DNA of 64,000 nt from Parelaphostrongylus tenuis (Eukaryota; Nematoda; Chromadorea; Rhabditida; Metastrongylidae): assembly GCA_019055375.1 (NCBI GenBank), contig JAHQIW010005325.1:1-64000 (forward strand), in the 5' to 3' direction. Below the pieces are notes generated by a model. It saw only the letters and a program-made list of their open reading frames with translations, was not told the origin of the DNA and did no database searches. This document shows, piece by piece, positions 1-64,000 of the stretch (its first letter is position 1; each line of letters starts with the position of its first letter). Made by a program: the position numbers and the translations under genes.

Positions 1-3000
1 ATTTAACATGCTCATATGACTGCTATTCATGTGTTGTTCCTGAAATGCTTGACTGAGCACTAAGTGGAATTTTTAAGTAGCCAAAATGTTATTACACTTC
101 AGAGACTCTCAGAGATATCCACCTGATATGCGAACAAAGACATCATAACCATCAACGACTGCCATTTTTTTCGAGAATCGATCCGTGCTCCTTCGATTAT
201 GCGTCGTCTGATGGGAGAAATTTGCTAAATTCTTCACAACACGCTCACATTGTCAATGCTTTTCGTTTGACACATACGCGTGATTCCCGTGGGACATTCC
301 ATTCCACCATGTTCTATAGCTCTAGTTGCCTTTTTTGCCTAAATGAAGATTGGTACTGTGTACGAGTATTAGACACCACTCTCTAATCTTCATGCAAATA
401 ATTCCGGTCTTCAACAGTACTCTTACCAGTGAAGCCTTCAACCTATAATCAAATCTCTATCTTTTAGTAACCTTTCTCTTGTCCTTACTGCTAGAAAAGA
501 TATGAGTGTTGGTAGCACGTGGATTCTCCTGCACTTAGATATCCTCCAAATCAGTGCCATTTCCTCTTCTTATTGTTTCGCTCTTGATCACAAGCATTAA
601 GGGGCATGTGTCCGCTTAGAATTGCTGATATACGACTAATGAATAGTTCGGTCAATTGAAGATACATCCACCTATGCAGCCGATATCACCGATAAGCTCA
701 ATTCCTCTTTGTAGAGTTTTCTCTCCATCTTACTAGAAATAATGTCTAAAATCGGTGATCTCAGAGGTGTCATTTTTCAAGAAAATTTCTTCATCTCTAG
801 AAGAGACAGTTGATGTCAGAGTGAAAGTTTATGGTTATGAATAAGCATTCTTTCTGATGATCATTTTGTTAACGATGTATGTGAAGCCTCTACTTGCGAA
901 CGCGTGGTTAATTTTGGTATTGACCGAAAGCGGGGACAATTTATGCGTTTTTTTTTTTGTCTTTCTCCATCATGAACGCCCAACAGCTGAGTTAATAGAT
1001 GATTGAACGTTGCGTTCAAATCTATTTCGATGTTACTAAAAGGCTACAGCTCAGACATATCAGCGTAGCATTTTTCATACGGCATCCAGTTAACATACTC
1101 TAGTAATAGTGATAATCGGATGCCAGAAACAGTTAAGTGATTGCTCCTCTAACCCTTTGCAATCCTGAGGTTTTTTTCTGAGGTTTTGATCAAAGCCAGG
1201 AAAATATGCACTTTCTTCGGGCGGTCTTTTTTGGATTGACTCTGTTACTTTGATTTCACGCTTCAATGTAGAAAGGCCACACAATCACAATATCTCCAAT
1301 CCAGCCATAATGACTGCAATTTCGAATTTTTTTCTTATGGCCAATTGCTTTTATTCAACCATGGAACTTTGAGAGAATGGTTCGTATGTTAACTGCCTTC
1401 ACCTCAAACATTTCCCTCTTACCTCCATTGCTGACAGTTTATGCGCTGTCTCTGACATCTCATCTTTATTGAAGCGCGATTTCTGAGAATTCTTTGACTT
1501 CATTAGAGATGCCCTCATTGGAGTACTTTGTGTACTTCTCAATTTTGCTCTCTTGAAGTAGTTTGTGAAAGGTTTGAGTTTGCAAAGTATAGTTTGAGGC
1601 TGAGCTAAAGAGGATGAACCTCAAATTTGTCGCCGGAATAACTTTGTTGTTGAGTTCTGTTCCTGGCATCTTTGACATTCTTGACAACTTACAAGCTTAA
1701 CGACAATAAAGAAACGTAAAAGCCACTCACTAAGTTCAAAATCTGATTTCCATCGCGATAACGTAAGAAAAGTTGGAAAAGTACTTTTTGGCAAAGATTT
1801 CTATTTCTCAATTTTATTTCTACAAATAACATTTACTGCGAGCTAAGATAGTTGTGCACACCTTCACTGTTGTTAGAGATTCCGGGAGTTTGATTTTTGT
1901 TAAGAAATCGTTCTTCTAGAATATCCGAGCACATATAGCGGTCGCAGTCACTGAAGGCATAGACAAGAATCAACTTATGTCAGTGTAGACAAACCAATGC
2001 ACATTGGTGATAAAATGGGATTTTGGTAGGAAAAAACAGTATTGCTAGGTGAAATCGCAGAAGTTAGGTAGAGCGCCCACAGTGTCGATGACATTTGCCA
2101 ATTAGAAGGCCAAGAATATTGCACTCCATTGCTCATGACGGAGAACTCACTACATCCGGAAGACAGTGAAATTCCAACTTCTACTCAGTTTTTTCCTGTT
2201 TATATTTCTTTGTATCGAAGAATGGATATGGTCGTTTCCAACAAATTTGGTTTCAAAATATCCATATGCTATCGAAGCGTAAGCAACCGGCCTAAGGAGG
2301 ATTAGGCGCTACCGTCAGCGGAAGTTTGTCGGTTTTTGTAAACTGAGTTATTAAATTTCACATATTGCCTTTCAAAATGTAAAGTTTGTTATCAGCTACC
2401 AGTTTTGAATAATGCAATGACGGAAAGAGAATAACTGATTCCGTCCCCATGGCTTTTGATGTCTGCAACCACACTTTGAGTATGTCTCGAGAACTTGGAG
2501 AAACGAATGCAGGATTAAAGACCACTAAGACGCTATTGAATTTACTATCCACCGTATTGATGAGAGGATCACGTATCATGCATCAAATTCCGACTTACAT
2601 GGACGATTAAGGTTCAGAGAGACTCTTTTGGTATGTGTCTGGATCTCTAAATCTGATCAGCGGACTCATGCATTTTAATGGAAACTGGTGAGAGCAGAAG
2701 CGGGTAGCAATTGGGTCTCTGGGGACGCCAAGCGGAAGGCACGCAGACCACCGACTCTATGCTTCACTTTGTCACTAGGACGTTGGAACAAATATGTTAC
2801 CATTTGAATCACTAATGCCGCCATAAACACTGTGCTATTGTGCACGATACAACGAAAAATTGACTTCGTGGTGTTGAATACAGTCAGTCGACTGTCAACA
2901 GGACGATTTCTGTTAATACGAGAGTAAATGAACTGTATTAGTTTTAATTTTACTAGTCGAGTTATTTTCAACCGCATATCGTTTTTTTTTTACATTTTCT

Positions 3001-3950
3001 ATGGTCGGAAGTGTTTCTTTACTAGTGCACCTAAGGAACCATTTTCCTAGCCTTTTGGTAATTTTTTTTGGAGAGGCACGATTGGGACTGTTTGCACGAT
3101 TCTTAATAATATGCAAGTGCAGCTATAGCGATTATGATTCAAACAATGTTTTCCCTGGAACGTCCTGAGCAGATTTGATTTGAGCCGATGCCAATAATCC
3201 TATTATTTCATCGCTCATAAGAAGCGTCGTTCATTTTGACGAGATTGTCCACGATGGTGTTGGTGCTATTTGTCAACCTGAGAGATTCAGAAGCGATGTC
3301 TGAATTCACAGTCAAACTCATCGTACGTAAAGATGACAGTAAACGTCAAAATTTTTTCAAATATAAGATTTCTTACCACTTATTGATTAAATCTCACGTT
3401 ATCATCGTCGGATCTGAACTATTCATTCCTGATGTGCCATCCAACATCCAAATTCTGATTCAAAACATGCATAAATTTCAGAACATTGAAAAAATTGATC
3501 TGGGTTCTAAGCACTTTTGAATTTTTCTAAGTGCTCGAAACATTATCGCCAGTTATTGAATAAAAGCAACTCCATCGTGAAACGGTCAGCATTATCTGTT
3601 AGTTTTTGCATCTTCTACTTGGTCTCCTATGTTGGTAAAAGAATTGTGTCATCTATTTCCGAATCGCTCCAACCCCTTGACGACTTTTGACGGAATATAC
3701 TCTGCAATTTTTTATAATTTGTTAAAGTATATATGTGTATATTCTTTGATACGGTAAAAGTTAGCTTCTTCAATGTGTAGATTAGCTATGCAAATTGTGG
3801 CTAATTTGATTCCTCTGGCTCTGTATAAGGCCTTTTTGCTTTATGCAAATACGAAATAAAAAAATCTTCTGCACTGCTATCTATATCTCCGTATAAAGCT
3901 CATAAGCCATGAAAGCTGATCTCGGATTGGCTGACAGCTTTTGTTTGTAG
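1..3950. other. No confidently supported gene; probably lim-9 intron or upstream DNA
   Basis: The next feature, exon 3951-4048, starts inside a LIM domain, so lim-9 must have upstream exons. I could not find an exon with the missing first zinc-ligand pair here, so it may lie outside the window. Three reading frames look faintly protein-like: 1466-1687 (-), 2358-2579 (-) and 3236-3520 (+). I recognise none of them and none has a convincing pair of splice sites. The 1466-1687 frame ends in a TAA that lies inside an AATAAA. No repeat family from the rest of the window was seen here. Confidence 0.4.
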
Positions 3951-6900
3951 CTGATCTTTGCCGGCGAATACACGAAGGCGATGAACAAGGACTGGCACAG
4001 TGATCATTTCTGCTGTTGGCAATGTGATCAAACACTCACCGGACAGAGGTCAGCGAATTATTACTCGTTTTTAGTATCCATGTGAGATTTTCTCCTTGTA
4101 TGATATTAGGTAATATACCTCTTGGCCAAATTGAAGCTAAGATATCAGGTGGATATCAAGGGATTCCGAGTTCTATGGCTTTACGATCGTCTTGTTGAGG
4201 GTGATCTGGAAAATTCTTACCCTTGAATCTCATTTGGGAACCACTGATTTTCTAGATGGATATAGTAATGTGTCTTTTCGATCAGTAATCGGTTCAGATA
4301 TATTATGCGAGACGAGCAGCCCGTATTGCATTAAATGCTACGAGGATGTGTTTGCGAATCAATGCGATGAGTGTGCGAAACCATCGGGATTGATTCCAAG
4401 GTAGAATACAGTTTTTTTTTAAACACGTCTGTCCGGCCATAGAAATTTTTCGTGTGATGTTGCCAAATAGGATACTTTCATCTTTATCTTTTAATTATTT
4501 ATGCTCCTTTTTCCGAGGAAAGATGAAATTCCTTGAAATTTTGCATTTCACTTGGAATTCCGTCTTCAGGTTCTGAAGAGATTTGAGTGAAAGATAAAGA
4601 AGGGCTTTATCTCTTCATTGACAAAAATGCGTAGATCGATTATTCAAAAATTTGCCTATTAAAATTTTGCTAAATCAATAATCTTATCTCAGAGGATAAT
4701 TTAGCTGTAATGACTGGAATTTGTAATTTCAATTTTCAACCATTGATTACGTAAAATTGCAATCCGAATTTCAGCGTTAGTCCTGCTGTATCCATGCATA
4801 AGTATACACGTAAACATCACAGTGTGCTATTTATGGCTTAGAAATCATGCTGTAATTTTATTACGGTTTTATTCAAATTCTAATTATATATTTTACACGA
4901 CCCGTCATCACAATCTACCGTGGGTATCTTAGCACTTCTTGCATTCAGTTGGTTTTCTTTCGCATTCATCTTCCACATCCTTCGAACATTTTACGTATCA
5001 TTTCGATTCCTGTTTAAGGATTTCGCCTTCTTAATGAAAGTCGTAGAATGTTGGTTGCGACGATTTCCTTGCAATCTGCGTAGCAGCCGAGCCAAGGCAT
5101 TCCCTAAGGCATTCGTTAATTGGTTGCAAGGAAGTGTTGGAGGAGAGGCTCGAGCCAGCGCTTTGTCTATAACCTTGATTTCTGGTACACTGCATCACCA
5201 ACCACTGCTCTACCCTCGCTTTCTACCTAGTTATAATTTTACAAATTGTTCAAGGGTAGGGTAAATACTAAGCAAAAATGAAAATGATGTTTTACAACTG
5301 ATCTAATGTACTTTTCCCCATCGACTATGCAACTCAAAAAATGCTTCAACTTTGCCAAATTTGTAGTATACATGTCTGCATTTTTGATTATTAGAAACTA
5401 ACGCCAAAATTCAAAAAAATTAAGCACCTAGACGATGTTTACTGATCTCCACTTCTACCCCATCGAAGTCATGGAAATTATGGATAGTCTTAGCGCGAAA
5501 ATAAAAAATTTTCCAAAGTTTATGTTTACGAAAGAAAAATAATCAAAACTAGTTACACCGCAATTCCTAGATATACCTCTAGTCATTAGATCATCTTCAA
5601 CCTTATGCCCTTTGTTTTGTGCAATCGACCGTCAAATCTTTACAACATTGGCGTTGAAAGGGTGCGCGTAATGCAGAGGTCAGAAGTATTCTGTGACACA
5701 CACGTAGTTAATGGTTCGATCGTCGCAGCCAAGGCTTATCGAGCCCTCTATCATTCTGCGATTGGCGAATTGGGTACCAAACTTGTCTGGGCGCATAACA
5801 CACCGGCTTGATATATCGGTAGACCATGCGAGTTATTGTAAAGGTCAGAGATGCATTCGTTGACCTCAAGCCCTGCTTGGTGAAGTTGAATGCATGGCGC
5901 ATCTTTGAGTGGATTGATCAACGCCGAGAGGTTTTTCCTTTATCGTTCTTAATGTAAGCACTGACTCAAAAATGTTCTTTTTATCATTTTCTCTGGCTAT
6001 TTATAAAGTTGATGGGATCAGTAATACGGGCGCGTCCTCCACTTTAGTTCACTTAAAACTCATATTATTCGAGTGATGAGGTAGATGTGCACTACTTTGC
6101 AGTAATGCAGTTTTTCGTACATCGTGCCGGGCCGTTAAGAATGAACTAGGCAGTAAATAAAAGCTATATAGCAATTTTTCTAATAACATGTTCGCGATAT
6201 AGCATAGAAAGGCTTAGAATGTGCAGAACGTTCAAAAAGTCTTGGTTATGACCTCATTTTTTCCATAAGCAAATTTCAATCGTTCTATTTAAAAAACGCA
6301 TTAAAAGCAGTCAAGAACTGTTTGTAGGAATCATTTCTATGAGTCTTTGAATTGAACATTATTGGGGATACAGTGCTTTTCACATATTGTTTTGCCTTCA
6401 TTTTTTATCTTTAAGCAGCTGTCTTGGATGAGATTGTTAACACTTAGAGTTTGATGTGATGTCAGTCACGAAGGGACAGTTGGGCTGACGTAATTTGAAA
6501 GCAAATGAACTTCGTCCGAAAAAAGAAACGTCAAATAGATGCGGGATCACTTAGATTTAAGTTTCGGAGTCTAATTTTTCGTCATATAATTTGTAAAATC
6601 GCATATCATTCCTATTGATATAGAAAGTTCTTCTTTCCACGACCGCTCCTTCTTTGTTTATGTAATTTCAACCAGCAATGCATTAGTCATCGTCATTCAA
6701 TAAAGCCTAATCTTCCGTATAATTCATTGTTGTGGAGTGCAAAACAGAGCAAGCATTACGGCCCGTCAACTCAGTGTAAGACTTTTTTACCACGAAAAAG
6801 AAATACTTGTAGTATTTTTTGTACTAAAGACTAGCTAATGGTTTCTAAGTGGCAGGAATCGAATTAATACTTGAAGCTCGTCAAAAAAATCCAATCAAAA

Positions 6901-9900
6901 TGCTCGAAATCTTAGTCTTAAGTCGTTCAATGAACTGTGCTTTTTCTTGAAAGTAACCATTATGAATTAGCGACAATAACCATTCGAATTCATTGCATTT
7001 CAGTCGAAAGTTTTGAGAAACCCTCATTAAAGAATTTCGATATTTTCTGAGAAATTGTTAGAACCTCTTCGAGGTTTGATACTCAGTGGCTTACATACGT
7101 TTCGGGGGAACTGGCCCACATTATCAGAGCCACGCGCCCCACCAGTCCAACCCTACTAATAGTAGGATAGGAGAGACCATAATGTTTGGTCCAAACATCT
7201 CAAGAACCTTTTTCTGATACCTAGACAACAATTTGAGACATGTAGAACTCAGACATTTGAAACAAACTTTTGAAATTATTCATTTCTGCGACGACAAGTT
7301 AGATAATTACTATTTAAGCAGTATAGTGATAATTTCTAATGAACGAAGGGAAGTTCTTTTTACACAGAATAAACAAGAACGTAGGTGTTTCCGACGCGTA
7401 ATTTCTGTCTTCGATTTCCCTCATTTCTTTCCATTTTGTGTGGAGAATTGTTAATGTCCAAACTTAACGAAAACCAAGTTGCCCCTATTTGTTTTCGCAA
7501 GTGATCGCATAGGGGTTCTAAGGGCAATCGCGCTTTTTGAATGACATTTCCATTCTATATTGTACTAAATGTACAATCATTAGACTGTGATATATTACTA
7601 ATATATCACTTGATGCCATAACGCTGAGTAGTAAAGAATGTCCTCTCATACTGCTAAGATTTTTATAAACTTATAGGGATTGGATCGGGACATAATAAGG
7701 TTGGAGGTGCTTGCTATGTACTCGAACTGTTGGTTTAATTCCGTTTACACGGCTCACCTGATCTTTTATCCCATCGTGTAGTGGTAAGCGCGCGTACCCG
7801 GTATGAATATTTATCTTACAGAGGTCGACTATTCAATAATAAACGTGTTGCGAAGATATTAGTGCTCATCTGATATTTAGCAGGCTACTCCGAGTCATTG
7901 TAAAGATCAATTATACCTTCAGTCACCTCTAACGATGCTTCTCGGAGCCAAATGTATGGCGCATTCATTGAAGATTGATTTACGTCTGAAGATATATCCT
8001 TTTATTTTTCAATCACAAATTAAGCTTAAGAAAGGATCATGTACAACCGAGCATAAATCGAAAGTTGTCGCAGCCGTTTACTAATTTCATAAGCACAAGA
8101 AATACGGAACGCAAGACATTGTTAGCCATTCCAACGTGATGTGCATATAATTGATGTTCATAAGCAGCAATGTTGGTTGAACTTCCTTTATAAACTCAGT
8201 CTATTTCATTTCTTGTTTCATATCGATTCATTTAGGAATCTTTTCTATAAAAGACAAGGCATTGGCCATGAGCAGTGCTTCCTTTTGTAATATGTGTAAA
8301 GATCTCCTTGGTGGATATGCCGTTCGGAAGCAAGAAACGATCGAATCTTCTGCTCAAACTGCTATGATCAAGCATTTGCAACGAGATGTGACGGCTGCCA
8401 AATGAAGATATTTCAAGAGCAGGTACGATAAGCTGTTCGGTTTGAAGTTTCATCGCGTTCTTGTTTGACAAGTTCACTACTGATTTGAGTGAATTGGTCT
8501 TAACAGCGTTCTGTCAATGGACGAGTCTGATGAATGAAATGTTGAATTGTTAGATCATTAACATCTACTTTGGATAGCTATACAGGTTCCTAGACCTTAT
8601 GGGGAATAAAAACCTCTCTGAAAAGGACGTAAACACACCTATTCATAGTTCAAGGTTTTGAAAAGTTTGTAAAACACTCATGGACTCGTTGCTCAGAATG
8701 GAGGACCAATAAGCAAGAAATGGCCACTTTCGGCCGATTCGATTCACTAGGTGCCTTCCGATTTCATCACACGGGGACGTCTTTCCTCAAAAGTTTCACA
8801 TAGCAATGCACCGCGCGCTGGTGCACCTGAGGTAAAAGAACATCTTTCCCGTTTGGCTTGTCGAGTGTTGCGGCTGAATCTTGGGAGAAACTGCTGACTC
8901 ATGGGGATATGATTTTAATCATCATTGTGAATTTCATATAAGCAACAAAATCCTTCGGCATCTAATGTCCATATTCTTTTTTTTCTCTATCTTTGCATAG
9001 CATATTCATGTTTATACTAGGCTTATACTTGGCTATCTGACATATTCGGGCACATTTGAGTTTAAATAAGATGGATATTGCCCAACTCGAGTCTCCATTT
9101 GATGGTGATGGGGACATATGAGTACCATTCATATAGATAAAGCAGCCGCTCTCACGGATACACTCGGATTCCATGACGTCTTTGTGTTGTCTCTCGAATA
9201 CATAGAACTAAGTCATCTACGGTAAGATCCGCCTTTGCAAGTGTTTATATTCACAAAATACTACACTTGGAAGGAATTTTGTTTTGTGTATAACACATCC
9301 ACCTGAGTTGTTCTATCGACTTCTAACTTTGGGTCTGGTGTCAAAGTTCCCATTCAATAGCACTTTCTGATCCATGCATTTTTCCATGGTAACAGGTTGT
9401 GACTCAGTATGCTTCACTGAGGACAGTGGTACAGTGTTGACCACGCCTCTAGGATTCTGATTAACAGTCGTTTACATAGTCCTGTTAGACTACATGTGAG
9501 TTTCATCAAAACAATGGTTTTCATGATCTTAACATTATCTTGTGAATAGCTTCCAGTAATCCAAAAAGAAATAAATTAAAAGGAGTTTCAGAACTGATTT
9601 ACCTTCTGTTCAAGTTCACTACGCTAAACTCGTCCACTAGTTTGAAGTTCATAAACGTTGAGTAGTTATAAGTAGTGGTCAGTCAGCTAACGACAAACTA
9701 GTTCAAAAAATGCTTGATTGGCGCTTTATAAAGCTGTAAAATACTCTGGAAAAATGTGTGCGAAGTGTTATTCTTGGCAGCTTCTGTAGTGGTACTGGCT
9801 TAATTTCTAACAGAAATTTTCACTGCGCTTGGCTTACTAATGATTTACCAATTCCCCACAGATCTGCTTAAGGTGAGCGATCTCTCTTTGTTCCTTGCAC

Positions 9901-12900
9901 ATCAACACAGCCAAAATTGATAAATTTGAATGGAAAACTCGTAAAAGTGTATTGGCACTCGCCAGCGATAGACAAGCTCTACTTCTACGGGGCACCATGC
10001 GGGGCGTGTACTTATGCCATATAAATGACCATTTCGGAGCGCTGCAAATAACGTTTTTCAAGAATTGTGATTCTTGTCCTCGTAGACAATTGGAAACCTG
10101 CTGGACAAGTGTAAAAACATGTTAGGGTCATGGGAGCATTGGTGACCGCTAAAGCTTCATACTTACTGGTCGAGTTAGCGTTATTACCAAGCTTTTGGTG
10201 AAAAATGATTTTAATTATTCTCTTCTGGAAAAGGTCTGGTTATGACACGACAAAGAAGTGCTTCTTAATTCCGGATATGACTGATCTATTCTTTTCTGTA
10301 TCGACAAATTACTAGAAATGTGTTTCGTTTATAGGCTGTTGATTGTAGATATGAGTTCCTTTTTTGAATCTCAGTCCTGATCTGTCAGTTTAATGCTGAG
10401 AAAACGCTATAAATGTAATTATGAGCTTAGGTTTACTTTATTCTTTTTCATCGGTCTACCGATTAACTGCAAAAATTACTGCACTCATAGAAATATTTTG
10501 AAAAATTCTATTAGAACGGACCGAATTCCCAGTGGTCCACAGAGGCTGACAACTGCTTCTGGTAAACATGTGAAAACGTCGTAGCGTGGGTTCTCTGTTT
10601 TGGAAAGAAAGTTGTCCTTATATCAACGAAAAGGACGAAAACCATAGTTAGTCAAGCCGCATTGTAGCCCTCGCAAAACCCCAGCACACCCAGCTGTAAT
10701 GTTGTGGGAAAACCGAAAATATGAGGAAATGCCATGCCCGGCGTTATATTGGCAAGTAGAGGCAATGTATCTAATTAAAAAAAGATTTTTGGACCTCTAT
10801 TTCATGGTTGCAATCTATTAGATTACGTGCGATATTGGCGCCATCAAGAAAAGTCGCTCTTGTGTTCGATTAATTAGGGTTTGGGTTTTTTAACTCTTTC
10901 CTAATGGCTTGGTCGTTTAACTGAAATAAGACTCTTGGACCTCTATTTCATGGTTGCATTCTCATTAGACTACATCGATATCGGAGTCATCGGGAACAGC
11001 CGTTTTTGTGTGTTTACGGTAGTCAGTGTATATGATACTCCTCTATTTCTTGATGTAACGACTTGATAAAAGGATGCGACCAATGATGCTCTTTCCAATT
11101 TGAAGAACAATAATGGGCTATACGAAAGTTTTGAAATCTCACTATCACGGTTTTTATAGGCATGAAGAAAATGGAGTACAAGGGAAAACAATGGCATGAC
11201 AAATGTTTCTGTTGTGCGCACTGCAAAAATCCGATTGGAACGAAATCTTTCATCCCGAAAAACGAGGATGTCTACTGTGGTTCCTGCTATGAAGAGAAAT
11301 TCGCTACACGATGCAGTAAATGTAGAAAGGTATGGAGAAAGTTGTATATAGAGTAGGAACATTGACAAGTTGAGAACAGGTAAATGATCTCACTCCTTTT
11401 GTACATATTGGCCTCAATACTTGGCTCTTCTTTGCTTTGCTTTTGAATATCGCCTTTCAAGATATTTTTGTAACTCCTCAGTAGGTGCGAAGATTCGAGT
11501 TCTACTCGAATTTTTTCAAAGATATGTGTATTTATACGACTACACATTCTCTCAAAGAATACACTTTCTTAGATAACCCTCTCTATTTTGTTTCACTACG
11601 TCCCTACCACCATAGATTTTTCACTCTGGAAAGTCCCGCACTTTCAATAAATAGCGTTATACCACTCTTTCGATAATATTTGATTATAATTTATTGGTCA
11701 TTAGACACTTGGACATTTAATTGGATACTTGTACAGTTCTTGTACACAAATCGTGTGGATCTCAGCAAAATCTCCATCCGTTTCTTTGCCACACGATCGT
11801 CGTCAGTGGTATGGAGGCATTTGCATTTAGTACGAAGACGTGTACGAGCGTCGTACCGTGACCCGTAATACATATTCAGTTGCAAATATAGCTATTTTAC
11901 TTTGGTTACAAGCACACCTCACATATCATGGTGATCGCCTAGGGGCGCCTGTATCATTGTGGAGTCATTTCCAGTTTTCTCATTCATTTACCGTTGTTCC
12001 TCTCATTTAATCATCAGCCTGTTTCCCTATCAAATGTTCTACGAGGTCCCAATGATGAGATGAAATTCGAGAAAATCTGGGGTTTGCATTCAAAAGCATT
12101 TTAGTTCCATTCGTTATCGAGTAACGCCAGCGGTGGGCCACAATAAGCCTCATAGGTCTCTGTATCATTGTTCAGTTGGCCATACAATCTCAACGATGAG
12201 CGTCATACCTTTGAATGGTGCCATTTTTCATCGGTTTTGTCAGGAGGTAGTAACGAGTACCTTGCAGGACTTTGCCGCAGTAGAGATTTACACTCGAATA
12301 GGTTTTGTGAACTAAAAATCTTGAACTCTTAAGTATGGATAGTCTTGCTGGAATAGGATGAAGAAAATGTCAAGCATCGTAGTTCAATTGACTTACCATC
12401 AATGCTTGGATACTTGGACGTTCCGTCTTAACGAACTGTGCGACTCTAGCACATTTTCCATTCTTCTTTCGCGATTGTCGTTCATGGTAATGGTATTATT
12501 CGAGCTGTCGCCATCGTACTGAGATCGAATATTTCCTGTATGACGAGTGAAAAGCCTAGCGAACTACCAAAATCTATGACTCGCTAAAATTTATGAAGAA
12601 GCAGTATTTCACCAAAGGCGCCGCATTCAGTGAGATCTCTTAGCGAGCGGGAAAATCTGAGCAGTTCCTGTGGTCGTGCGAGATTTGTATTGTAATATCA
12701 TCGCGATGAACAAAGAAAAGTGCATTAATGCTTTGCAAAAACGGTCTATTGACAGTTGTGATTCAGGTGATTACCACCGGCGGTGTTACATACAAAAATG
12801 AACCATGGCATCGTGAATGCTTCTGCTGCACGCATTGTAATGTTTCTTTGGCCGGTAAGTTGAACAAACACCTTTACTGATGTGTTGATTTATGTCAGCG

Positions 12901-14031
12901 ATAAAACCCTAAGAAAACATCGCATAATCATTAGAACGTTCGGAGAATTTAACTAGATTACTGTGATTGTTATTATATGCAAGAGACTAATCCTTCACTG
13001 TTCCTGTTTACTTTGAATACTATTGCTCATTGCTATTCCACAAAAGCAGTTGTGGTCATAAAGTTGTTTGGGCGCATGAATAAATAGAAATAAAGTGAGT
13101 AATTCGAAGAGTTTTGAGGGGTTGGCAAAAACTTCACCTCAGACGGAAATCAAACCAGCATTTTACCCACACCGGGGGCGCGGCTACCACGACACCTCGA
13201 TATGGGTGATGGGCGGCTACAGCTCCCTCTGAAGTCGAATGTTTGCTTACCACTCGATTCTCTAAGGTATAATCTGATAAGCCTATGACAGGTTCTGAGC
13301 CGTTAGGTCTAGTACTATACAGGCGCCTGTTTCATCTCTTAGGTATATTTGAAACATCATGATACTGCCACAAAGCAGCATAAACATAAGAAATCTTGGA
13401 TGAATATAAAGTAAGTAGGCTTCGAATTAAGAAAGATGACGAGCAAATTTCAGATAATTTCTTTGACAGGTCAAAGGTTCACGAGTAAGGACGAGAAGCC
13501 GTACTGTGCAAACTGTTATGGTGAATTGTTCGCGAAGCGATGCAGTGCATGTATGAAACCCATTACTGGTTCGTTCTCTACTCGAGTACCAATGAATATG
13601 CTCTTAGGTCTTTTCGTTACCAGTACTTAAAATAATATCCACATAAGAAGAAAGATATGCTTAAGTGGACCAACACACTCTAATGGAAGTCTGAAAATCT
13701 CTTGTGGATCAAATTCTCGAGAAAAAAACGCATTATTTTCAGTTCCTAGCTTTGAAAACTGTCATTTTCCAGGTATTGGTGGTGCGAAATTCATCTCGTT
13801 TGAGGATCGACATTGGCATAACGATTGTTTCATGTGCGCTCAGTGTACAACATCATTGGTAGGGAAGGTAAGAGAATCAGTCACATGTCAATTTTTTTTC
13901 GTTTTTTCTTGTTTCACCATGTGTTTATTACACGGCAGAAAATCAAATTGTTGCAGGGATTCATCACTGATGGCACCGATATTTTGTGTCCGGAATGTGC
14001 AAAGGCACGATTGATGGCTGCCAACTCGTAA
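3951..14031 (+). CDS. lim-9: LIM-9 / Limpet, FHL-type LIM-domain protein (3' part of gene)
   Basis: Exons: 3951-4048, 4298-4400, 8236-8422, 11160-11329, 12767-12854, 13470-13568, 13773-13867, 13957-14031 (TAA). Together they encode a partial first LIM domain and four full ones. The zinc-ligand strings are visible: HFCCWQC and CIKCYEDVFANQC, then WHEQCFLCNMC, WHDKCFCCAHC, WHRECFCCTHC and WHNDCFMCAQC, each followed by a CxxC half. The protein ends in FITDGTDILCPECAKARL. This linear order is typical of nematode LIM-9 and insect Limpet, relatives of vertebrate FHL proteins. In C. elegans LIM-9 acts at muscle dense bodies and M-lines (family knowledge). Exons 4-8 join in phase without change. Exon 2 needs one base removed and one added, and exon 3 needs twelve single duplicated bases removed, to keep the LIM frame; the corrected lengths restore every splice phase. 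Introns are large (up to 3.8 kb) and hold repeats. The N-terminal part is not seen. Confidence 0.93.
5685..5945 (+). repeat. S1 SINE-like repeat, degenerate
   Basis: Recognisable by AAACTTGTCTGGGCGC, GCGAGTTATTGTAAAGGTCA and the tail GAATGCATGGCGCATCTTTG ... CAACGCCGAGAG. The head is poor. In lim-9 intron 2, inside the stretch suspected of base duplications. Confidence 0.6.
7086..7133 (-). repeat. M1-like hammerhead relic
   Basis: The minus strand has stem I GTGGCT/AGCCAC (six pairs), GAAAC, GTAT loop and GUA, but CTGATAA in place of CTGATGA (G8 to A), and an irregular stem II. It matches the degenerate M1 copies at 30.5-31 kb. Confidence 0.5.
7775..8010 (+). repeat. S1 SINE-like repeat, degenerate
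   Basis: CCATCGTGTAGTGGTAAGCG at the head and CGAGTCATTGTAAAGATCAA with ATGTATGGCGCATTCATTG at the tail. Confidence 0.5.
8236..8422 (+). other. lim-9 exon 3 with twelve single-base duplications
   Basis: No frame is open through this exon, yet all LIM zinc ligands are present in alternating frames. Removing one base from each of twelve sites gives a continuous LIM domain of 58 codons plus one base. The sites are 8237-8238, 8249-8252, 8262-8263, 8266-8267, 8283-8286, 8298-8300, 8335-8337, 8398-8399, 8400-8402, 8405-8406, 8411-8413 and 8415-8416. That phase fits the next exon. Every change is an extra copy of a neighbouring base, and there are no substitutions. The exon is therefore probably intact in the animal and mis-sequenced here. 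Confidence 0.85.
8423..11159. other. lim-9 intron 3, nothing recognised
   Basis: No repeat family or coding motif was identified in these 2.7 kb. Overlapping frames at 9837-10125 on both strands have no family features. Confidence 0.4.
13118..13270 (-). repeat. S2 tRNA-like repeat in lim-9 intron 5
   Basis: The minus strand contains AGAGGGAGCTGTAGCCGCCC and a degenerate B-box (GCTGGTTTGATTTCCG). A further M4-like ribozyme 3' half (minus strand GAAACAGGCGCCTGTATAG) lies at about 13312-13335. Confidence 0.4.
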
Positions 14032-14771
14032 CCTCTTACAATCAACGTGTAATCTGGCATGACATTCTCATTTTTGATTCTATCTGTTCGCTCGTTAGTT
14101 GTTCATCGACTTGATTCCGGTCAAGCCTGATCCGCCATCTTCTCACCTCCATGAAACCTATCATCCAATATTCTGCTGTTTGCCTCATGATACCGCTGCC
14201 TTGCTATCCTCACAACAGCTCTACATATTCTGTAAAGTCTGAATCTAAACAACGTCCATGCAAGTCAGTCCTGAAAAAATCGACATGATGTCGTTCCTCT
14301 AACACTACTCTTAGCCATGAAAATGCATTTCGTTATGTTTCATCTTCTCTCATCACCACCACTAAACAATGTCTAGTCAGTTATTTTATAAGCCCAGTGG
14401 ATTTTTGTCGTTGTTCATTGAATAGTGTGGAAGCTTCACACGAACACATACATACCTTCTACTATGCGCTTCTACAGCTCCGTTCATACGACGTTCACGA
14501 TAGCGGACAAAATCTAAACCATCCGTCTTCTGCGTTACAGCGTCGTACGGAGTTCCTTCGCTTCGATCATTCTCTTCTCTTCTCTTCTCTTCTTTTCTCT
14601 TCATTTCTCTTTTTTTCAGCGCAACGACATCTTGTATATACGTCACATGTGTTCTATTGTATACACAAAATGTTCTGCATCAGACTGCAGAATTATCTAC
14701 ACTGCGCGGAGCTTTTTCGCCAGTGCCACTATCTAGCGGCGTTCAAATATTTTGATACGTTGTTAAAATTC

Positions 14772-14777
14772 AATAAA
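14772..14777 (+). terminator. Poly(A) signal candidate for lim-9
   Basis: An AATAAA lies about 740 bases after the lim-9 stop codon. It is the first strong signal in a stretch without repeats, so 14032-14800 is the probable 3' UTR. The UTR contains a pyrimidine-rich tract at about 14570-14620. Confidence 0.45.
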
Positions 14778-14799
14778 TATACACTCAAAGGTTGACATC

Positions 14800-15782
14800 G
14801 AACAAAAGTAAAGCGGAGGCGTATTTCATGTGAGGCAACTACGCGACGGCGCAAAATCTATAGAAATTATTCCTTGGAGAACACGGAGGCTGATATGACC
14901 TCTATAAGTGTCACGCAGAACCGCAAGAGTTGGGCGCCATCGCGCAAGTCTCAGAACACAGATTGGAGACGAAAACAGGATTATCTAAACACGAGACAGT
15001 ATTTCAAACCAGTTATTCTTCATAAACTGATCTCAGTGCTATTCAGGAAACGAAAAAGTTGATTACAAAACTTCTCGCCGAGATTCATAGCAGTTTAGGT
15101 GTTTTTCCTATTTGTGATATTCCTATTAGAGGGATACTAAGATATTCTGATAATGCTCCACAAACAAACAAGTGAGAGCACTCACTACCTGGCCATAATA
15201 GCATTTACAAAATATTCGTCTTCTTCAATCTATGAATTGATAATATCATCGGATTTACGTAGATTTTTTGTACCATAGATGACGATTGTTGGAGAAAGAA
15301 ACAGTTGGGAAATGGCTATTCGTGGAATGAGGGCGCTCACGAATTCAACTGTACATGTATCTCTGATGTACAATAATGTGCACACCTAATCCTTTGGGCC
15401 GGTGATAATCCACCATCGTATTCTATGCTCAAGAAAATCCTCTCATAAAAGTAAGCCTCAATAAGATATATTGGCCCATTTAGTGAGAAATTATTATACG
15501 TTGTAAAAGGGTAAAGAAGTAAGGATGAATTAGTGCGCTGATGATGAGTGCAGGTGCGTCCATGAATTCTGAGAAAGCGCTTTTCCAAGGGCATCACTAC
15601 ATCCTTTAGGAAGAGGATATATTTTAAATTTTATTGCATATTTTATCCACGTATTGTAAGATTGTAACTCGAAAACACATATTCTACAATGTGCCGCCCT
15701 AGTAAAAACATTTACGGAGTTTTTTTTTAAGTATGTAGTTATCTCAGGCATAGAAAGAAGGTGTAAACATCATTGTGTAGAG
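14800..15782. other. Intergenic, nothing recognised
   Basis: AT-rich sequence between the probable lim-9 3' end and the repeat block at 16.1 kb. Short frames on both strands (for example 15337-15597 minus) have no recognisable motifs and no supporting splice sites. Confidence 0.4.
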
Positions 15783-16048
15783 TTGTTCCTTGAGAACAAC
15801 GAGTACTTTTTACCCCTTGCTTTACACTTTACCAATGTTGTAAGCTTTTTCACCAACGGACTGCCACTTTCACCTGTATGTGGTTACACTGAAGTAATTT
15901 TGAAAGGCCATGCTGGACGAGGTTGGATGAATCGCCCTGAGGACATTATTCAACTTGAGAACACAAAGCATGTAAAATCAGTGCGCACGTTCAGTGACAA
16001 GAGTCGACAAATCATGTCTGCAGTACGTTGCAAGAGGATATATAGAAA
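15783..16048 (+). CDS. Putative orphan exon, unrecognised
   Basis: This open frame ends with ...CKRIYRK followed directly by a donor-like gtaata at 16049. The second half (from about 15870) has protein-like composition with scattered basic residues and no low complexity. No family was recognised, no acceptor was identified and no following exon was found, because the M4 repeat starts 50 bases downstream. It may be a gene relic or a chance frame. Confidence 0.2.
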
Positions 16049-16130
16049 GGTAATACTCTTCGAAACGATAGAAACAATTTATCCTCATAACATATTTTGA
16101 GCCCATGAGGTCTGATATGGCACTTATACA

Positions 16131-16173
16131 GTGCTAGACACGTGTTTCGCCATTTCAGCCTTATCAGTAGCAC
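16131..16173 (-). ncRNA. Hammerhead ribozyme motif (type I), core substitution
   Basis: On the minus strand stem I is GTGCTA/TAGCAC (six perfect pairs). GAAAC, an ACGT loop and the GUC triplet are present. The conserved stretch reads CTGATAA instead of CTGATGA, so G8 is changed to A. G8 takes part in catalysis in this family, so the copy is probably inactive. It is the inverted partner of the copy at 16281. Confidence 0.65.
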
Positions 16174-16280
16174 GATACCTTCCGGTGTAGCCATATCCAT
16201 TGCAAGTGAGTATATCCCCGACATTTAAAGGAATCGACGTCGAATTATTTGGATCTACCGTACGTAAGGTGAAGGCCCCC

Positions 16281-16323
16281 GTGCTACTGATGAGGCTGTA
16301 AAGGTGAAACACGTGTCTAGCAC
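16281..16323 (+). ncRNA. Hammerhead ribozyme motif (type I), weak stem II
   Basis: Order seen: stem I strand GTGCTA, core CTGATGA (16287-16293), stem II region, GAAA (16306-16309), two-pair stem III closed by ACGT, GUC with cleavage expected after 16317, and TAGCAC pairing with the first strand. Stem II (GGCTGTAAAGGT) has a G-U, a mismatch and a C-G, so folding is weakened. All core bases other than the C before GAAA match the family. Confidence 0.7.
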
Positions 16324-16469
16324 TGTATAAGCACCATGAGAGACCTCACGAAAGGCTCAAGTTGTCAGATTATATCGTTCTTGAGTTAAGTCTCAAAATA
16401 GTCTATTTTGTTGGTTGCTATCAGATTTATATACTGTTTTGAGCCAGGTCTACTAAACAGTTGATTGTG

Positions 16470-16745
16470 AAAGTATGATTCATTCTACCAGCCTAGGCGG
16501 TCGACTGTTGGCCACTGCAATGTCAAGGGATTTTATCACCTGACATGCGGTGATTTACAATAATTCGGCGTCGATTCCAACATATATAGGGGGTATGTCC
16601 GTTGCAAGGGATGGGCTGGACCGACAGGCGACGTGTTGCTGATGAGGTTGTAATGCCGAAACACGTGTCTAGCACTGTAAAGGTGCCATAACAGACCTCA
16701 TAAAGGCTCAAGATATGTTAGCAGTTATATATTGTTTTGAGTGAG
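16470..16745 (+). repeat. M4-related element, right half
   Basis: This segment repeats the right arm of the 16100-16360 element: hammerhead, then a tail with CATAACAGACCTCATAAAGG and GGCTCAAG. The left inverted arm is not evident. It contains the best-preserved M4 ribozyme copy at 16633-16675. Confidence 0.6.
16633..16675 (+). ncRNA. Hammerhead ribozyme (type I), core intact
   Basis: GTGTTG (16633-16638) is followed by CTGATGA (16639-16645). Stem II is GGT/GCC with a six-base loop, then comes GAAA (16658-16661), stem III AC/GT with ACGT loop, and GUC ending at 16669. TAGCAC pairs with GTGTTG using two G-U wobbles. Compared with the copy at 16281 (GTGCTA/TAGCAC), two stem I positions change but pairing is kept. 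All catalytic-core bases known for the family are present. Cleavage is predicted after C16669. Confidence 0.82.
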
Positions 16746-16914
16746 GTGTGTAAAGACAATCGAATGTAAAGATCTCTCCTATATTCTATAGGGTCCCATC
16801 TCCTGGAGCACACCTTACCGATGAAAATTATGTAGCGTGCAGTATCAATTTTGTCTAACTATTCATCATATGTCTAAGGATAGTTAGTGATGTGCAATAG
16901 TTTCGACTTCACGC

Positions 16915-17010
16915 AGGTGTCGAAACCGCGTTTCATCCATACCAAGAACGCGCGCTATCCGCTGCATCACAGAGGCCACCGCTCTGCTCCCACAGTCTCT
17001 TCATAGTTTC
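16915..17010 (-). repeat. S2 tRNA-like repeat, degenerate
   Basis: The minus strand has a tRNA-like layout with an A-box-like segment (GCAGCGGATAGCGCG) and a B-box-like AACGCGGTTTCGACA. It matches other S2 copies loosely. Confidence 0.4.
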
Positions 17011-17243
17011 ACAACTCATTGCTTCCTAATTTCCAACCCTAGGACTCCATGTTGTATAAATAGAGAGGATATCAAAACCACAAGGCAAACATCATTACAT
17101 CCCTTATAGAACTTATTAAATTCCATTGATTACCAAGAGCGGGATGATTGTATAGTAGACAAATGTTCTTTCTTCTCAGATAAGTAACGTTTATGCTCCA
17201 AAACATGGAGAAATAGATAGGAGAGCATGGAGCACAAATAGAA

Positions 17244-17691
17244 TCAAACCTTCCTGCACGCTGCAATTTCAACGGCCGTCCCCAAGAGGTTCACTGTGGT
17301 GGTTTCGTTTACGGAGAGATAATCATTACCAGCTCCATCCTTATAGCAGTTCCCTTCGGCTTCATGAACAATCTTCCCGTGTAGAACAGTTTTTGTGAAA
17401 TGGTGAGTGTCACATGATTTTCTTCGATCAGGCCTGATGTAACATCGAAGGACAAGTTAAAGGTTAAATACCGACATTTTCCTGCACGTTCTTCATGCAC
17501 ACCGTGTGCGGACCACAACACTTGTATTCGATTCCTCTTCCACTGCCACCAGTCTTACCATCCACGAAGGTTCTCCTGTGTTTGCGTGTTGGTTCCGATT
17601 CTGCTTGAGCATTTCTCCATCCGTATGAATGTCGCTGAATACTGATCAACTCTATTCTACCTCGTGTCCTTTGATAGCCGGGCTTGGACAT
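17244..17691 (-). CDS. Putative small cysteine-containing protein or its relic, unrecognised
   Basis: On the minus strand an ATG at 17691 opens a 75-codon frame rich in charged residues, with a Cys cluster near its end (EYKCCGPHTVC). After a possible 40-base intron (gtattt ... catcag) a second frame, in a different phase, runs to TGA at 17244-17246. That frame contains two cysteines and reads GKIVHEAEGNCYKDGAGN and TTTVNLLGTAVEIAACRKV. Both parts look coding in composition, but the join leaves one base in excess, and no clear signal peptide follows the ATG. A run-length error, a missed exon or a decayed gene are all possible. No family recognised. Confidence 0.3.
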
Positions 17692-17715
17692 TTCTACATA
17701 ATTGCAGGGAGTAAA

Positions 17716-18306
17716 CTATTAGGCCGTTCCATATGTTTTGGCACTAGAGCAATAAACACTGAAATTATTAACCAGAAGTAATTAAAATGAGACGATTTTG
17801 GTATCGTTGAGATGCGCATTTTCTTGTGAATATTTTGATGTACCAATTGTCTATACTTGCTAAGAGAAGGAGCTGTCTTGTGAACAAATTCGCTTGCTAG
17901 TCATGCAGGAGTGGCGCGTAAGAGGTAAATTCTAATGAAGCAGCTAGCAGGGCTAATAGAGTACCCGTGGACGGTCCGAGCTCAGCTAATCCTCCAGACT
18001 GTTCGCTCTAGCTTTATTTTCGCGAACCACTTCTTAGCCGTCCGTTCTGCAACCGTACCATAGCCCCAAGCTCCAATAATCTTGCGTACCGCTACACTAG
18101 CATTTCCCCCTTCGAGCCATTCGTACGTGAGTAGCAAGCGAATTTGTTCTCACGACAGCTCCATCTTCAGGGAAGTATAGGCAAGTGGTATACCAAAATG
18201 TCTGCAAGAAGATGCACAAGTGAACGATACTAAAATCATGCAATTTTTACTTCTGGTTAATAAATTTGGTGATTACCGATCTAATACAAAAATTATGAGA
18301 ATACTT
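17716..18306. mobile_element. Palindromic mariner relic (inverted arms, transposase N-terminus)
   Basis: The left end (TTCCATATGTTTTGGCACTA) and the right end, read on the minus strand (TTCTCATAATTTTTGTATTA), are inverted copies. They continue as arms of about 190 bases. On the minus strand, about 18165-17960 encodes a mariner-type helix-turn-helix N-terminus (EQIRLLLTYEWLEGGNAS, then VRKIIGAWGYGTVAERTAKK). It has a stop after the first four residues and further frame breaks. There is no catalytic domain. The ends resemble those of the mariner relic at 62779-63456. Confidence 0.75.
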
Positions 18307-18674
18307 AGCATTTTGAGATATGTATGACGCGAATTTCCTAATTATGGAGGGATGAGAGAGTTCCCGGGAGGAACTTGAACCAGCACAAGACTTATGACGA
18401 TCGCCATCACTACCGCGCTACCTGATTCATGGCCAAAAAGTAAAGTATTTGTTGACAAATATTGCTCGTATTCTGGCTCTGTTACATACGATTGACGTCA
18501 GTGGTCAAAACGCTTTTTTATGTTTTCGCATTGCGAGAAAGGGATAAGAGCCCATATATTGATGGTCAACAAAAATTGCATTCAAAAGATCGACTGTTTT
18601 TGAAACCCCCAAAAAAACATTCAATATAATTCCAAAAAAGAATGATTTAAGCTCAAAAAGGGGTTGGTACGCCA

Positions 18675-18722
18675 GGGTCATACACCGGTGTTTCGGAGGT
18701 TCGTCCTCCTCATCAGTGACCC
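18675..18722 (-). ncRNA. Hammerhead ribozyme (type I), core intact, minus-strand copy
   Basis: The minus strand reads GGGTCA, CTGATGA, stem II GGAGG/CCTCC with ACGAA loop, GAAA, stem III of three pairs closed by CCGG, GUA, then TGACCC pairing fully with GGGTCA. It is the inverted partner of the copy at 19040. Cleavage is predicted after the A at minus-strand position 18681. Confidence 0.88.
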
Positions 18723-19039
18723 CGCCCCACATTTAGCCCTGCATTGAATCAAGGAGGGAGGTGTATGTGGTGATGGCACAGTGTACTCATGACACTGTAC
18801 CATCACCACCTCTCAGTCGATAGATTTTTGCTGTTAGATCAAAACTAATTCAAAAGATCGACTGTTTTTGAAACCCCTCCAAAAAAATCCAATATAATCC
18901 CAAAAAAGAATGATTAGTTTTGATCTAACAGCAAAAATCTATCGACTGAGAGGTGGTGATGGTACAGTGTCATAGTACACTGTGCCATCACCACATACGC
19001 CTCCCTCCTTGCTTCAATGCAGGGCTGAATGTGGGGCGG

Positions 19040-19087
19040 GGGTCACTGATGAGGAGGACGAACCTCCGAAACACCGGTGTATGACCC
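19040..19087 (+). ncRNA. Hammerhead ribozyme (type I), core intact,  strongest copy
   Basis: Stem I GGGTCA (19040-19045) pairs with TGACCC (19082-19087), six Watson-Crick pairs. The core CTGATGA is at 19046-19052. Stem II is GGAGG/CCTCC, five pairs with loop ACGAA (19058-19062). GAAA is at 19068-19071. Stem III is ACA/TGT closed by CCGG, and the cleavage triplet is GUA with H17 at 19081. Nothing in the core departs from the family consensus. The short stem III is typical of hammerheads found in metazoan repeats. Confidence 0.9.
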
Positions 19088-19195
19088 TGGCGTACCAACC
19101 CCTTTTTGAGCTTAAATCATTCTTTTTTTGAAAAATTGCATTGTTGATTCACAGTTGGTAATCATTCCCAATATATGCAGGAACCACCGTTCCGT

Positions 19196-19460
19196 GAACG
19201 AATCTGCCGCAGTGGTTAGAGAAGCCCTCCCACACACACTTGGTCGATGGTTCGATCCCACATCCAACTCCCACCAAGCTTTCCGTCCCTTCGGAATGAC
19301 AAATTGATAGTAAACTTGTCTGGGAGGATAGAGGATGGACTTGATAGGTTGGCAGGCTACCGCCAGTCAATGTAAGAGCCAAATATGAATTCAATCACCT
19401 CTAACGATTTTGAACCGAACGCATGGCGCATCTCTGAGGGATTGATCATCGCCGAGAGTG
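19196..19460 (+). repeat. S1 tRNA-headed SINE-like repeat
   Basis: The head has an A-box-like CGCAGTGGTTAGAG and a B-box GGTTCGATCCC. It is followed by the S1 body (ACTTGTCTGGGAGGATAG) and the S1 tail (ATGGCGCATCTCTGAGGGAT and CGCCGAGAG). Diverged copy. Confidence 0.7.
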
Positions 19461-19727
19461 CTATAATTTATTATAACATCGTCTACAAGTACGTGTTCGC
19501 AGTCTGATTCTTAGTGTCAAGAGCGAAATGACTTCTTCACGAGGTTATCAACGCTTTTGTTTTCTGGATGGTTACGCTATCACCTTCTACTATCAGTTAA
19601 ACTTAGAATTTTACTTAGTAGATGTTGACATAAAAAATCACGAAACCTTTAATTTATCAAACATGGACAAACTTAAGACAAGATTATCCATAGTGGATAG
19701 TCTTCCGAGAACAAGAATCGCAATATT

Positions 19728-20808
19728 CTACAGTTTTAGCAACATGGGTGCCACTAATTCTTTGGATTTCTCAGCTCCGACAAGAAGTTCAACGAGTTTA
19801 AGCGCAAACTCAAAGGCTGTACCAGGTCCACGACTGGTCACTATACGATCTGCAACCACTACTCGGTCTTCGCTGTACTTATATCCTAAACAACCGGAAT
19901 CGGGTTGTAGATAATAATCAAAATTTGATCTGAAAAGACAGCTAATCTGAGACAGTTAGCTGATCAGCTTAAACAGTAACAAAAGCCATATAATGGTGCC
20001 AATTGTCTCCCTTCTATCAGTGACTTACTTACCTCCTTCTTCGAGTTGCTTACGTACGGACGGATGACTTGTGACCATGGTTGCCGGAATTCCATGTGAT
20101 TTTAATGCGATTGGTGCAGCACAAATTGCTGCTACATATTTGCTAGCGTTATGATGAGCCTTTAGAACTTGTCCAACATCACTACTCTATAAATTAACAA
20201 AATGGAAGAAAGAACTATTGAGCAAAATATAATAATAAGCTACAACTATGCATTCAAAAATGCTGAGTGATATGCGAAACTTTGAACCTCGGGCGGAAAA
20301 TGAACCCAATTCATATCCTCTCCGGAGCGCGTGCTATCCGCTGAACTACCGATGATCCTGCTTTACTATCACTCTTTATTGATACAACGTATCGGAACTG
20401 TCAGCAACAAACCGTCAAACACTAAGGTGGTAAAATTTCGAGAGCTTAGTAAAGTAAGAAGTAAGATTTAAGTAAGAAGGGAGGCCCACCGCTGCTAATG
20501 TATTGCTTCCCGGTTGTCCACCAGGAAGGATAACAACGCTGAATGTCTTCGAAAGTACATCCTTCAATGCACAGTCGGGTGTGATTACTGTTTTTCTCGA
20601 ACATTTTACTGGATTCGACCCAGTTAGACCAGCCACAGTAACCTATAATGCCACAAATCCCATCAACTGGGATTGCTAATATACCGTTTACAATCAAGAA
20701 AGGAAAGAGTAAAGTCTTTACGTCAACTCCTCCTCTTCTCAGAACATCAATCGTAATCACTGCTTCCATTTCTTCGGCGCCATCAGCAAGTATCACAAGT
20801 GCAGACAT
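19728..20808 (-). CDS. djr-1.1: DJ-1/PARK7 family protein deglycase-like
   Basis: Four exons on the minus strand: 20722-20808, 20490-20642, 20033-20186, 19728-19885. The phases agree and give 183 residues, close to human DJ-1 (189). The start is [17 protein letters not shown]. The catalytic Glu is in GAEEME, the nucleophile Cys in the VAAICAAP elbow, and the His in TSHPSV. The C-terminus has [18 protein letters not shown]-1 proteins protect against glyoxal and oxidative stress and sit in cytosol and mitochondria (family knowledge). The start ATG lies two bases after a TTCAG acceptor, as expected for a trans-spliced mRNA. An AATAAA of the upstream gene mrpl-41 lies about 120 bases before, which fits a downstream operon gene. 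Confidence 0.95.
20268..20390 (-). repeat. S2 tRNA-like repeat in djr-1 intron 2
   Basis: The minus strand has an A-box-like region GTAGTTCAGCGGATAGCACG and a weak B-box (GGGTTCATTTTCCG). The S2 flank TTTCGCATATCAC is recognisable. Confidence 0.5.
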
Positions 20809-20822
20809 CCTGAAGCGTTTCG
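20809..20822 (-). promoter_or_regulatory. Probable spliced-leader acceptor of djr-1
   Basis: On the minus strand GCTTCAG directly precedes GATG of the start codon. With the mrpl-41 poly(A) signal about 120 bases upstream, this is the spacing usual for SL2-type operons. Inference from pattern only. Confidence 0.5.
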
Positions 20823-20928
20823 CTTTCAATTGCTTCTAAACGCATGTTCGTATTGAAATACACAAATTCAGACATATATAGGAAGATCGACTGGAAGAAA
20901 TACATAAAATCGAAAGTAAATCCCTAGC

Positions 20929-20934
20929 TTTATT
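20929..20934 (-). terminator. Poly(A) signal candidate for mrpl-41
   Basis: AATAAA on the minus strand, about 70 bases after the mrpl-41 stop codon. Confidence 0.6.
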
Positions 20935-21002
20935 CATTCCAACAACAACATCTCATTAGATAACAAAGTTCAAAGTTCAAAGTTCAAAATTCCAAGCAGC
21001 CA

Positions 21003-24000
21003 CTATGACTCCACTTCCGTAGTTTTCGTCACAGGGCCATATTTTCCTTGCTGAAACGGGGAGATAGAGGAGAAACACTAGTTAAATGTCTGGTTGAACA
21101 AAGCGATTGCGCATGAGATTTGTTAGAACAACGCTCACCTTAAAAGCTTCTCGGATCTGCCCTCCATAGCAAAGCTCAAACAACGTCTCTGCATCCATTT
21201 TTGGTGGAGGCCAACGTTCATCTTCAAGAGTATATAAATCTGCTAAGGCCTGAGACCCTTTCTCTTTGACCTTAATTCACAAAACCACATAATTCTTCCT
21301 TGAAAAGAAGCAAATGCGCCAAATAGCTACTTGAAACAAAGAAAATCACAAACTCAGAAAATTAATACCAATTGTAAATTAAAGTTCCAATACAAAATTT
21401 TACTAATACTCAATAGTAAAGAATAATTATCACCTTAGCAGCGTAAGCTCGTCTTCTCTTCTCAATTTCTACATCAGTTCGAAACGATACATACGGCTTT
21501 AGCCTGAAGTTTTTTTTTTAACTTATTTTCTAAGGAAGAAAGTATTCAACCATGACATTCACGTAAAGAAACCTACTTAAAGCCGTCTAAATTTGGTACA
21601 ACGAGACATGATTGCATTTCGGGAACTACCACGTATTTCCCAGTGACAGGATCAACGTATCCTTCGTCTTGTACACCAGTATACCTGAAACAAACTCAAC
21701 CCACAAGTTCTCAGGGAGACTATGGATTACATCTATTTTATCACACAAGACCCGTACTCACATCGAAATGCGTATCTGAGCACTTCTTGCGCTCAATTCC
21801 TTTCCTCGTATTCAGCCTTTACAAAGGCCTTAAAATTCTTGACTTCTTGTTTCGCCTGCTGACTGAGGATTTTATACTCTTCGGGAATGCCGTAGAGTAC
21901 GAGTCACCGTAGAGTACGAGTCAGGTTGATTGCTCTTGCAATTTTAAAAACAGTTGAATTAAGGCGTTTCCATCCCACGTGAACAAGTTTAGAGAAAGGC
22001 AAACTAAGACGTTCTCAAGTGAATCGCAGGGGAGCATGTGGACTAAGGTGCTGGACCTGGCTCGTCGCTCCTTGATAGACACTATACGAAAACTTGACTA
22101 GTTAAGAAGCCCGACTGGTTGAACATGAAAGAGCAAAAGCAGCATTTAACTGCTTGCGTCCCAAGAAGAAACTACTAACCAACTGATGGATTCACAAATA
22201 CTTTGTCCTATTCATACGCCATAATTTCCTGATACATAGAAGCACGCCACGTGATGAAAAGAGATGACGACAGGTGGACGACAAAGTGAAAAGAGTGGAT
22301 TCCAAGAGGAGACAATGTCCCCACTTAGTTGACCACGTAAGATGAAGATGTGACTTATGAACCACAGAAAAAGCATGTAGAGGTCATCACCCAGGAAGCA
22401 GAGAACATTCAATCGACAATGATAGCGAGATAAGAGAGCAATCTGAAACTGTCCTGCAGATTTTCTAAAGACAAGTCATCAAGATATAAGTAACAACGAA
22501 TACACCTGCTCAGTAAGGTTTTTCAGCACATTTTTTCGTCAATCCAAGCTCTCCGAACAGGCAATGTTAAAATTTTAGTACAAACAAAGTTGGAGTATAT
22601 AGTGAATAATAAAATTTCCAACACTCCTTATTTTCTCATTAAGCCAACATGACGTTTAATTTTGTGCTTGATGTGATTGAAATCTCAATCTCGTGATTTT
22701 TCTTCAACGAGTAACGGAGGTGTTTGGCTGATCGGGTTGTGGACAACCTCGTCTTTCTAGGCTCTGAAGAAAGTGAATTACTGAAACAACAGCTTTTTAA
22801 GCAAACTGTGTTATAAAGCCTTATGCTTGGCTGAGAAGAAAACTGGGAATTACTACAGCATGCCAAGGTTAACACATAGTCGGTCTTGGGAATTTCCAAC
22901 ATTCTCAAAACGATATTATAATTTGCTGCGAGCACAATTTAATTGCTTCGATGAACTTCTTTCATCTTAAATTAGTTCCAACAACGTAGCTCTCTAATTC
23001 AACGCTGTGGCTACAGTCGCAGAGGAGTGGAGGCAGACGGCTCATCCCTACCAGCTAAACACGCAGATTTGGGTCCGTGGAAGTCGAAAGGTTGCATAAC
23101 ACTCGACTTGTTTATTGAAATAGTTCTCGATATGCATTCGCTTCACTAATGCAAAACTACCTAAACCGACAAACTTTGTAATGTCGCCGTCTGTCTATGA
23201 TGAATTGTATCACCAGTAGCTGACTCATTCTCACGGTAGTAATGCTCGACATGCCTCACCTATTTAATTCCTTCGGATTCTCTTTGTGCCACTTTGGCGA
23301 TAACTCCGGAAACTCACGATTCTGTCCAGGCCACTTGTGCTTCTCATAGTTGAATGGACCAATTTTTCTCTGACCATATGCTCCTGCAAAACGCCATGGC
23401 ATTAACATGTTCAATGGAAAATCCACTTGAAGGTGCAACTTAAATTTCATAGCTGTAGAAAACCACGAAAAGTTGTGTGACATGGAGAACGCCCAAGAAC
23501 CCGCGTTCCACCCGATCCGAAGACGCGTACTACCACTGCATCACCTAGGCCACCGCTCTACTAGTAACACTCCGTTACTCGATTCCTTGCCTTGAACGCG
23601 GTATGGGTGAAACGCAGGTTCATCACCCGTATAGGGTCGAAAATTTTGCATATCACTCGGCATTCTTGGGTATGTAATTACAGCATCATGACACTGCTAT
23701 AAGAGTAGTAAAATAAAGAGCTCTTTTGAGTAGATTACATAGAAGCTCTGCAGATAGTTACAAAAAATCAACTTTTGCTCGGCACTCATATGTAAGACGG
23801 CGACAAATCTATGAACTGATCCCATTCGCTGCATAGGAAAATTTCATTGGAGTGTTAGTAATCATTCGAAAACTTGAATTTCTGGATAGAATCCTACATG
23901 ATCGGTTCTTCAAAACACCCTTTTATAGCGCTGTAGAACCCAAAGTAAAATTATGGCGCACAAGACCACGTGCGTTTTTCTTCTCGCTTATATTTCGCTG

Positions 24001-25146
24001 GACAAAACTCCTCCCTCAGAGTGCTGGTACTCATTCGATAGCACAAGTTTCGAAATACTCAAAAGGTGCTTGCTTTTTGGAAACCTGTTCTGATAACGCT
24101 GTAGGAGAACGGATCTGTGCTTCAAATCTCGCCGGACAGAGTTCTTTCTCTAAACTATTAATAATCATTCGATGTCGTAAAGTCCAATGATTCAAACGTT
24201 GCCCTCATTTTTTAAAAATACCATTTAGCAGAGCGCATGTGGCGGAGTGGTTAGAGGTGCCCTGCGTCGCACACGGGTCAATGGTTCGATCTCGTGCTCA
24301 TGGCTCACCAAGCCATCCATCCCTCCTGGGTCGGTAAATTGGTACCAGACAGGTCTCCGACTTGTCTGGGAGGCTAAGCAGCACTGATTCGGTTCAGCGG
24401 GCGGCCCCGCGAGTTATTGTAAAGGCCAGATATGCATTCAATCATCTCAAACGAAGTTAAAAATTGAAGTCGAATGCATGGCGCATCCCTCAGGGATTAA
24501 TAAACGCCGAGAGCTTTATCCTTTATCCTATTACCATTTAGCACAGAAAATCAATCGACGTGATCAATCGCGCTTGGGGGGGGGGGGGGGGGGAATTGGA
24601 ATTTTTTTTTCACCGCATCGACAGAAATTTCAGATAAGAACGTACGATTGTGACACTACGGTAAATTCTCTAAACGCTGATATACCTCCGGCCATTGTGG
24701 CGTGCAAAAAAAATGAAGGCGAAGAGCGAATGTGGGACATAACTTTACTCTGGATTTTATTGCATCATAAATTGGTGCCTCTGCAAAATCGAGGACGTGG
24801 GATCGTAGCCAGACATTTGAGCTTTCAAATGATTACTGGTACTCCTACAAAAAAGTTCCTGTCCAGGGGTGACATCGGTTCATAAACTTGTTGTCGTCCA
24901 ACTTACAAGATCCCTTTGCTTTTCAGCACCCGATTCCGGGGGAGTAGGCATTCCTGTGTACATTTACAAGGTCCAAAAAGCTATACCTTTCTTCACAAAT
25001 GGCCACGGAGAGCGAAAATTAGTCGGATGAAGTGAGCGCACTCCACGAGAACTTAGTTTGATGAGAGAGGTCACCATGTCATCTACAAATGAATAAGATC
25101 TCTTTGAGAGAGATGATGCTGCGGTCATGGACCGCCACGAACTCAT
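21003..25146 (-). CDS. mrpl-41: Mitochondrial ribosomal protein mL41
   Basis: Six exons on the minus strand: 24987-25146, 23260-23383, 21577-21684, 21434-21503, 21139-21270, 21003-21050. All joins are in phase and give 213 residues. The N-terminus (up to three candidate Met) is basic and hydroxylated, as in a mitochondrial presequence. The signature VVPNLDGFKLKPYVSF, spread over two exons, matches the conserved mL41 core (VPDLTGFKLKPYVSY in human). The family works in the large mitoribosomal subunit. It sits between misc-1 and djr-1 in the same orientation. The 1.6-kb intron 1 contains one S2 repeat and an M5 segment; intron 2 (21685-23259) shows nothing recognisable except a 17-base tandem duplication near 21895-21925. 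Confidence 0.93.
23485..23665. repeat. S2 tRNA-like repeats, inverted pair
   Basis: The first half reads as S2 on the minus strand (...GATGCAGTGGTAGTACGCG). The second half contains a flank in plus orientation (GAAAATTTTGCATATCACTC). Degenerate. Confidence 0.4.
23795..24190 (+). repeat. M5 repeat arm
   Basis: Shares the segment GTTAGTAATCATTCGAAAAC...TTTCTGGAT...GCTGTAGAACCC with the arms at 48800-48930 and 53225-53390 and, inverted, with 33520-33690, 50140-50320 and 53880-54045. Non-coding. Confidence 0.6.
24230..24535 (+). repeat. S1 tRNA-headed SINE-like repeat, near full length
   Basis: The head runs from GAGCGCATG to CTCGTGCTC and can close an acceptor-like stem. It has A-box GTGGCGGAGTGG and B-box GGTTCGATCTC. 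The body continues with GACTTGTCTGGGAGG, the paired GGCCCCGCGAGTTATTG and tail GCATGGCGCATCCCTCAGG to CTTTATCCTTTAT. About 300 bases. It looks like a tRNA-derived SINE; there is no long poly(A). Located between mrpl-41 exons 1 and 2. Confidence 0.8.
24576..24593 (+). repeat. Run of 18 G
   Basis: Uninterrupted G run just after an S1 copy, followed by a T run. Likely to be length-variable or poorly sequenced. Confidence 0.9.
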
Positions 25147-25219
25147 TCAGCAGTGAATCTATACAACTTGGAAGGTACCAATCTAGCAATCAGAAAAACA
25201 TATGAACATATGAAAATCC

Positions 25220-25225
25220 TTTATT
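25220..25225 (-). terminator. Poly(A) signal candidate for misc-1
   Basis: AATAAA on the minus strand, 350 bases after the misc-1 stop. It is about 40 bases before a pyrimidine-rich acceptor (cut at 25183/25182) that precedes the mrpl-41 ATG. This arrangement suits operon processing. Confidence 0.5.
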
Positions 25226-25572
25226 TCAGACCAGTAAAGCGAACATTTCTCTGGAAAATCTCTGTTTTACTGATAATTATGAGATTACTGCACAGGGAGA
25301 CATGTAGTATACCAGTAATAATTACAAATCCATGCAAAATGCGATCATATAATAAATAATAGGTGGCATAAATTAGCATACGATTTTTCAGGCTAGATCG
25401 CTAATGATCACGCTTTGGAACAAATCAATCTCCGTGCACAAATGACATTAAATCTAACCAAAGAAATGCCATAACTTAGTAATCAGATATTATAGAAAAA
25501 AATCTACTAAAGTATTTGACTAGCCAAGTAGCGTCCCCATGGGACAATGTAAAACGAGTTAGCCAGTGTCGT

Positions 25573-28500
25573 CTACAGACCGGCTTGTCCTTTCACTTTC
25601 AAAACGTATTTGTAGTAGGCGGCATTCATTTGCTCGAGGAAAATGAATGTGATGACAGTGTGTGGTCCGATACGCATGTAATATGGTGTAAATCCTTTCC
25701 ACAAAGCGAATACGCCCTCATTCTTCATGATCTTCAATGATTGTCTTCACTTATAAGCATGGAAAAATGAAAGAACACAAAGAAATCAAAGATAGAGACA
25801 GACTATTTGCAAGTAAAATTTAACCCTTTGAGGACGGCATGTATTCATCCAGATGCGTGATTATCTGGAGGCCTTTTTCGCTGAAAAAAAAGCGCTTCAC
25901 CTTTACTTTTAGTGCTCATTCGATAGCCTGAAAAACGGTGATTTCATTAATGCACTTAGGTTCCCAAATAGGCTCCCTTGCGCGATATAGCACCTGAGAG
26001 TGGAACACGTTTCACTTTCGATGCGCGTTTTTAGCTCAACTCTCGTCCGTGCCTGGCTTTCCTTCAAAAACGGCATGAGCGTCATATATGCACCAGAACC
26101 ATAAAGCCCTTCAGAGCATCCGGAAGTACTCAAAAGGTACAATGAATCTGGATTTTTCTCTTAAGGCAGGAGAAAACTTTAACTAAATGACGAAAATCGC
26201 ACTGCGCGTAGCGATGAACTGCCGTTCCCAAAGGATTAATGCGACAACAACGGCTCGGCGATAGTTTACCTTCATCCATACATCGAAAGCGTTCTTGTAC
26301 TCTGGCTTACCATCGATCACCTTCATCGACTGAATTCTGAAAGAAAAAGGCTCTTAAGAATTACCTAGCCTTTTCGTGTAGTGTACACTACATTCGTTTA
26401 AAGTAATACTCAACAGGATTCTATCATAGATATCATCGAAGATACCCTAATCTCGATCGTTTATGAAGACCTCACTCAAAACAATGATAATCCGATTAAA
26501 TGATAACATGACTGAGCCGGTAACAAGGTCTGATGAGAGCATTCATACAATGCTAGACAGGCGCCCATACTTATTGTTGCTTTAGACGTTTCTGGTACTC
26601 ATACCCAATATATAGCTTGCTAGGCTCTAAACGTGCGGGCTGGGTACTCATGAGTAGAATGTCAGTCTCTCTCGGAGGAACGGGAAGAGCGTAACTGCTG
26701 GAGGCGACTCCTAACCGCCTCCCATGTACTTCTCAGCCTCTTGACTGCAGGCTTTTGGCCGACTTAAAGAAACAAAGTTTTCTAAAGTTGGGCTCATCAT
26801 AATAAATCGAAGGTTTTGCCAGAGCGGAGTTGCTGTTGTTCCTAAGTTCTACACAGGATCAGACCATCACCATTTTCGTGCAATGTTCCGTTTTTTCGCG
26901 GAAAGGAGAGAAAGTCTCTAAATTCAGACACCGAAGTTCCACAACTACTATAAACTGGATCTATTCAAATCATTGGTCGGCTCTTGGAAGATATCGTTGT
27001 CGACAACATCGACGAAGAATACGACCGGGTCGTTAAATATTTTCACATTAGCGCTATAAAAGCTGAGAGCCCTAAAGTCAGGAAGAGACGTTTGTTCCCA
27101 CAAACTCTTGAGCTGATACGTCAACGTGGAATCGCACGAGGTACAGGCAACAGAATCTTCGCGTCCGAATTTGCGAAACGCTGCAGCGAAACGATAAGAG
27201 AAGACCTGAAAGAGAGAAGAGCAGCAGCTGTGGCAGAAGCTGCAGAACCTGAGAAGAGCATTCGCAAAGCCCAACGAAGCTTCGCCAAAAATAAGACCAA
27301 GATGATTGCACTCCGACGCCCTGACAGGGTACTCACACCTTCTAAAAGGGCAATGGAGTTGATCATCCACCATTACTACTCGGATCTCTTCGCTAGCCAT
27401 GTCCTCTTACCGTCATTTAAATTGATAGAGGATGAATTTGTCGTTTCACTGGTCCTCCCTTCCGAAATTCGACAAGCTATGTCGTCGGTGAAAAACAGAA
27501 CAACACCCGTCCAGACAGGATTAGACCAAAACACCTGAAGAACCTACCGCCAGTTCTCATCAACACCCTGGCTCGGCTCTTCACTCGCTACCTGTCAGAA
27601 TGCGAGGTCCCTATTCAATGGAAAACCAGCAAGACCGTAATGTTGTTCAAAAGGGAGACCTTCACGACATAGGCAAATATCGCCCAATCTGCTTGCTGTC
27701 CGTTGTCTGTGAACTCTTTACTCGAGCACACTGGACGGCGGACAGCCATACGAACAAGCAGGTTCCGAAAAGATTCAGTATCATAGACAATATCCACACG
27801 ATAAAAAGACTAATTGAAGTTTCACGAGTGTACAAACTACCGCTCTGTCTCATTTCCATCGATTTGAAGAAAGCCTTTCATTCAGTGGAAACTATCTAGG
27901 TCATGAAATCAACAAGATGAACGATCTAGCTCCACAGTTGAGCAGAAGGAAAGGAGCGGCTTGAGGAACGTTCAAGAGTATCGAGTTACAGTGAACAGGA
28001 CAAAGAACATCCGACTCCGTGCCCAACTTTTCCGATTCGACGATTACCCCAGCCCTAACGTGTGCAGCAGAAACTTGGTCGCTACGTAAGCAGATAAGAT
28101 CACTTGCCGTTATCGAACGCGCAGTCGAAGGTCGATGCTAGGAGTATCCCGTATCTCGCAAATGAGAGAAAGGATCCACAGTTCCGAGCTCCGTCAACGA
28201 TCGATGATCACAGACGCGTCTACACGCCAGGATATCGAAAATAAAGTGGGCCGAACACGTGATGCGCTTCAAAAACAGCCGATGGACGAGAGCCGTTACC
28301 GACTGGACTCCTCGGGACACTAAGCGCTCCACAGGAAGACCACCGACTCAATAGCCCGACTTCTTCACAAAGAGCATAGAAGAAAGATTTGATGCTCAGC
28401 GAATACCTAAAGCTAGGAGGACCCCTGGGCTACTCTTGCACGCGATAGGGAAAAATGGAAGTGTTGCTGGTATCCGCTCGAGTCACTCAACGATCAACGG

Positions 28501-31500
28501 GACGGCAGGTGATGCAGGTGATACAGACAGGCGCCTGTTTCGTCCTTCTGGACTCCCAGTAGCTCAGTTTCCCTCGATTCAACCGATCCCCTGGGGATAT
28601 ACTTTAATTAGAGGAATCGACGTCTCAGTAAATCATCGCAAGTCAGACGATAAAATCCCCCAGGATATAAGGCTATATCCTCAGGGTATCGATAAATCAA
28701 GGGAGACTGTGCTACTGAAGGGACCCATCAGACTGTCGCTAATGAAATCACGAAGTCGAAACAGCACCGGGTTCAGTAGAGCACTGGTCTCCCTATTTGT
28801 GAAAAGCATTCCTCTGCACTTATCCACAGATGGTAAAAATTGTACAAATTGTATGCAGGCGTAGGTTCAGAAAAACTATGTTAGATATTTACCTAGTCTT
28901 CGCAATATCGACAGGCATAGATGCAATCGTAGTGGCTAGTCCTGACACCATGGAAGCCAAGAAGTGACAAGGAATACCTGGAAGTACTTAGCAAATTAGT
29001 CACGGAAATTCTTTCTAATTAACCGCTTATAGCGGTGGTATAAACTTTCAAGTATACACTTTGGAGTAGTGTGATGTGCAAAACTTCTGCGCCAGGTGGG
29101 ACTCAAACCCACATCTCACTCTAATCCAGGAGCGCGTGCTCTAACCCGTTGCACCACTAACGCCCATTTTGCACACCACTCTTTCTACGCTACGACACAT
29201 CTATCTGTCAGCCGGTAAGCGCCAACGGCCTGGCACGGGTAGTCGGTATCGACATTGAACCCAATCATGCTGACAGATATTGGGTATTGATGATCAATTT
29301 AAATTCGTATCATATAACGTGCCAACCATAGACCGCGAGTGTGGCATAGGGAACCTCTAACCACTGCGTTAAACACATTTTGATATCATCCAAAAAAAAA
29401 CTCATCAAAAAGGTATCATATGATTATCACCATCTTGGACATATCCTGTTCCTAAGATCATTTGCTTTGCCTGTGAATATGTTGATAACTGTGATGCGTT
29501 CACAACCACTCCACGCATCACTGTCGGCCCACAACCCTGAAAAATCAACATACGCTGAGTAGAGTTTTCAAAATGAATTATCGTATTGCAACATACCCTC
29601 CATAAGGTGAAGAAACCTTCCTCCCTTATAACACGAATCAGCGCATCAAATACATTCTTATAATTTCGCCGCTGCTCTGGAGGAAGACGACCATCGCCTG
29701 AACACGGAGTACTCTGCACATGAAAACTGAACCGTTGGTTCATTGTTTCGTCAAAAGTTACAATAAAATCAAACTACTGTAGACCACACGAAAATAAAGA
29801 GAATTATAACAACTTAACATAACAATCACAAAACCCAATAGATCCTTTCATTACGATTTGAGCCAACATGTCATGTGGTCTGGTAAGGGCTCTTGTACAG
29901 CCCGATACACGTGTTTCGTCCTTACAGAACAATAATGAAAGGATCTACTGAAATGAGCGTGGTCTAAACAAAGCACTTGAGATAAAGTTATAATTATGAT
30001 AAAAGTGCCAGCCAAAGACCAATCGAGTGCGCAACACTCTGTGTTAGGTGGAAAATACCACTTGACGTAGAGTGTAAAACGTTCGTCTTTGATGACTCTC
30101 TATAAGGAGTGTAAAGCTCCCGAGAGAACTGACTATAGAAAGATCGAAAGACGACAGGTTCTGCCCGGCTGACGAGTCTGTAAGGACGAAACACGTGTAT
30201 CGGGCTGTACAAGAGCCCTTACCAGACCACATGACAAGATGGCTCAAATAATAATGAAAGGATCCATTGAAATTTGAGCGTGGTCTAAACAAAGCACTCG
30301 AAATAAAGGTATAACCACAAAACTGCTGCCAACGAGATAGTTCTTTTCTCAAATCGCAAGCTTTGTGCAACACACATATTTGATATTAGCACTTTGACTG
30401 TGAAAAATGAATGTCTTTAGTTTTTTTAACCTTTCAAACGACTGTTTTCAGACCCAGCTCAAAAGTTCAATTCAGTATTAGTGAATATTTCAGGCCTTTC
30501 CGAGATTTGTATGGTATGCCAATGGCTGGCTTACGTTTGGATGTTCTCGCTCGCCTCGTCAGAGCCACATGCCTTACGCACTACGGCTCAGCACTACTAA
30601 AAGCAGCAATGGCCGCAGATGTAACAGCTTAAACAAAGTGAAAAACCACTTGATGTTGCGATCTAGGCCGATTTTCAGTCACTTAAGCAGTTGTTGCGAA
30701 CCATGTAACATCACCTTCTAGTCGCCTATATTTTGAACCTTGCTTGAATTCAATATGGTCAGAGTAAATGTTCTGAGCCTTTCCGCGATTGGTATGGCAT
30801 GCCAGTGGCTGACGTACGTTTCGGCAATTTTCAAGCATGATTCAAAAATAGTCGATATAAGAGCAGCGTAGACCATCGATTGAATATCAGCCTAAACCGC
30901 AATATCAAGTGATTTTTCATCTTTTTTTAAGCGAAAACGCTGCTTTTAGTAGGGCTGAGCCTAGGACATGTGGCTCTGATATGGCGAGCGGGAACAACGA
31001 AACGTACGCCAGAACTGGTATGTCACACCAACTTCGGAGAGGCTTGAAACATTCACTTTGACTACGTTTCGTTTCTTCCTTTTGAAAGAGAACGAGAGAT
31101 CAGATAATAAATGAACAACTGAAAGACTTATAAAGAACAAAGCGGCTCTAAAGAAAATGTTGGCGAGACGGCAGTCAGTTTTTATAGAAAAACTTGTCGA
31201 TAACAACCTCGTATTTGCTCATTCAAGAAAAAAATCAGTAAAGTAAGAGAAAGAAAATAGTAGACACTATAGATAACAGGAGGAGAACATTTTCGTCGAC
31301 CTCGCGTATGCTTATTCATTCAAGAAATTGTTAAAGGACAAAGCGATTATTGATAATGAAGTCCTCATGCCGCACTGTGGGTTCGACTTTACTGACCATC
31401 ATCAACATTGAAGGTTAAAGCTCTGAGCGTTGATCACTTCCTGAAGGATGAGATGAGCATTCCACTTCATCAGGCGTCATTAGAGGTCGGAATGCATATG

Positions 31501-34500
31501 TCGCCTTCACGATGACTCTTGGCGACCTATCGACCATCAAGTCAATGTTGTTATTCTCGCAGACAAGTGTGGTAACAATTCGTCGAACAGAGATGGTTCG
31601 AGGGATTGGTGAGCTTTGGCGGCGGGATCGAACAATTGACTCCGTGTGTGTGGCAAAGTACCTCTAGTCATTGCGACAAGTTGACGTTGTTGAATGCATA
31701 TTTGATCCATTCAACGGCTTTGAGGGGCCCATTGACTTACCAAATCAGAGAAATATCTCTTATGGAGGTTTGGAATCAAATCGCTACCCTGAAGAGATAG
31801 GATAGCTTGTCAACCTGACACACTGCATCGATACAACTTCCAATTTAAGTTCATTTTCAATTCGACAAGAAGATCCAAAGTCGTGAATGCAATATCCACT
31901 CCAATACGCCATAGCTTGATGTTGTAACATATGGACTGCCAATGTCGATATTCTGGTAACATATTTTGAACCCTCTTTTGTTGATTTTTCCACACATTAT
32001 AACCCGCGAGTTCCCCATTCTCATTCGTGGCTTTTCAAACTAAAATTGATGTTCATGGCCAACATATAATATCTTAACACGCATCATCAGATCCCCAAAA
32101 AGAGAATCCAGATGTTGGTGTGAGTGTGTCATGAGTACAAAATGCCATCTCAATATCACGATATTTGAGGTGTCGGAAGTCTCAGCTGTCTTTCTGTACT
32201 TGTCCTATCAGCCGCTGTGGCATTCATACGTGGGATCTTTGGGGAAAAGGCCTTTATGCACTATGCTTGGAATTGAAACCCATGACCGCACTGCCAAGAT
32301 CTTGTGTGGATGTTGGAAATACTCACAAGCTTCCATATCCAATGTCTCATAGAGTGAATAAGAGACTCATTTAATGGAGGCGACACACACACCAATCACT
32401 CCCTATGGTACTTCTAAATCATCTGATTAGAGATGTACCGACTTCTCTAACCCAATAAAGTATATATCAGCGCCAACACCCACGGTCCTTCTGTGTTACA
32501 GAAAGTGTTGATTCGATTGCTAGTCGCTAACAGATCACATCATTTCGAGTACGCTTAAGCGTATGTTGATTAGTGTTACGAGGTACTAGCCGATTCCAAA
32601 AAGCCTCATGATAGACAGAAATTACCATTGGTCAGGTCAATGCTGTTAGATAGAAAATTACACCTCTTCAAACTTACTCGTCATTCGGATGAGTGCCAAT
32701 TCCGCTGGAGTTCCTACGAGTGAACCAACAGCTCCAGCCGTCATTCCCAGCGAAACTTTCATAGCAAATGATGGAGCGGCATCACCTCTAAACTCAATGT
32801 TACTCAGCCTTATACATGTATAAAATAAATATAGCTAAAATCACTTGCTTTCGGAATTTCTCGAATAAATATGTGTATGTCCCCAATCTTGTGGTAGTGT
32901 ACGTCGCCTGACGTAGTAGCCCAGCACTAAGCCCATTGTACACAGCCAAGACACCTTCATTACGGATAATCGATGTAAGAGCATGGATACTTGAACGGTA
33001 CTCCCGTTTCCCTAAACTATGGAAAAAAAACATCAAAGGATTTAGCACACGTCTCGTAAGACATACAAATTTGTTTACTTCCTGTGAAAGCTCTTTTGAT
33101 AGCGCTGTAGGAGAAAGAAAATATTTGTGCTCTAAACCTCCGGGAAAGTTCTTTCTTTAGACTATTTAGCTCGCCAGAGAAAGTTCTTTCTTTGAACTAT
33201 TTGTAATGATTCGATAGGGTAATTTTCAGAGATTGCAATGGTGTGCTCCTTTTCTGGAAATACCATTTCACTGCAGTGTAGCAGAGAAAATAAGATCGAG
33301 TTTCACATACTCGGCAAGCTTGTTTACCGCCTAATCTACGCGTCAGGGGCGCAGCGAGCAACCGATGACCTAAAGTGTCAGACATGTGGAATGCAACTTG
33401 TTATTCAATTGTGAATTTCTTCTCCGCTTTGAAAGGAAGTCGACATAGAACGATTGTTCACATGCTTTTCGTGCTTTCCGCTAATATACGCGTAAGAAAA
33501 ATGAAAACGCTAGGAGGGTGTGAAACATAAGTTTATTTCGAATGCTGCAGCGTTACAAAAAATCTTCTTCAAAAATCGGTCATGTACGGCTTTAGCCAAA
33601 GATTTGAGCTTTCGAATGATTACTGACACTCCTATGAAATATTCTTATTCAGCGAATGAGGTCGGATATTCATTTGTTCCGAAATGGACCAAAACAACAA
33701 GTAGATGGGATTGCCTTATGGGAAGACGACAAGTCGTGCAGATTTAATCCACTTTCACCAACGCTCTGAGCAAATATTACATCTACCAGAAGTTATAAAA
33801 AGTTCTAAAAACTTGAAGCGGGTAAACTGCTTTATGTAAAGAAGGCCTCTCCAATTAAGACTGCGAATTTTAAGAATTAAAAGACCTTTCGCTGCCGATC
33901 TACATACTAAACGTATACCCATCACCATTTGACCAATTTTTATCTCTTTCCAGCGACTTCATCACCAACATCGTCAGCTTCACAATCGCCAAACTTTTCT
34001 AGGAAGATAGCAGGGTTGAATGATGAAAACGAAGCTCTTGATATAATTCGATCTCTGTGGGAAGAGCGATGTTCTCGAGTTCAGCAACAACTGTTGGTGA
34101 TGGTTTGGATGAGAGCACACTTGGTTAACACAATGACCTATTCAATGAGCTAATAAGTCATCTTTTAAAAAAAGCCTGATATGAATCTGTCAACATCGGT
34201 GACGTAAAGGCTAGGGGAGTCTGTGGCGTGCGATCTATTGCGTTATTGTACTACAGTGTATCCCTGGCTAAAGCGCTTTATGAGACCCATACCACATATT
34301 GTTCATCGATCTTTTACTGCTTTCGCTGTGTAGTGATGTTTTACTGCTCTCACTTCCTTATCGTTCACCTGGACAGGTTGTTCATTGAAAAAAAAAAACG
34401 AATTCGCCGTCAGCTAACGTGAATGAAAACACAGAATTCAAGTGTTGACCAATGAATGCCTCCTCCTCCTCCCTTTCTTATCACCATGATGTCATCTTCA

Positions 34501-36782
34501 CGGTATGAGATCACGAATATAAGAGATGGTTCGGAAGTCGAGATACGCCGCACACATGGAGCAAGCGCAGTGGTTAGAGTCCTGCGACAGACACGTAATC
34601 ATTGGGTTTGTCCTAAGCTCAAGGCTCGCCAGCTCTCATATCTCCAAGGTTAGCAGCGCTGACTTGATACATCGGTAAGCTACGGCGCAGTCAATCGTAT
34701 TATATTCAACCAAGTCCACTGATAGAGCATTCCCAGAGTTCGACCTATGATGACAACTTTACTTTGGATCTACCATTAAACACGTATATTTTGAAATGCA
34801 CACAAACGATTGACGTCATAATGGGTTAGATGAGTTTTCTTCAAATTACGGATAAATGCTAAAATAGCAAAACGTTAAGGAGTACTTTACTGCTAGGAAT
34901 GTATATTGAATTCAGTCTTTCTTTCTATCTTTTTCTACCTTTCCCCTCTCTCTCTCTCTCTTTGAAGGAAGAAGAGGAAGAAGAGGAAGGGAGAACGAGA
35001 AAGAAAGAGGGAGAGAGGGTTCTTCTTGTTCTTCTTCTTCTACCTTCTTATTAAGCACCGCAGAGAATAAATAAAACATGATTCGCCCAAGCAAAGTCTT
35101 GTTGTTGCCAACAAATGCGTCACCTCTTGTGTCCTCCCAGACAAGTCGTTTACCAATCCACCTACAGTAACTACTTCCCCAATAGTTACTCTTTTTCATT
35201 TATAAATTTCCCGCATTAACTCTTACCTGTGATTGTTGTATTTCAATTAATCTTCTTATGCATTTAGTTCAAGCTTTCACATCAAGCTCAATGCAGGTCA
35301 TTATTAGATGCAGTGACATCGCTACTAAGTGAACCATGATCAAAGCTCCTCTGTTGCAATTCCCTTGAAGTGTCGGTTTTATAGCTTTTCACGCTCCTCA
35401 CTACCGGCTGTTGACTAGTACTTTCTTTTACAAACACTTCTTGTCTACAATACGGTTTGTGCCTTCCCTCGGAGAGAGCCTATGTCATCGGATCGTACAT
35501 GAGTGACAAGGGTCTAGAGAGGATATGTTCGTGTATTTGCCTCTGCAATGGCCCGCTGATTACGTGTAAGTGGATTCCGTGTCCTCCAGTGTTCCAGTTA
35601 ACCGCACAACTTCGTATGTGCTCACTCAACTATATATATCCAAGTTGCTATACTCTATTGTCATTGTTTGCTATAAACAGTGTTCACCACCTAGTCTGTA
35701 AAGTAGGGTGGGTGCGACAAATAGGCTGACAGGAATTGCATATAATAACAGTTCTAAGAAGAGCGCATGAGGCGTAGTGGTTGGAGGTGCTCTGCGTCGC
35801 ACACGAGGTCAATGGCTCGATCTCGCGCTCATGGCTCACCAAGCCATCCATCCCTCCGGGATCGGTCAATTGCTACCAGACTGGTCTTAGACTTGTCTGG
35901 GAGGATTAGCAGCACTGACTCGGTTCAGCGGGAGGCCACCGCGAGTCATTGTAAAGGCCAGATTTGCATTCAACCACCTCAAACGAAGTTAAAAATTGAA
36001 GTCGAATGCATGGCGCATCCCTCGGAGATTGATCAACAACGAGAGCTTTAGAGATTTTAATAGTTCTAAATTTGAAAGAAGCTGCCACTACAAAGAGGTT
36101 ATTGATCAATTCTTGAGAGATGCGCTATGCATTCGACTTCGTACAGCATCGTTTGAGGTGATTCAATGCATATTTGACCTTTACAATCACTCGCGATGGC
36201 CTATCGATGTATCATGTCAGTGCTGCTATTCTCCTAGACAAGTCAAACACCACATCGCGACTTCGGATGGATAGAAAGCTTAGTGAGCCATTGACGCGGG
36301 GTCGACTCATCAACCACATGTAAGTCGCAGGACACCACTAACCACTGCGTCACAGGCGACCCTAGTAAATCTACACATGACAGCATTTCTGTTCCACCTT
36401 CAGAAGATACTGGAAGAAGTTGCTAGGTAGCAGGAGGTATTGTAACTAAGAGGAGAAAAGGACTAAGGCATGAAACCAACCTGAAGTTCCCGATAACTGC
36501 ATTCTGTTCTTCACTAAATCGAGAGGTTGAACGAATAAGGTGGCACCCATGCTGGAAAAAATGAACGCAACGATTGATTTTTCCATGCCTACTGATGCTA
36601 CGGAGCAAGAATACAACTAAATCATCTAGAATTAAGGTGTAATAATAGGATAAAACTCTGGATGAGCCATAAAAACCTGAATAGTGAGACGCAAAAAGCA
36701 CGACGTGGTCAGCTACTCACCCTGCTGCTCCTCCGAACAAAAATTTAACGCCATTAGGTATCGTTGGCTTTTGGCTCGACAT
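25573..36782 (-). CDS. misc-1: Mitochondrial 2-oxoglutarate/malate carrier (SLC25A11 type)
   Basis: Nine exons on the minus strand: 36721-36782, 36481-36551, 32849-33011, 32678-32787, 29597-29697, 29431-29536, 28893-28977, 26270-26336, 25573-25731. Coding length is 924 bases, 307 residues, normal for the family. It starts MSSQKPTIPNGVKFLFGGAA. Carrier signatures are PLDLVK near residue 32 and PVDIAKTR in the third repeat; the second repeat has the degenerate GTPAELALIRM seen in this subfamily. The protein exchanges 2-oxoglutarate for malate across the inner membrane, and C. elegans MISC-1 also influences apoptosis and mitochondrial shape (family knowledge). The 60-base intron 3 uses a GC donor (AA|GCAAGT); with GC the phases fit, with the next GT they do not. 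Introns hold the RTE relic, M1, M2, M5 and S1 copies. Confidence 0.95.
26520..26595 (-). repeat. M4-related hammerhead element fragment
   Basis: The minus strand reads GGCGCCTGTC followed by TAGCATTGTATGAATGC and a tail CTCATCAGACC. This is the 3' half of an M4 ribozyme (cleavage triplet, stem I strand, tail) without the catalytic core. Confidence 0.45.
26815..28525 (+). pseudogene. RTE-type LINE relic (endonuclease end, RT fragment, C-terminus)
   Basis: In order: endonuclease C-terminus (VPKFYTGSDHHH), linker (GSWKISL..., then NIDEEYDRVVKYFHIS and EDLKERRAAAVAEAAEPEKS at 26984-27538), and reverse transcriptase start (YRPICLLSVVCELFTRA, LPLCLISIDLKKAFHSVE up to 27899). There is then an internal deletion that removes the FADD catalytic box, and then the C-terminal tail (MLGVSRISQMRERIHSSELR and the DREKWK-like end near 28450). 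Several frameshifts and stops. It lies antisense inside misc-1 intron 7. The wording of all parts resembles hookworm RTE elements. Confidence 0.88.
28510..28575 (-). repeat. Hammerhead relic joined to the RTE 3' end
   Basis: On the minus strand GTCC/GGAC (stem II with AGAA loop), CGAAAC, palindromic AGGCGCCT and GUC, then TGTATC, are seen. The conserved CTGATGA is reduced to CTGGGA, so this is a dead relative of the M4 motif. It starts at the very end of the RTE relic. Confidence 0.4.
29079..29190 (-). repeat. S2 tRNA-like repeat
   Basis: The minus strand has GTGGTGCAACGGGTTAGAGC (A-box region) and GGGTTTGAGTCCCAC (B-box, stem closed). It is flanked by the S2 signatures GTGTGCAAAA and GTTTTGCACATCAC. 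The acceptor-like ends GGCG/CGCC may pair, but the anticodon arm is poor; treated as a tRNA-derived repeat. Confidence 0.65.
29837..30290. repeat. M2 palindromic element with hammerhead
   Basis: Inverted arms of about 85 bases: 29837-29930 (AGATCCTTTCATTACGATTT ...) and 30180-30266 (... TAATAATGAAAGGATCC). The interior holds two partly repeated segments (GCGTGGTCTAAACAAAGCAC). The right arm carries an intact hammerhead; the left arm has lost the CTGANGA part. The left arm tail CATGTGGTCTGGTAAGG is shared with the copy at 46.4 kb. Confidence 0.85.
30163..30205 (+). ncRNA. Hammerhead ribozyme (type I), core intact, extended stem I
   Basis: GCCCGG (30163-30168), CTGACGA (30169-30175), stem II GTC/GAC with loop TGTAAG, GAAA (30188-30191), stem III AC/GT with loop ACGT, GUA (H17 at 30199), TCGGGC pairing with GCCCGG (one G-U). 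Outside this, GGTTCT (30157-30162) can pair with AGAGCC (30212-30217) across a six-base bulge TGTACA. That is the internal-loop layout used by natural hammerheads for contacts with loop II. Cleavage predicted after A30199. Confidence 0.88.
30478..31065. repeat. M1-like palindromic element with degenerate hammerheads
   Basis: Segments 30478-30610 and 30940-31065 are inverted copies (CTCAGCACTACTAAAAGCAG versus CTGCTTTTAGTAGGGCTGAG), and 30770-30835 is a further direct partial copy. Ribozyme remains: minus strand about 30530-30568 has GTGGCT and CTGACGA but CAAA in place of GAAA. Plus strand about 30971-31015 has CTGATAT. The partial copy keeps GAAAC-GTAC-GUC-AGCCAC on the minus strand. Confidence 0.6.
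31415..31690 (-). repeat. S1 SINE-like repeat, degenerate
   Basis: The tail (GCGTTGATCACTTCCTGAAG) to the head (GAACAATTGACTCCGTGTGT) follow the S1 order on the minus strand. Many substitutions. Confidence 0.5.
33030..33700. repeat. M5 repeat, inverted arms
   Basis: The left part has CTCTTTTGATAGCGCTGTAG in plus orientation and the right part has TTTGAGCTTTCGAATGATTA, the reverse of M5 at 23.8 kb. Within misc-1 intron 2. Confidence 0.5.
34545..34745 (+). repeat. S1 SINE-like repeat, truncated
   Basis: A-box region AGCGCAGTGGTTAGAG, then the body with AGCAGCGCTGACTTGATAC. The tail is missing. Confidence 0.5.
34915..35051 (+). repeat. Alternating pyrimidine/purine low-complexity tract
   Basis: A CT-rich run to about 34963, a GA-rich run to about 35019, then again CT-rich. 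The arms can pair (CTTCTTC with GAAGAAG). In misc-1 intron 2; may form hairpin or triplex DNA. Confidence 0.8.
35758..36052 (+). repeat. S1 SINE-like repeat, near full length
   Basis: Head GAGCGCATGAGGCGTAGTGG to CTCGCGCTC with B-box-like GGCTCGATCTC, body TCTGGGAGGATTAGCAGCAC, tail GCATGGCGCATCCCTCGGAG. It is followed head-to-tail by the inverted copy at 36100. Confidence 0.8.
36100..36358 (-). repeat. S1 SINE-like repeat
   Basis: It begins with the reversed tail (GATCAATTCTTGAGAGATGC) and ends with the reversed A-box region (ACCACTAACCACTGCGTCAC). With the plus copy at 35758 it forms an inverted pair 50 bases apart. Confidence 0.7.
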
Positions 36783-37152
36783 GATCAGCAAATGATCCGA
36801 AACTTTCGAGAACTCGACCGCAAAGGCTAGAAATCAGAGGAAAATTACAACGAAGAAAGGCATCACAATGCTTATAGAGATGCCTATAAACTATCTGAAG
36901 CTATGGAAGCTCCTCTCTTTTTCTTCTCTCAGCGTTTTTCATTCAAAACAAACAAAAGCAAGATCATGGATTGAGCAACAATCTGAGAAAAATAAAGGCA
37001 TCGGTTTCTACGATTGCAAAGATCACAACGATTTAAGACTGATCTTCTAACTATTCCACTAAGTACCAATCCACATAAACACACATGATAAAGTATACTA
37101 CGATCTCAACGTAATATCTGGACATATATTACACAATGTTTCAAAAAACAAC

Positions 37153-37158
37153 TTTATT
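37153..37158 (-). terminator. Poly(A) signal candidate for lpd-6
   Basis: AATAAA on the minus strand, about 170 bases after the lpd-6 stop and 370 bases before the misc-1 start codon. Confidence 0.55.
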
Positions 37159-37328
37159 AGAGTAGAATCAGCCTATGACACAAGTCATGGCATGCAATAA
37201 GACATAACAATTCAAACAAAACAAGATATGGTGTAACAAATGAGTAAACAACCATTGGACGGCGAAATAACAACGGTTCTACACCTGTAGAAGACGACTT
37301 CAGCAAACCTCAGGAAAAACCTCTAAGT

Positions 37329-40300
37329 TCACTTCTCCTTCCGTCGTTTGATTTTCCCATTCCTTTTGCTCGGGTGGAAATCACTTCGACGTTTTCGCTG
37401 CTTCTGTGCAGGTCGCTTTCGGACTTCACCACTTCCAGTGAGACTATTCGTTTCTCTAGATAAAAAAGTTGTAAAAAAGAATTAAATGGAACGTGCAACA
37501 AAAGCTTCTTCTACAGATACGTCACAGGTCACATTAATGGGTACGAGGTAGCACAGTAGTTAGTCACGTGGTGTCTTATGAAGCAATGCTGGATACCTTC
37601 TTCGAACCCCTCCCCCAACACTCTTCTGCAATCAATCAACTGAAGCCCAAAAACGCCTAACCCTTAGCCTGAACCCTCAGTATTCTACGGCATTCAAAAA
37701 TAAGATGGAATATCTAGGTAAGCGAAGCAACAAGTGAAAAATCGGAGGGCTTTATGGAGGATGCATGCGAGGAAACGAGTCGAATGCAAGTAATGCTGGA
37801 AACCACAAAGTGAATTAGGACGGCTCGTGTGAATTGAAAGATATCTTGTAAGTTCCTTTGGAGTTCGTCGAACGAGATTCCTCATTCAAGAGGTACTTTA
37901 AGAGGTATCGAAGAAGGTCCGAGTCGAATGAAGCGAACGTGAGGACTACAAGAAGGACGATCGACTAGAATCATCGGCTCTAAAGAAGATGGAAAGCACC
38001 GAAATGTTAGCCGTGTAGGAAAATTTGGTTAACACCTCGCGCTACAGACTTAATGAACTGAGAAAATTTAAGAAGTTAGCTTCAAATTAAGCAAGTAAAT
38101 GGACGAACTTCTCCCTATTCAACGCGATTTCTCGGTCTTTCTCCTTACTGTTCTCAATATCCTCTGTTTGTCCGATAGCGGCCGCCTGCTTTCGAGCAGC
38201 TTTTTCCTTGTAAGCTCTTAACTCCTCTTCCTAAATAAGAAACAAAATAGGTTTGAAAAATTATAAATTCGAGAACGCATTTCTCATTTTTGAAAGCGAT
38301 ATGAACACTTAGGATACCTCCAGTTTTTTCGCTTCGCTTGCTTTCTCGAGAAGATGAACGATCCGACGCTCATTCTCCAATTGCATCCGCTTTTTCAACT
38401 TTCTTAATTACGAAAGCATTCCCATTACTAATAATGTTCGAGAGAAAAAATCAAAGAACTGATTCTTACTTCCTTTTAGGAGCTTCCTTCTTGAGTGCCA
38501 CCAGTTCTGGCCCAGTTTTCTGAACATTCTTGTTGTACAACACCTCTCCTTCATCAATACCGTCCTCAACTTTCAGTAGCTCGAGCTTCAATCGCGGTCC
38601 TATTTCCATCAGACTGTGAACAACCAAGTATAGATTACATTGTAATTGACGGAAATCAAGGGCCAACTAGAAATTCAAAAAGATAAAACTACACACCGTA
38701 TATGACTCTTCTCGCCTTTTACCGTCCCAGTTTTCTCACTGAGACTCTGTGATAGAATTACTTCTTGTTGTTCGCCTTCATACTCACTATCGCTAAGGTG
38801 TCCAGGGCTCAAAATAACGAAACAATGAGAAGAAAACGAAATTAACTGAAAAAAATATATTCCAAGGATGCTGATGATATACAAAATCTTCTACCCCAAC
38901 AAGAGTCGAACTCGCGATCACCCGAACCGGGCGCGCTATATCACCACTTCACCGAGGCCACCGCTGCGCTACTACTCTTTCTTCGATATGAACTATCGAA
39001 GCCCTCAACAGCCAATCGTCGTCTCGTTTGGTCTGTTAGGCGCAGAAGGAGCGGTGGTCTCGATGTTGTAATACTATGCGTGCGTCTGTAAGTGGAACGC
39101 GAATTTGACCCCCTCCTGATGTTGAGCGTTCTTAGTATAACTCAGTAGCCTTGAAATCTAGTTATGACGTCATAAGACTGTTATAAAATTGGAAATAAAA
39201 GATAGCTGGCGATTCAAAGAAAACTTACTTCAATAAGTAGTCTGAGATATCCTTATACTTAGAAAGATCGGGCAACTCCTTACTAGATGATTTTCCGGCC
39301 ATTACCAATTTTCGCACTGATTTATTAATTCCTGATGCGACAACACGGATAGCGCTAAAGTATAAGCTAGTTATTAATAAAAATGGCACTCATAATAAGA
39401 GGACAGATCAAGATGGAGCTCCAGGCGTTAATCGATCCCGAGGATGCCTCCATACATTCGATTTTATCAAGAGTCTTCTGGGCGACTGAATGTATTTCTG
39501 ACCCTTACAACTACTCGCGGTGGCTCATCGATGTACCAAGTCAGTGCAGCTATCGAATCACACAAGTTTGTTATCAATTCGTCAACCCCGAAGAGATGGA
39601 GTGCTTGGTGAGCCTTGGGCTTGAGGTCAAACCACTAATCACGTGCGCGTAGCAGGAGACTTCTGATCACTGAGTCACACGCGTCCTTAGTGATAATTAA
39701 TCATCTTATACTCATTACACTTGAGTACTTGAAAACATAGACTGCCTGTCTCCGCAGGTAGTACAAACCCCAGCATAGCTTACCTTTGCTGTATTTCATT
39801 CTAACCATCATAATAAAAGGATAAAGCTCTTGGCGTTGATCAATCCATGAGGGATGCGCCATGCATTCGCCTTCAATTTTTAACTTCGTTTGAGGTGATT
39901 GAATGCATATCTGGCCTTTACAATGACTCGTGGTGGCCTCCTGCTGAACCGTGTCAGTGCTGCTTATCCTCCCAGACAAGTCTGAGACCTGCTTGGTACC
40001 AATTTACCGACCCCGGAGGGATGGATGGTTTGGTGAGCCATGAGCGCGAGATCGAACCATTAACCTCGTGTGCGACGCAGGGCACCTCTAACCACTGCGC
40101 CACATGCGCTCATTTTAATCATCATAGAACACTAAAACGTCCGAAAGTCGAACTCTGATGGCTACAAAATTTTTGCAAAAAAAAAAACTTGATAACTTAC
40201 TAGTGACGAATATCAATTGAATCGTCCTCTTCGCAATAATTGACCATTAAACACCGTTTCACAGATCGTAGATCAAGCTGAAATTAGGGACGCAGTTCAG

Positions 40301-41759
40301 GAAATAGAAAATCAGAAAGATTCCCTGTTTACTCATTCGAAAAGTCGGCTACAAAAATCTCGAAGTTAGTACTGTATTGTCAGAAAAATTTACCGTATCG
40401 ATGTTGATTGATGGAAACATGTTTTGTATGAACGTCTCAACCAGCAGAAGGTGTTTCTTTCCACTCTAAAACACAAAAAGGTTGACAGTTCCAGAAAGCT
40501 CTGCTTCAAAATCGATAAGCGGGATATTGATCTTTACGAAAGGGATTAGACTAAAAAGGTTGAGAGGTTGAGAAGCACTAGATCCCACCTGATTAAATCC
40601 ATTTATAATGACCAGAGGTGGCTTGTCAAAGAGCTTCTGATGGACTGAAGGCCGTTTTTGAGTTGACAACACGTGCCGCGCTAATGAATACTCATGCACT
40701 GAAAATGGATCTTCGTGCATTACAACAGTTTTAGAACAAAAAGCCGTAAAAACCCCAATTTCCTCGACTGGAAAGTGATCCCCAGCTATCCACAGACCAC
40801 GAAAAGTAAGCGTAGGTCCTTGCTTGAACCGCATCATTCGCAACTGTACCGATATATCGCTAGATGTTAGCACAATCATATTCGTCACGCCGAGTACACC
40901 TCCATGTACAACGAAATCCTTGATGTTATTGCGTTTCAAAGTCTGGAATAAATGGAAATTTTCGCGTAGAGACTGATGCCCTCATTACTATAGATACGAA
41001 GACTACGATGATTTATTTAACCCTTCCGCTAAGGCAGCCGCTTACGGATGGTAGGCGGTTCGGACGGCTACGAAGAATATATGAGCGTTCCTTTGACCAA
41101 GAATACTTTTTAAAGAAGACTTTTTAGTAATAATCCATCATTTTATCACAAGAAGGCTCACTGGGAACGTAAATTTACCAAGCAAGCATCGCGTTTTCAA
41201 ATGAGGATTGTGCCAATCTTCGCAGTCGTCCGAACAGCGTGGACACACGTATATCGTTTTCGCTACAAGCCGCAGCGAAAAACATTCAAAAGACACACAC
41301 CTCCTAAAAACAAGAGTCTTACCTTCAAGTGTCTTGCGGTGAACGGATCCATAATTTGCCGAATATCTCTCACCAACGACTTGATATACTTTCCAACATT
41401 ACCGCGATGAATAACAAACGAATGCGGTTGTCTACAAGAAGATTATAACATGAATTGTTAACATGAATTTAATCAAGAATGATCAGTTCATAAAGATACC
41501 TAGCCTTTTCCACCTCAGCTGTTTTAGCGGCACAAGCAGCTCTTATCTGCTTAATGGCTCTTTCTTGCTCATCTAAGGCATCTTCGTTTTTCTGGAAAAT
41601 AATCCAATAGATAAATAACTCTTTGTAGATCTCAAAGAAGAGCCACAACACACCTACCCTTGCCCTCTTGTGGCGGCGCCTTGAACCCGCTTGTGCAACT
41701 CCAATCTGACCACGACGAGCTGCCTTTGCGGCTCGTCCCTTTCGTCTTACCCGAGGCAT
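37329..41759 (-). CDS. lpd-6: PPAN / Ssf1 ribosome-assembly factor, Brix domain
   Basis: Thirteen exons on the minus strand: 41658-41759, 41500-41591, 41323-41431, 40798-40942, 40589-40698, 40394-40465, 40201-40277, 39229-39354, 38697-38807, 38470-38613, 38318-38402, 38109-38230, 37329-37455. All joins are in phase, about 473 residues, equal to human PPAN. The N-terminus is basic (RRRHKRAR). The Brix domain shows QPHSFVIHRGNVGKYIKSLV, KDFVVHGGVLGVTNMIVL and QGPTLTFRVHEYSLARHV, with FIQNMFPSINIDT and KRCLMVNYCEE after it. MEIGPRLKLELLKVEDG follows, and the tail is Lys/Arg-rich (KRNGKIKRRKEK). Family members bind pre-rRNA with Rrs1/Rpf2-type partners in 60S maturation in the nucleolus. The donor after 40798 (GTCTGT) is unusual. 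Confidence 0.95.
37545..37625 (+). repeat. tRNA-like repeat fragment
   Basis: A-box-like AGCACAGTAGTTAGTCACG and B-box-like CTTCGAACCCC lie 60 bases apart. No closed acceptor stem. Confidence 0.35.
38884..38990 (-). repeat. S2 tRNA-like repeat in lpd-6 intron
   Basis: The minus strand has GGTGAAGTGGTGATATAGCG (A-box region) and GGGTGATCGCGAGTTCGACT. Degenerate B-box. Confidence 0.5.
39418..39695 (-). repeat. S1 SINE-like repeat
   Basis: Reversed tail (GTTAATCGATCCCGAGGATG) to reversed head (ATCACTGAGTCACACGCG). In lpd-6 intron 7, 60 bases from the exon at 39229-39354. Diverged. Confidence 0.6.
39820..40112 (-). repeat. S1 SINE-like repeat, near full length
   Basis: Reversed order: tail AAAGGATAAAGCTCTTGGCG, body CTGCTTATCCTCCCAGACAA, B-box GAGATCGAACC, A-box CCACTGCGCCACATG. 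Same intron as the 39418 copy. Confidence 0.8.
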
Positions 41760-41770
41760 TTTCTAACTGA

Positions 41771-41780
41771 GCTGCAAAAA
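41771..41780 (-). promoter_or_regulatory. Probable SL1 trans-splice acceptor of lpd-6
   Basis: On the minus strand TTTTTTTGCAG is followed by a 12-base leader and the ATG at 41759. No upstream exon is needed, so this is the likely mRNA 5' end after spliced-leader addition. Confidence 0.55.
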
Positions 41781-42449
41781 AAGTGGACATTGAAATACAC
41801 ATATGATACTTGTAATTGCACAAGTGTAATGACGGTAATCACAGTTACTCACAGAACGACTAACACGAAATGAAATCAAACAGGAAAGGCGACATGCCGA
41901 AACGATAGCAAAACTGGTTAACGCAACTTAACACGTTGAGATCCTCCTCGTCGCGCCGCCGCGCCGGCGCCGCCACGTACGCGGCGGCAGCGATGACGTT
42001 GGGTAGTTTTCTAATGAAATATGGATATTTATCGTTACTAGAGGAAATTTCGTCCGCAGTAAATGATCAAATATGAAAGAAGAGACATCCATGAGACTCC
42101 TTGTGGTAGGAACAATAGCAATATTTCCTCCTAAAGCTTCGAATCTTGAGGGAAAAGGCAGATATGTAGTATAAGATGATCTCTCAAATGTTGCTTAACA
42201 TCGTTATCTTATCCTATATATATATTCATTCATATTTTGATCATATTCATCGCTTATCGACTACATCAACAACCACTCATCTTCATACAAAACCACGAAT
42301 GAATTTCAGATGAAGGAAAAGGAAATGATGAATGAGCATAAAAGTTCTTATGCGCCTGAGAACAAGTGACGACTCATGGCACTAATAGCACTAAATCCTG
42401 TACCCTACGTATTCCTTTTCACTTGACTTCTCTCCAGACAATTTTTTGT

Positions 42450-43330
42450 GCCTCCTCCAGTTTCCATTTCCGCGATTCACCTCAACAAGCTCATGCAGTT
42501 GATTACGAAGTTCATCAACACATGAGGGATATGGGCCACCGCTTCCTTTCGGATGGAAAGACACAGATCAATTACGAAGTGAAGATTTTCTTGGGCTTGT
42601 GCCTCAATATGACCACTACACGATGGCCAAGGCTCTACGATTACTGGAGCGATAGCCCGCATCTTGCGGGAGTCTCCATAGCGTCGCATCTTTTGTCGAG
42701 GGATCGCTTCTTCGAGATCATGACCCACTTGCATGTAAGCAACAATATAGGTCACGATGTGAATGACAAGTTATACAATTAGGACCAATGCTGGACTTGT
42801 CAATAAGAATTGTAAGGACCCGTTCAAACCATGGCGATACGTGTGTATCGAGGAGTCAATGGTGTCATTCAGAGGACGAATCAAATTCCGCCTGAATGCA
42901 CCTTGCAAAGAATCGGATATGGAATGAAGCGATTCAAACTTTGTGGTGAAGGCGGGTACACCTACAAAACGATGGTGTACATCTTCAGGCGCAAACCCAC
43001 ATCGAACGAGCCACTTGCAGATTTTGTGGCCAAGGATCTAATGAAGGATCTTCTGATTGAAAGAAGGCACCTCTTCGCCGTTGACTGGTACTCCAGCGTC
43101 GCTCTCGATGAGAGTCTGCTGCAGAGCAATACATACTTTATCGGAACATGCAGAAAGAGCAGGAAAGGCTTGCCTACGGAGGTCACGGAAGGAAAACTGC
43201 GCAAGGGCGAGGCGAGTGGAAAGCCATGTAGAATCAAAATGGCTTAGGTTCCGCGTTCTGGCGAGCTTCACAGTGCTTTCGACAGCTCACGGCACTAGCC
43301 AAAAATCCCTGCGCGTGCAAGTTTGAAGTC
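42450..43330 (+). pseudogene. piggyBac transposase remnant (DDE_Tnp_1_7 type)
   Basis: In order: EVKIFLGLCLNMTTTRWPRL, YDYWSDSP, LLSRDRFFEIMTHLHVSNN, a broken stretch with the conserved IEESMVSFRGRIKFR in another frame near 42850, LCGEGGYTYKT, LLQSNTYFIGTCRKSRKGLP and, after further shifts, VLSTAHGT. These are standard landmarks of piggyBac transposases. At least three frame changes and one stop (42780). N-terminal part and Cys-rich C-terminal finger not seen. Confidence 0.85.
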
Positions 43331-43842
43331 GTCGAGATGTCATAGGAGAAAGTCGCTGGTGGACCAGACTGACCAGATAGCTGTCCATATCACCATTCCT
43401 GAGGAGGGCTGATAAATGGTGAGGCATTGCGCTCGTTCTTAGCTTCGTAATTTGGCCAGAGAAGATTTTGAATACTAGGCGCTGTTTCTACTAAAAGTAC
43501 GTTTCACAGAAATCTCTTTGACGATGAACTATCTTTCCTAGCAATAACTTTGCATACAATCAAAGTTTGTTGCTAGGAAAGATAGTAAAAATTCATTGTG
43601 AAGTCGAAACAACACATCTTGAGGGCGAAACGTCAATCTCTTCTTTCAGTATAACGTAGTAATGTGGTTCTTTCAGGAAACAGGCTTACCATCAAAACGG
43701 CGTTAATGAAGTTATCGAATGACTAATAAAAACATTAATAAATCAGAAAAAATGTTACATGAAATCATAATATTTCTACTGCTTTTATCGCAGTGTTATA
43801 ATGTTACTTATATAACTTAGAGAATTGAGTGGTGAGCAAAAA

Positions 43843-44060
43843 CACGGCCTCAGGCGGGAATCGAACCAAGGTTTCATCCTATCCGGGGACGCGTGCTCTA
43901 ACTACTACACCACCGAGGCACATTTGCCCGGACAATGTTATGAATGGTCGAGCATATGTGCCTCGGTGGTGTAGTGGTTAGAGCACGCGTCCCCGGATAG
44001 GATGAAACCTTGCTTCGATTCCCGCCTGAGGCCGTGTTTTTGCTCACCACTCAATTCTCT
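43843..44060. repeat. Inverted pair of S2 tRNA-like repeats
   Basis: Minus copy 43843-43925 and plus copy 43957-44060 are almost identical over 100 bases, including the flank TTTTTGCTCACCACTCAATT. Each has A-box region GTGTAGTGGTTAGAGCACG and B-box TTCGATTCCCG. The plus copy has a CCTC/GAGG acceptor-like pair and a CGTCC/GGATG anticodon-like stem with loop CCGGATA. The T-arm is poorly paired, so a functional tRNA is unlikely. Confidence 0.75.
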
Positions 44061-44772
44061 AAGTTACATGAAATCAGAAAAATTGTTCTTTCTCGGAGAA
44101 AGCGGTTTTTTTTCGTTGAAACATAGAAGATTGTTTTAGTGCATAAGCACTCTTTACTATAAACCATTTATCAACATTTCTTTATTTTGTATCACAATTA
44201 TTATTCTTTATCGATAACTATCGTGGAATTGTAAATTTCACTTTGTAATGCCAAGAAATACCTTATGAAGACGATAAAAAATAAACTCTGACTGTAAAAC
44301 GTGTCCTTTTTCGTTGTACAACGGGCTATAGAAGTCTTTTGACAATATAAACATAGTAGGAGATAGAAAAGCATAAGTAAAAAAGACAGAACTGAAATTA
44401 TATAACAGTTGGAAATAAGTTTCTTTCCACAATAATTGCATTTCCCGTTGAGAACTTGAATGATTTTTCGATACATGGGTATTTTCTTAAAATATAAAAC
44501 TTTTACTGAATTATCTCCTATTATATTTCAGCATTTCATCACGATGATATCCCCTCATATTATCAAACAAAATACCATATTTTCATTGCAAAGCTGATAG
44601 TACAGACCCCGCGCCGCCGCGCCTCGCCGTCGCACAAGCGGTTGTGGTTTCCAACGTGTTAGTTACAGGACTTAACTATGCGAGAATTTACAACAAAAAT
44701 AAAAGGGGTGTGCATAAGAAGACACGGAAACACGAAGAAGGGGAGTTATGAATTCGCTTAGCAGCACTATTA

Positions 44773-45522
44773 GGCTGAGCAAAAAGTGTTGGGAGATTCT
44801 TGATGGTTCCATTTGTGGACATATCCTGCATTGTTTCTTTATTGATAGCTTTGCATATATCTATCTAGTTCATTAATTCAGCTAAATTCCTGTTAACAGT
44901 ATAATTTGCTTGCGTTGATCCGCTATTATTGGAGAAAACACTTAACATTCTTAAGCCGTTGACAAGATTATTGAGAGTGACGATTCTGGTACGACGACAA
45001 ATTCGACTAGGAGGCTGATGGTTCAAGCGATTCAAGGAAGGCAGTTCTGACCTCGAAGACATGCCTCGTTCTGGCCGGCCGGCTAGCCATCTGTTTTGGA
45101 AGAAAGTGACTTGTAAGTCGCTTGAGATGCTGAGCCTTCATCAATCACTCGTAGTTTGGCTGAAGAGCTTGAGCTATTGCAGCGGACCGTTATCAACAAG
45201 TCATACCAACTTAACTAAGTCCACAGGAAGCCTCGCCAGGATCCGCATGAGCCTTGTCCGATTATGGTTTCTTCGATCAATGCAACACTTTCTATGGTCG
45301 TCGATCTAAATCACTTAATAAAGTTGAAGAAGTATGTCAAGAGTTTTCCGATTCAAAAAAGCCTGAATGGACTTTGGATAGATCCGATATCATGCATAAC
45401 GACTGCAGAAAGTTGTGGAAAATGGTGGTCTATACTTTGAAGAATATTCATTGTCGTTTTTGGGGTTAATTTGCGCATAAAAGCGGAATTTCAAAGATTT
45501 CCCAGAACTTTTTGCTTAACCC
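44773..45522 (+). mobile_element. mariner relic with internal deletion
   Basis: Ends GGCTGAGCAAAAAGTGTTGG and, inverted, GGGTTAAGCAAAAAGTTCTG are flanked by TA (44771-44772 and 45523-45524). The interior has FKRFKEGSSDLEDMPRSGRP near 45020-45080, LAEELELLQRTVINKSYQL, and then jumps to the C-terminal end (GGLYFEEYSLSFLGL-like near 45430-45470). The catalytic region is lost and several frames are needed. About 750 bases compared with about 1.3 kb for full elements. Confidence 0.85.
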
Positions 45523-45524
45523 TA

Positions 45525-46404
45525 GTAGAATGGATTGGGAGGGAGATGAGATACGGAAAGCGCAAAAATGAAGAAGAGATAAAAGGAAACTGCGCCAAAC
45601 TCTGGTATGAAAACGATGCAATACCATGATGGTGAAGAAGTTTACATCGAGTGAGGGGATAAAACAGGCGCGATCAACTTAAGCATCCTCAGATTAGAGA
45701 AAGCATCCCCAAACACACACGAGCCATCTCTGTATTTAAAGCTTACTTTTTGTTCTAGAGTAAACAACCTTAATCACTGCTATATGACGTTTCACTCACA
45801 AAATGAACTTAGAAATAGTGAAGCAAACAAGTTAAACCCTTCCCGCCTCCTTCAAAGCTCTCGGGTGCGAAGCACACTGGAAGACTAACAACTGGAAAAA
45901 AGCGTCAGTTCAACAACCTGATTTAAATCCCAAGACCGACTATCGATTTATCCCTGCATTGTTGGAAGAGATCAGTAGTTTTTTCTGCCGAGAAGCTCCG
46001 AGGTGTTAATAATATTTTTGAACATTAGTGATGCAATACAACGATACAACGTAGTAGTGCAGCATATATAATACAATTATCGTGCAGTGGCTTAGGTTTC
46101 AACTTGTCTCGCCTTCTTCAGAGCCTGGAGAGGTCAAATTGATCCTAAAATCATTCATTCAAAACATCCATAAACTCAGCAGAAGACGTAAGAAACGATT
46201 TTTTGATGGCATAGTAAAAAACTTTATCCAAAAACTCTCACCGCTTAGATGTTTCTGGTCTCTCAAATGCAATCCAAAATTTGTTACTTACGTTTTCTGC
46301 TGAGGCTATGGAGGCTTCTGACTGAATGATTTACAAATCATTTTGACCTTCCCAAGCTCTGTAGAAGGCGGGCCTTGTCGAAATGTAAGTCACCACGATT
46401 CTTG
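45525..46404. other. Intergenic, nothing recognised
   Basis: AT-rich sequence without recognised repeats or coding motifs; the frame 46082-46303 has no family features. Confidence 0.4.
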
Positions 46405-46470
46405 TATTATGGATCCTTTCATTATTATTTGAGCCAACTTGTCATGTGATCTGGTAAGGGCTCTTGTACA

Positions 46471-46513
46471 GCCCGATATGCGTGTTTCGTCCTTACAGAC
46501 TCGTCAGTCAGGC
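46471..46513 (-). ncRNA. Hammerhead ribozyme motif, one stem III change
   Basis: The minus strand reads GCCTGA, CTGACGA, stem II GTC/GAC with loop TGTAAG, GAAAC, loop, A-T-A, TCGGGC. Stem I pairs at all six positions; compared with the 30163 copy, the C-G and G-U positions have become U-G and A-U. The G that closes stem III is A here, leaving a single closing pair. Confidence 0.65.
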
Positions 46514-46785
46514 AGAACCTGTCGTCTTTCGATATTTTCATAAGTTGGCTCAAATAATAATGAAAGGATCTATTGGAAATTGAGCGTGGTCTTATAAAAG
46601 CACTCGAAATAAAGGTATATTATGATAGAAATACCAGCCAAAGAGCAATCGAGTGCGCAACACTCTGTGTTAAGTGAAAATTTCACTTGACATAGAGTGT
46701 AAAACGTTCGTCTTCTACAACTCACTGTAAGGGAGCAGAGCTCCCGAGAGAACTGACTATAAAATATGGAAAGACGACGGGTTCT

Positions 46786-46828
46786 GCCAGACTGACGAGT
46801 CTGTAAGGTCGAAACACGTATATCGAGC
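46786..46828 (+). ncRNA. Hammerhead ribozyme motif, degenerate
   Basis: Core CTGACGA (46792-46798) and GAAAC are present. Stem II has a central mismatch, stem III carries the same G-to-A change as its partner, and stem I pairs at four of six positions (GCCAGA/TCGAGC). Confidence 0.55.
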
Positions 46829-47284
46829 TGTACAAGAGCCCTTACCAGACTGTTTTGATGTACTGCATCACTAATAATATTCAATAAATACTATTATTAG
46901 CACCTCGGAACTGCTAGACAATAAAATTAGACTATCGACCTGGTATACCTCATTTGACCTAACAGGAACTTCATACTAGAAACTACACAAAGAACTGGAT
47001 GAGACCTAAACAAGGCGTGTATGAAATAGAACAGACATTAGAGTGTAATAGGTGGAACTGGATCGAAGGGCAACAAAAGGACCTCCCGACACTTGCCACT
47101 ATTAAGAGAGACAAGTCGAGAGATGAATCGGTTCACTTTACCAGCGAAAAACACTGAAGTTATTTGATGAGGGGTGGGGATATGAACCACTTGCGGAGCA
47201 CATGACATTCCAAGTACTAACGACCTCTCGAACACTTGTCCTTAGGCCGGAGTCGATCGATGAATGCGAGGGAGTGCTAACAAA

Positions 47285-47400
47285 GCGGTGCCCTCGATGG
47301 TGCAGTAGTAGGAACGCGCATCTCGGTACAGTGGAATGTGTGTTCAACTCCGTTCCGAGATCGAGTGTTTTGCATATCACTCAGCATCCTTGGGTATATA
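47285..47400 (+). repeat. S2 tRNA-like repeat
   Basis: A-box region GGTGCAGTAGTAGGAACGCG, B-box-like GTGTTCAACTCCG, S2 flank GTGTTTTGCATATCACTC. An S1 tail fragment (GAATGCATGGTGCATCACTC) follows at about 47453-47515. Confidence 0.6.
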
Positions 47401-47813
47401 AATATGACATCACAACACGAGAGTGTGCGGTGAAAGAATAAATCTTGGAGGTTGAATGCATGGTGCATCACTCAGGGATCGATCAACGCCAAACGCTTTA
47501 TCCATTACGCTTTTTCCTCTGAACCGATTCATTTCTTTCCCATTGATCACCGCATCACCGATCGAGCGTGTGCAAAACGTGCGTAGGCTCAAATGACAGA
47601 ACTGCTGAGAAGACATATCCTCCTGTTCGGAACCATCTGGACATCGCAACCAAAGTAGTTGAAGAAGTCGTCCTCACTGTCTATGCTGATGCAGTGATTA
47701 TCCCGTATCTACCATTCGTTCCATCAAATTTACTCAAGACCACGCTCAGGTTTCAACATGCCTGATAATTATTTTTGAGCCATGCATGTGGTCTGTTATA
47801 GGCACTTCCACAT

Positions 47814-47857
47814 TGCAAAACACGTGTTTCGGCCTTGCAGCCTCATGAATTGCACAG
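47814..47857 (-). ncRNA. Hammerhead ribozyme motif, damaged core
   Basis: Stem II is perfect (GGC/GCC, loop TGCAAG), GAAAC, ACGT loop and GUU triplet are present. Stem I pairs at five of six positions. The core reads TTCATGA instead of CTGATGA, so it is not expected to cleave. Confidence 0.55.
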
Positions 47858-48114
47858 TGCCCTTTGTCTGAGCCAATCACTCTTAGGAGGAACCCAAACT
47901 CCTCACACAGAGGAGACACATACGTACTATTTACACGTGCCATCAAGTGAAAGAAATCACTAAATGAGCAGTGTTGTATAGTCGACTGCTTTTGGCTAGT
48001 ATTTACGAAATATCATACCATTGGTTTCCAGTGTCTTCTTAAGACCACGGTCAATTTTCCATATGCCTGACAATTACTTTTGAGCATGCAGTGGTCTAGT
48101 ATAGGCACTTCACA

Positions 48115-48156
48115 GTGCAATACACGGTTTCGGCCTGGCAGCCTCTTCAGGCGTAC
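48115..48156 (-). ncRNA. Hammerhead ribozyme, core intact (N7 = A)
   Basis: The minus strand reads CTGAAGA, stem II GGC/GCC with further pairing inside, GAAAC, three-base loop CGT, GUA. Stem I GTACGC/TTGCAC pairs at four of six positions, so it may be weak. Position 7 is free in the family consensus, so A is allowed. Confidence 0.65.
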
Positions 48157-48339
48157 GCTGCCTATTCGTCTGAGTCATCGTTTTTAGGAAGAAGACCCTC
48201 TCGAGGAGACGCAGACCTACTATTTACACAAGTCGTCATGTGATTGAAATCATCGAGCGGGCATGTTCTGCGCTCGACTGCACTTGGCTGGTGATTGTGG
48301 GTTCTGCTCCAAAAGAGATTGGCTCAGACGAAAATCACC

Positions 48340-48382
48340 GTACAACTGACGAGTCTACAAAGCCGAAACACTAGTATAGTGC
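48340..48382 (+). ncRNA. Hammerhead ribozyme, core intact, imperfect stem II
   Basis: GTACAA, CTGACGA (48346-48352), stem II with one mismatch, GAAA (48365-48368), AC/GT with loop ACTA, GUA, TAGTGC. Stem I pairs at five of six positions. Confidence 0.65.
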
Positions 48383-48789
48383 TGCTGGATAGGTGCCCAT
48401 AACAGACCACATGCATGGCTCAAAAATAGTTATTAGGCATATCCCATCTCTCACCATTCATCTAGGTCTCCGATGACGAAATTCCGTAGGTGATGCGCAT
48501 GTTGCTCTCATCATCCGCAGCTTCACACGGTGTGATGCTATCACTTCTATAGAAAGTTCTTCTTCCTTTTGAGAGAGATTGGCAAACGAACAGATACGTT
48601 GATGGATTTCATTGGGTCATGGAGTTCCATGCTGCCCTTTTTCAGTCCATATTCAGCCACGCACTCATTATTTACGTGCCAATTGTAGTAGCAGAATGAA
48701 TCAGTCATATTTCCCAGCGATATTATCGACAATCATAGATCCTCAGAATCATAGTAGATTCAAATTGAAGCAAGGTACTTGTCCATTAT

Positions 48790-50330
48790 GAGGCGACAAA
48801 TGATAAACCGATCTCATCCGCTGTACAAGGAACTTTCACAGGAGTGTTAGTAATCATTGGAAAGCTTAGATTTCTGGCTACAGCCCCACGTCGACGGTTT
48901 TCGAAAAGACTCACTTATAACGCTGTGAGATCCAAAAAAGAGATTAGGTCTGATACCCGACGCTTACCTTCATTTTTATCACGTTTATATTTCGCTGAAA
49001 GGACGAAAAGCATATCAATGTGCAGGGAAACTTTCGTAATATTTGAATCAATCGTTTAGTCTGGAGTTTCCTTTCAAAGCGGAAAAAATTCCCGATTGAA
49101 TAACAAGTTGCATCCCACATATCCAACGATCAGGGCATTGATCAGTTGGCCCCGAGCACATGGACTAGTCGGTAAACAATGTCGTCGAGAATGTGAAACT
49201 CGATCTTGTTTTTCCTGCTAAAGACATTTCCAGAAAATAAGCACAGCTTTGCAATTACTGAAACTTCCGCTAGGAACGATTACTAATAGTTCAATGAAAG
49301 AGCTCTGTTCTAATCTCGAAGTGTAAAGCACAAATCAGTACTGTTCTATCATGGCGGCGGCGCCACTTGAGGCCTTCGATAAAAGCGTATTCTTTGCTGT
49401 TATCTGACAAATGTATGATTGTCTGATAGCTTAAATCAAGTGGATTTTAAAGGTATATTTCATTACTCATATCACCTGTTTTTAACGCCGTACCAATCAA
49501 GATGAGATTTTGTTTCACATTTGAAGATTTCTCGCCTAACAAAAGTTTTTTTTTATAACAAAATTTTAACCATTAGATAGAACAAATCTTCCTGATTGAG
49601 AAAATGTGTATGCCCTCTAGCATCCAGTTGTGCACACACCTTATCGACTAGCAGTGCTCACTGAGTGTGAAAGCCAACATTCTTTCGGTCATTACAAAGC
49701 TCTCAGAAGTCCTTTCCGAAAGCCAGATTTACCATTATAATCGGAAAGATTTACTCTATCTAACGATCAGAAGTTCCTTACAACAAAACTTTTAACCAGT
49801 GAGAAATCTTCGAATGAAAAACAAGATCTTATTTTGACTGGTACGACGCTAAAAATAAGCTATTTGAGAAAGTAAACATGCCACTGAAATTCACTTGATT
49901 TGAGCTATCGACAAACTACGGAATCGTTTTGCAAAAACAAAAAATACGTTTCCACTGAAGGCCTCAAGTGGCTCCGCCATCATAGAACGGTACCCACAAA
50001 TCTTTTTTTTTTCTCCTACAGTGTTATCAAAAGAGCTTTTCCAAAAAGCAAATACATTTTTGAGTTCTCCGAAACTTGCGCTATCAAATGAATACTAGCA
50101 TCTTGAAGAAAGAGTTCTGTTCCAGCAATTATAGCGAGATTCAAGAAACAGGTGAGTGTGTGAAACATAATTTATTTGGATTTACAGCGTTAAAAAGTGT
50201 TTGAGAACCGGTCACGTGGGGGTCTAGCCAAAAATTTGAGCTTCCGAATCATTACAAACAATCCTATGAAAAGCTCCTGGTCAGCAAATGAGATAGGATT
50301 GTCATTTGTCGCCTTATAATGGACAAATAC
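48790..50330. repeat. M5 large palindromic element
   Basis: The outer arms 48800-48930 (plus) and 50190-50320 (minus) are inverted. The inner arms at about 49340-49560 and 49780-49995 are also inverted (TTCTATCATGGCGGCGGCGC versus GGCTCCGCCATCATAGAACG, and GGCCTTC/GAAGGCC). The unit of 1.5 kb is therefore a nested palindrome around about 49680. No transposase found. Confidence 0.7.
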
Positions 50331-50344
50331 CTGAAACTGTTTTG

Positions 50345-50640
50345 AGAGTCAGACTCTGCGGCTTTTTTCGCATATTTTCAGGCACTTGATTTGATTCGTC
50401 TCGAAGTGATTTCTTTCGACTGTGCGCATTTCAGTACTTCTAGCATTCAATTCGCTATTCTTCTTCTTGAACGTCGCAGAGTACTGGTTGAGCACGTCTC
50501 CTTGCAGTCTCGAGGATAGCCTGCCTGGTTGTGGCGTTTCATAGACGTTCATTGTTAACTGCCGAAGAGGTTGGGGAAAGGGGGATCAACCCCACGCGGC
50601 GACGAGCATCACAACCACTCGGCGACGGTTCCCCTTCTCT
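50345..50640 (-). repeat. Direct repeat copy A, protein-like on minus strand
   Basis: Shares about 250 bases with 51313-51560. Both give a similar minus-strand peptide: TPQPGRLSSRLQGDVLNQYS here and TPQPGHFSRLQRNVLNLYST there, followed by basic residues and a TVER motif. Ends in a tRNA-like segment (AACCACTCGGCGACGG). The function is unknown; it may belong to the RTE-like block between the copies. Confidence 0.5.
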
Positions 50641-50884
50641 CCTACTTACAAGTGAGAAAACCTGTCCATAGGAGGCTGTGGCTGAACCACTTTCCAAACG
50701 TTAGTGCAACAGTGACATATGTCAGGTAAAACTTTTGAACTATGCCCTCTTTATTGATTGATTTTATGCCCAATATTGAGCGACGAGGAACCGGTTGTGC
50801 AATAGCACAACGTGATTGTGGTAAAGTCGGGCAGCTCACGTTGATGGTTCCGTTCCAATACATGCGTTGCACTATGAAATATTA

Positions 50885-51060
50885 GACGTCTTCGATCTCC
50901 GCTCTGAAGTCACCAATGACGGCTTCATTAGAGGTACGGTCTCCTTTATAGAACCTTTCCAAGGCCACAGAACGTTTCGACTTCGCCTTCGTCGTGGCTT
51001 CACAATGGTGCGTAGACTATGAGGATTCCCAACGAGGGTATAGCTGCACATCACGTGAGC
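50885..51060 (-). pseudogene. RTE-type endonuclease fragment
   Basis: The minus strand reads, with stops, LGILIVYAP then SHDEGEVETFCGLGKVL and SRHWxLQSG. This follows the RTE endonuclease pattern VVYAPTSSYDEEEVEAFY...IGDFNAK. Frames are broken throughout. Confidence 0.55.
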
Positions 51061-51312
51061 TACAAATGTATGATTCGGGAGGTTATTCGTCCGGAATAGT
51101 CCATGTTTCGACCAAAGCAGTGCTGAAGAACATATGAACGCCACCGACCAATAAAAGTGCCAGCGATGTCGTACGTGGATTGTCAATACAAGTCTCCACG
51201 CCTGACGGTTTCCGCTTCGAGTTTTCAGAAGCATTTCCAAGATCAAGACCAGTTGAAGCCGAAGTCATCCCTGAATACTAAGAATAAGTCAGAAGTGCAA
51301 GTGTTAAATAGG

Positions 51313-51560
51313 TTTATTTCATTTAACCCATTTCACACGATCCCTTTCCACTGTATGAACCCTAGCACTTCTATCATTCAGTTCGTTTTTCGTCTTCTTC
51401 TCGCACGTCGTAGAATACAGATTAAGCACGTTTCGCTGCAGTCTCGAAAAATGGCCTGGCTGTGGCGTTGGGGTTCGTTGTTGACTGCCGGAGAGTGTTG
51501 AGGGGTGGGGATCAGCCCCGTGCCGACGAGTATCACAACAACCTGGCCACGATCCCTGTT
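51313..51560 (-). repeat. Direct repeat copy B, protein-like on minus strand
   Basis: Partner of 50345-50640, 970 bases apart, with several amino-acid-conserving differences in the shared minus-strand frame. It too ends in a tRNA-like segment. Confidence 0.5.
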
Positions 51561-51744
51561 TTAGATCAAACAAGCTCGGTAGGGATCCATAGAAGTGGCA
51601 TTGGAACAACTGTGTTGTTACCGAGACCGTTGAAGAAGGCACTAGTACCTTTGCTGCAAAGTGCATTATTCGAGTTGAAAAGATTCTGATACCTGTGTGC
51701 CTCGAGAGTTGTAATGAAATGCTCCTCAGTTGAAAGTCACGTGG

Positions 51745-52000
51745 TGATCAATCCCGAGAGATACGCCATGCATTCGTCTTCGACTAGCATCGTTAGAAGT
51801 AACTGAATGCATATCTGTCCTTTACTATGAGTCGCGCTGGCCTTCCGATCCATGAGATTCGTGCCACTACCCTCTCAGACAGTTCCAGTAACAATTCGTC
51901 GATCCCGCTACGACATGATTAGGGGCTTTTGGCGCAGGATCAAACCATCGACCACGTGGTATCGCGGAGCCCTTAAACCAGTCTACCACACCGCTCTTAA
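51745..52000 (-). repeat. S1 SINE-like repeat
   Basis: Reversed tail (GATCAATCCCGAGAGATACG), body (CTCTCAGACAGTTCC) and head (AGGATCAAACCATCGACCAC). Diverged. Confidence 0.6.
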
Positions 52001-52084
52001 GACCGAACCCCCAGATAAATAATGAGATAATGAAAGAACAAGCAGTAGAAATACCTCTCATTGACTGTTTTAAACGTCATTTCA

Positions 52085-52440
52085 AACATTCAGTACAGTC
52101 TGTGAGAATGTTTAGAAGCCTTCTAGAGGTTGGTACGTCAGAGGAGCCACACGTACATTTCGGAGGTGTCGCCCATTTCATCAGTGGGCCACGGCCCTAC
52201 ACTAAGTCCTGCTTTATAGAAGGATGGGAGCGTTATGAAGTCGCATTATCGACTGAGAATTGGTGATAGCACATATCACGTGCTATTCCATAATAACGTC
52301 TCCCCATCGCTGCTATAAAGCAGGGTTAAGTGTGGGGCCGTGGGCCACTAATGAAGCGGACGACACCTAGGAAACTTACGTATGGTTCTGACGTACCAAC
52401 CTCGAAAGGCTCTGAATATTCTCATAGACTATATTGAATA
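52085..52440. repeat. M1-like palindromic element, degenerate hammerheads
   Basis: Inverted arms 52095-52240 and 52275-52430 (GAGGTTGGTACGTCAGAG versus CTGACGTACCAACCTCGAAA). The minus-strand motif (52152-52190) keeps CTGATGA and GAAA but has GUG at the cleavage site. The plus-strand motif (52342-52388) has CTAATGA but keeps six stem I pairs. Probably inactive M1 relatives. Confidence 0.65.
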
Positions 52441-52734
52441 AGTAGCCGTGTCAATGCGCGCATAGGCTTAGTGCCTTAATGACAGTGAAAGCTTCCTATT
52501 CAGCAATAAAGAAGGACAATTTCAACAGACGGCGAGAGGGGAAGTAATGATAAGTAAAAACAAGGAAATCTAAGGCACTCTCGCAAGGATTTCAAGCAGC
52601 TTAGATAGCCATGAAAACTTGAGCAAACTTCTTGCTTTGTGGCGATTTAACTTCATTGGCAACAATTGCTTATGCTTTTTTTAGCAGTCATAAGACATAA
52701 CAACTACATATCCAATAAAATAAGGAGATATGCA

Positions 52735-52850
52735 CAACTTTGAATCTCGGACGGAAATCGAACCCGCATTTCCCCTTTCCGGGGGCGCGTGCTAACCTAC
52801 TGCACTATCGAGGCTCCATGTTCTGTTATCACTCTTTCTGCGATTGACTA
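52735..52850 (-). repeat. S2 tRNA-like repeat
   Basis: The minus strand has CAGTAGGTTAGCACGCGC and GGGTTCGATTTCCG, flanked by AAGTTGTGCATATC. Good B-box. Confidence 0.6.
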
Positions 52851-52880
52851 CACATACTTACATTTTTATATGCGTAGCAC

Positions 52881-52908
52881 GGAGAGAGGGAGAGAGAGAG
52901 AGAGAGGG
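52881..52908 (+). repeat. GA-rich microsatellite
   Basis: Nearly pure GA repeat. Confidence 0.85.
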
Positions 52909-53014
52909 AATCAGCAGCGTAACTTAGTCCAAGGCCCATACGTGTTTACTAGGCCAAAGCGTTGACGGCTGGTTAATGAGAGATCGCTAGCTTGTATCAC
53001 AGAAAGAATGGTAG

Positions 53015-53115
53015 CGGAATAGGAACGTCGGTAGCGCAACTGGTTAGAATGCACAAATGGAAGAGTGTAATGCGGGTTCGATTCTCGTCTAAGGTAAAGT
53101 TTTGCATACCACTCT
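53015..53115 (+). repeat. S2 tRNA-like repeat
   Basis: A-box region TAGCGCAACTGGTTAGAATG, B-box GGGTTCGATTCTCG, flank GTTTTGCATACCACTC. The anticodon arm is not well paired. Confidence 0.6.
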
Positions 53116-53214
53116 ACATTATTGGATGCAAATTTCATTACTGTTATAGTGGAGGGAGAACTACACCAACACCTAGACACTGCATCCAACGCCATAAAAA
53201 TCCATAAAATTCAA

Positions 53215-54050
53215 TTTCAAGGTCTTTGTGATAATTACAGGACAGATGAAAAACCGACCTCATTCACTGGAAAGGAACTTTTCATAAGAGTATTAGTAAC
53301 CATCAGAAAGCTTAGATTTCTGGCTACAACCTCACGTCTCGTTTTTCGAAAAGACCCTTCTACATCGCTAAAAAAATCTACATAAGCTATGTCTCAAACG
53401 CGCATATTTCTGGCCCGACAGAGCTCTTTCCTTGGACCAGTAGTAGTCATTCGATAGCGTAATCGTTGCTGATTCCAATGCTGTGCTTACATCCTGGACA
53501 GGCACCTTCTCTGTAACGCAACAGGTAAAATAAGCTGAATTTCCATCTGCGGTCAAAGGGCGTTTTGGCCAATTCACGTGCGGAGTGCGTGACGCGGCCA
53601 CGTGAATTGCTAGCGCGATACTTCTCTACGCGTTCATATGCCCGAAAGATTGATGATCATTGCGTTATCGAACGTGGTCGCCTCAATCACAAGCACGTGA
53701 ACTGGCCATAGACTCTCTTGATCGTGGATGGAAGTTCAACTTATTTAACTTGTAACGTTGTAGAGAAACGGCCTTTTCAGGATATAACCATAGCGTTGGA
53801 ATCAGCAACGATTACGCTATCGAATGATTACTATCAGTCCAAAGAAAGAGCTCTATCCGGCGACTAATATGCGCGTCTGCGCATAGTTTTGTGTGGATTT
53901 TACAACGTTATAAAAGGGTCTTTTCGAAACCGACGACGTAGGGCTCTAGCTAGAAATCTAAGCTTTCAAATGGTTACTAACACTCTTATGAAAACCTCTT
54001 CTCCAGCGAATGAGGTCGAATTTTTCATTTGCCCTCTTATAATCAGAAGA
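53215..54050. repeat. M5 element with inverted ends
   Basis: The arms 53225-53390 (plus) and 53880-54045 (minus) are inverted copies; an inner inverted pair flanks about 53560. About 830 bases, no coding. Confidence 0.65.
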
Positions 54051-54084
54051 AATCCGACCGACTTCTCTTCAATTTCGTTAGAAG

Positions 54085-54385
54085 GATAAAGGATAAAACT
54101 CTCGGGAGTTGATCAATTCCTGAGGGATGCGCCATGCATTCGTCTTCAAATTTTGATTTCGTTTGAGGTGATTGAATGCACATCTGGCCTTTACAGTGAC
54201 TCGCGGTGACCTCCAGCTGATCCGAGTCAGTGCTGCTTATCCTCCCAGACAAGTCTGAGACCTGTCTGGTACCAATTTACCGACCCCGGAGGGATAGATG
54301 GCTTGGTGAGCCATGAGCGCGAGATCGAACCGGTGACCTCGTGTGCGACGCAGGGCACCTCTAATCACTGCGCACTGCGCTCTTA
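54085..54385 (-). repeat. S1 SINE-like repeat, near full length
   Basis: Very close to the 39820 copy over its whole length; tail and head are both present. Recent activity of the family is suggested by this similarity. Confidence 0.8.
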
Positions 54386-54479
54386 TCAATTTCGGCATTA
54401 CCAATCAATGACAGATCTTTCCAGTGATTTGGTCGATCATGATTCTGATTAGAAGATTCATTCCCTAACACTTCGACGT

Positions 54480-55300
54480 CTTCGTATTTCTAGGAAAACG
54501 AGCGTTGCTCCGCCGAAGGAGATTCTCTCTAGATCAGCAACGAGGACGAAAACCCACGAGGGCGAACGATTCGGATCGATGGTTCTGATGAAGGCGAAAC
54601 AACTCGGAACGATAGCCGAGGGAATCCTCCTCCTAATCTCAAGATATCAGCGAAATAATAAGAGAAACCAGCCTAAGATCCAAGTAAACACTCATATTCA
54701 GAAGACGATCGATCGCCGCAACCGCTAAGTCATTGACTCCGACACAAAAAAATTTTGATAGAAGGGCTTATGCAGGATGGAACGGACACATCTGCTGGTA
54801 GATCACGTCGATGTGGACGTGGAAAGAAAGCTGAATAGTAACCTTTAGCGAGACTTATCGAGAAATCAGGGGGCGAGGAGGATAGCAAAAAACAAGCAGA
54901 ACGTCATCCGTCGGATATCGCGCCCCCATCGGCCGCAACTGCGGTCGCGACTGCATCTCCGCGACGCGTGCTCCGGCCATCGATTCGCTCATTCCTAAAA
55001 TTGTGGAGGTCGGGGGCGGTGGTGCCGTCGCTGACTCTGTCTAGATTGGGGGCGACGGTTCTTCTCCTTGTGATGCTTTGTTCTGATCTCCGATGATCTT
55101 AGTAATCCTTGGAAATCCGCGAGCTCAATATCTCTTGCCAATTTTTCTATACGAGCGAAAAGTGCCATTGGAATTGCCACTGAACCGACCGAGCGATATC
55201 TAGTCTTGCCATCGCCGCCACTGAGACTTTGCTCGTGTGAGGAAATAGTCGTATCGTCTCCTGTTGCTTCCATTCAGATGTCTAGCTTCATGCGCGCGAT
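54480..55300. other. GC-rich island with an unrecognised open frame (54995-55273 minus)
   Basis: Base composition is clearly richer in G and C than the surroundings. On the minus strand an ATG at 55273 opens 92 codons: an acidic start (MEATGDDTTISSHEQ), a helical-looking middle (ALFARIEKLARDIELADFQG) and an Arg/His-rich end. No family recognised and no splice partner found. It could be a gene, a decayed transposon ORF or an upstream antisense transcript near the RBM5-like promoter. Confidence 0.25.
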
Positions 55301-56163
55301 ATAATTGTTCTTGACGTTATACGGACGACGGGCGTCATTCCAGTCCTCAGCTTTTCAGACGTCTTTTTTCGCTGGGCGAGGCCTTTTATCTGGAAACTCT
55401 ATAGCCATTCAAAAGCCTAAATCTCGGTGGTTTCAACGCTGTGCTCATTTTTTGGAAAGACCTCTTGAGTACGCTGGAGACTGAATTGAAATTGTTTCAC
55501 ACTCGGTTTGCTTTGTTTGCTTGATTGTGGTCTGTGAATGATTTCTCATTTGACTGTACAGATGCTCTTTCGATAGCACAGATCTCGGCGATTCCGAGGT
55601 TAGCTTTGGTTTTTGAAAAAGTCTTCATGGTGAGCTGTGAGAGTTGTAATTTAATCACGTTTCACATTCGGAATTTTCTTCGGACATAAAGGTTGAATGT
55701 GCACAAAAAGTATCTAAGCGTGTAGAGAGGATTAAGTTTCATCAGATCAATGCAAAAAAGCTTACAATTTGTCTCCGAAACAAAGGAAAAAATCCTCAGA
55801 AAACGGAGGTCGTGCGCCGCTTGAGTTGTCGCTGCCGTCGCAAAGGGTTAAAATGGCTCATCGCGTCATGACCGCTATAGAGGCCATCTCAAGATTTCCA
55901 ATCACTGAACTCAACCTGATCTCAAACGCTTCTATTCGGATCCAAGATGTGCGGGTACTGAGAGAGATTCCAATGTTTTCTTGAAAGATCTCGTGATTTT
56001 TCTACATTGAGAGGCTGTCAACCGGTCGTCATGTGTTCTATGAATGGTTGTTTATTCATCTGTTGATATGTGTCATGGATATATATTTGTATTTATCGTT
56101 GATAGCGACACAATGCATGATTTGTTAATTTTCAGAGTATATTTGAGGCAAACGGTGACAGCA

Positions 56164-59100
56164 ATGCTGCCGTGGGTATACGATCCCGACGCGGAGGCAA
56201 GCAATCAAAATACTAAGGTGTGTTTACATTTTTTTTTCTGTTGTATCTCTGATAAACTCAATGGAGAAGTCATCTTTATTTGACCGCCGATTGCGGTGTT
56301 ATGTTGATTCAAATAAACCCAACGATTTAGAGTGGTGTGCAAAAACGTTTGCGTCAGCCGGGATTTGAACCCAGATCTTACTCTTTCCGGGAGCATGTGC
56401 TTAACCGTTGCACACACAACGTTATGTTACCCACACGCAACGTTATGTAAATAAACCCAACGATTTAGAGTGGTGTCCAAAAACGTTTGCATCAGTCGGG
56501 ATTCGAACCCAGATCTTACTCTTTCCGGGAGCAAGTGCTTAACCGTTGCACGTAACATAACGTTGCGTGTGCAACGGTTAAGCACATGCTCTCGGAAAGA
56601 GTAAGATCTGGGTTCAAATCCCGGCTGACGCAAACGTTTTTGCACACCACTCTACACAAGTGAAGGTTAATTTTTTTTTCTACATGCCCCATTATCACAT
56701 TTCACTGTAGGAATTCCAACGTTTCTAGTGGTCGATTCGTATCCTCGCAATCGTCCTCCATAAGGTTCTTCGGACATTTCGATCTTGCTGCTGCACCTTG
56801 AGGATCTCTTCTTCGTCTTGATGGTCGTAGAGTGCTGGTCAGAATAATCCTCCATGTTATGACGGTGGTAGTCGAGCTTAAACGTCCATAGCCGTCCAGT
56901 CGATTGATTGCAGAGATCGTTGAGAGAGGGAATTGAATGTACGCGTCGCTTATCACTTTGCTATCTGATACACTGCCTCACTACGACTTTCGTCCCACCA
57001 GCCCCTATTGGAAAATTTGTTGTGAAGGAAGATATAGCGATCACTTTGCAAATTCATTTAAAATGTAGTGCATGCCGTATTGCTAAGCTATAGTTAAATG
57101 GGAAAGCCGGCGCTGTTGGAAGGATTGGTGGGAATTGTTACACTGTTTGTAATGCAGGTTCCTCAGTGCAGTGCATAGCATAAGCTTTTTTTTTACTTTG
57201 TGATTGATTTTAGCAAGAATTGGAGGTCGAAGGACAGCAATATGATCGTTCAAGAGAGCGATTCTACAGCGATTATTATCAAAACTGTGCGGAAACAGCA
57301 GACTCTTCAAGATACTATCAAAATGACCAAAGGAGGTACGTGCAGAGAAGGTGTTTCTGTAAAATTTGTCAACATGTTTAAAAAAATTTCAATCAAATTC
57401 TGTTCAAATGAGATGGAGCAATAAGAAATAGTGGCGAGAAGGCAAAAAATATCTATCGCATCTTTGCTAAAGCTTGCAGGCGGCTTACCGTTTTATACAC
57501 CTTTATGAACTTGGCGTACTTTAACGTAAATCACTTCTTTATCTTCTTGTGCATTTCATTTTACACGTCCATTTGCTATTGTTGTGCTCTAAGTGGAAAA
57601 CCATGCTTCTTCGGACTTGATCCACCTGGGATCTCCCCTCGATTGGGGCCTTCCTGTGTTGTCATACTGCTTTCGTTCATATAATTGATACGAAATGCAG
57701 AGCCGAACATCCAAATGTCCGCGATCGTAGGAGGGCAGATTCACCGAGCCGACTTCGAAAAAGAAGCCGTTCACGCAGTCGCGATCGACGCTACTCAAGA
57801 GGTGAGCTCCATTATTACTACAACGTTATCGTTCATTCTGCCTAATTAGGTAGCGCTCCGTAAAGTCGTTTGCTGCTACTTTTTTCCCCCACTTTGCATC
57901 TAGTCTCAATGAAAATCATTAGGTAATCATTTTTCAACTGAGAATGGTCTTTAGATTTTGAATATCAGCAGGCAGTGTATTAAACAAAAACTTTACATTC
58001 AGGGTGCAAACCTTTGTAAAGCCAGTTGGTGCAAGAAGGATAATTTTAAGCCCGTTTTTCTGCAGTAGTGTTGATCAAGAGTGACTCTAAGCGTGTCTAA
58101 AACCTTCATTTATTGTTCCAGAGTTCTTGGTTTTGTCATTTTGGTAGTTGGTTACAACTTTTCTAGTGCCATTTGTTTTATATCATAGGATGTTTTGAAG
58201 TGAAATTCCCATCGCTGGTCTTCTTATTACATGTGTGATGTTTTGGTGTAAACACTACAGCTCATCTATAATATTTTCCCAATAACCGTTCAAGCCGATG
58301 AGACAGCAGCAATATTGATTGTTCAGCACTCGCGATTCGCGATTATGCGGTTTTTGCGTCATCGTATTTTTCACTAGGACACTAGAGTCTAGGAGTTGTA
58401 CAACGTCCAGAATGTGCTTAGCGAATTGATGTTTAGGATTGGACTTTGTTAATATGTTGAGCTTAGACCACGTGCTACCTTTCATTTTTTCCAACCTAGT
58501 TTTTCCTCCTCAATGGTGAAGTCTTTAAACATCTTTTGGACTAGTTCTGACTCCTGTTGTTTCTTGTCCTGTTTCATGAACAATGCCGAACGCATTTTAC
58601 ATGAAACATGTCAGTCAGTGGCCGTGTGAGTAGCCCATTAATTGACGACTCTCAACAAAATTCCGCATTTCACTGTGTACGTTAGATGTTCACTCATTGC
58701 TGCGGTGCTTGAAGTACTCGTATGAATCGTATGCACAGCACTCTTCAAGAGTTGTGACGTGATCGCTTTAGGAGTTCACAGAAAATGTCAGGGAAGTAAA
58801 CAAAGGAATGAAAATGTCGAAAGACTGCACTTTTTCTGCATCTTAGTTTGATTGTATAGTATACCCGCATGAACGCTTGCTTCGTAAAGCTGAACGCTTT
58901 TTCAATGGTATGAAAGGGCGGTTAATTTTACAACATCCTATGATGGCGACCGCAAAGCCGTAGTAATCTTTTTTTCTCTAAATTTACGTTATTTCCAGTT
59001 TCATAGGAAACAGTACGTTTTGATAGAAGATTGGAGCGCGTACAAGGGGCTAATTTGTGGAGCCTAGCATTGTTCCGATCTGATAATCAGACAGTCTAGT

Positions 59101-62100
59101 ATCTTTACCCACCTAGTACTCAATAACCACTTCGAATGACTTTTGAGTTCAGGTAGTTTTCCACTTTTTTGTTGCCACGTAACGGTCAGACTATGTGTGA
59201 GGAGGTCGGGTTCGTCTCTTAGGCTTACTTGAGGTCTCACCTTGTGTCGTCTTCTCTGTACGTCTTAATGTTAGATACAGATCAAATATCTCCCGCGATT
59301 TACGTCCCTCTCTACGTCTTTACGTTGGGAAGTAGCGATACCTAAAACTAGCTTTCATTGCTTCTTGATAGGCCAAATCATTATTATCAACTCTGAATTG
59401 ACGGTAGTGTATATTAACCAGAAGGATGCCAACATCCCATGAAACATGTGGTGTTATAACGGAAGCGAAGCTAAAGAGCTATCGTCCATTCAATAGTCGA
59501 TTTATTAATGCGTAAATTCAATGATGATTGCTAAATCCATGGAATTTGTATCAGTAAAAATGGATCTGAACGGAGAAGATTTGAAGAATTGATTACGAAG
59601 ATTTGGGTGATATTTCAAACTGTGGCATCTTTGGAGCTCACAGGAAGTGTTAACTTTGTTATTCGCTCAATGTCTACGATTGTTCTATTATGGAAGTGGA
59701 AGTACTGCGTAGGCTGAATTCGTCTGCTATTAAATCCTTTAAATCTGCACGTTTCCAGGTCGAAGTCGCTCTCACTCTCGCTCACCAATTCGCAGGAGAC
59801 GCTCTCGATCTCGTAGCAGAGTAAGAAGACAACAAGTTGATGCTCTTTCAATGAAGCTATCTGAAATGCCATTTTAATTGAAGCAACGCGCATCACAACT
59901 AATGCTGTCCTATGCTCACATGTTAACTGTTATATTCAGTTACAGGACAGAGAGCCATATGCCGCGGTACCAGTAAACAAGTTGGCTCTACTTAATATGC
60001 CGAGCAATGTTGATAGGAATGCCGTGAGTATCGTTGAAACAGGGGTAGTGGACTTATTCACATGTTCTTAAATCTGTGTATTGAAGATTGCGTTGGTGCT
60101 CGCTTCATCGGGTTACCTACCACAGGATATCCGTGTGATTAATCGTCGAGGTGAGAGGTGTTCTGTGTAGCATAATCGTTGTAGGACTCTATACCAACAG
60201 TCTCCTTCTCTATGAATTGTGAACAGGTCAATGTAGAAGATTATTTTGAATATCCCTCAGTTACGAAGTGTCACCAGAGAGTAGTCTTCCATGATTTGTC
60301 ATATGCATAACTTCAATCGTATCCAGCAATGGTAAGCATGAAGATTGTGTTTTCAGACATGTGCGTAAGATAAACAATAGCTAAGTATCAGTCAAACTGC
60401 GCGTATCATTTCTATCTCCTCTCGATGTCATTTGTTACATAAAGACCTTGGCGACCTTTCATGTTGTTCGTGCAATAAAAGGGATTTAGGTTATGAATTA
60501 GCCGAATCACAGAATTACAAAGCGTGTCACCGTGCACGCTGCAACATATTTTTTTTTTACGAGGAACAGAGTAACAAGTTCTCTAAGTTGAGATTTGACG
60601 CAGAACTAGACTAGAATTACTCGTCGTCACTTTTAACAGTGTGGAACCAGTTTTACTTCTTCCAAACACTAGTGGAGAGTTGTGGTCCCATCAATTCATT
60701 CCGAGGAATGGCGCCCGTGCCTCAACCCGAAGCAATGCCTCGCCAAGAAGCACACTTGCGAGGTAGACGTCAAGCTCATCAAGCAGAGGAAGCACTTTGC
60801 TAGGCAAGAGGTTGTGGTGGATACGAACAAGAGCGAGAACCTTAGTCCCGAATTGAGATGCAAATTAAAGCGCATCCAAGGCACACGTGTTTTATGTGGC
60901 CGGGTACACCGCTGAAGCGTGCTGGAGAATGAACATTTGTGCAGGCAAGATGAACCACATGGAGAGCTTCTCTAACCAGATCGCCCCGCTTCCCGTCGAC
61001 GAGTTCCAAGAGCCAGATGACGAAGGCATGAAGGATGCGCCTGATGGAACTGCAACTCTCCACAAGAGCCAGTTTTTTTAAGTACAGTCGATAAGAAAAT
61101 CATGAATCATTTTTGAGCAGATATCGAAATTCTTTGGAATTATCTACTTCGAAATAATTAGTTGTTAGGAGCAGAGAGGTGAATGTAGTCCTTTATCAAC
61201 TTGGTTTGAGTTCATTGTAATAGAATGATTTTTGCATATAAACCGTGAATAATCCTATTGTTTTCCTTGATCTCCTTAGCAGTAGAATATTGTATTGTCG
61301 TTTGTATGTGCCTGTGGCTCATGCTTCGGTGTACATATCGTTCATTGTTTGCCTTACTTGTTGACATTTATCATAACCTGGGCGAATGCTTGAATCGCTG
61401 CAGGTGGCTCGCGTTCGTTTGGTTTTATCGACTTTGCCGATGTGAAGACGGCCATCAAATGGATGGACGAGAACCAGGTCTCGCTCCATACAATCGCCAA
61501 CTCTTGTCATTGATATCGATGACCTTTTTTCATTGAAATTGAGTCGGCAATTCGACTCACTTTTGACTTTTAAGGTCACCTGACCCACCTTTTCAGATTG
61601 TTGAGTGGCGTCAGGTAAAGTATTGTAATAAAAACTGGGTTATTGAATAATCGCTATCTTATTGCTCTATCTCTAAACTGATAGCGACCATTTCTTCTCA
61701 GGAGTTTATAGGAGTATGCTAAAGAAATCAAAAGTTTGTGTCAGGAGTAGACCTGACCTCTAAGTTCTACATGAGGAATCAAAGTCAATGATATAGTGAT
61801 TTTGAAGTTGCGAGCGTGGGTCCTCTTCGTTGTGCAGTAACATTTTTAGCCACTCCCCTTATAAACTCCCTGAGAATGAGGTGGTTATAGTAAGTAGTTC
61901 ATTGTGCATAGAAACAGAGAAGAGCGAAAATCGTATAGATTTGAAGATACACTCACTTGACTAAATTATTTTGTGGAAATATTAGCCTATGTGATATTTA
62001 ATTGTTAATATTCCTGTTACAAATGTCGGGAACGCTTGTGACGAGACAATTAGTCTAGGGTTGGCTGACTTTATCGGATGGTCGTCGAGTGCAAGTGGAG

Positions 62101-64000
62101 TACGCGAAAAGCGATCCGGCAAGTGGTGGGCGTCGTAGCGATCATGACTGGACGTGTGCCAATGTAATGTTCCTTTGTTTGTAGTGATATTCTTCACCAA
62201 AATGATTGTGTCGGAAGTCGTCCTATAATTCAACAACTTTTAGTTTCGTTTCATACGCTTAAAGGTTGTTATTAATTTGTCGAGTTATCCATAAGTTGAA
62301 GAAGAATAGATACTTTCAGTGCTCGGTTCAAAATTTCTTCAAACGTGATGTTTGTTTCAAATGTGATACGGAAAAAGGAGCATCAATGAAACTCGAGAGG
62401 CAAGGTCTACATATGGTCGGTGTAGTGCCGTGTGATAGTGAGTATTTTTTCGTGCAGGAAGAAAATTCATATGATATTCGTTTCTGAATACGTAACTATC
62501 CGTTGCAAGTGTTTGAAATTATCGAGTATGGAAAGTGATTTTAGCGCTCCTGTTACGAGCACTACCAGATGGATGTACAACGGCAACTTTGTTTGAAGGC
62601 TTAAGTCAGTACACAGCACTCACATCGATTGTTCAACTGCAAATATCGGATTCTAAGCAGTACGCTTATATTCAAATGAAAAGCAGTGATGAGGCAACGC
62701 TGTTATTGAATTCGTCATATAAGGCTCCGATCAAGATAGGAGGGAAAGGATGGTGAGTACTGGTCATCTGTTCTTGAATATTAGACCGTCTCATAAGTTT
62801 TGGCATTAGATTATAAATACCAAAATCTGCAAAATTTCTAATCTTCATTTTGGTAACAAATCTGTCCGTGCTTACCGCATCATGACCACTTAACGGAGCC
62901 TTTATCGCAATCTGCTGCTTTACGAGTACGAATTGTGATGTGGTGCTCAGACTACCTCCAAGGACATCAACCGTGCAAAGGCTCAACGATTTGTGTTCAA
63001 GCAAATGGCGTTGTGGTTCTTTACTGAGTTTCGCGCTGACAACACGAACTTGAAGGAACATTTGCCCTCCGGATATTCACGTGAATTTGACAAATTGGCC
63101 AAATTAACAAAGAAGAAGTTGACTGAAATGGGCTGGGAGTTGCTGGATCCTCTGCCGTACAGTCCTCACTTGTTGCCGCCTGACTATCACCTCTTCCGGT
63201 TGCTGGAGCACTTTTTGAACAAGAAGAAGATTCAAGACATCAATCATTTGAGTCCAGGAATCACAACTTTCTTTGAATCCAAGGATGACGAGTTCTATGA
63301 GCGCGCGGTATTGATGTGTTGCCTGAGAGATGGCAGAAATGTGTTCAGGTTGATGGCGCATTCTTTGTATAGTGTTGTTAAGTAATTTGATTACTTCGGT
63401 CGATAAATTCGGTCTTTACTGCTCTAGTGCCAAAACTTATGAAAAGCCCTGATATATGCTATTACTACGTTAAGAAAACGTTAAATTGGAACCTTTGTAG
63501 TGGTAATGACGTTTTGCCGCCATTCCATGTCGCACCTCATACGACAACAAATTAACATGCTCCAAAGTCGGAATCCCATCCCGCAACAAAATCCGGTTGG
63601 GTTGAATCCTAATGGTAAGTTTTTTTTTCAACGTTCAGTCATTCTTTCAATCAACTTTTTAATCAGTTCTACGAAGAGAGCTTATCTTTGGTGCTGGGTT
63701 TAGTAGAAAACCCAATTCTTCTCAATATAAACTTGATGACATCAAGTTTTCTATTGTAGGAGTATTGAGCTATATTATTTTTCAACACACGTGATATATG
63801 CGTGTGGCAGAAAATTGTTCCTAAAATACAGATACATAGTACTCTCTTTATTGATAACTTTTGTTGTGATCTCTGAAAGTCAGGCGTGTTGCGTTGAGAT
63901 ATATGAAGGCGAGTACGTCAAAAATTCCTTTTTTTTTGCAAATTATAAGAAGTAGCTTTATTGGTGTAGCAGCTCTTCGCGGACATATGGGATACATGGT
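56164..64000 (+). CDS. RBM5/RBM10-type splicing regulator (5' part, continues past window)
   Basis: Exons: 56164-56217, 57214-57335, 57701-57801, 59759-59820, 59940-60023, 60087-60150, 61404-61477, 62059-62163, 62320-62437, 62545-62752, 63501-63614, 63970 onward (last one tentative). Domains in order: acidic start, Arg/Ser-rich region (exons 3-4), RRM1 (LALLNMPSNV ... RSFGFIDFADVKTAIKWM ... RRVQVEYAKS), RanBP2-type zinc finger (WTCANCSVQNFFKRDVCFKC), RRM2 (LLLRALPDGCTTATLFEGLS ... QYAYIQMKSSDEATLLLNSS). This RRM-finger-RRM order is diagnostic for RBM5/6/10, which tune 3' splice-site choice in spliceosomal complexes. A TTTTCAG at 56130-56136 and a short leader suggest trans-splicing before the ATG at 56164. 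Exon 62545-62752 needs one G less (62742-62744) to join 63501 in frame. Intron 10 holds a mariner relic and intron 6 a GC-rich transposase-like piece. Confidence 0.9.
56317..56655. repeat. Cluster of three S2 tRNA-like repeats in RBM5-like intron 1
   Basis: Two minus copies (56325-56425, 56462-56560) and one plus copy (56563-56655). All share TTAACCGTTGCA or its reverse, AAGATCTGGGTTC and the flank TTTTTGCACACCACTCT. The plus copy has B-box GGTTCAAATCC and GCGT/ACGC ends. The last two form an inverted pair with almost no spacer. Confidence 0.7.
60660..61080 (+). pseudogene. GC-rich transposase-like relic in RBM5-like intron 6
   Basis: Two overlapping frames: 60682-60915 with basic residues (EVDVKLIKQRKHFARQEVVV) and 60887-61081 with VFYVAGYTAEACWRMNICAG, then an acidic DEFQEPDDEGMKD. 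The string YVAGY is common in P-element/THAP9-like and some hAT transposases, but I cannot assign the family firmly. Codon composition is more GC-rich than the flanking host exons. No introns inside. Confidence 0.35.
62779..63456 (+). mobile_element. mariner relic in RBM5-like intron 10
   Basis: The ends share CATAAGTTTTGGCA in inverted orientation (about 62790-62804 and 63430-63443). The interior, 62993-63385, encodes the C-terminal half of a mariner transposase with the catalytic-region landmark LLDPLPYSPHLLPPDYHLFR, followed by FLNKKKIQDINHL. The N-terminal half is missing. The third Asp of the DD34D triad would be the D in PPDYH. The ends resemble those of the 17716-18306 relic. Confidence 0.88.

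What the first reader, a model, noticed from the sequence alone, without database searches (positions are those of the whole stretch)
16100..48445. Hammerhead ribozymes inside the terminal inverted repeats of several MITE-like families
Seen directly: at least eleven sites have, in order, a stem I strand, CUGANGA, stem II, GAAAC, a tiny stem III, GUC/GUA/GUU, and the complementary stem I strand. Four families that otherwise differ (M1 at 18.6 kb, M2 at 29.8 and 46.4 kb, M3 at 47.8 kb, M4 at 16.1 kb) all carry it at the same place, with the 3' side facing the element end. M2-M4 also share the tail CAGACC(A/T)CA...GGCTCAA. Six copies keep all core bases. Known: type I hammerheads with very short stem III occur in some metazoan retroelements. 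Inference: this is a family of ribozyme-bearing palindromic elements in a nematode, in which cleavage could define RNA ends or circles. I do not know whether it has been catalogued.
Basis: partly seen in the sequence, partly recalled or inferred. Interest (0 to 1): 0.95.

Follow-up and report, generated by a model that had tools for sequence, protein, structure and literature searches.

The report
Ribozyme retroelements with Penelope-type ends
A roundworm genome holds many tiny mobile elements that carry a self-cutting hammerhead ribozyme, and their ends look as if they are pasted into DNA by the machinery of a larger mobile element (Penelope), which could answer who moves such elements in animals.

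Summary
The hammerhead motifs are real: nine sites inside the five elements match CTGANGA...GAAAC, and stem I covaries across families (native pairing best of 40,320 permutations). No window copy passes Rfam's cut-off; 20 of 31 listed genome matches do. The "terminal inverted repeats" are not MITE ends. Mapped onto circular units (F5 284 nt, M2 320 nt), two-segment copies are pieces of the unit joined head-to-head: 58 of 58 minus-then-plus, with variable junctions and runs up to 5.2 units. One outer end lies at site A, the other at site B about 45-50 nt further (30 of 32 F5, 25 of 26 M2). Target duplications of 8 bp or more flank 15 of 22 young F5 (mode 12 bp) and 16 of 34 M2 insertions. A Penelope-like element (uninterrupted 892-aa RT + GIY-YIG) in the same genome has the same geometry; three of three copies examined agree, two with short A-side evidence. 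Best reading: nematode retrozymes mobilised in trans by Penelope, primed on both target strands from a template continuous across the ribozyme cut, probably circular RNA. RNA cleavage and circles are untested.

The parts
18583..19130 (.). M1 insertion: minus segment 18583-18912 (starts at site B, 330 nt of a 268-nt unit) joined head-to-head to plus segment 18913-19130 (ends at site A)
18571..18582 (.). Target site duplication of M1, left copy AAAAATTGCATT
19131..19142 (.). Target site duplication of M1, right copy
18675..18722 (-). M1 hammerhead ribozyme, minus copy
19040..19087 (+). M1 hammerhead ribozyme, plus copy; predicted cleavage after 19081
29835..30315 (.). M2a insertion: minus segment from site A (unit position 70), plus segment ending at site B (115)
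29827..29834 (.). Target site duplication of M2a, left copy CACAAAAC
30316..30323 (.). Target site duplication of M2a, right copy
30163..30205 (+). M2a hammerhead ribozyme, predicted cleavage after 30199
   Evidence: (30.4 bits)
29900..29928 (-). M2a cut-off inverted hammerhead (lacks CTGANGA)
46409..46850 (.). M2b insertion, head-to-head; right end short of A and B, no target duplication found
46471..46513 (-). M2b hammerhead, minus copy
46786..46828 (+). M2b hammerhead, plus copy
47711..48440 (.). M3 insertion (bounds by eye): two tandem minus units then one plus copy; target duplication unclear
48115..48156 (-). M3 hammerhead, minus copy
48340..48382 (+). M3 hammerhead, plus copy
47813..47854 (-). 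M3 degenerate hammerhead (core changed)
   Evidence: by eye
16079..16780 (.). M4 insertion (bounds by eye): minus segment then two plus units; no target duplication found
16131..16173 (-). M4 hammerhead with a core change
16281..16323 (+). M4 hammerhead, first plus copy
16633..16675 (+). M4 hammerhead, second plus copy
22656..22894 (+). Penelope pLTR fragment (72% to the resident element; hammerhead-like core at 22764)
46109..46171 (-). Penelope pLTR fragment, minus arm of a head-to-head pair
46308..46370 (+). Penelope pLTR fragment, plus arm; M2b lies just downstream

Best explanation
M1-M4, and the family F5 elsewhere in the genome, are nematode non-LTR retrozymes: non-coding retroelements with one type I hammerhead per unit of 268-352 nt (M3 and M4 lengths from repeat spacing). 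The hammerhead (probably as a dimer through its palindromic stem III) cuts transcripts into units that are ligated into circles (inferred). The protein of a co-resident Penelope-like element (RT + GIY-YIG) binds this RNA at a stem-loop just 3' of the ribozyme cut (inferred) and makes a staggered break, often of 12 bp (duplication shown, enzyme inferred). It then primes reverse transcription from both target strands, one strand starting at site A in the stem-loop and the other at site B about 45-50 nt further 3' (end positions shown, priming inferred). The RT runs round the template for a fraction of a lap up to 5.2 laps, and the two cDNAs meet head-to-head at a variable junction. That junction, not a pair of TIRs, makes the palindrome. 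The stated confidence is for retrozymes inserted by Penelope-type two-strand priming; I hold the circle step itself at about 0.6.
For: (1) 58 of 58 two-segment copies (segments at most 45 nt apart) are minus-then-plus, none plus-then-minus; one further copy is minus-plus-minus. (2) Outer ends fall at A and B, one each, in 30 of 32 F5 and 25 of 26 M2 copies, permutation p 5e-5 for each, the floor for 20,000 shuffles. (3) Target duplications of 8 bp or more in 15 of 22 young F5 and 16 of 34 M2 insertions, against 0.3% and 1% for mismatched flanks; 9 of the 15 are exactly 12 bp. (4) Segments cross the ribozyme cut site 194 times, while 7 of 150 segment 5' ends fall within 5 nt of it (5.5 expected); runs reach 5.24 units (the insertion L016 = L061 is counted in two sets, without it 190 crossings in 149 segments). 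(5) The resident Penelope element L091 has an uninterrupted 892-aa ORF with RVT_1 and GIY-YIG, head-to-head segments, a direct pLTR repeat, ends 46 nt apart (67 and 113 nt from its own predicted minimal hammerhead cut) and a 12-bp duplication. Two more copies show one B end and, opposite, an end at or near A, with 12- and 13-bp duplications. (6) Neighbouring GIY-YIG hits under 6 kb apart: 20 minus-plus, 0 plus-minus, 1 minus-minus, 1 plus-plus. (7) Published Penelope features match: inverted pLTR head-to-head, a tail on one end only, 8-10-bp duplications (PMC3846280, passages); cleavage and extension of both strands from two adjacent RT start sites that bound the tail (PMC11167929, passages). 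(8) In F5, M2, M1 and the Penelope leader, A lies in the terminal part of a predicted stem-loop and B downstream of it. (9) Arms of one copy resemble each other more than arms of different copies in M2 (0.939 vs 0.917) and older F5 (0.944 vs 0.910).
Against: No RNA data: cleavage and circles are not shown. Penelope and retrozyme leaders have no overall similarity (best ungapped match reached by 916 of 1000 shuffles for F5 and 604 for M2). Only two short ordered words, GCT(C/T)AAA and (A/G)CA(G/C)TCG(A/G), recur; they were picked after looking, and the pair tested appears in 24 of 100,000 mono-shuffled Penelope leaders. The A ends of the second and third Penelope copies rest on a 14-nt match (C416) and on a by-eye match in a diverged copy with an 11-nt BLAST match (C240). 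Young F5 copies show no excess of within-copy arm similarity (0.9787 vs 0.9777), and conversion between arms could also raise it in the older sets. Uncleaved multimeric transcripts would also cross the cut site. Six F5 and four M2 two-ended copies fall outside tight A/B ranges (counted by hand). 7 of 22 young F5 and 18 of 34 M2 insertions lack an 8-bp duplication; older F5 were not tested for duplications. One-strand young F5 copies all end near A (8 of 8) but 6 of 7 one-strand M2 copies end near B, which I cannot explain beyond a bias of the M2 query.
Confidence: 0.84

Rival explanations
1. MITE-like DNA transposons with the hammerhead inside true terminal inverted repeats, moved by a transposase.
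For: Long inverted arms and several short non-coding families.
Against: Unequal ends (A versus B), variable inner junction, one-strand tandem copies of up to 3.4 units, runs up to 5.2 units, duplications most often 12 bp in young copies, no fixed terminus. I did not look for a transposase with these ends.
Confidence: 0.03
2. Same Penelope-type insertion, but the template is an uncleaved tandem transcript rather than a circle, so the ribozyme is not needed for insertion. (Shares most of the best explanation; the odds overlap with it.)
For: PMC11167929 (passage) reports that unprocessed RNA is the main substrate for the Anolis element in vitro; long tandem arrays exist here (L016, L069, L070).
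Against: The ribozyme is kept with covarying stem I across families; laps on one strand of a copy are alike in M2 and older F5 (0.948, 0.954). Neither excludes it.
Confidence: 0.3
3. Self-priming or twin priming by an unrelated LINE (a non-LTR RT fragment is present in the window) makes the head-to-head copies.
For: An RVT_1 fragment lies at 27525-27899; twin priming is known for LINE-1 (recalled).
Against: LINE inversions are a minority of copies and start at the RNA 3' end (recalled); here the head-to-head form is common, with two internal start sites, as in the resident Penelope element.
Confidence: 0.06
4. Assembly artefacts (false inverted duplications).
For: Some insertions are near-duplicates that look like uncollapsed haplotypes or copied stretches (L036/L037, L071/L089, L003/L004).
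Against: Target duplications outside the arms, A/B ends and variable junctions at dozens of loci are not what misassembly produces.
Confidence: 0.02

Closest known systems
Metazoan non-LTR retrozymes (Cervera and de la Pena 2020, PMC7229834; parts 1-2 of 6 and passages read)
   Same: Short (about 170-400 nt) non-coding units with a type I hammerhead, tandem copies, GC below 50% (0.43-0.44 here), target duplications longer than 4 bp, predicted self-paired circles, Penelope elements in the same genome
   Different: Here two-segment copies are head-to-head with one A and one B end; the main text of that paper has no 'inverted' and no 'nematode', and PMC7761336 says no motif points to the mobilising element (passage)
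Penelope-like elements (PMC3846280, PMC11167929, passages; Cervera 2014 and Lunse 2017 seen only as references)
   Same: Inverted and direct pLTR copies head-to-head, tail on one end only, two adjacent RT start sites, minimal hammerhead in the pLTR
   Different: The elements of the finding carry no protein, have units of 268-352 nt and a longer stem III; tail here about 45-50 nt, against 30-40 nt reported
Schistosome SMalpha / W-elements (PMC8490949, passages)
   Same: Helminth repeats with type I hammerheads and signs of mobility
   Different: Flatworm satellites; the passages seen describe no head-to-head A/B ends
MITEs / foldback DNA transposons
   Same: Short, non-coding, palindromic
   Different: No fixed termini here; retro-insertion features

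Membership tests
Hammerhead ribozyme type I | Conserved core CUGANGA, GAAA and NUH with stems I-III, open at stem I | tested here: met
   genome matches over Rfam cut-off
Hammerhead ribozyme type I | Score over Rfam gathering cut-off for the window's own copies | tested here: not met
   best 30.4 against 34 bits; 20 of 31 listed matches elsewhere in the genome pass
Hammerhead ribozyme type I | Compensatory change in stem I | tested here: met
   only 1 of 40,320 permutations reaches the native pair total; 8 of the 14 typed rows used, chosen as distinct types, Penelope included
Hammerhead ribozyme type I | Self-cleavage | not testable with these tools
   needs in vitro transcription
Metazoan non-LTR retrozyme | Short non-coding tandem unit with one type I hammerhead per unit | tested here: met
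Metazoan non-LTR retrozyme | Target duplication longer than 4 bp, when present | tested here: met
   8 bp or more in 15 of 22 young F5 and 16 of 34 M2; older F5 not tested
Metazoan non-LTR retrozyme | Circular RNA in tissue | not testable with these tools
   no transcriptome available
Penelope-like element (the resident L091) | RT plus GIY-YIG in one ORF | tested here: met
Penelope-like element (the resident L091) | Direct plus inverted pLTR with tail on one end and target duplication | tested here: met
   two further copies with short A-side matches
Penelope-like element (M1-M4 themselves) | Encodes an RT | tested here: not met
   units of 268-352 nt; tblastn of the Penelope protein against the window: best E 0.91
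MITE / TIR DNA transposon | Fixed inverted termini that are the same in all copies | tested here: not met
   ends unequal, junction variable

The most novel reading that the evidence does not exclude
Animal hammerhead retrozymes are satellites of Penelope elements. A (probably dimeric) Penelope complex integrates them by symmetric two-strand priming on one circular RNA, with the two strands using the two RT start sites A and B exclusively, so a new copy is typically born as a head-to-head palindrome.
Probability: 0.6. Interest if true: 0.82.

Novelty: new variant of a known kind. Interest (0 to 1): 0.74.

Why it matters
The retrozyme authors state that metazoan retrozymes show no motif from which their mobilising retrotransposon could be deduced (PMC7761336, passage). 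This genome gives such a signature at dozens of loci and supplies a candidate partner with an open frame, so the question becomes testable. It also adds a constraint on the poorly understood Penelope mechanism: one strand at each of two start sites, whereas the Anolis work saw no strand difference in RT start in vitro. Palindromic insertions of this kind can pass for MITEs or microRNA precursors; several Rfam miRNA families give sub-threshold matches to long hairpins in 15900-49000, including the M1 palindrome.

Tried and rejected
MITE reading: rejected (see rivals). Rfam at gathering threshold found no hammerhead in the window; the high-scoring miRNA matches at M1 and at 46112-46368 reflect hairpins and are below their gathering scores. 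A first hammerhead finder with a lazy stem III missed most canonical copies and was replaced; that finder requires stem pairing, so its 166 hits against 0 in reversed sequence are no independent proof of pairing; one search is meant as that, with strands typed by hand and 6 of 14 rows (repeats of a type) left out of the permutation. Private-variant tracking in young F5 was too thin and its de-duplication kept only 8 copies; replaced, positive for M2 and older F5, negative for young F5. Overall similarity between Penelope and retrozyme leaders: negative. The end-site query for Penelope copies returned 40 nearly full-length matches of 41 and says little about ends. Copy numbers of M1, M3 and M4, and a spliced-leader check for Nematoda, were not obtained because the genome search was busy. 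M2b, M3 and M4 target duplications are absent or unclear.

Selection and counts: searches score only the best candidates (74 of 119,811; 40 of 4336; 40 of 2490; 150 of 1723), and at most 30 loci each were cut out, so copy numbers are lower bounds and the samples are the best matches. The M2 query itself contained the head-to-head form; the F5 query was a direct unit. Insertions cut by a locus edge or under 100 nt were dropped. L036/L037 and L071/L089 look like two haplotypes of one insertion; without them the A/B counts are 24 of 25 and 29 of 31. L016 and L061 are one insertion that stands in two sets; L003 and L004 look like one stretch copied in mirror image. The A/B counts use one cut between A and B (68 for F5, 90 for M2), which places odd ends (167, 42, 38, 14 and others) in a class; within tight ranges (F5 A 33-58, B 79-110; M2 A 63-78, B 104-125) I count by hand 26 of 32 and 22 of 26. 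The pair counts of GIY-YIG hits use coordinates typed for the contigs with more than one hit.


Full report
Check of the observation. The hammerhead core is strongly enriched in the window: 13 pattern matches against a shuffled mean of 1.19 and maximum of 5. Stem I, defined by its distance from the core and the predicted cut, forms 43 of 48 pairs in eight window copies; across eight distinct types (the Penelope one included) the native partners give the best total of 40,320 permutations. Rfam does not pass any window copy (best 30.4 bits at 30163-30205) but passes 20 of 31 listed matches in the same 481.5-Mb genome. Stem III is usually a short palindrome (CACGTG, CACCGGTG, UAGGCGCCUA), the sort of ribozyme reported to cut better as a dimer (PMC7761336, passages; Lunse 2017, title seen only in a reference list).

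What the palindromes are. A tandem array in locus L016 gave the unit of a canonical family, F5: 284-285 nt from cut site to cut site. A tandem array in L051 gave the 320-nt unit of M2. Mapped onto these circular units, copies fall into one strand or two strands in the order minus, plus: 26 M2, 14 young F5 and 18 older F5 copies are minus-plus, none is plus-minus, one is minus-plus-minus, and 28 segments stand as one-strand entries (7 M2, 8 young F5, 15 older F5, less L016/L061 and pairs split by a gap over 45 nt). The junction between strands lies at many places in the unit, and a segment can exceed one unit (32 of 62 M2, 26 of 36 young F5, 15 of 52 older F5; longest 5.24 units). A MITE with fixed terminal inverted repeats does not give this. 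M1 in the window follows the same plan: minus segment 18583-18912, plus segment 18913-19130, flanked by AAAAATTGCATT.

The ends. Both outer ends are 3' ends in the sense of the ribozyme strand. They fall at two places: A (median 42 in F5, 69 in M2, counted from the cut) and B (94 and 115.5). One end is at A and the other at B in 30 of 32 F5 and 25 of 26 M2 two-ended copies; shuffling the ends reaches this with p = 5e-5, the floor of the test. M1 has A at 49 and B at 98. Target duplications of at least 8 bp flank 15 of 22 young F5 insertions (nine of them exactly 12 bp) and 16 of 34 M2 insertions; mismatched flanks give 0.3% and 1%. By RNA folding, A lies in the terminal part of a predicted stem-loop 3' of the cut in F5, M2, M1 and the Penelope leader, with B downstream of it. 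The circular units fold more stably than dinucleotide shuffles (z -3.8, -4.7, -4.8 for F5, M2, M1).

The partner. A GIY-YIG search of the genome listed 150 hits, all over cut-off (1723 candidates), many in long uninterrupted frames. One stretch, L091, holds a Penelope-like element with an 892-aa ORF (RVT_1 and GIY-YIG). Its closest named relatives are strongylid nematode proteins, e.g. Necator americanus at 59% identity; an unnamed one reaches 73%. L091 is itself head-to-head: minus 99-2257, plus 2260-5349. It carries a 105-nt direct pLTR repeat, a minimal hammerhead (CTGAAGA...GAAACGTC), left end at A (67 nt from the predicted cut), right end at B (113 nt) and a 12-bp duplication. Two more copies, C416 and C240, have a clear B end on one side, an end at or near A on the other (by 14 nt in C416, by eye in the diverged C240), and duplications of 12 and 13 bp. 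Neighbouring GIY-YIG hits are minus-plus in 20 pairs, plus-minus in none. The order of landmarks after the cut is the same in Penelope, M2, M1 and F5: GCT(C/T)AAA at 39, 43, 29, 17; A at 67, 69, 49, 42; (A/G)CA(G/C)TCG(A/G) at 89, 95, 84, 75; B at 113, 115.5, 98, 94. The two words were chosen after inspection, and beyond them the leaders are not similar.

Mechanism. Shown: two-strand head-to-head structure, A/B rule, target duplications, and templates continuous across the cut site (194 crossings; 7 of 150 segment 5' ends within 5 nt of it, 5.5 expected, with one insertion counted twice). Supported: arms of one insertion come from related templates (M2 0.939 within vs 0.917 between; older F5 0.944 vs 0.910), though young F5 shows no difference. 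Inferred: ribozyme cutting, ligation to circles, and the Penelope protein as the enzyme. The inference rests on the shared end signature and on published Penelope behaviour: head-to-head inverted pLTR with a tail on one end and 8-10-bp duplications (PMC3846280, passages); cutting and extension of both strands and two adjacent RT start sites that bound the tail (PMC11167929, passages). The near-exclusive use of one site per strand is new relative to that in vitro work, which saw no strand difference; a dimer with one RT at each site would explain it. An uncleaved multimeric transcript as template remains possible.

Novelty. The 2020 retrozyme paper (parts 1-2 of 6 and passages) and the review (passages) propose Penelope elements as likely mobilisers, and the review states that no motif points to one. 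In the rows listed by my library searches (12-25 rows each, titles and abstract starts) I saw no paper describing head-to-head retrozyme insertions, A/B ends, or nematode retrozymes. Subscription papers are mostly not held, among them Cervera 2014. The class is known; the Penelope-type end signature on it, and its reading as trans-mobilisation, is a new variant that bears on a stated open question.

Noticed in passing
window 46109-46370 with 46409-46850: M2b lies within or beside a head-to-head Penelope pLTR pair, so a retrozyme seems to have landed in a copy of its presumed partner type.
   Followed up: partly
window 22656-22894 (+): Penelope pLTR fragment with a hammerhead-like core at 22764, ending close to site B of the resident element.
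   Followed up: partly
L061-L090 and L031-L060: One-strand young F5 entries end near A (8 of 8), one-strand M2 entries mostly near B (6 of 7). The M2 query ended at B, which may bias this; otherwise unexplained.
   Followed up: no
window 13270-13333 (-): Short F5-like fragment, 83% over 64 nt.
   Followed up: no
window 43846-44033, 56350-56632: tRNA-like matches that also come as minus-then-plus pairs (43846-/43960+, 56350-/56565+); perhaps tRNA-derived elements inserted the same way.
   Followed up: no
window 26954-27899: Broken non-LTR reverse transcriptase (RVT_1 match in 27525-27899).
   Followed up: no
window 42360-43247: Two pieces of a DDE_Tnp_1_7 transposase.
   Followed up: no
window 52247-52401: Distant M1-like copy (about 70% identity).
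   Followed up: no
L069, L070/L074 (G000:C407, C149): F5 insertions with up to five tandem units on one arm, about 98% identical to the unit: large and probably recent palindromic arrays.
   Followed up: partly
window 34900-35052 and 43889-43990: Other long hairpins that match Rfam microRNA models below their gathering scores.
   Followed up: no
L091 2260: The plus segment of this Penelope copy starts about 9 nt after its predicted hammerhead cut; one case, not tested further.
   Followed up: no
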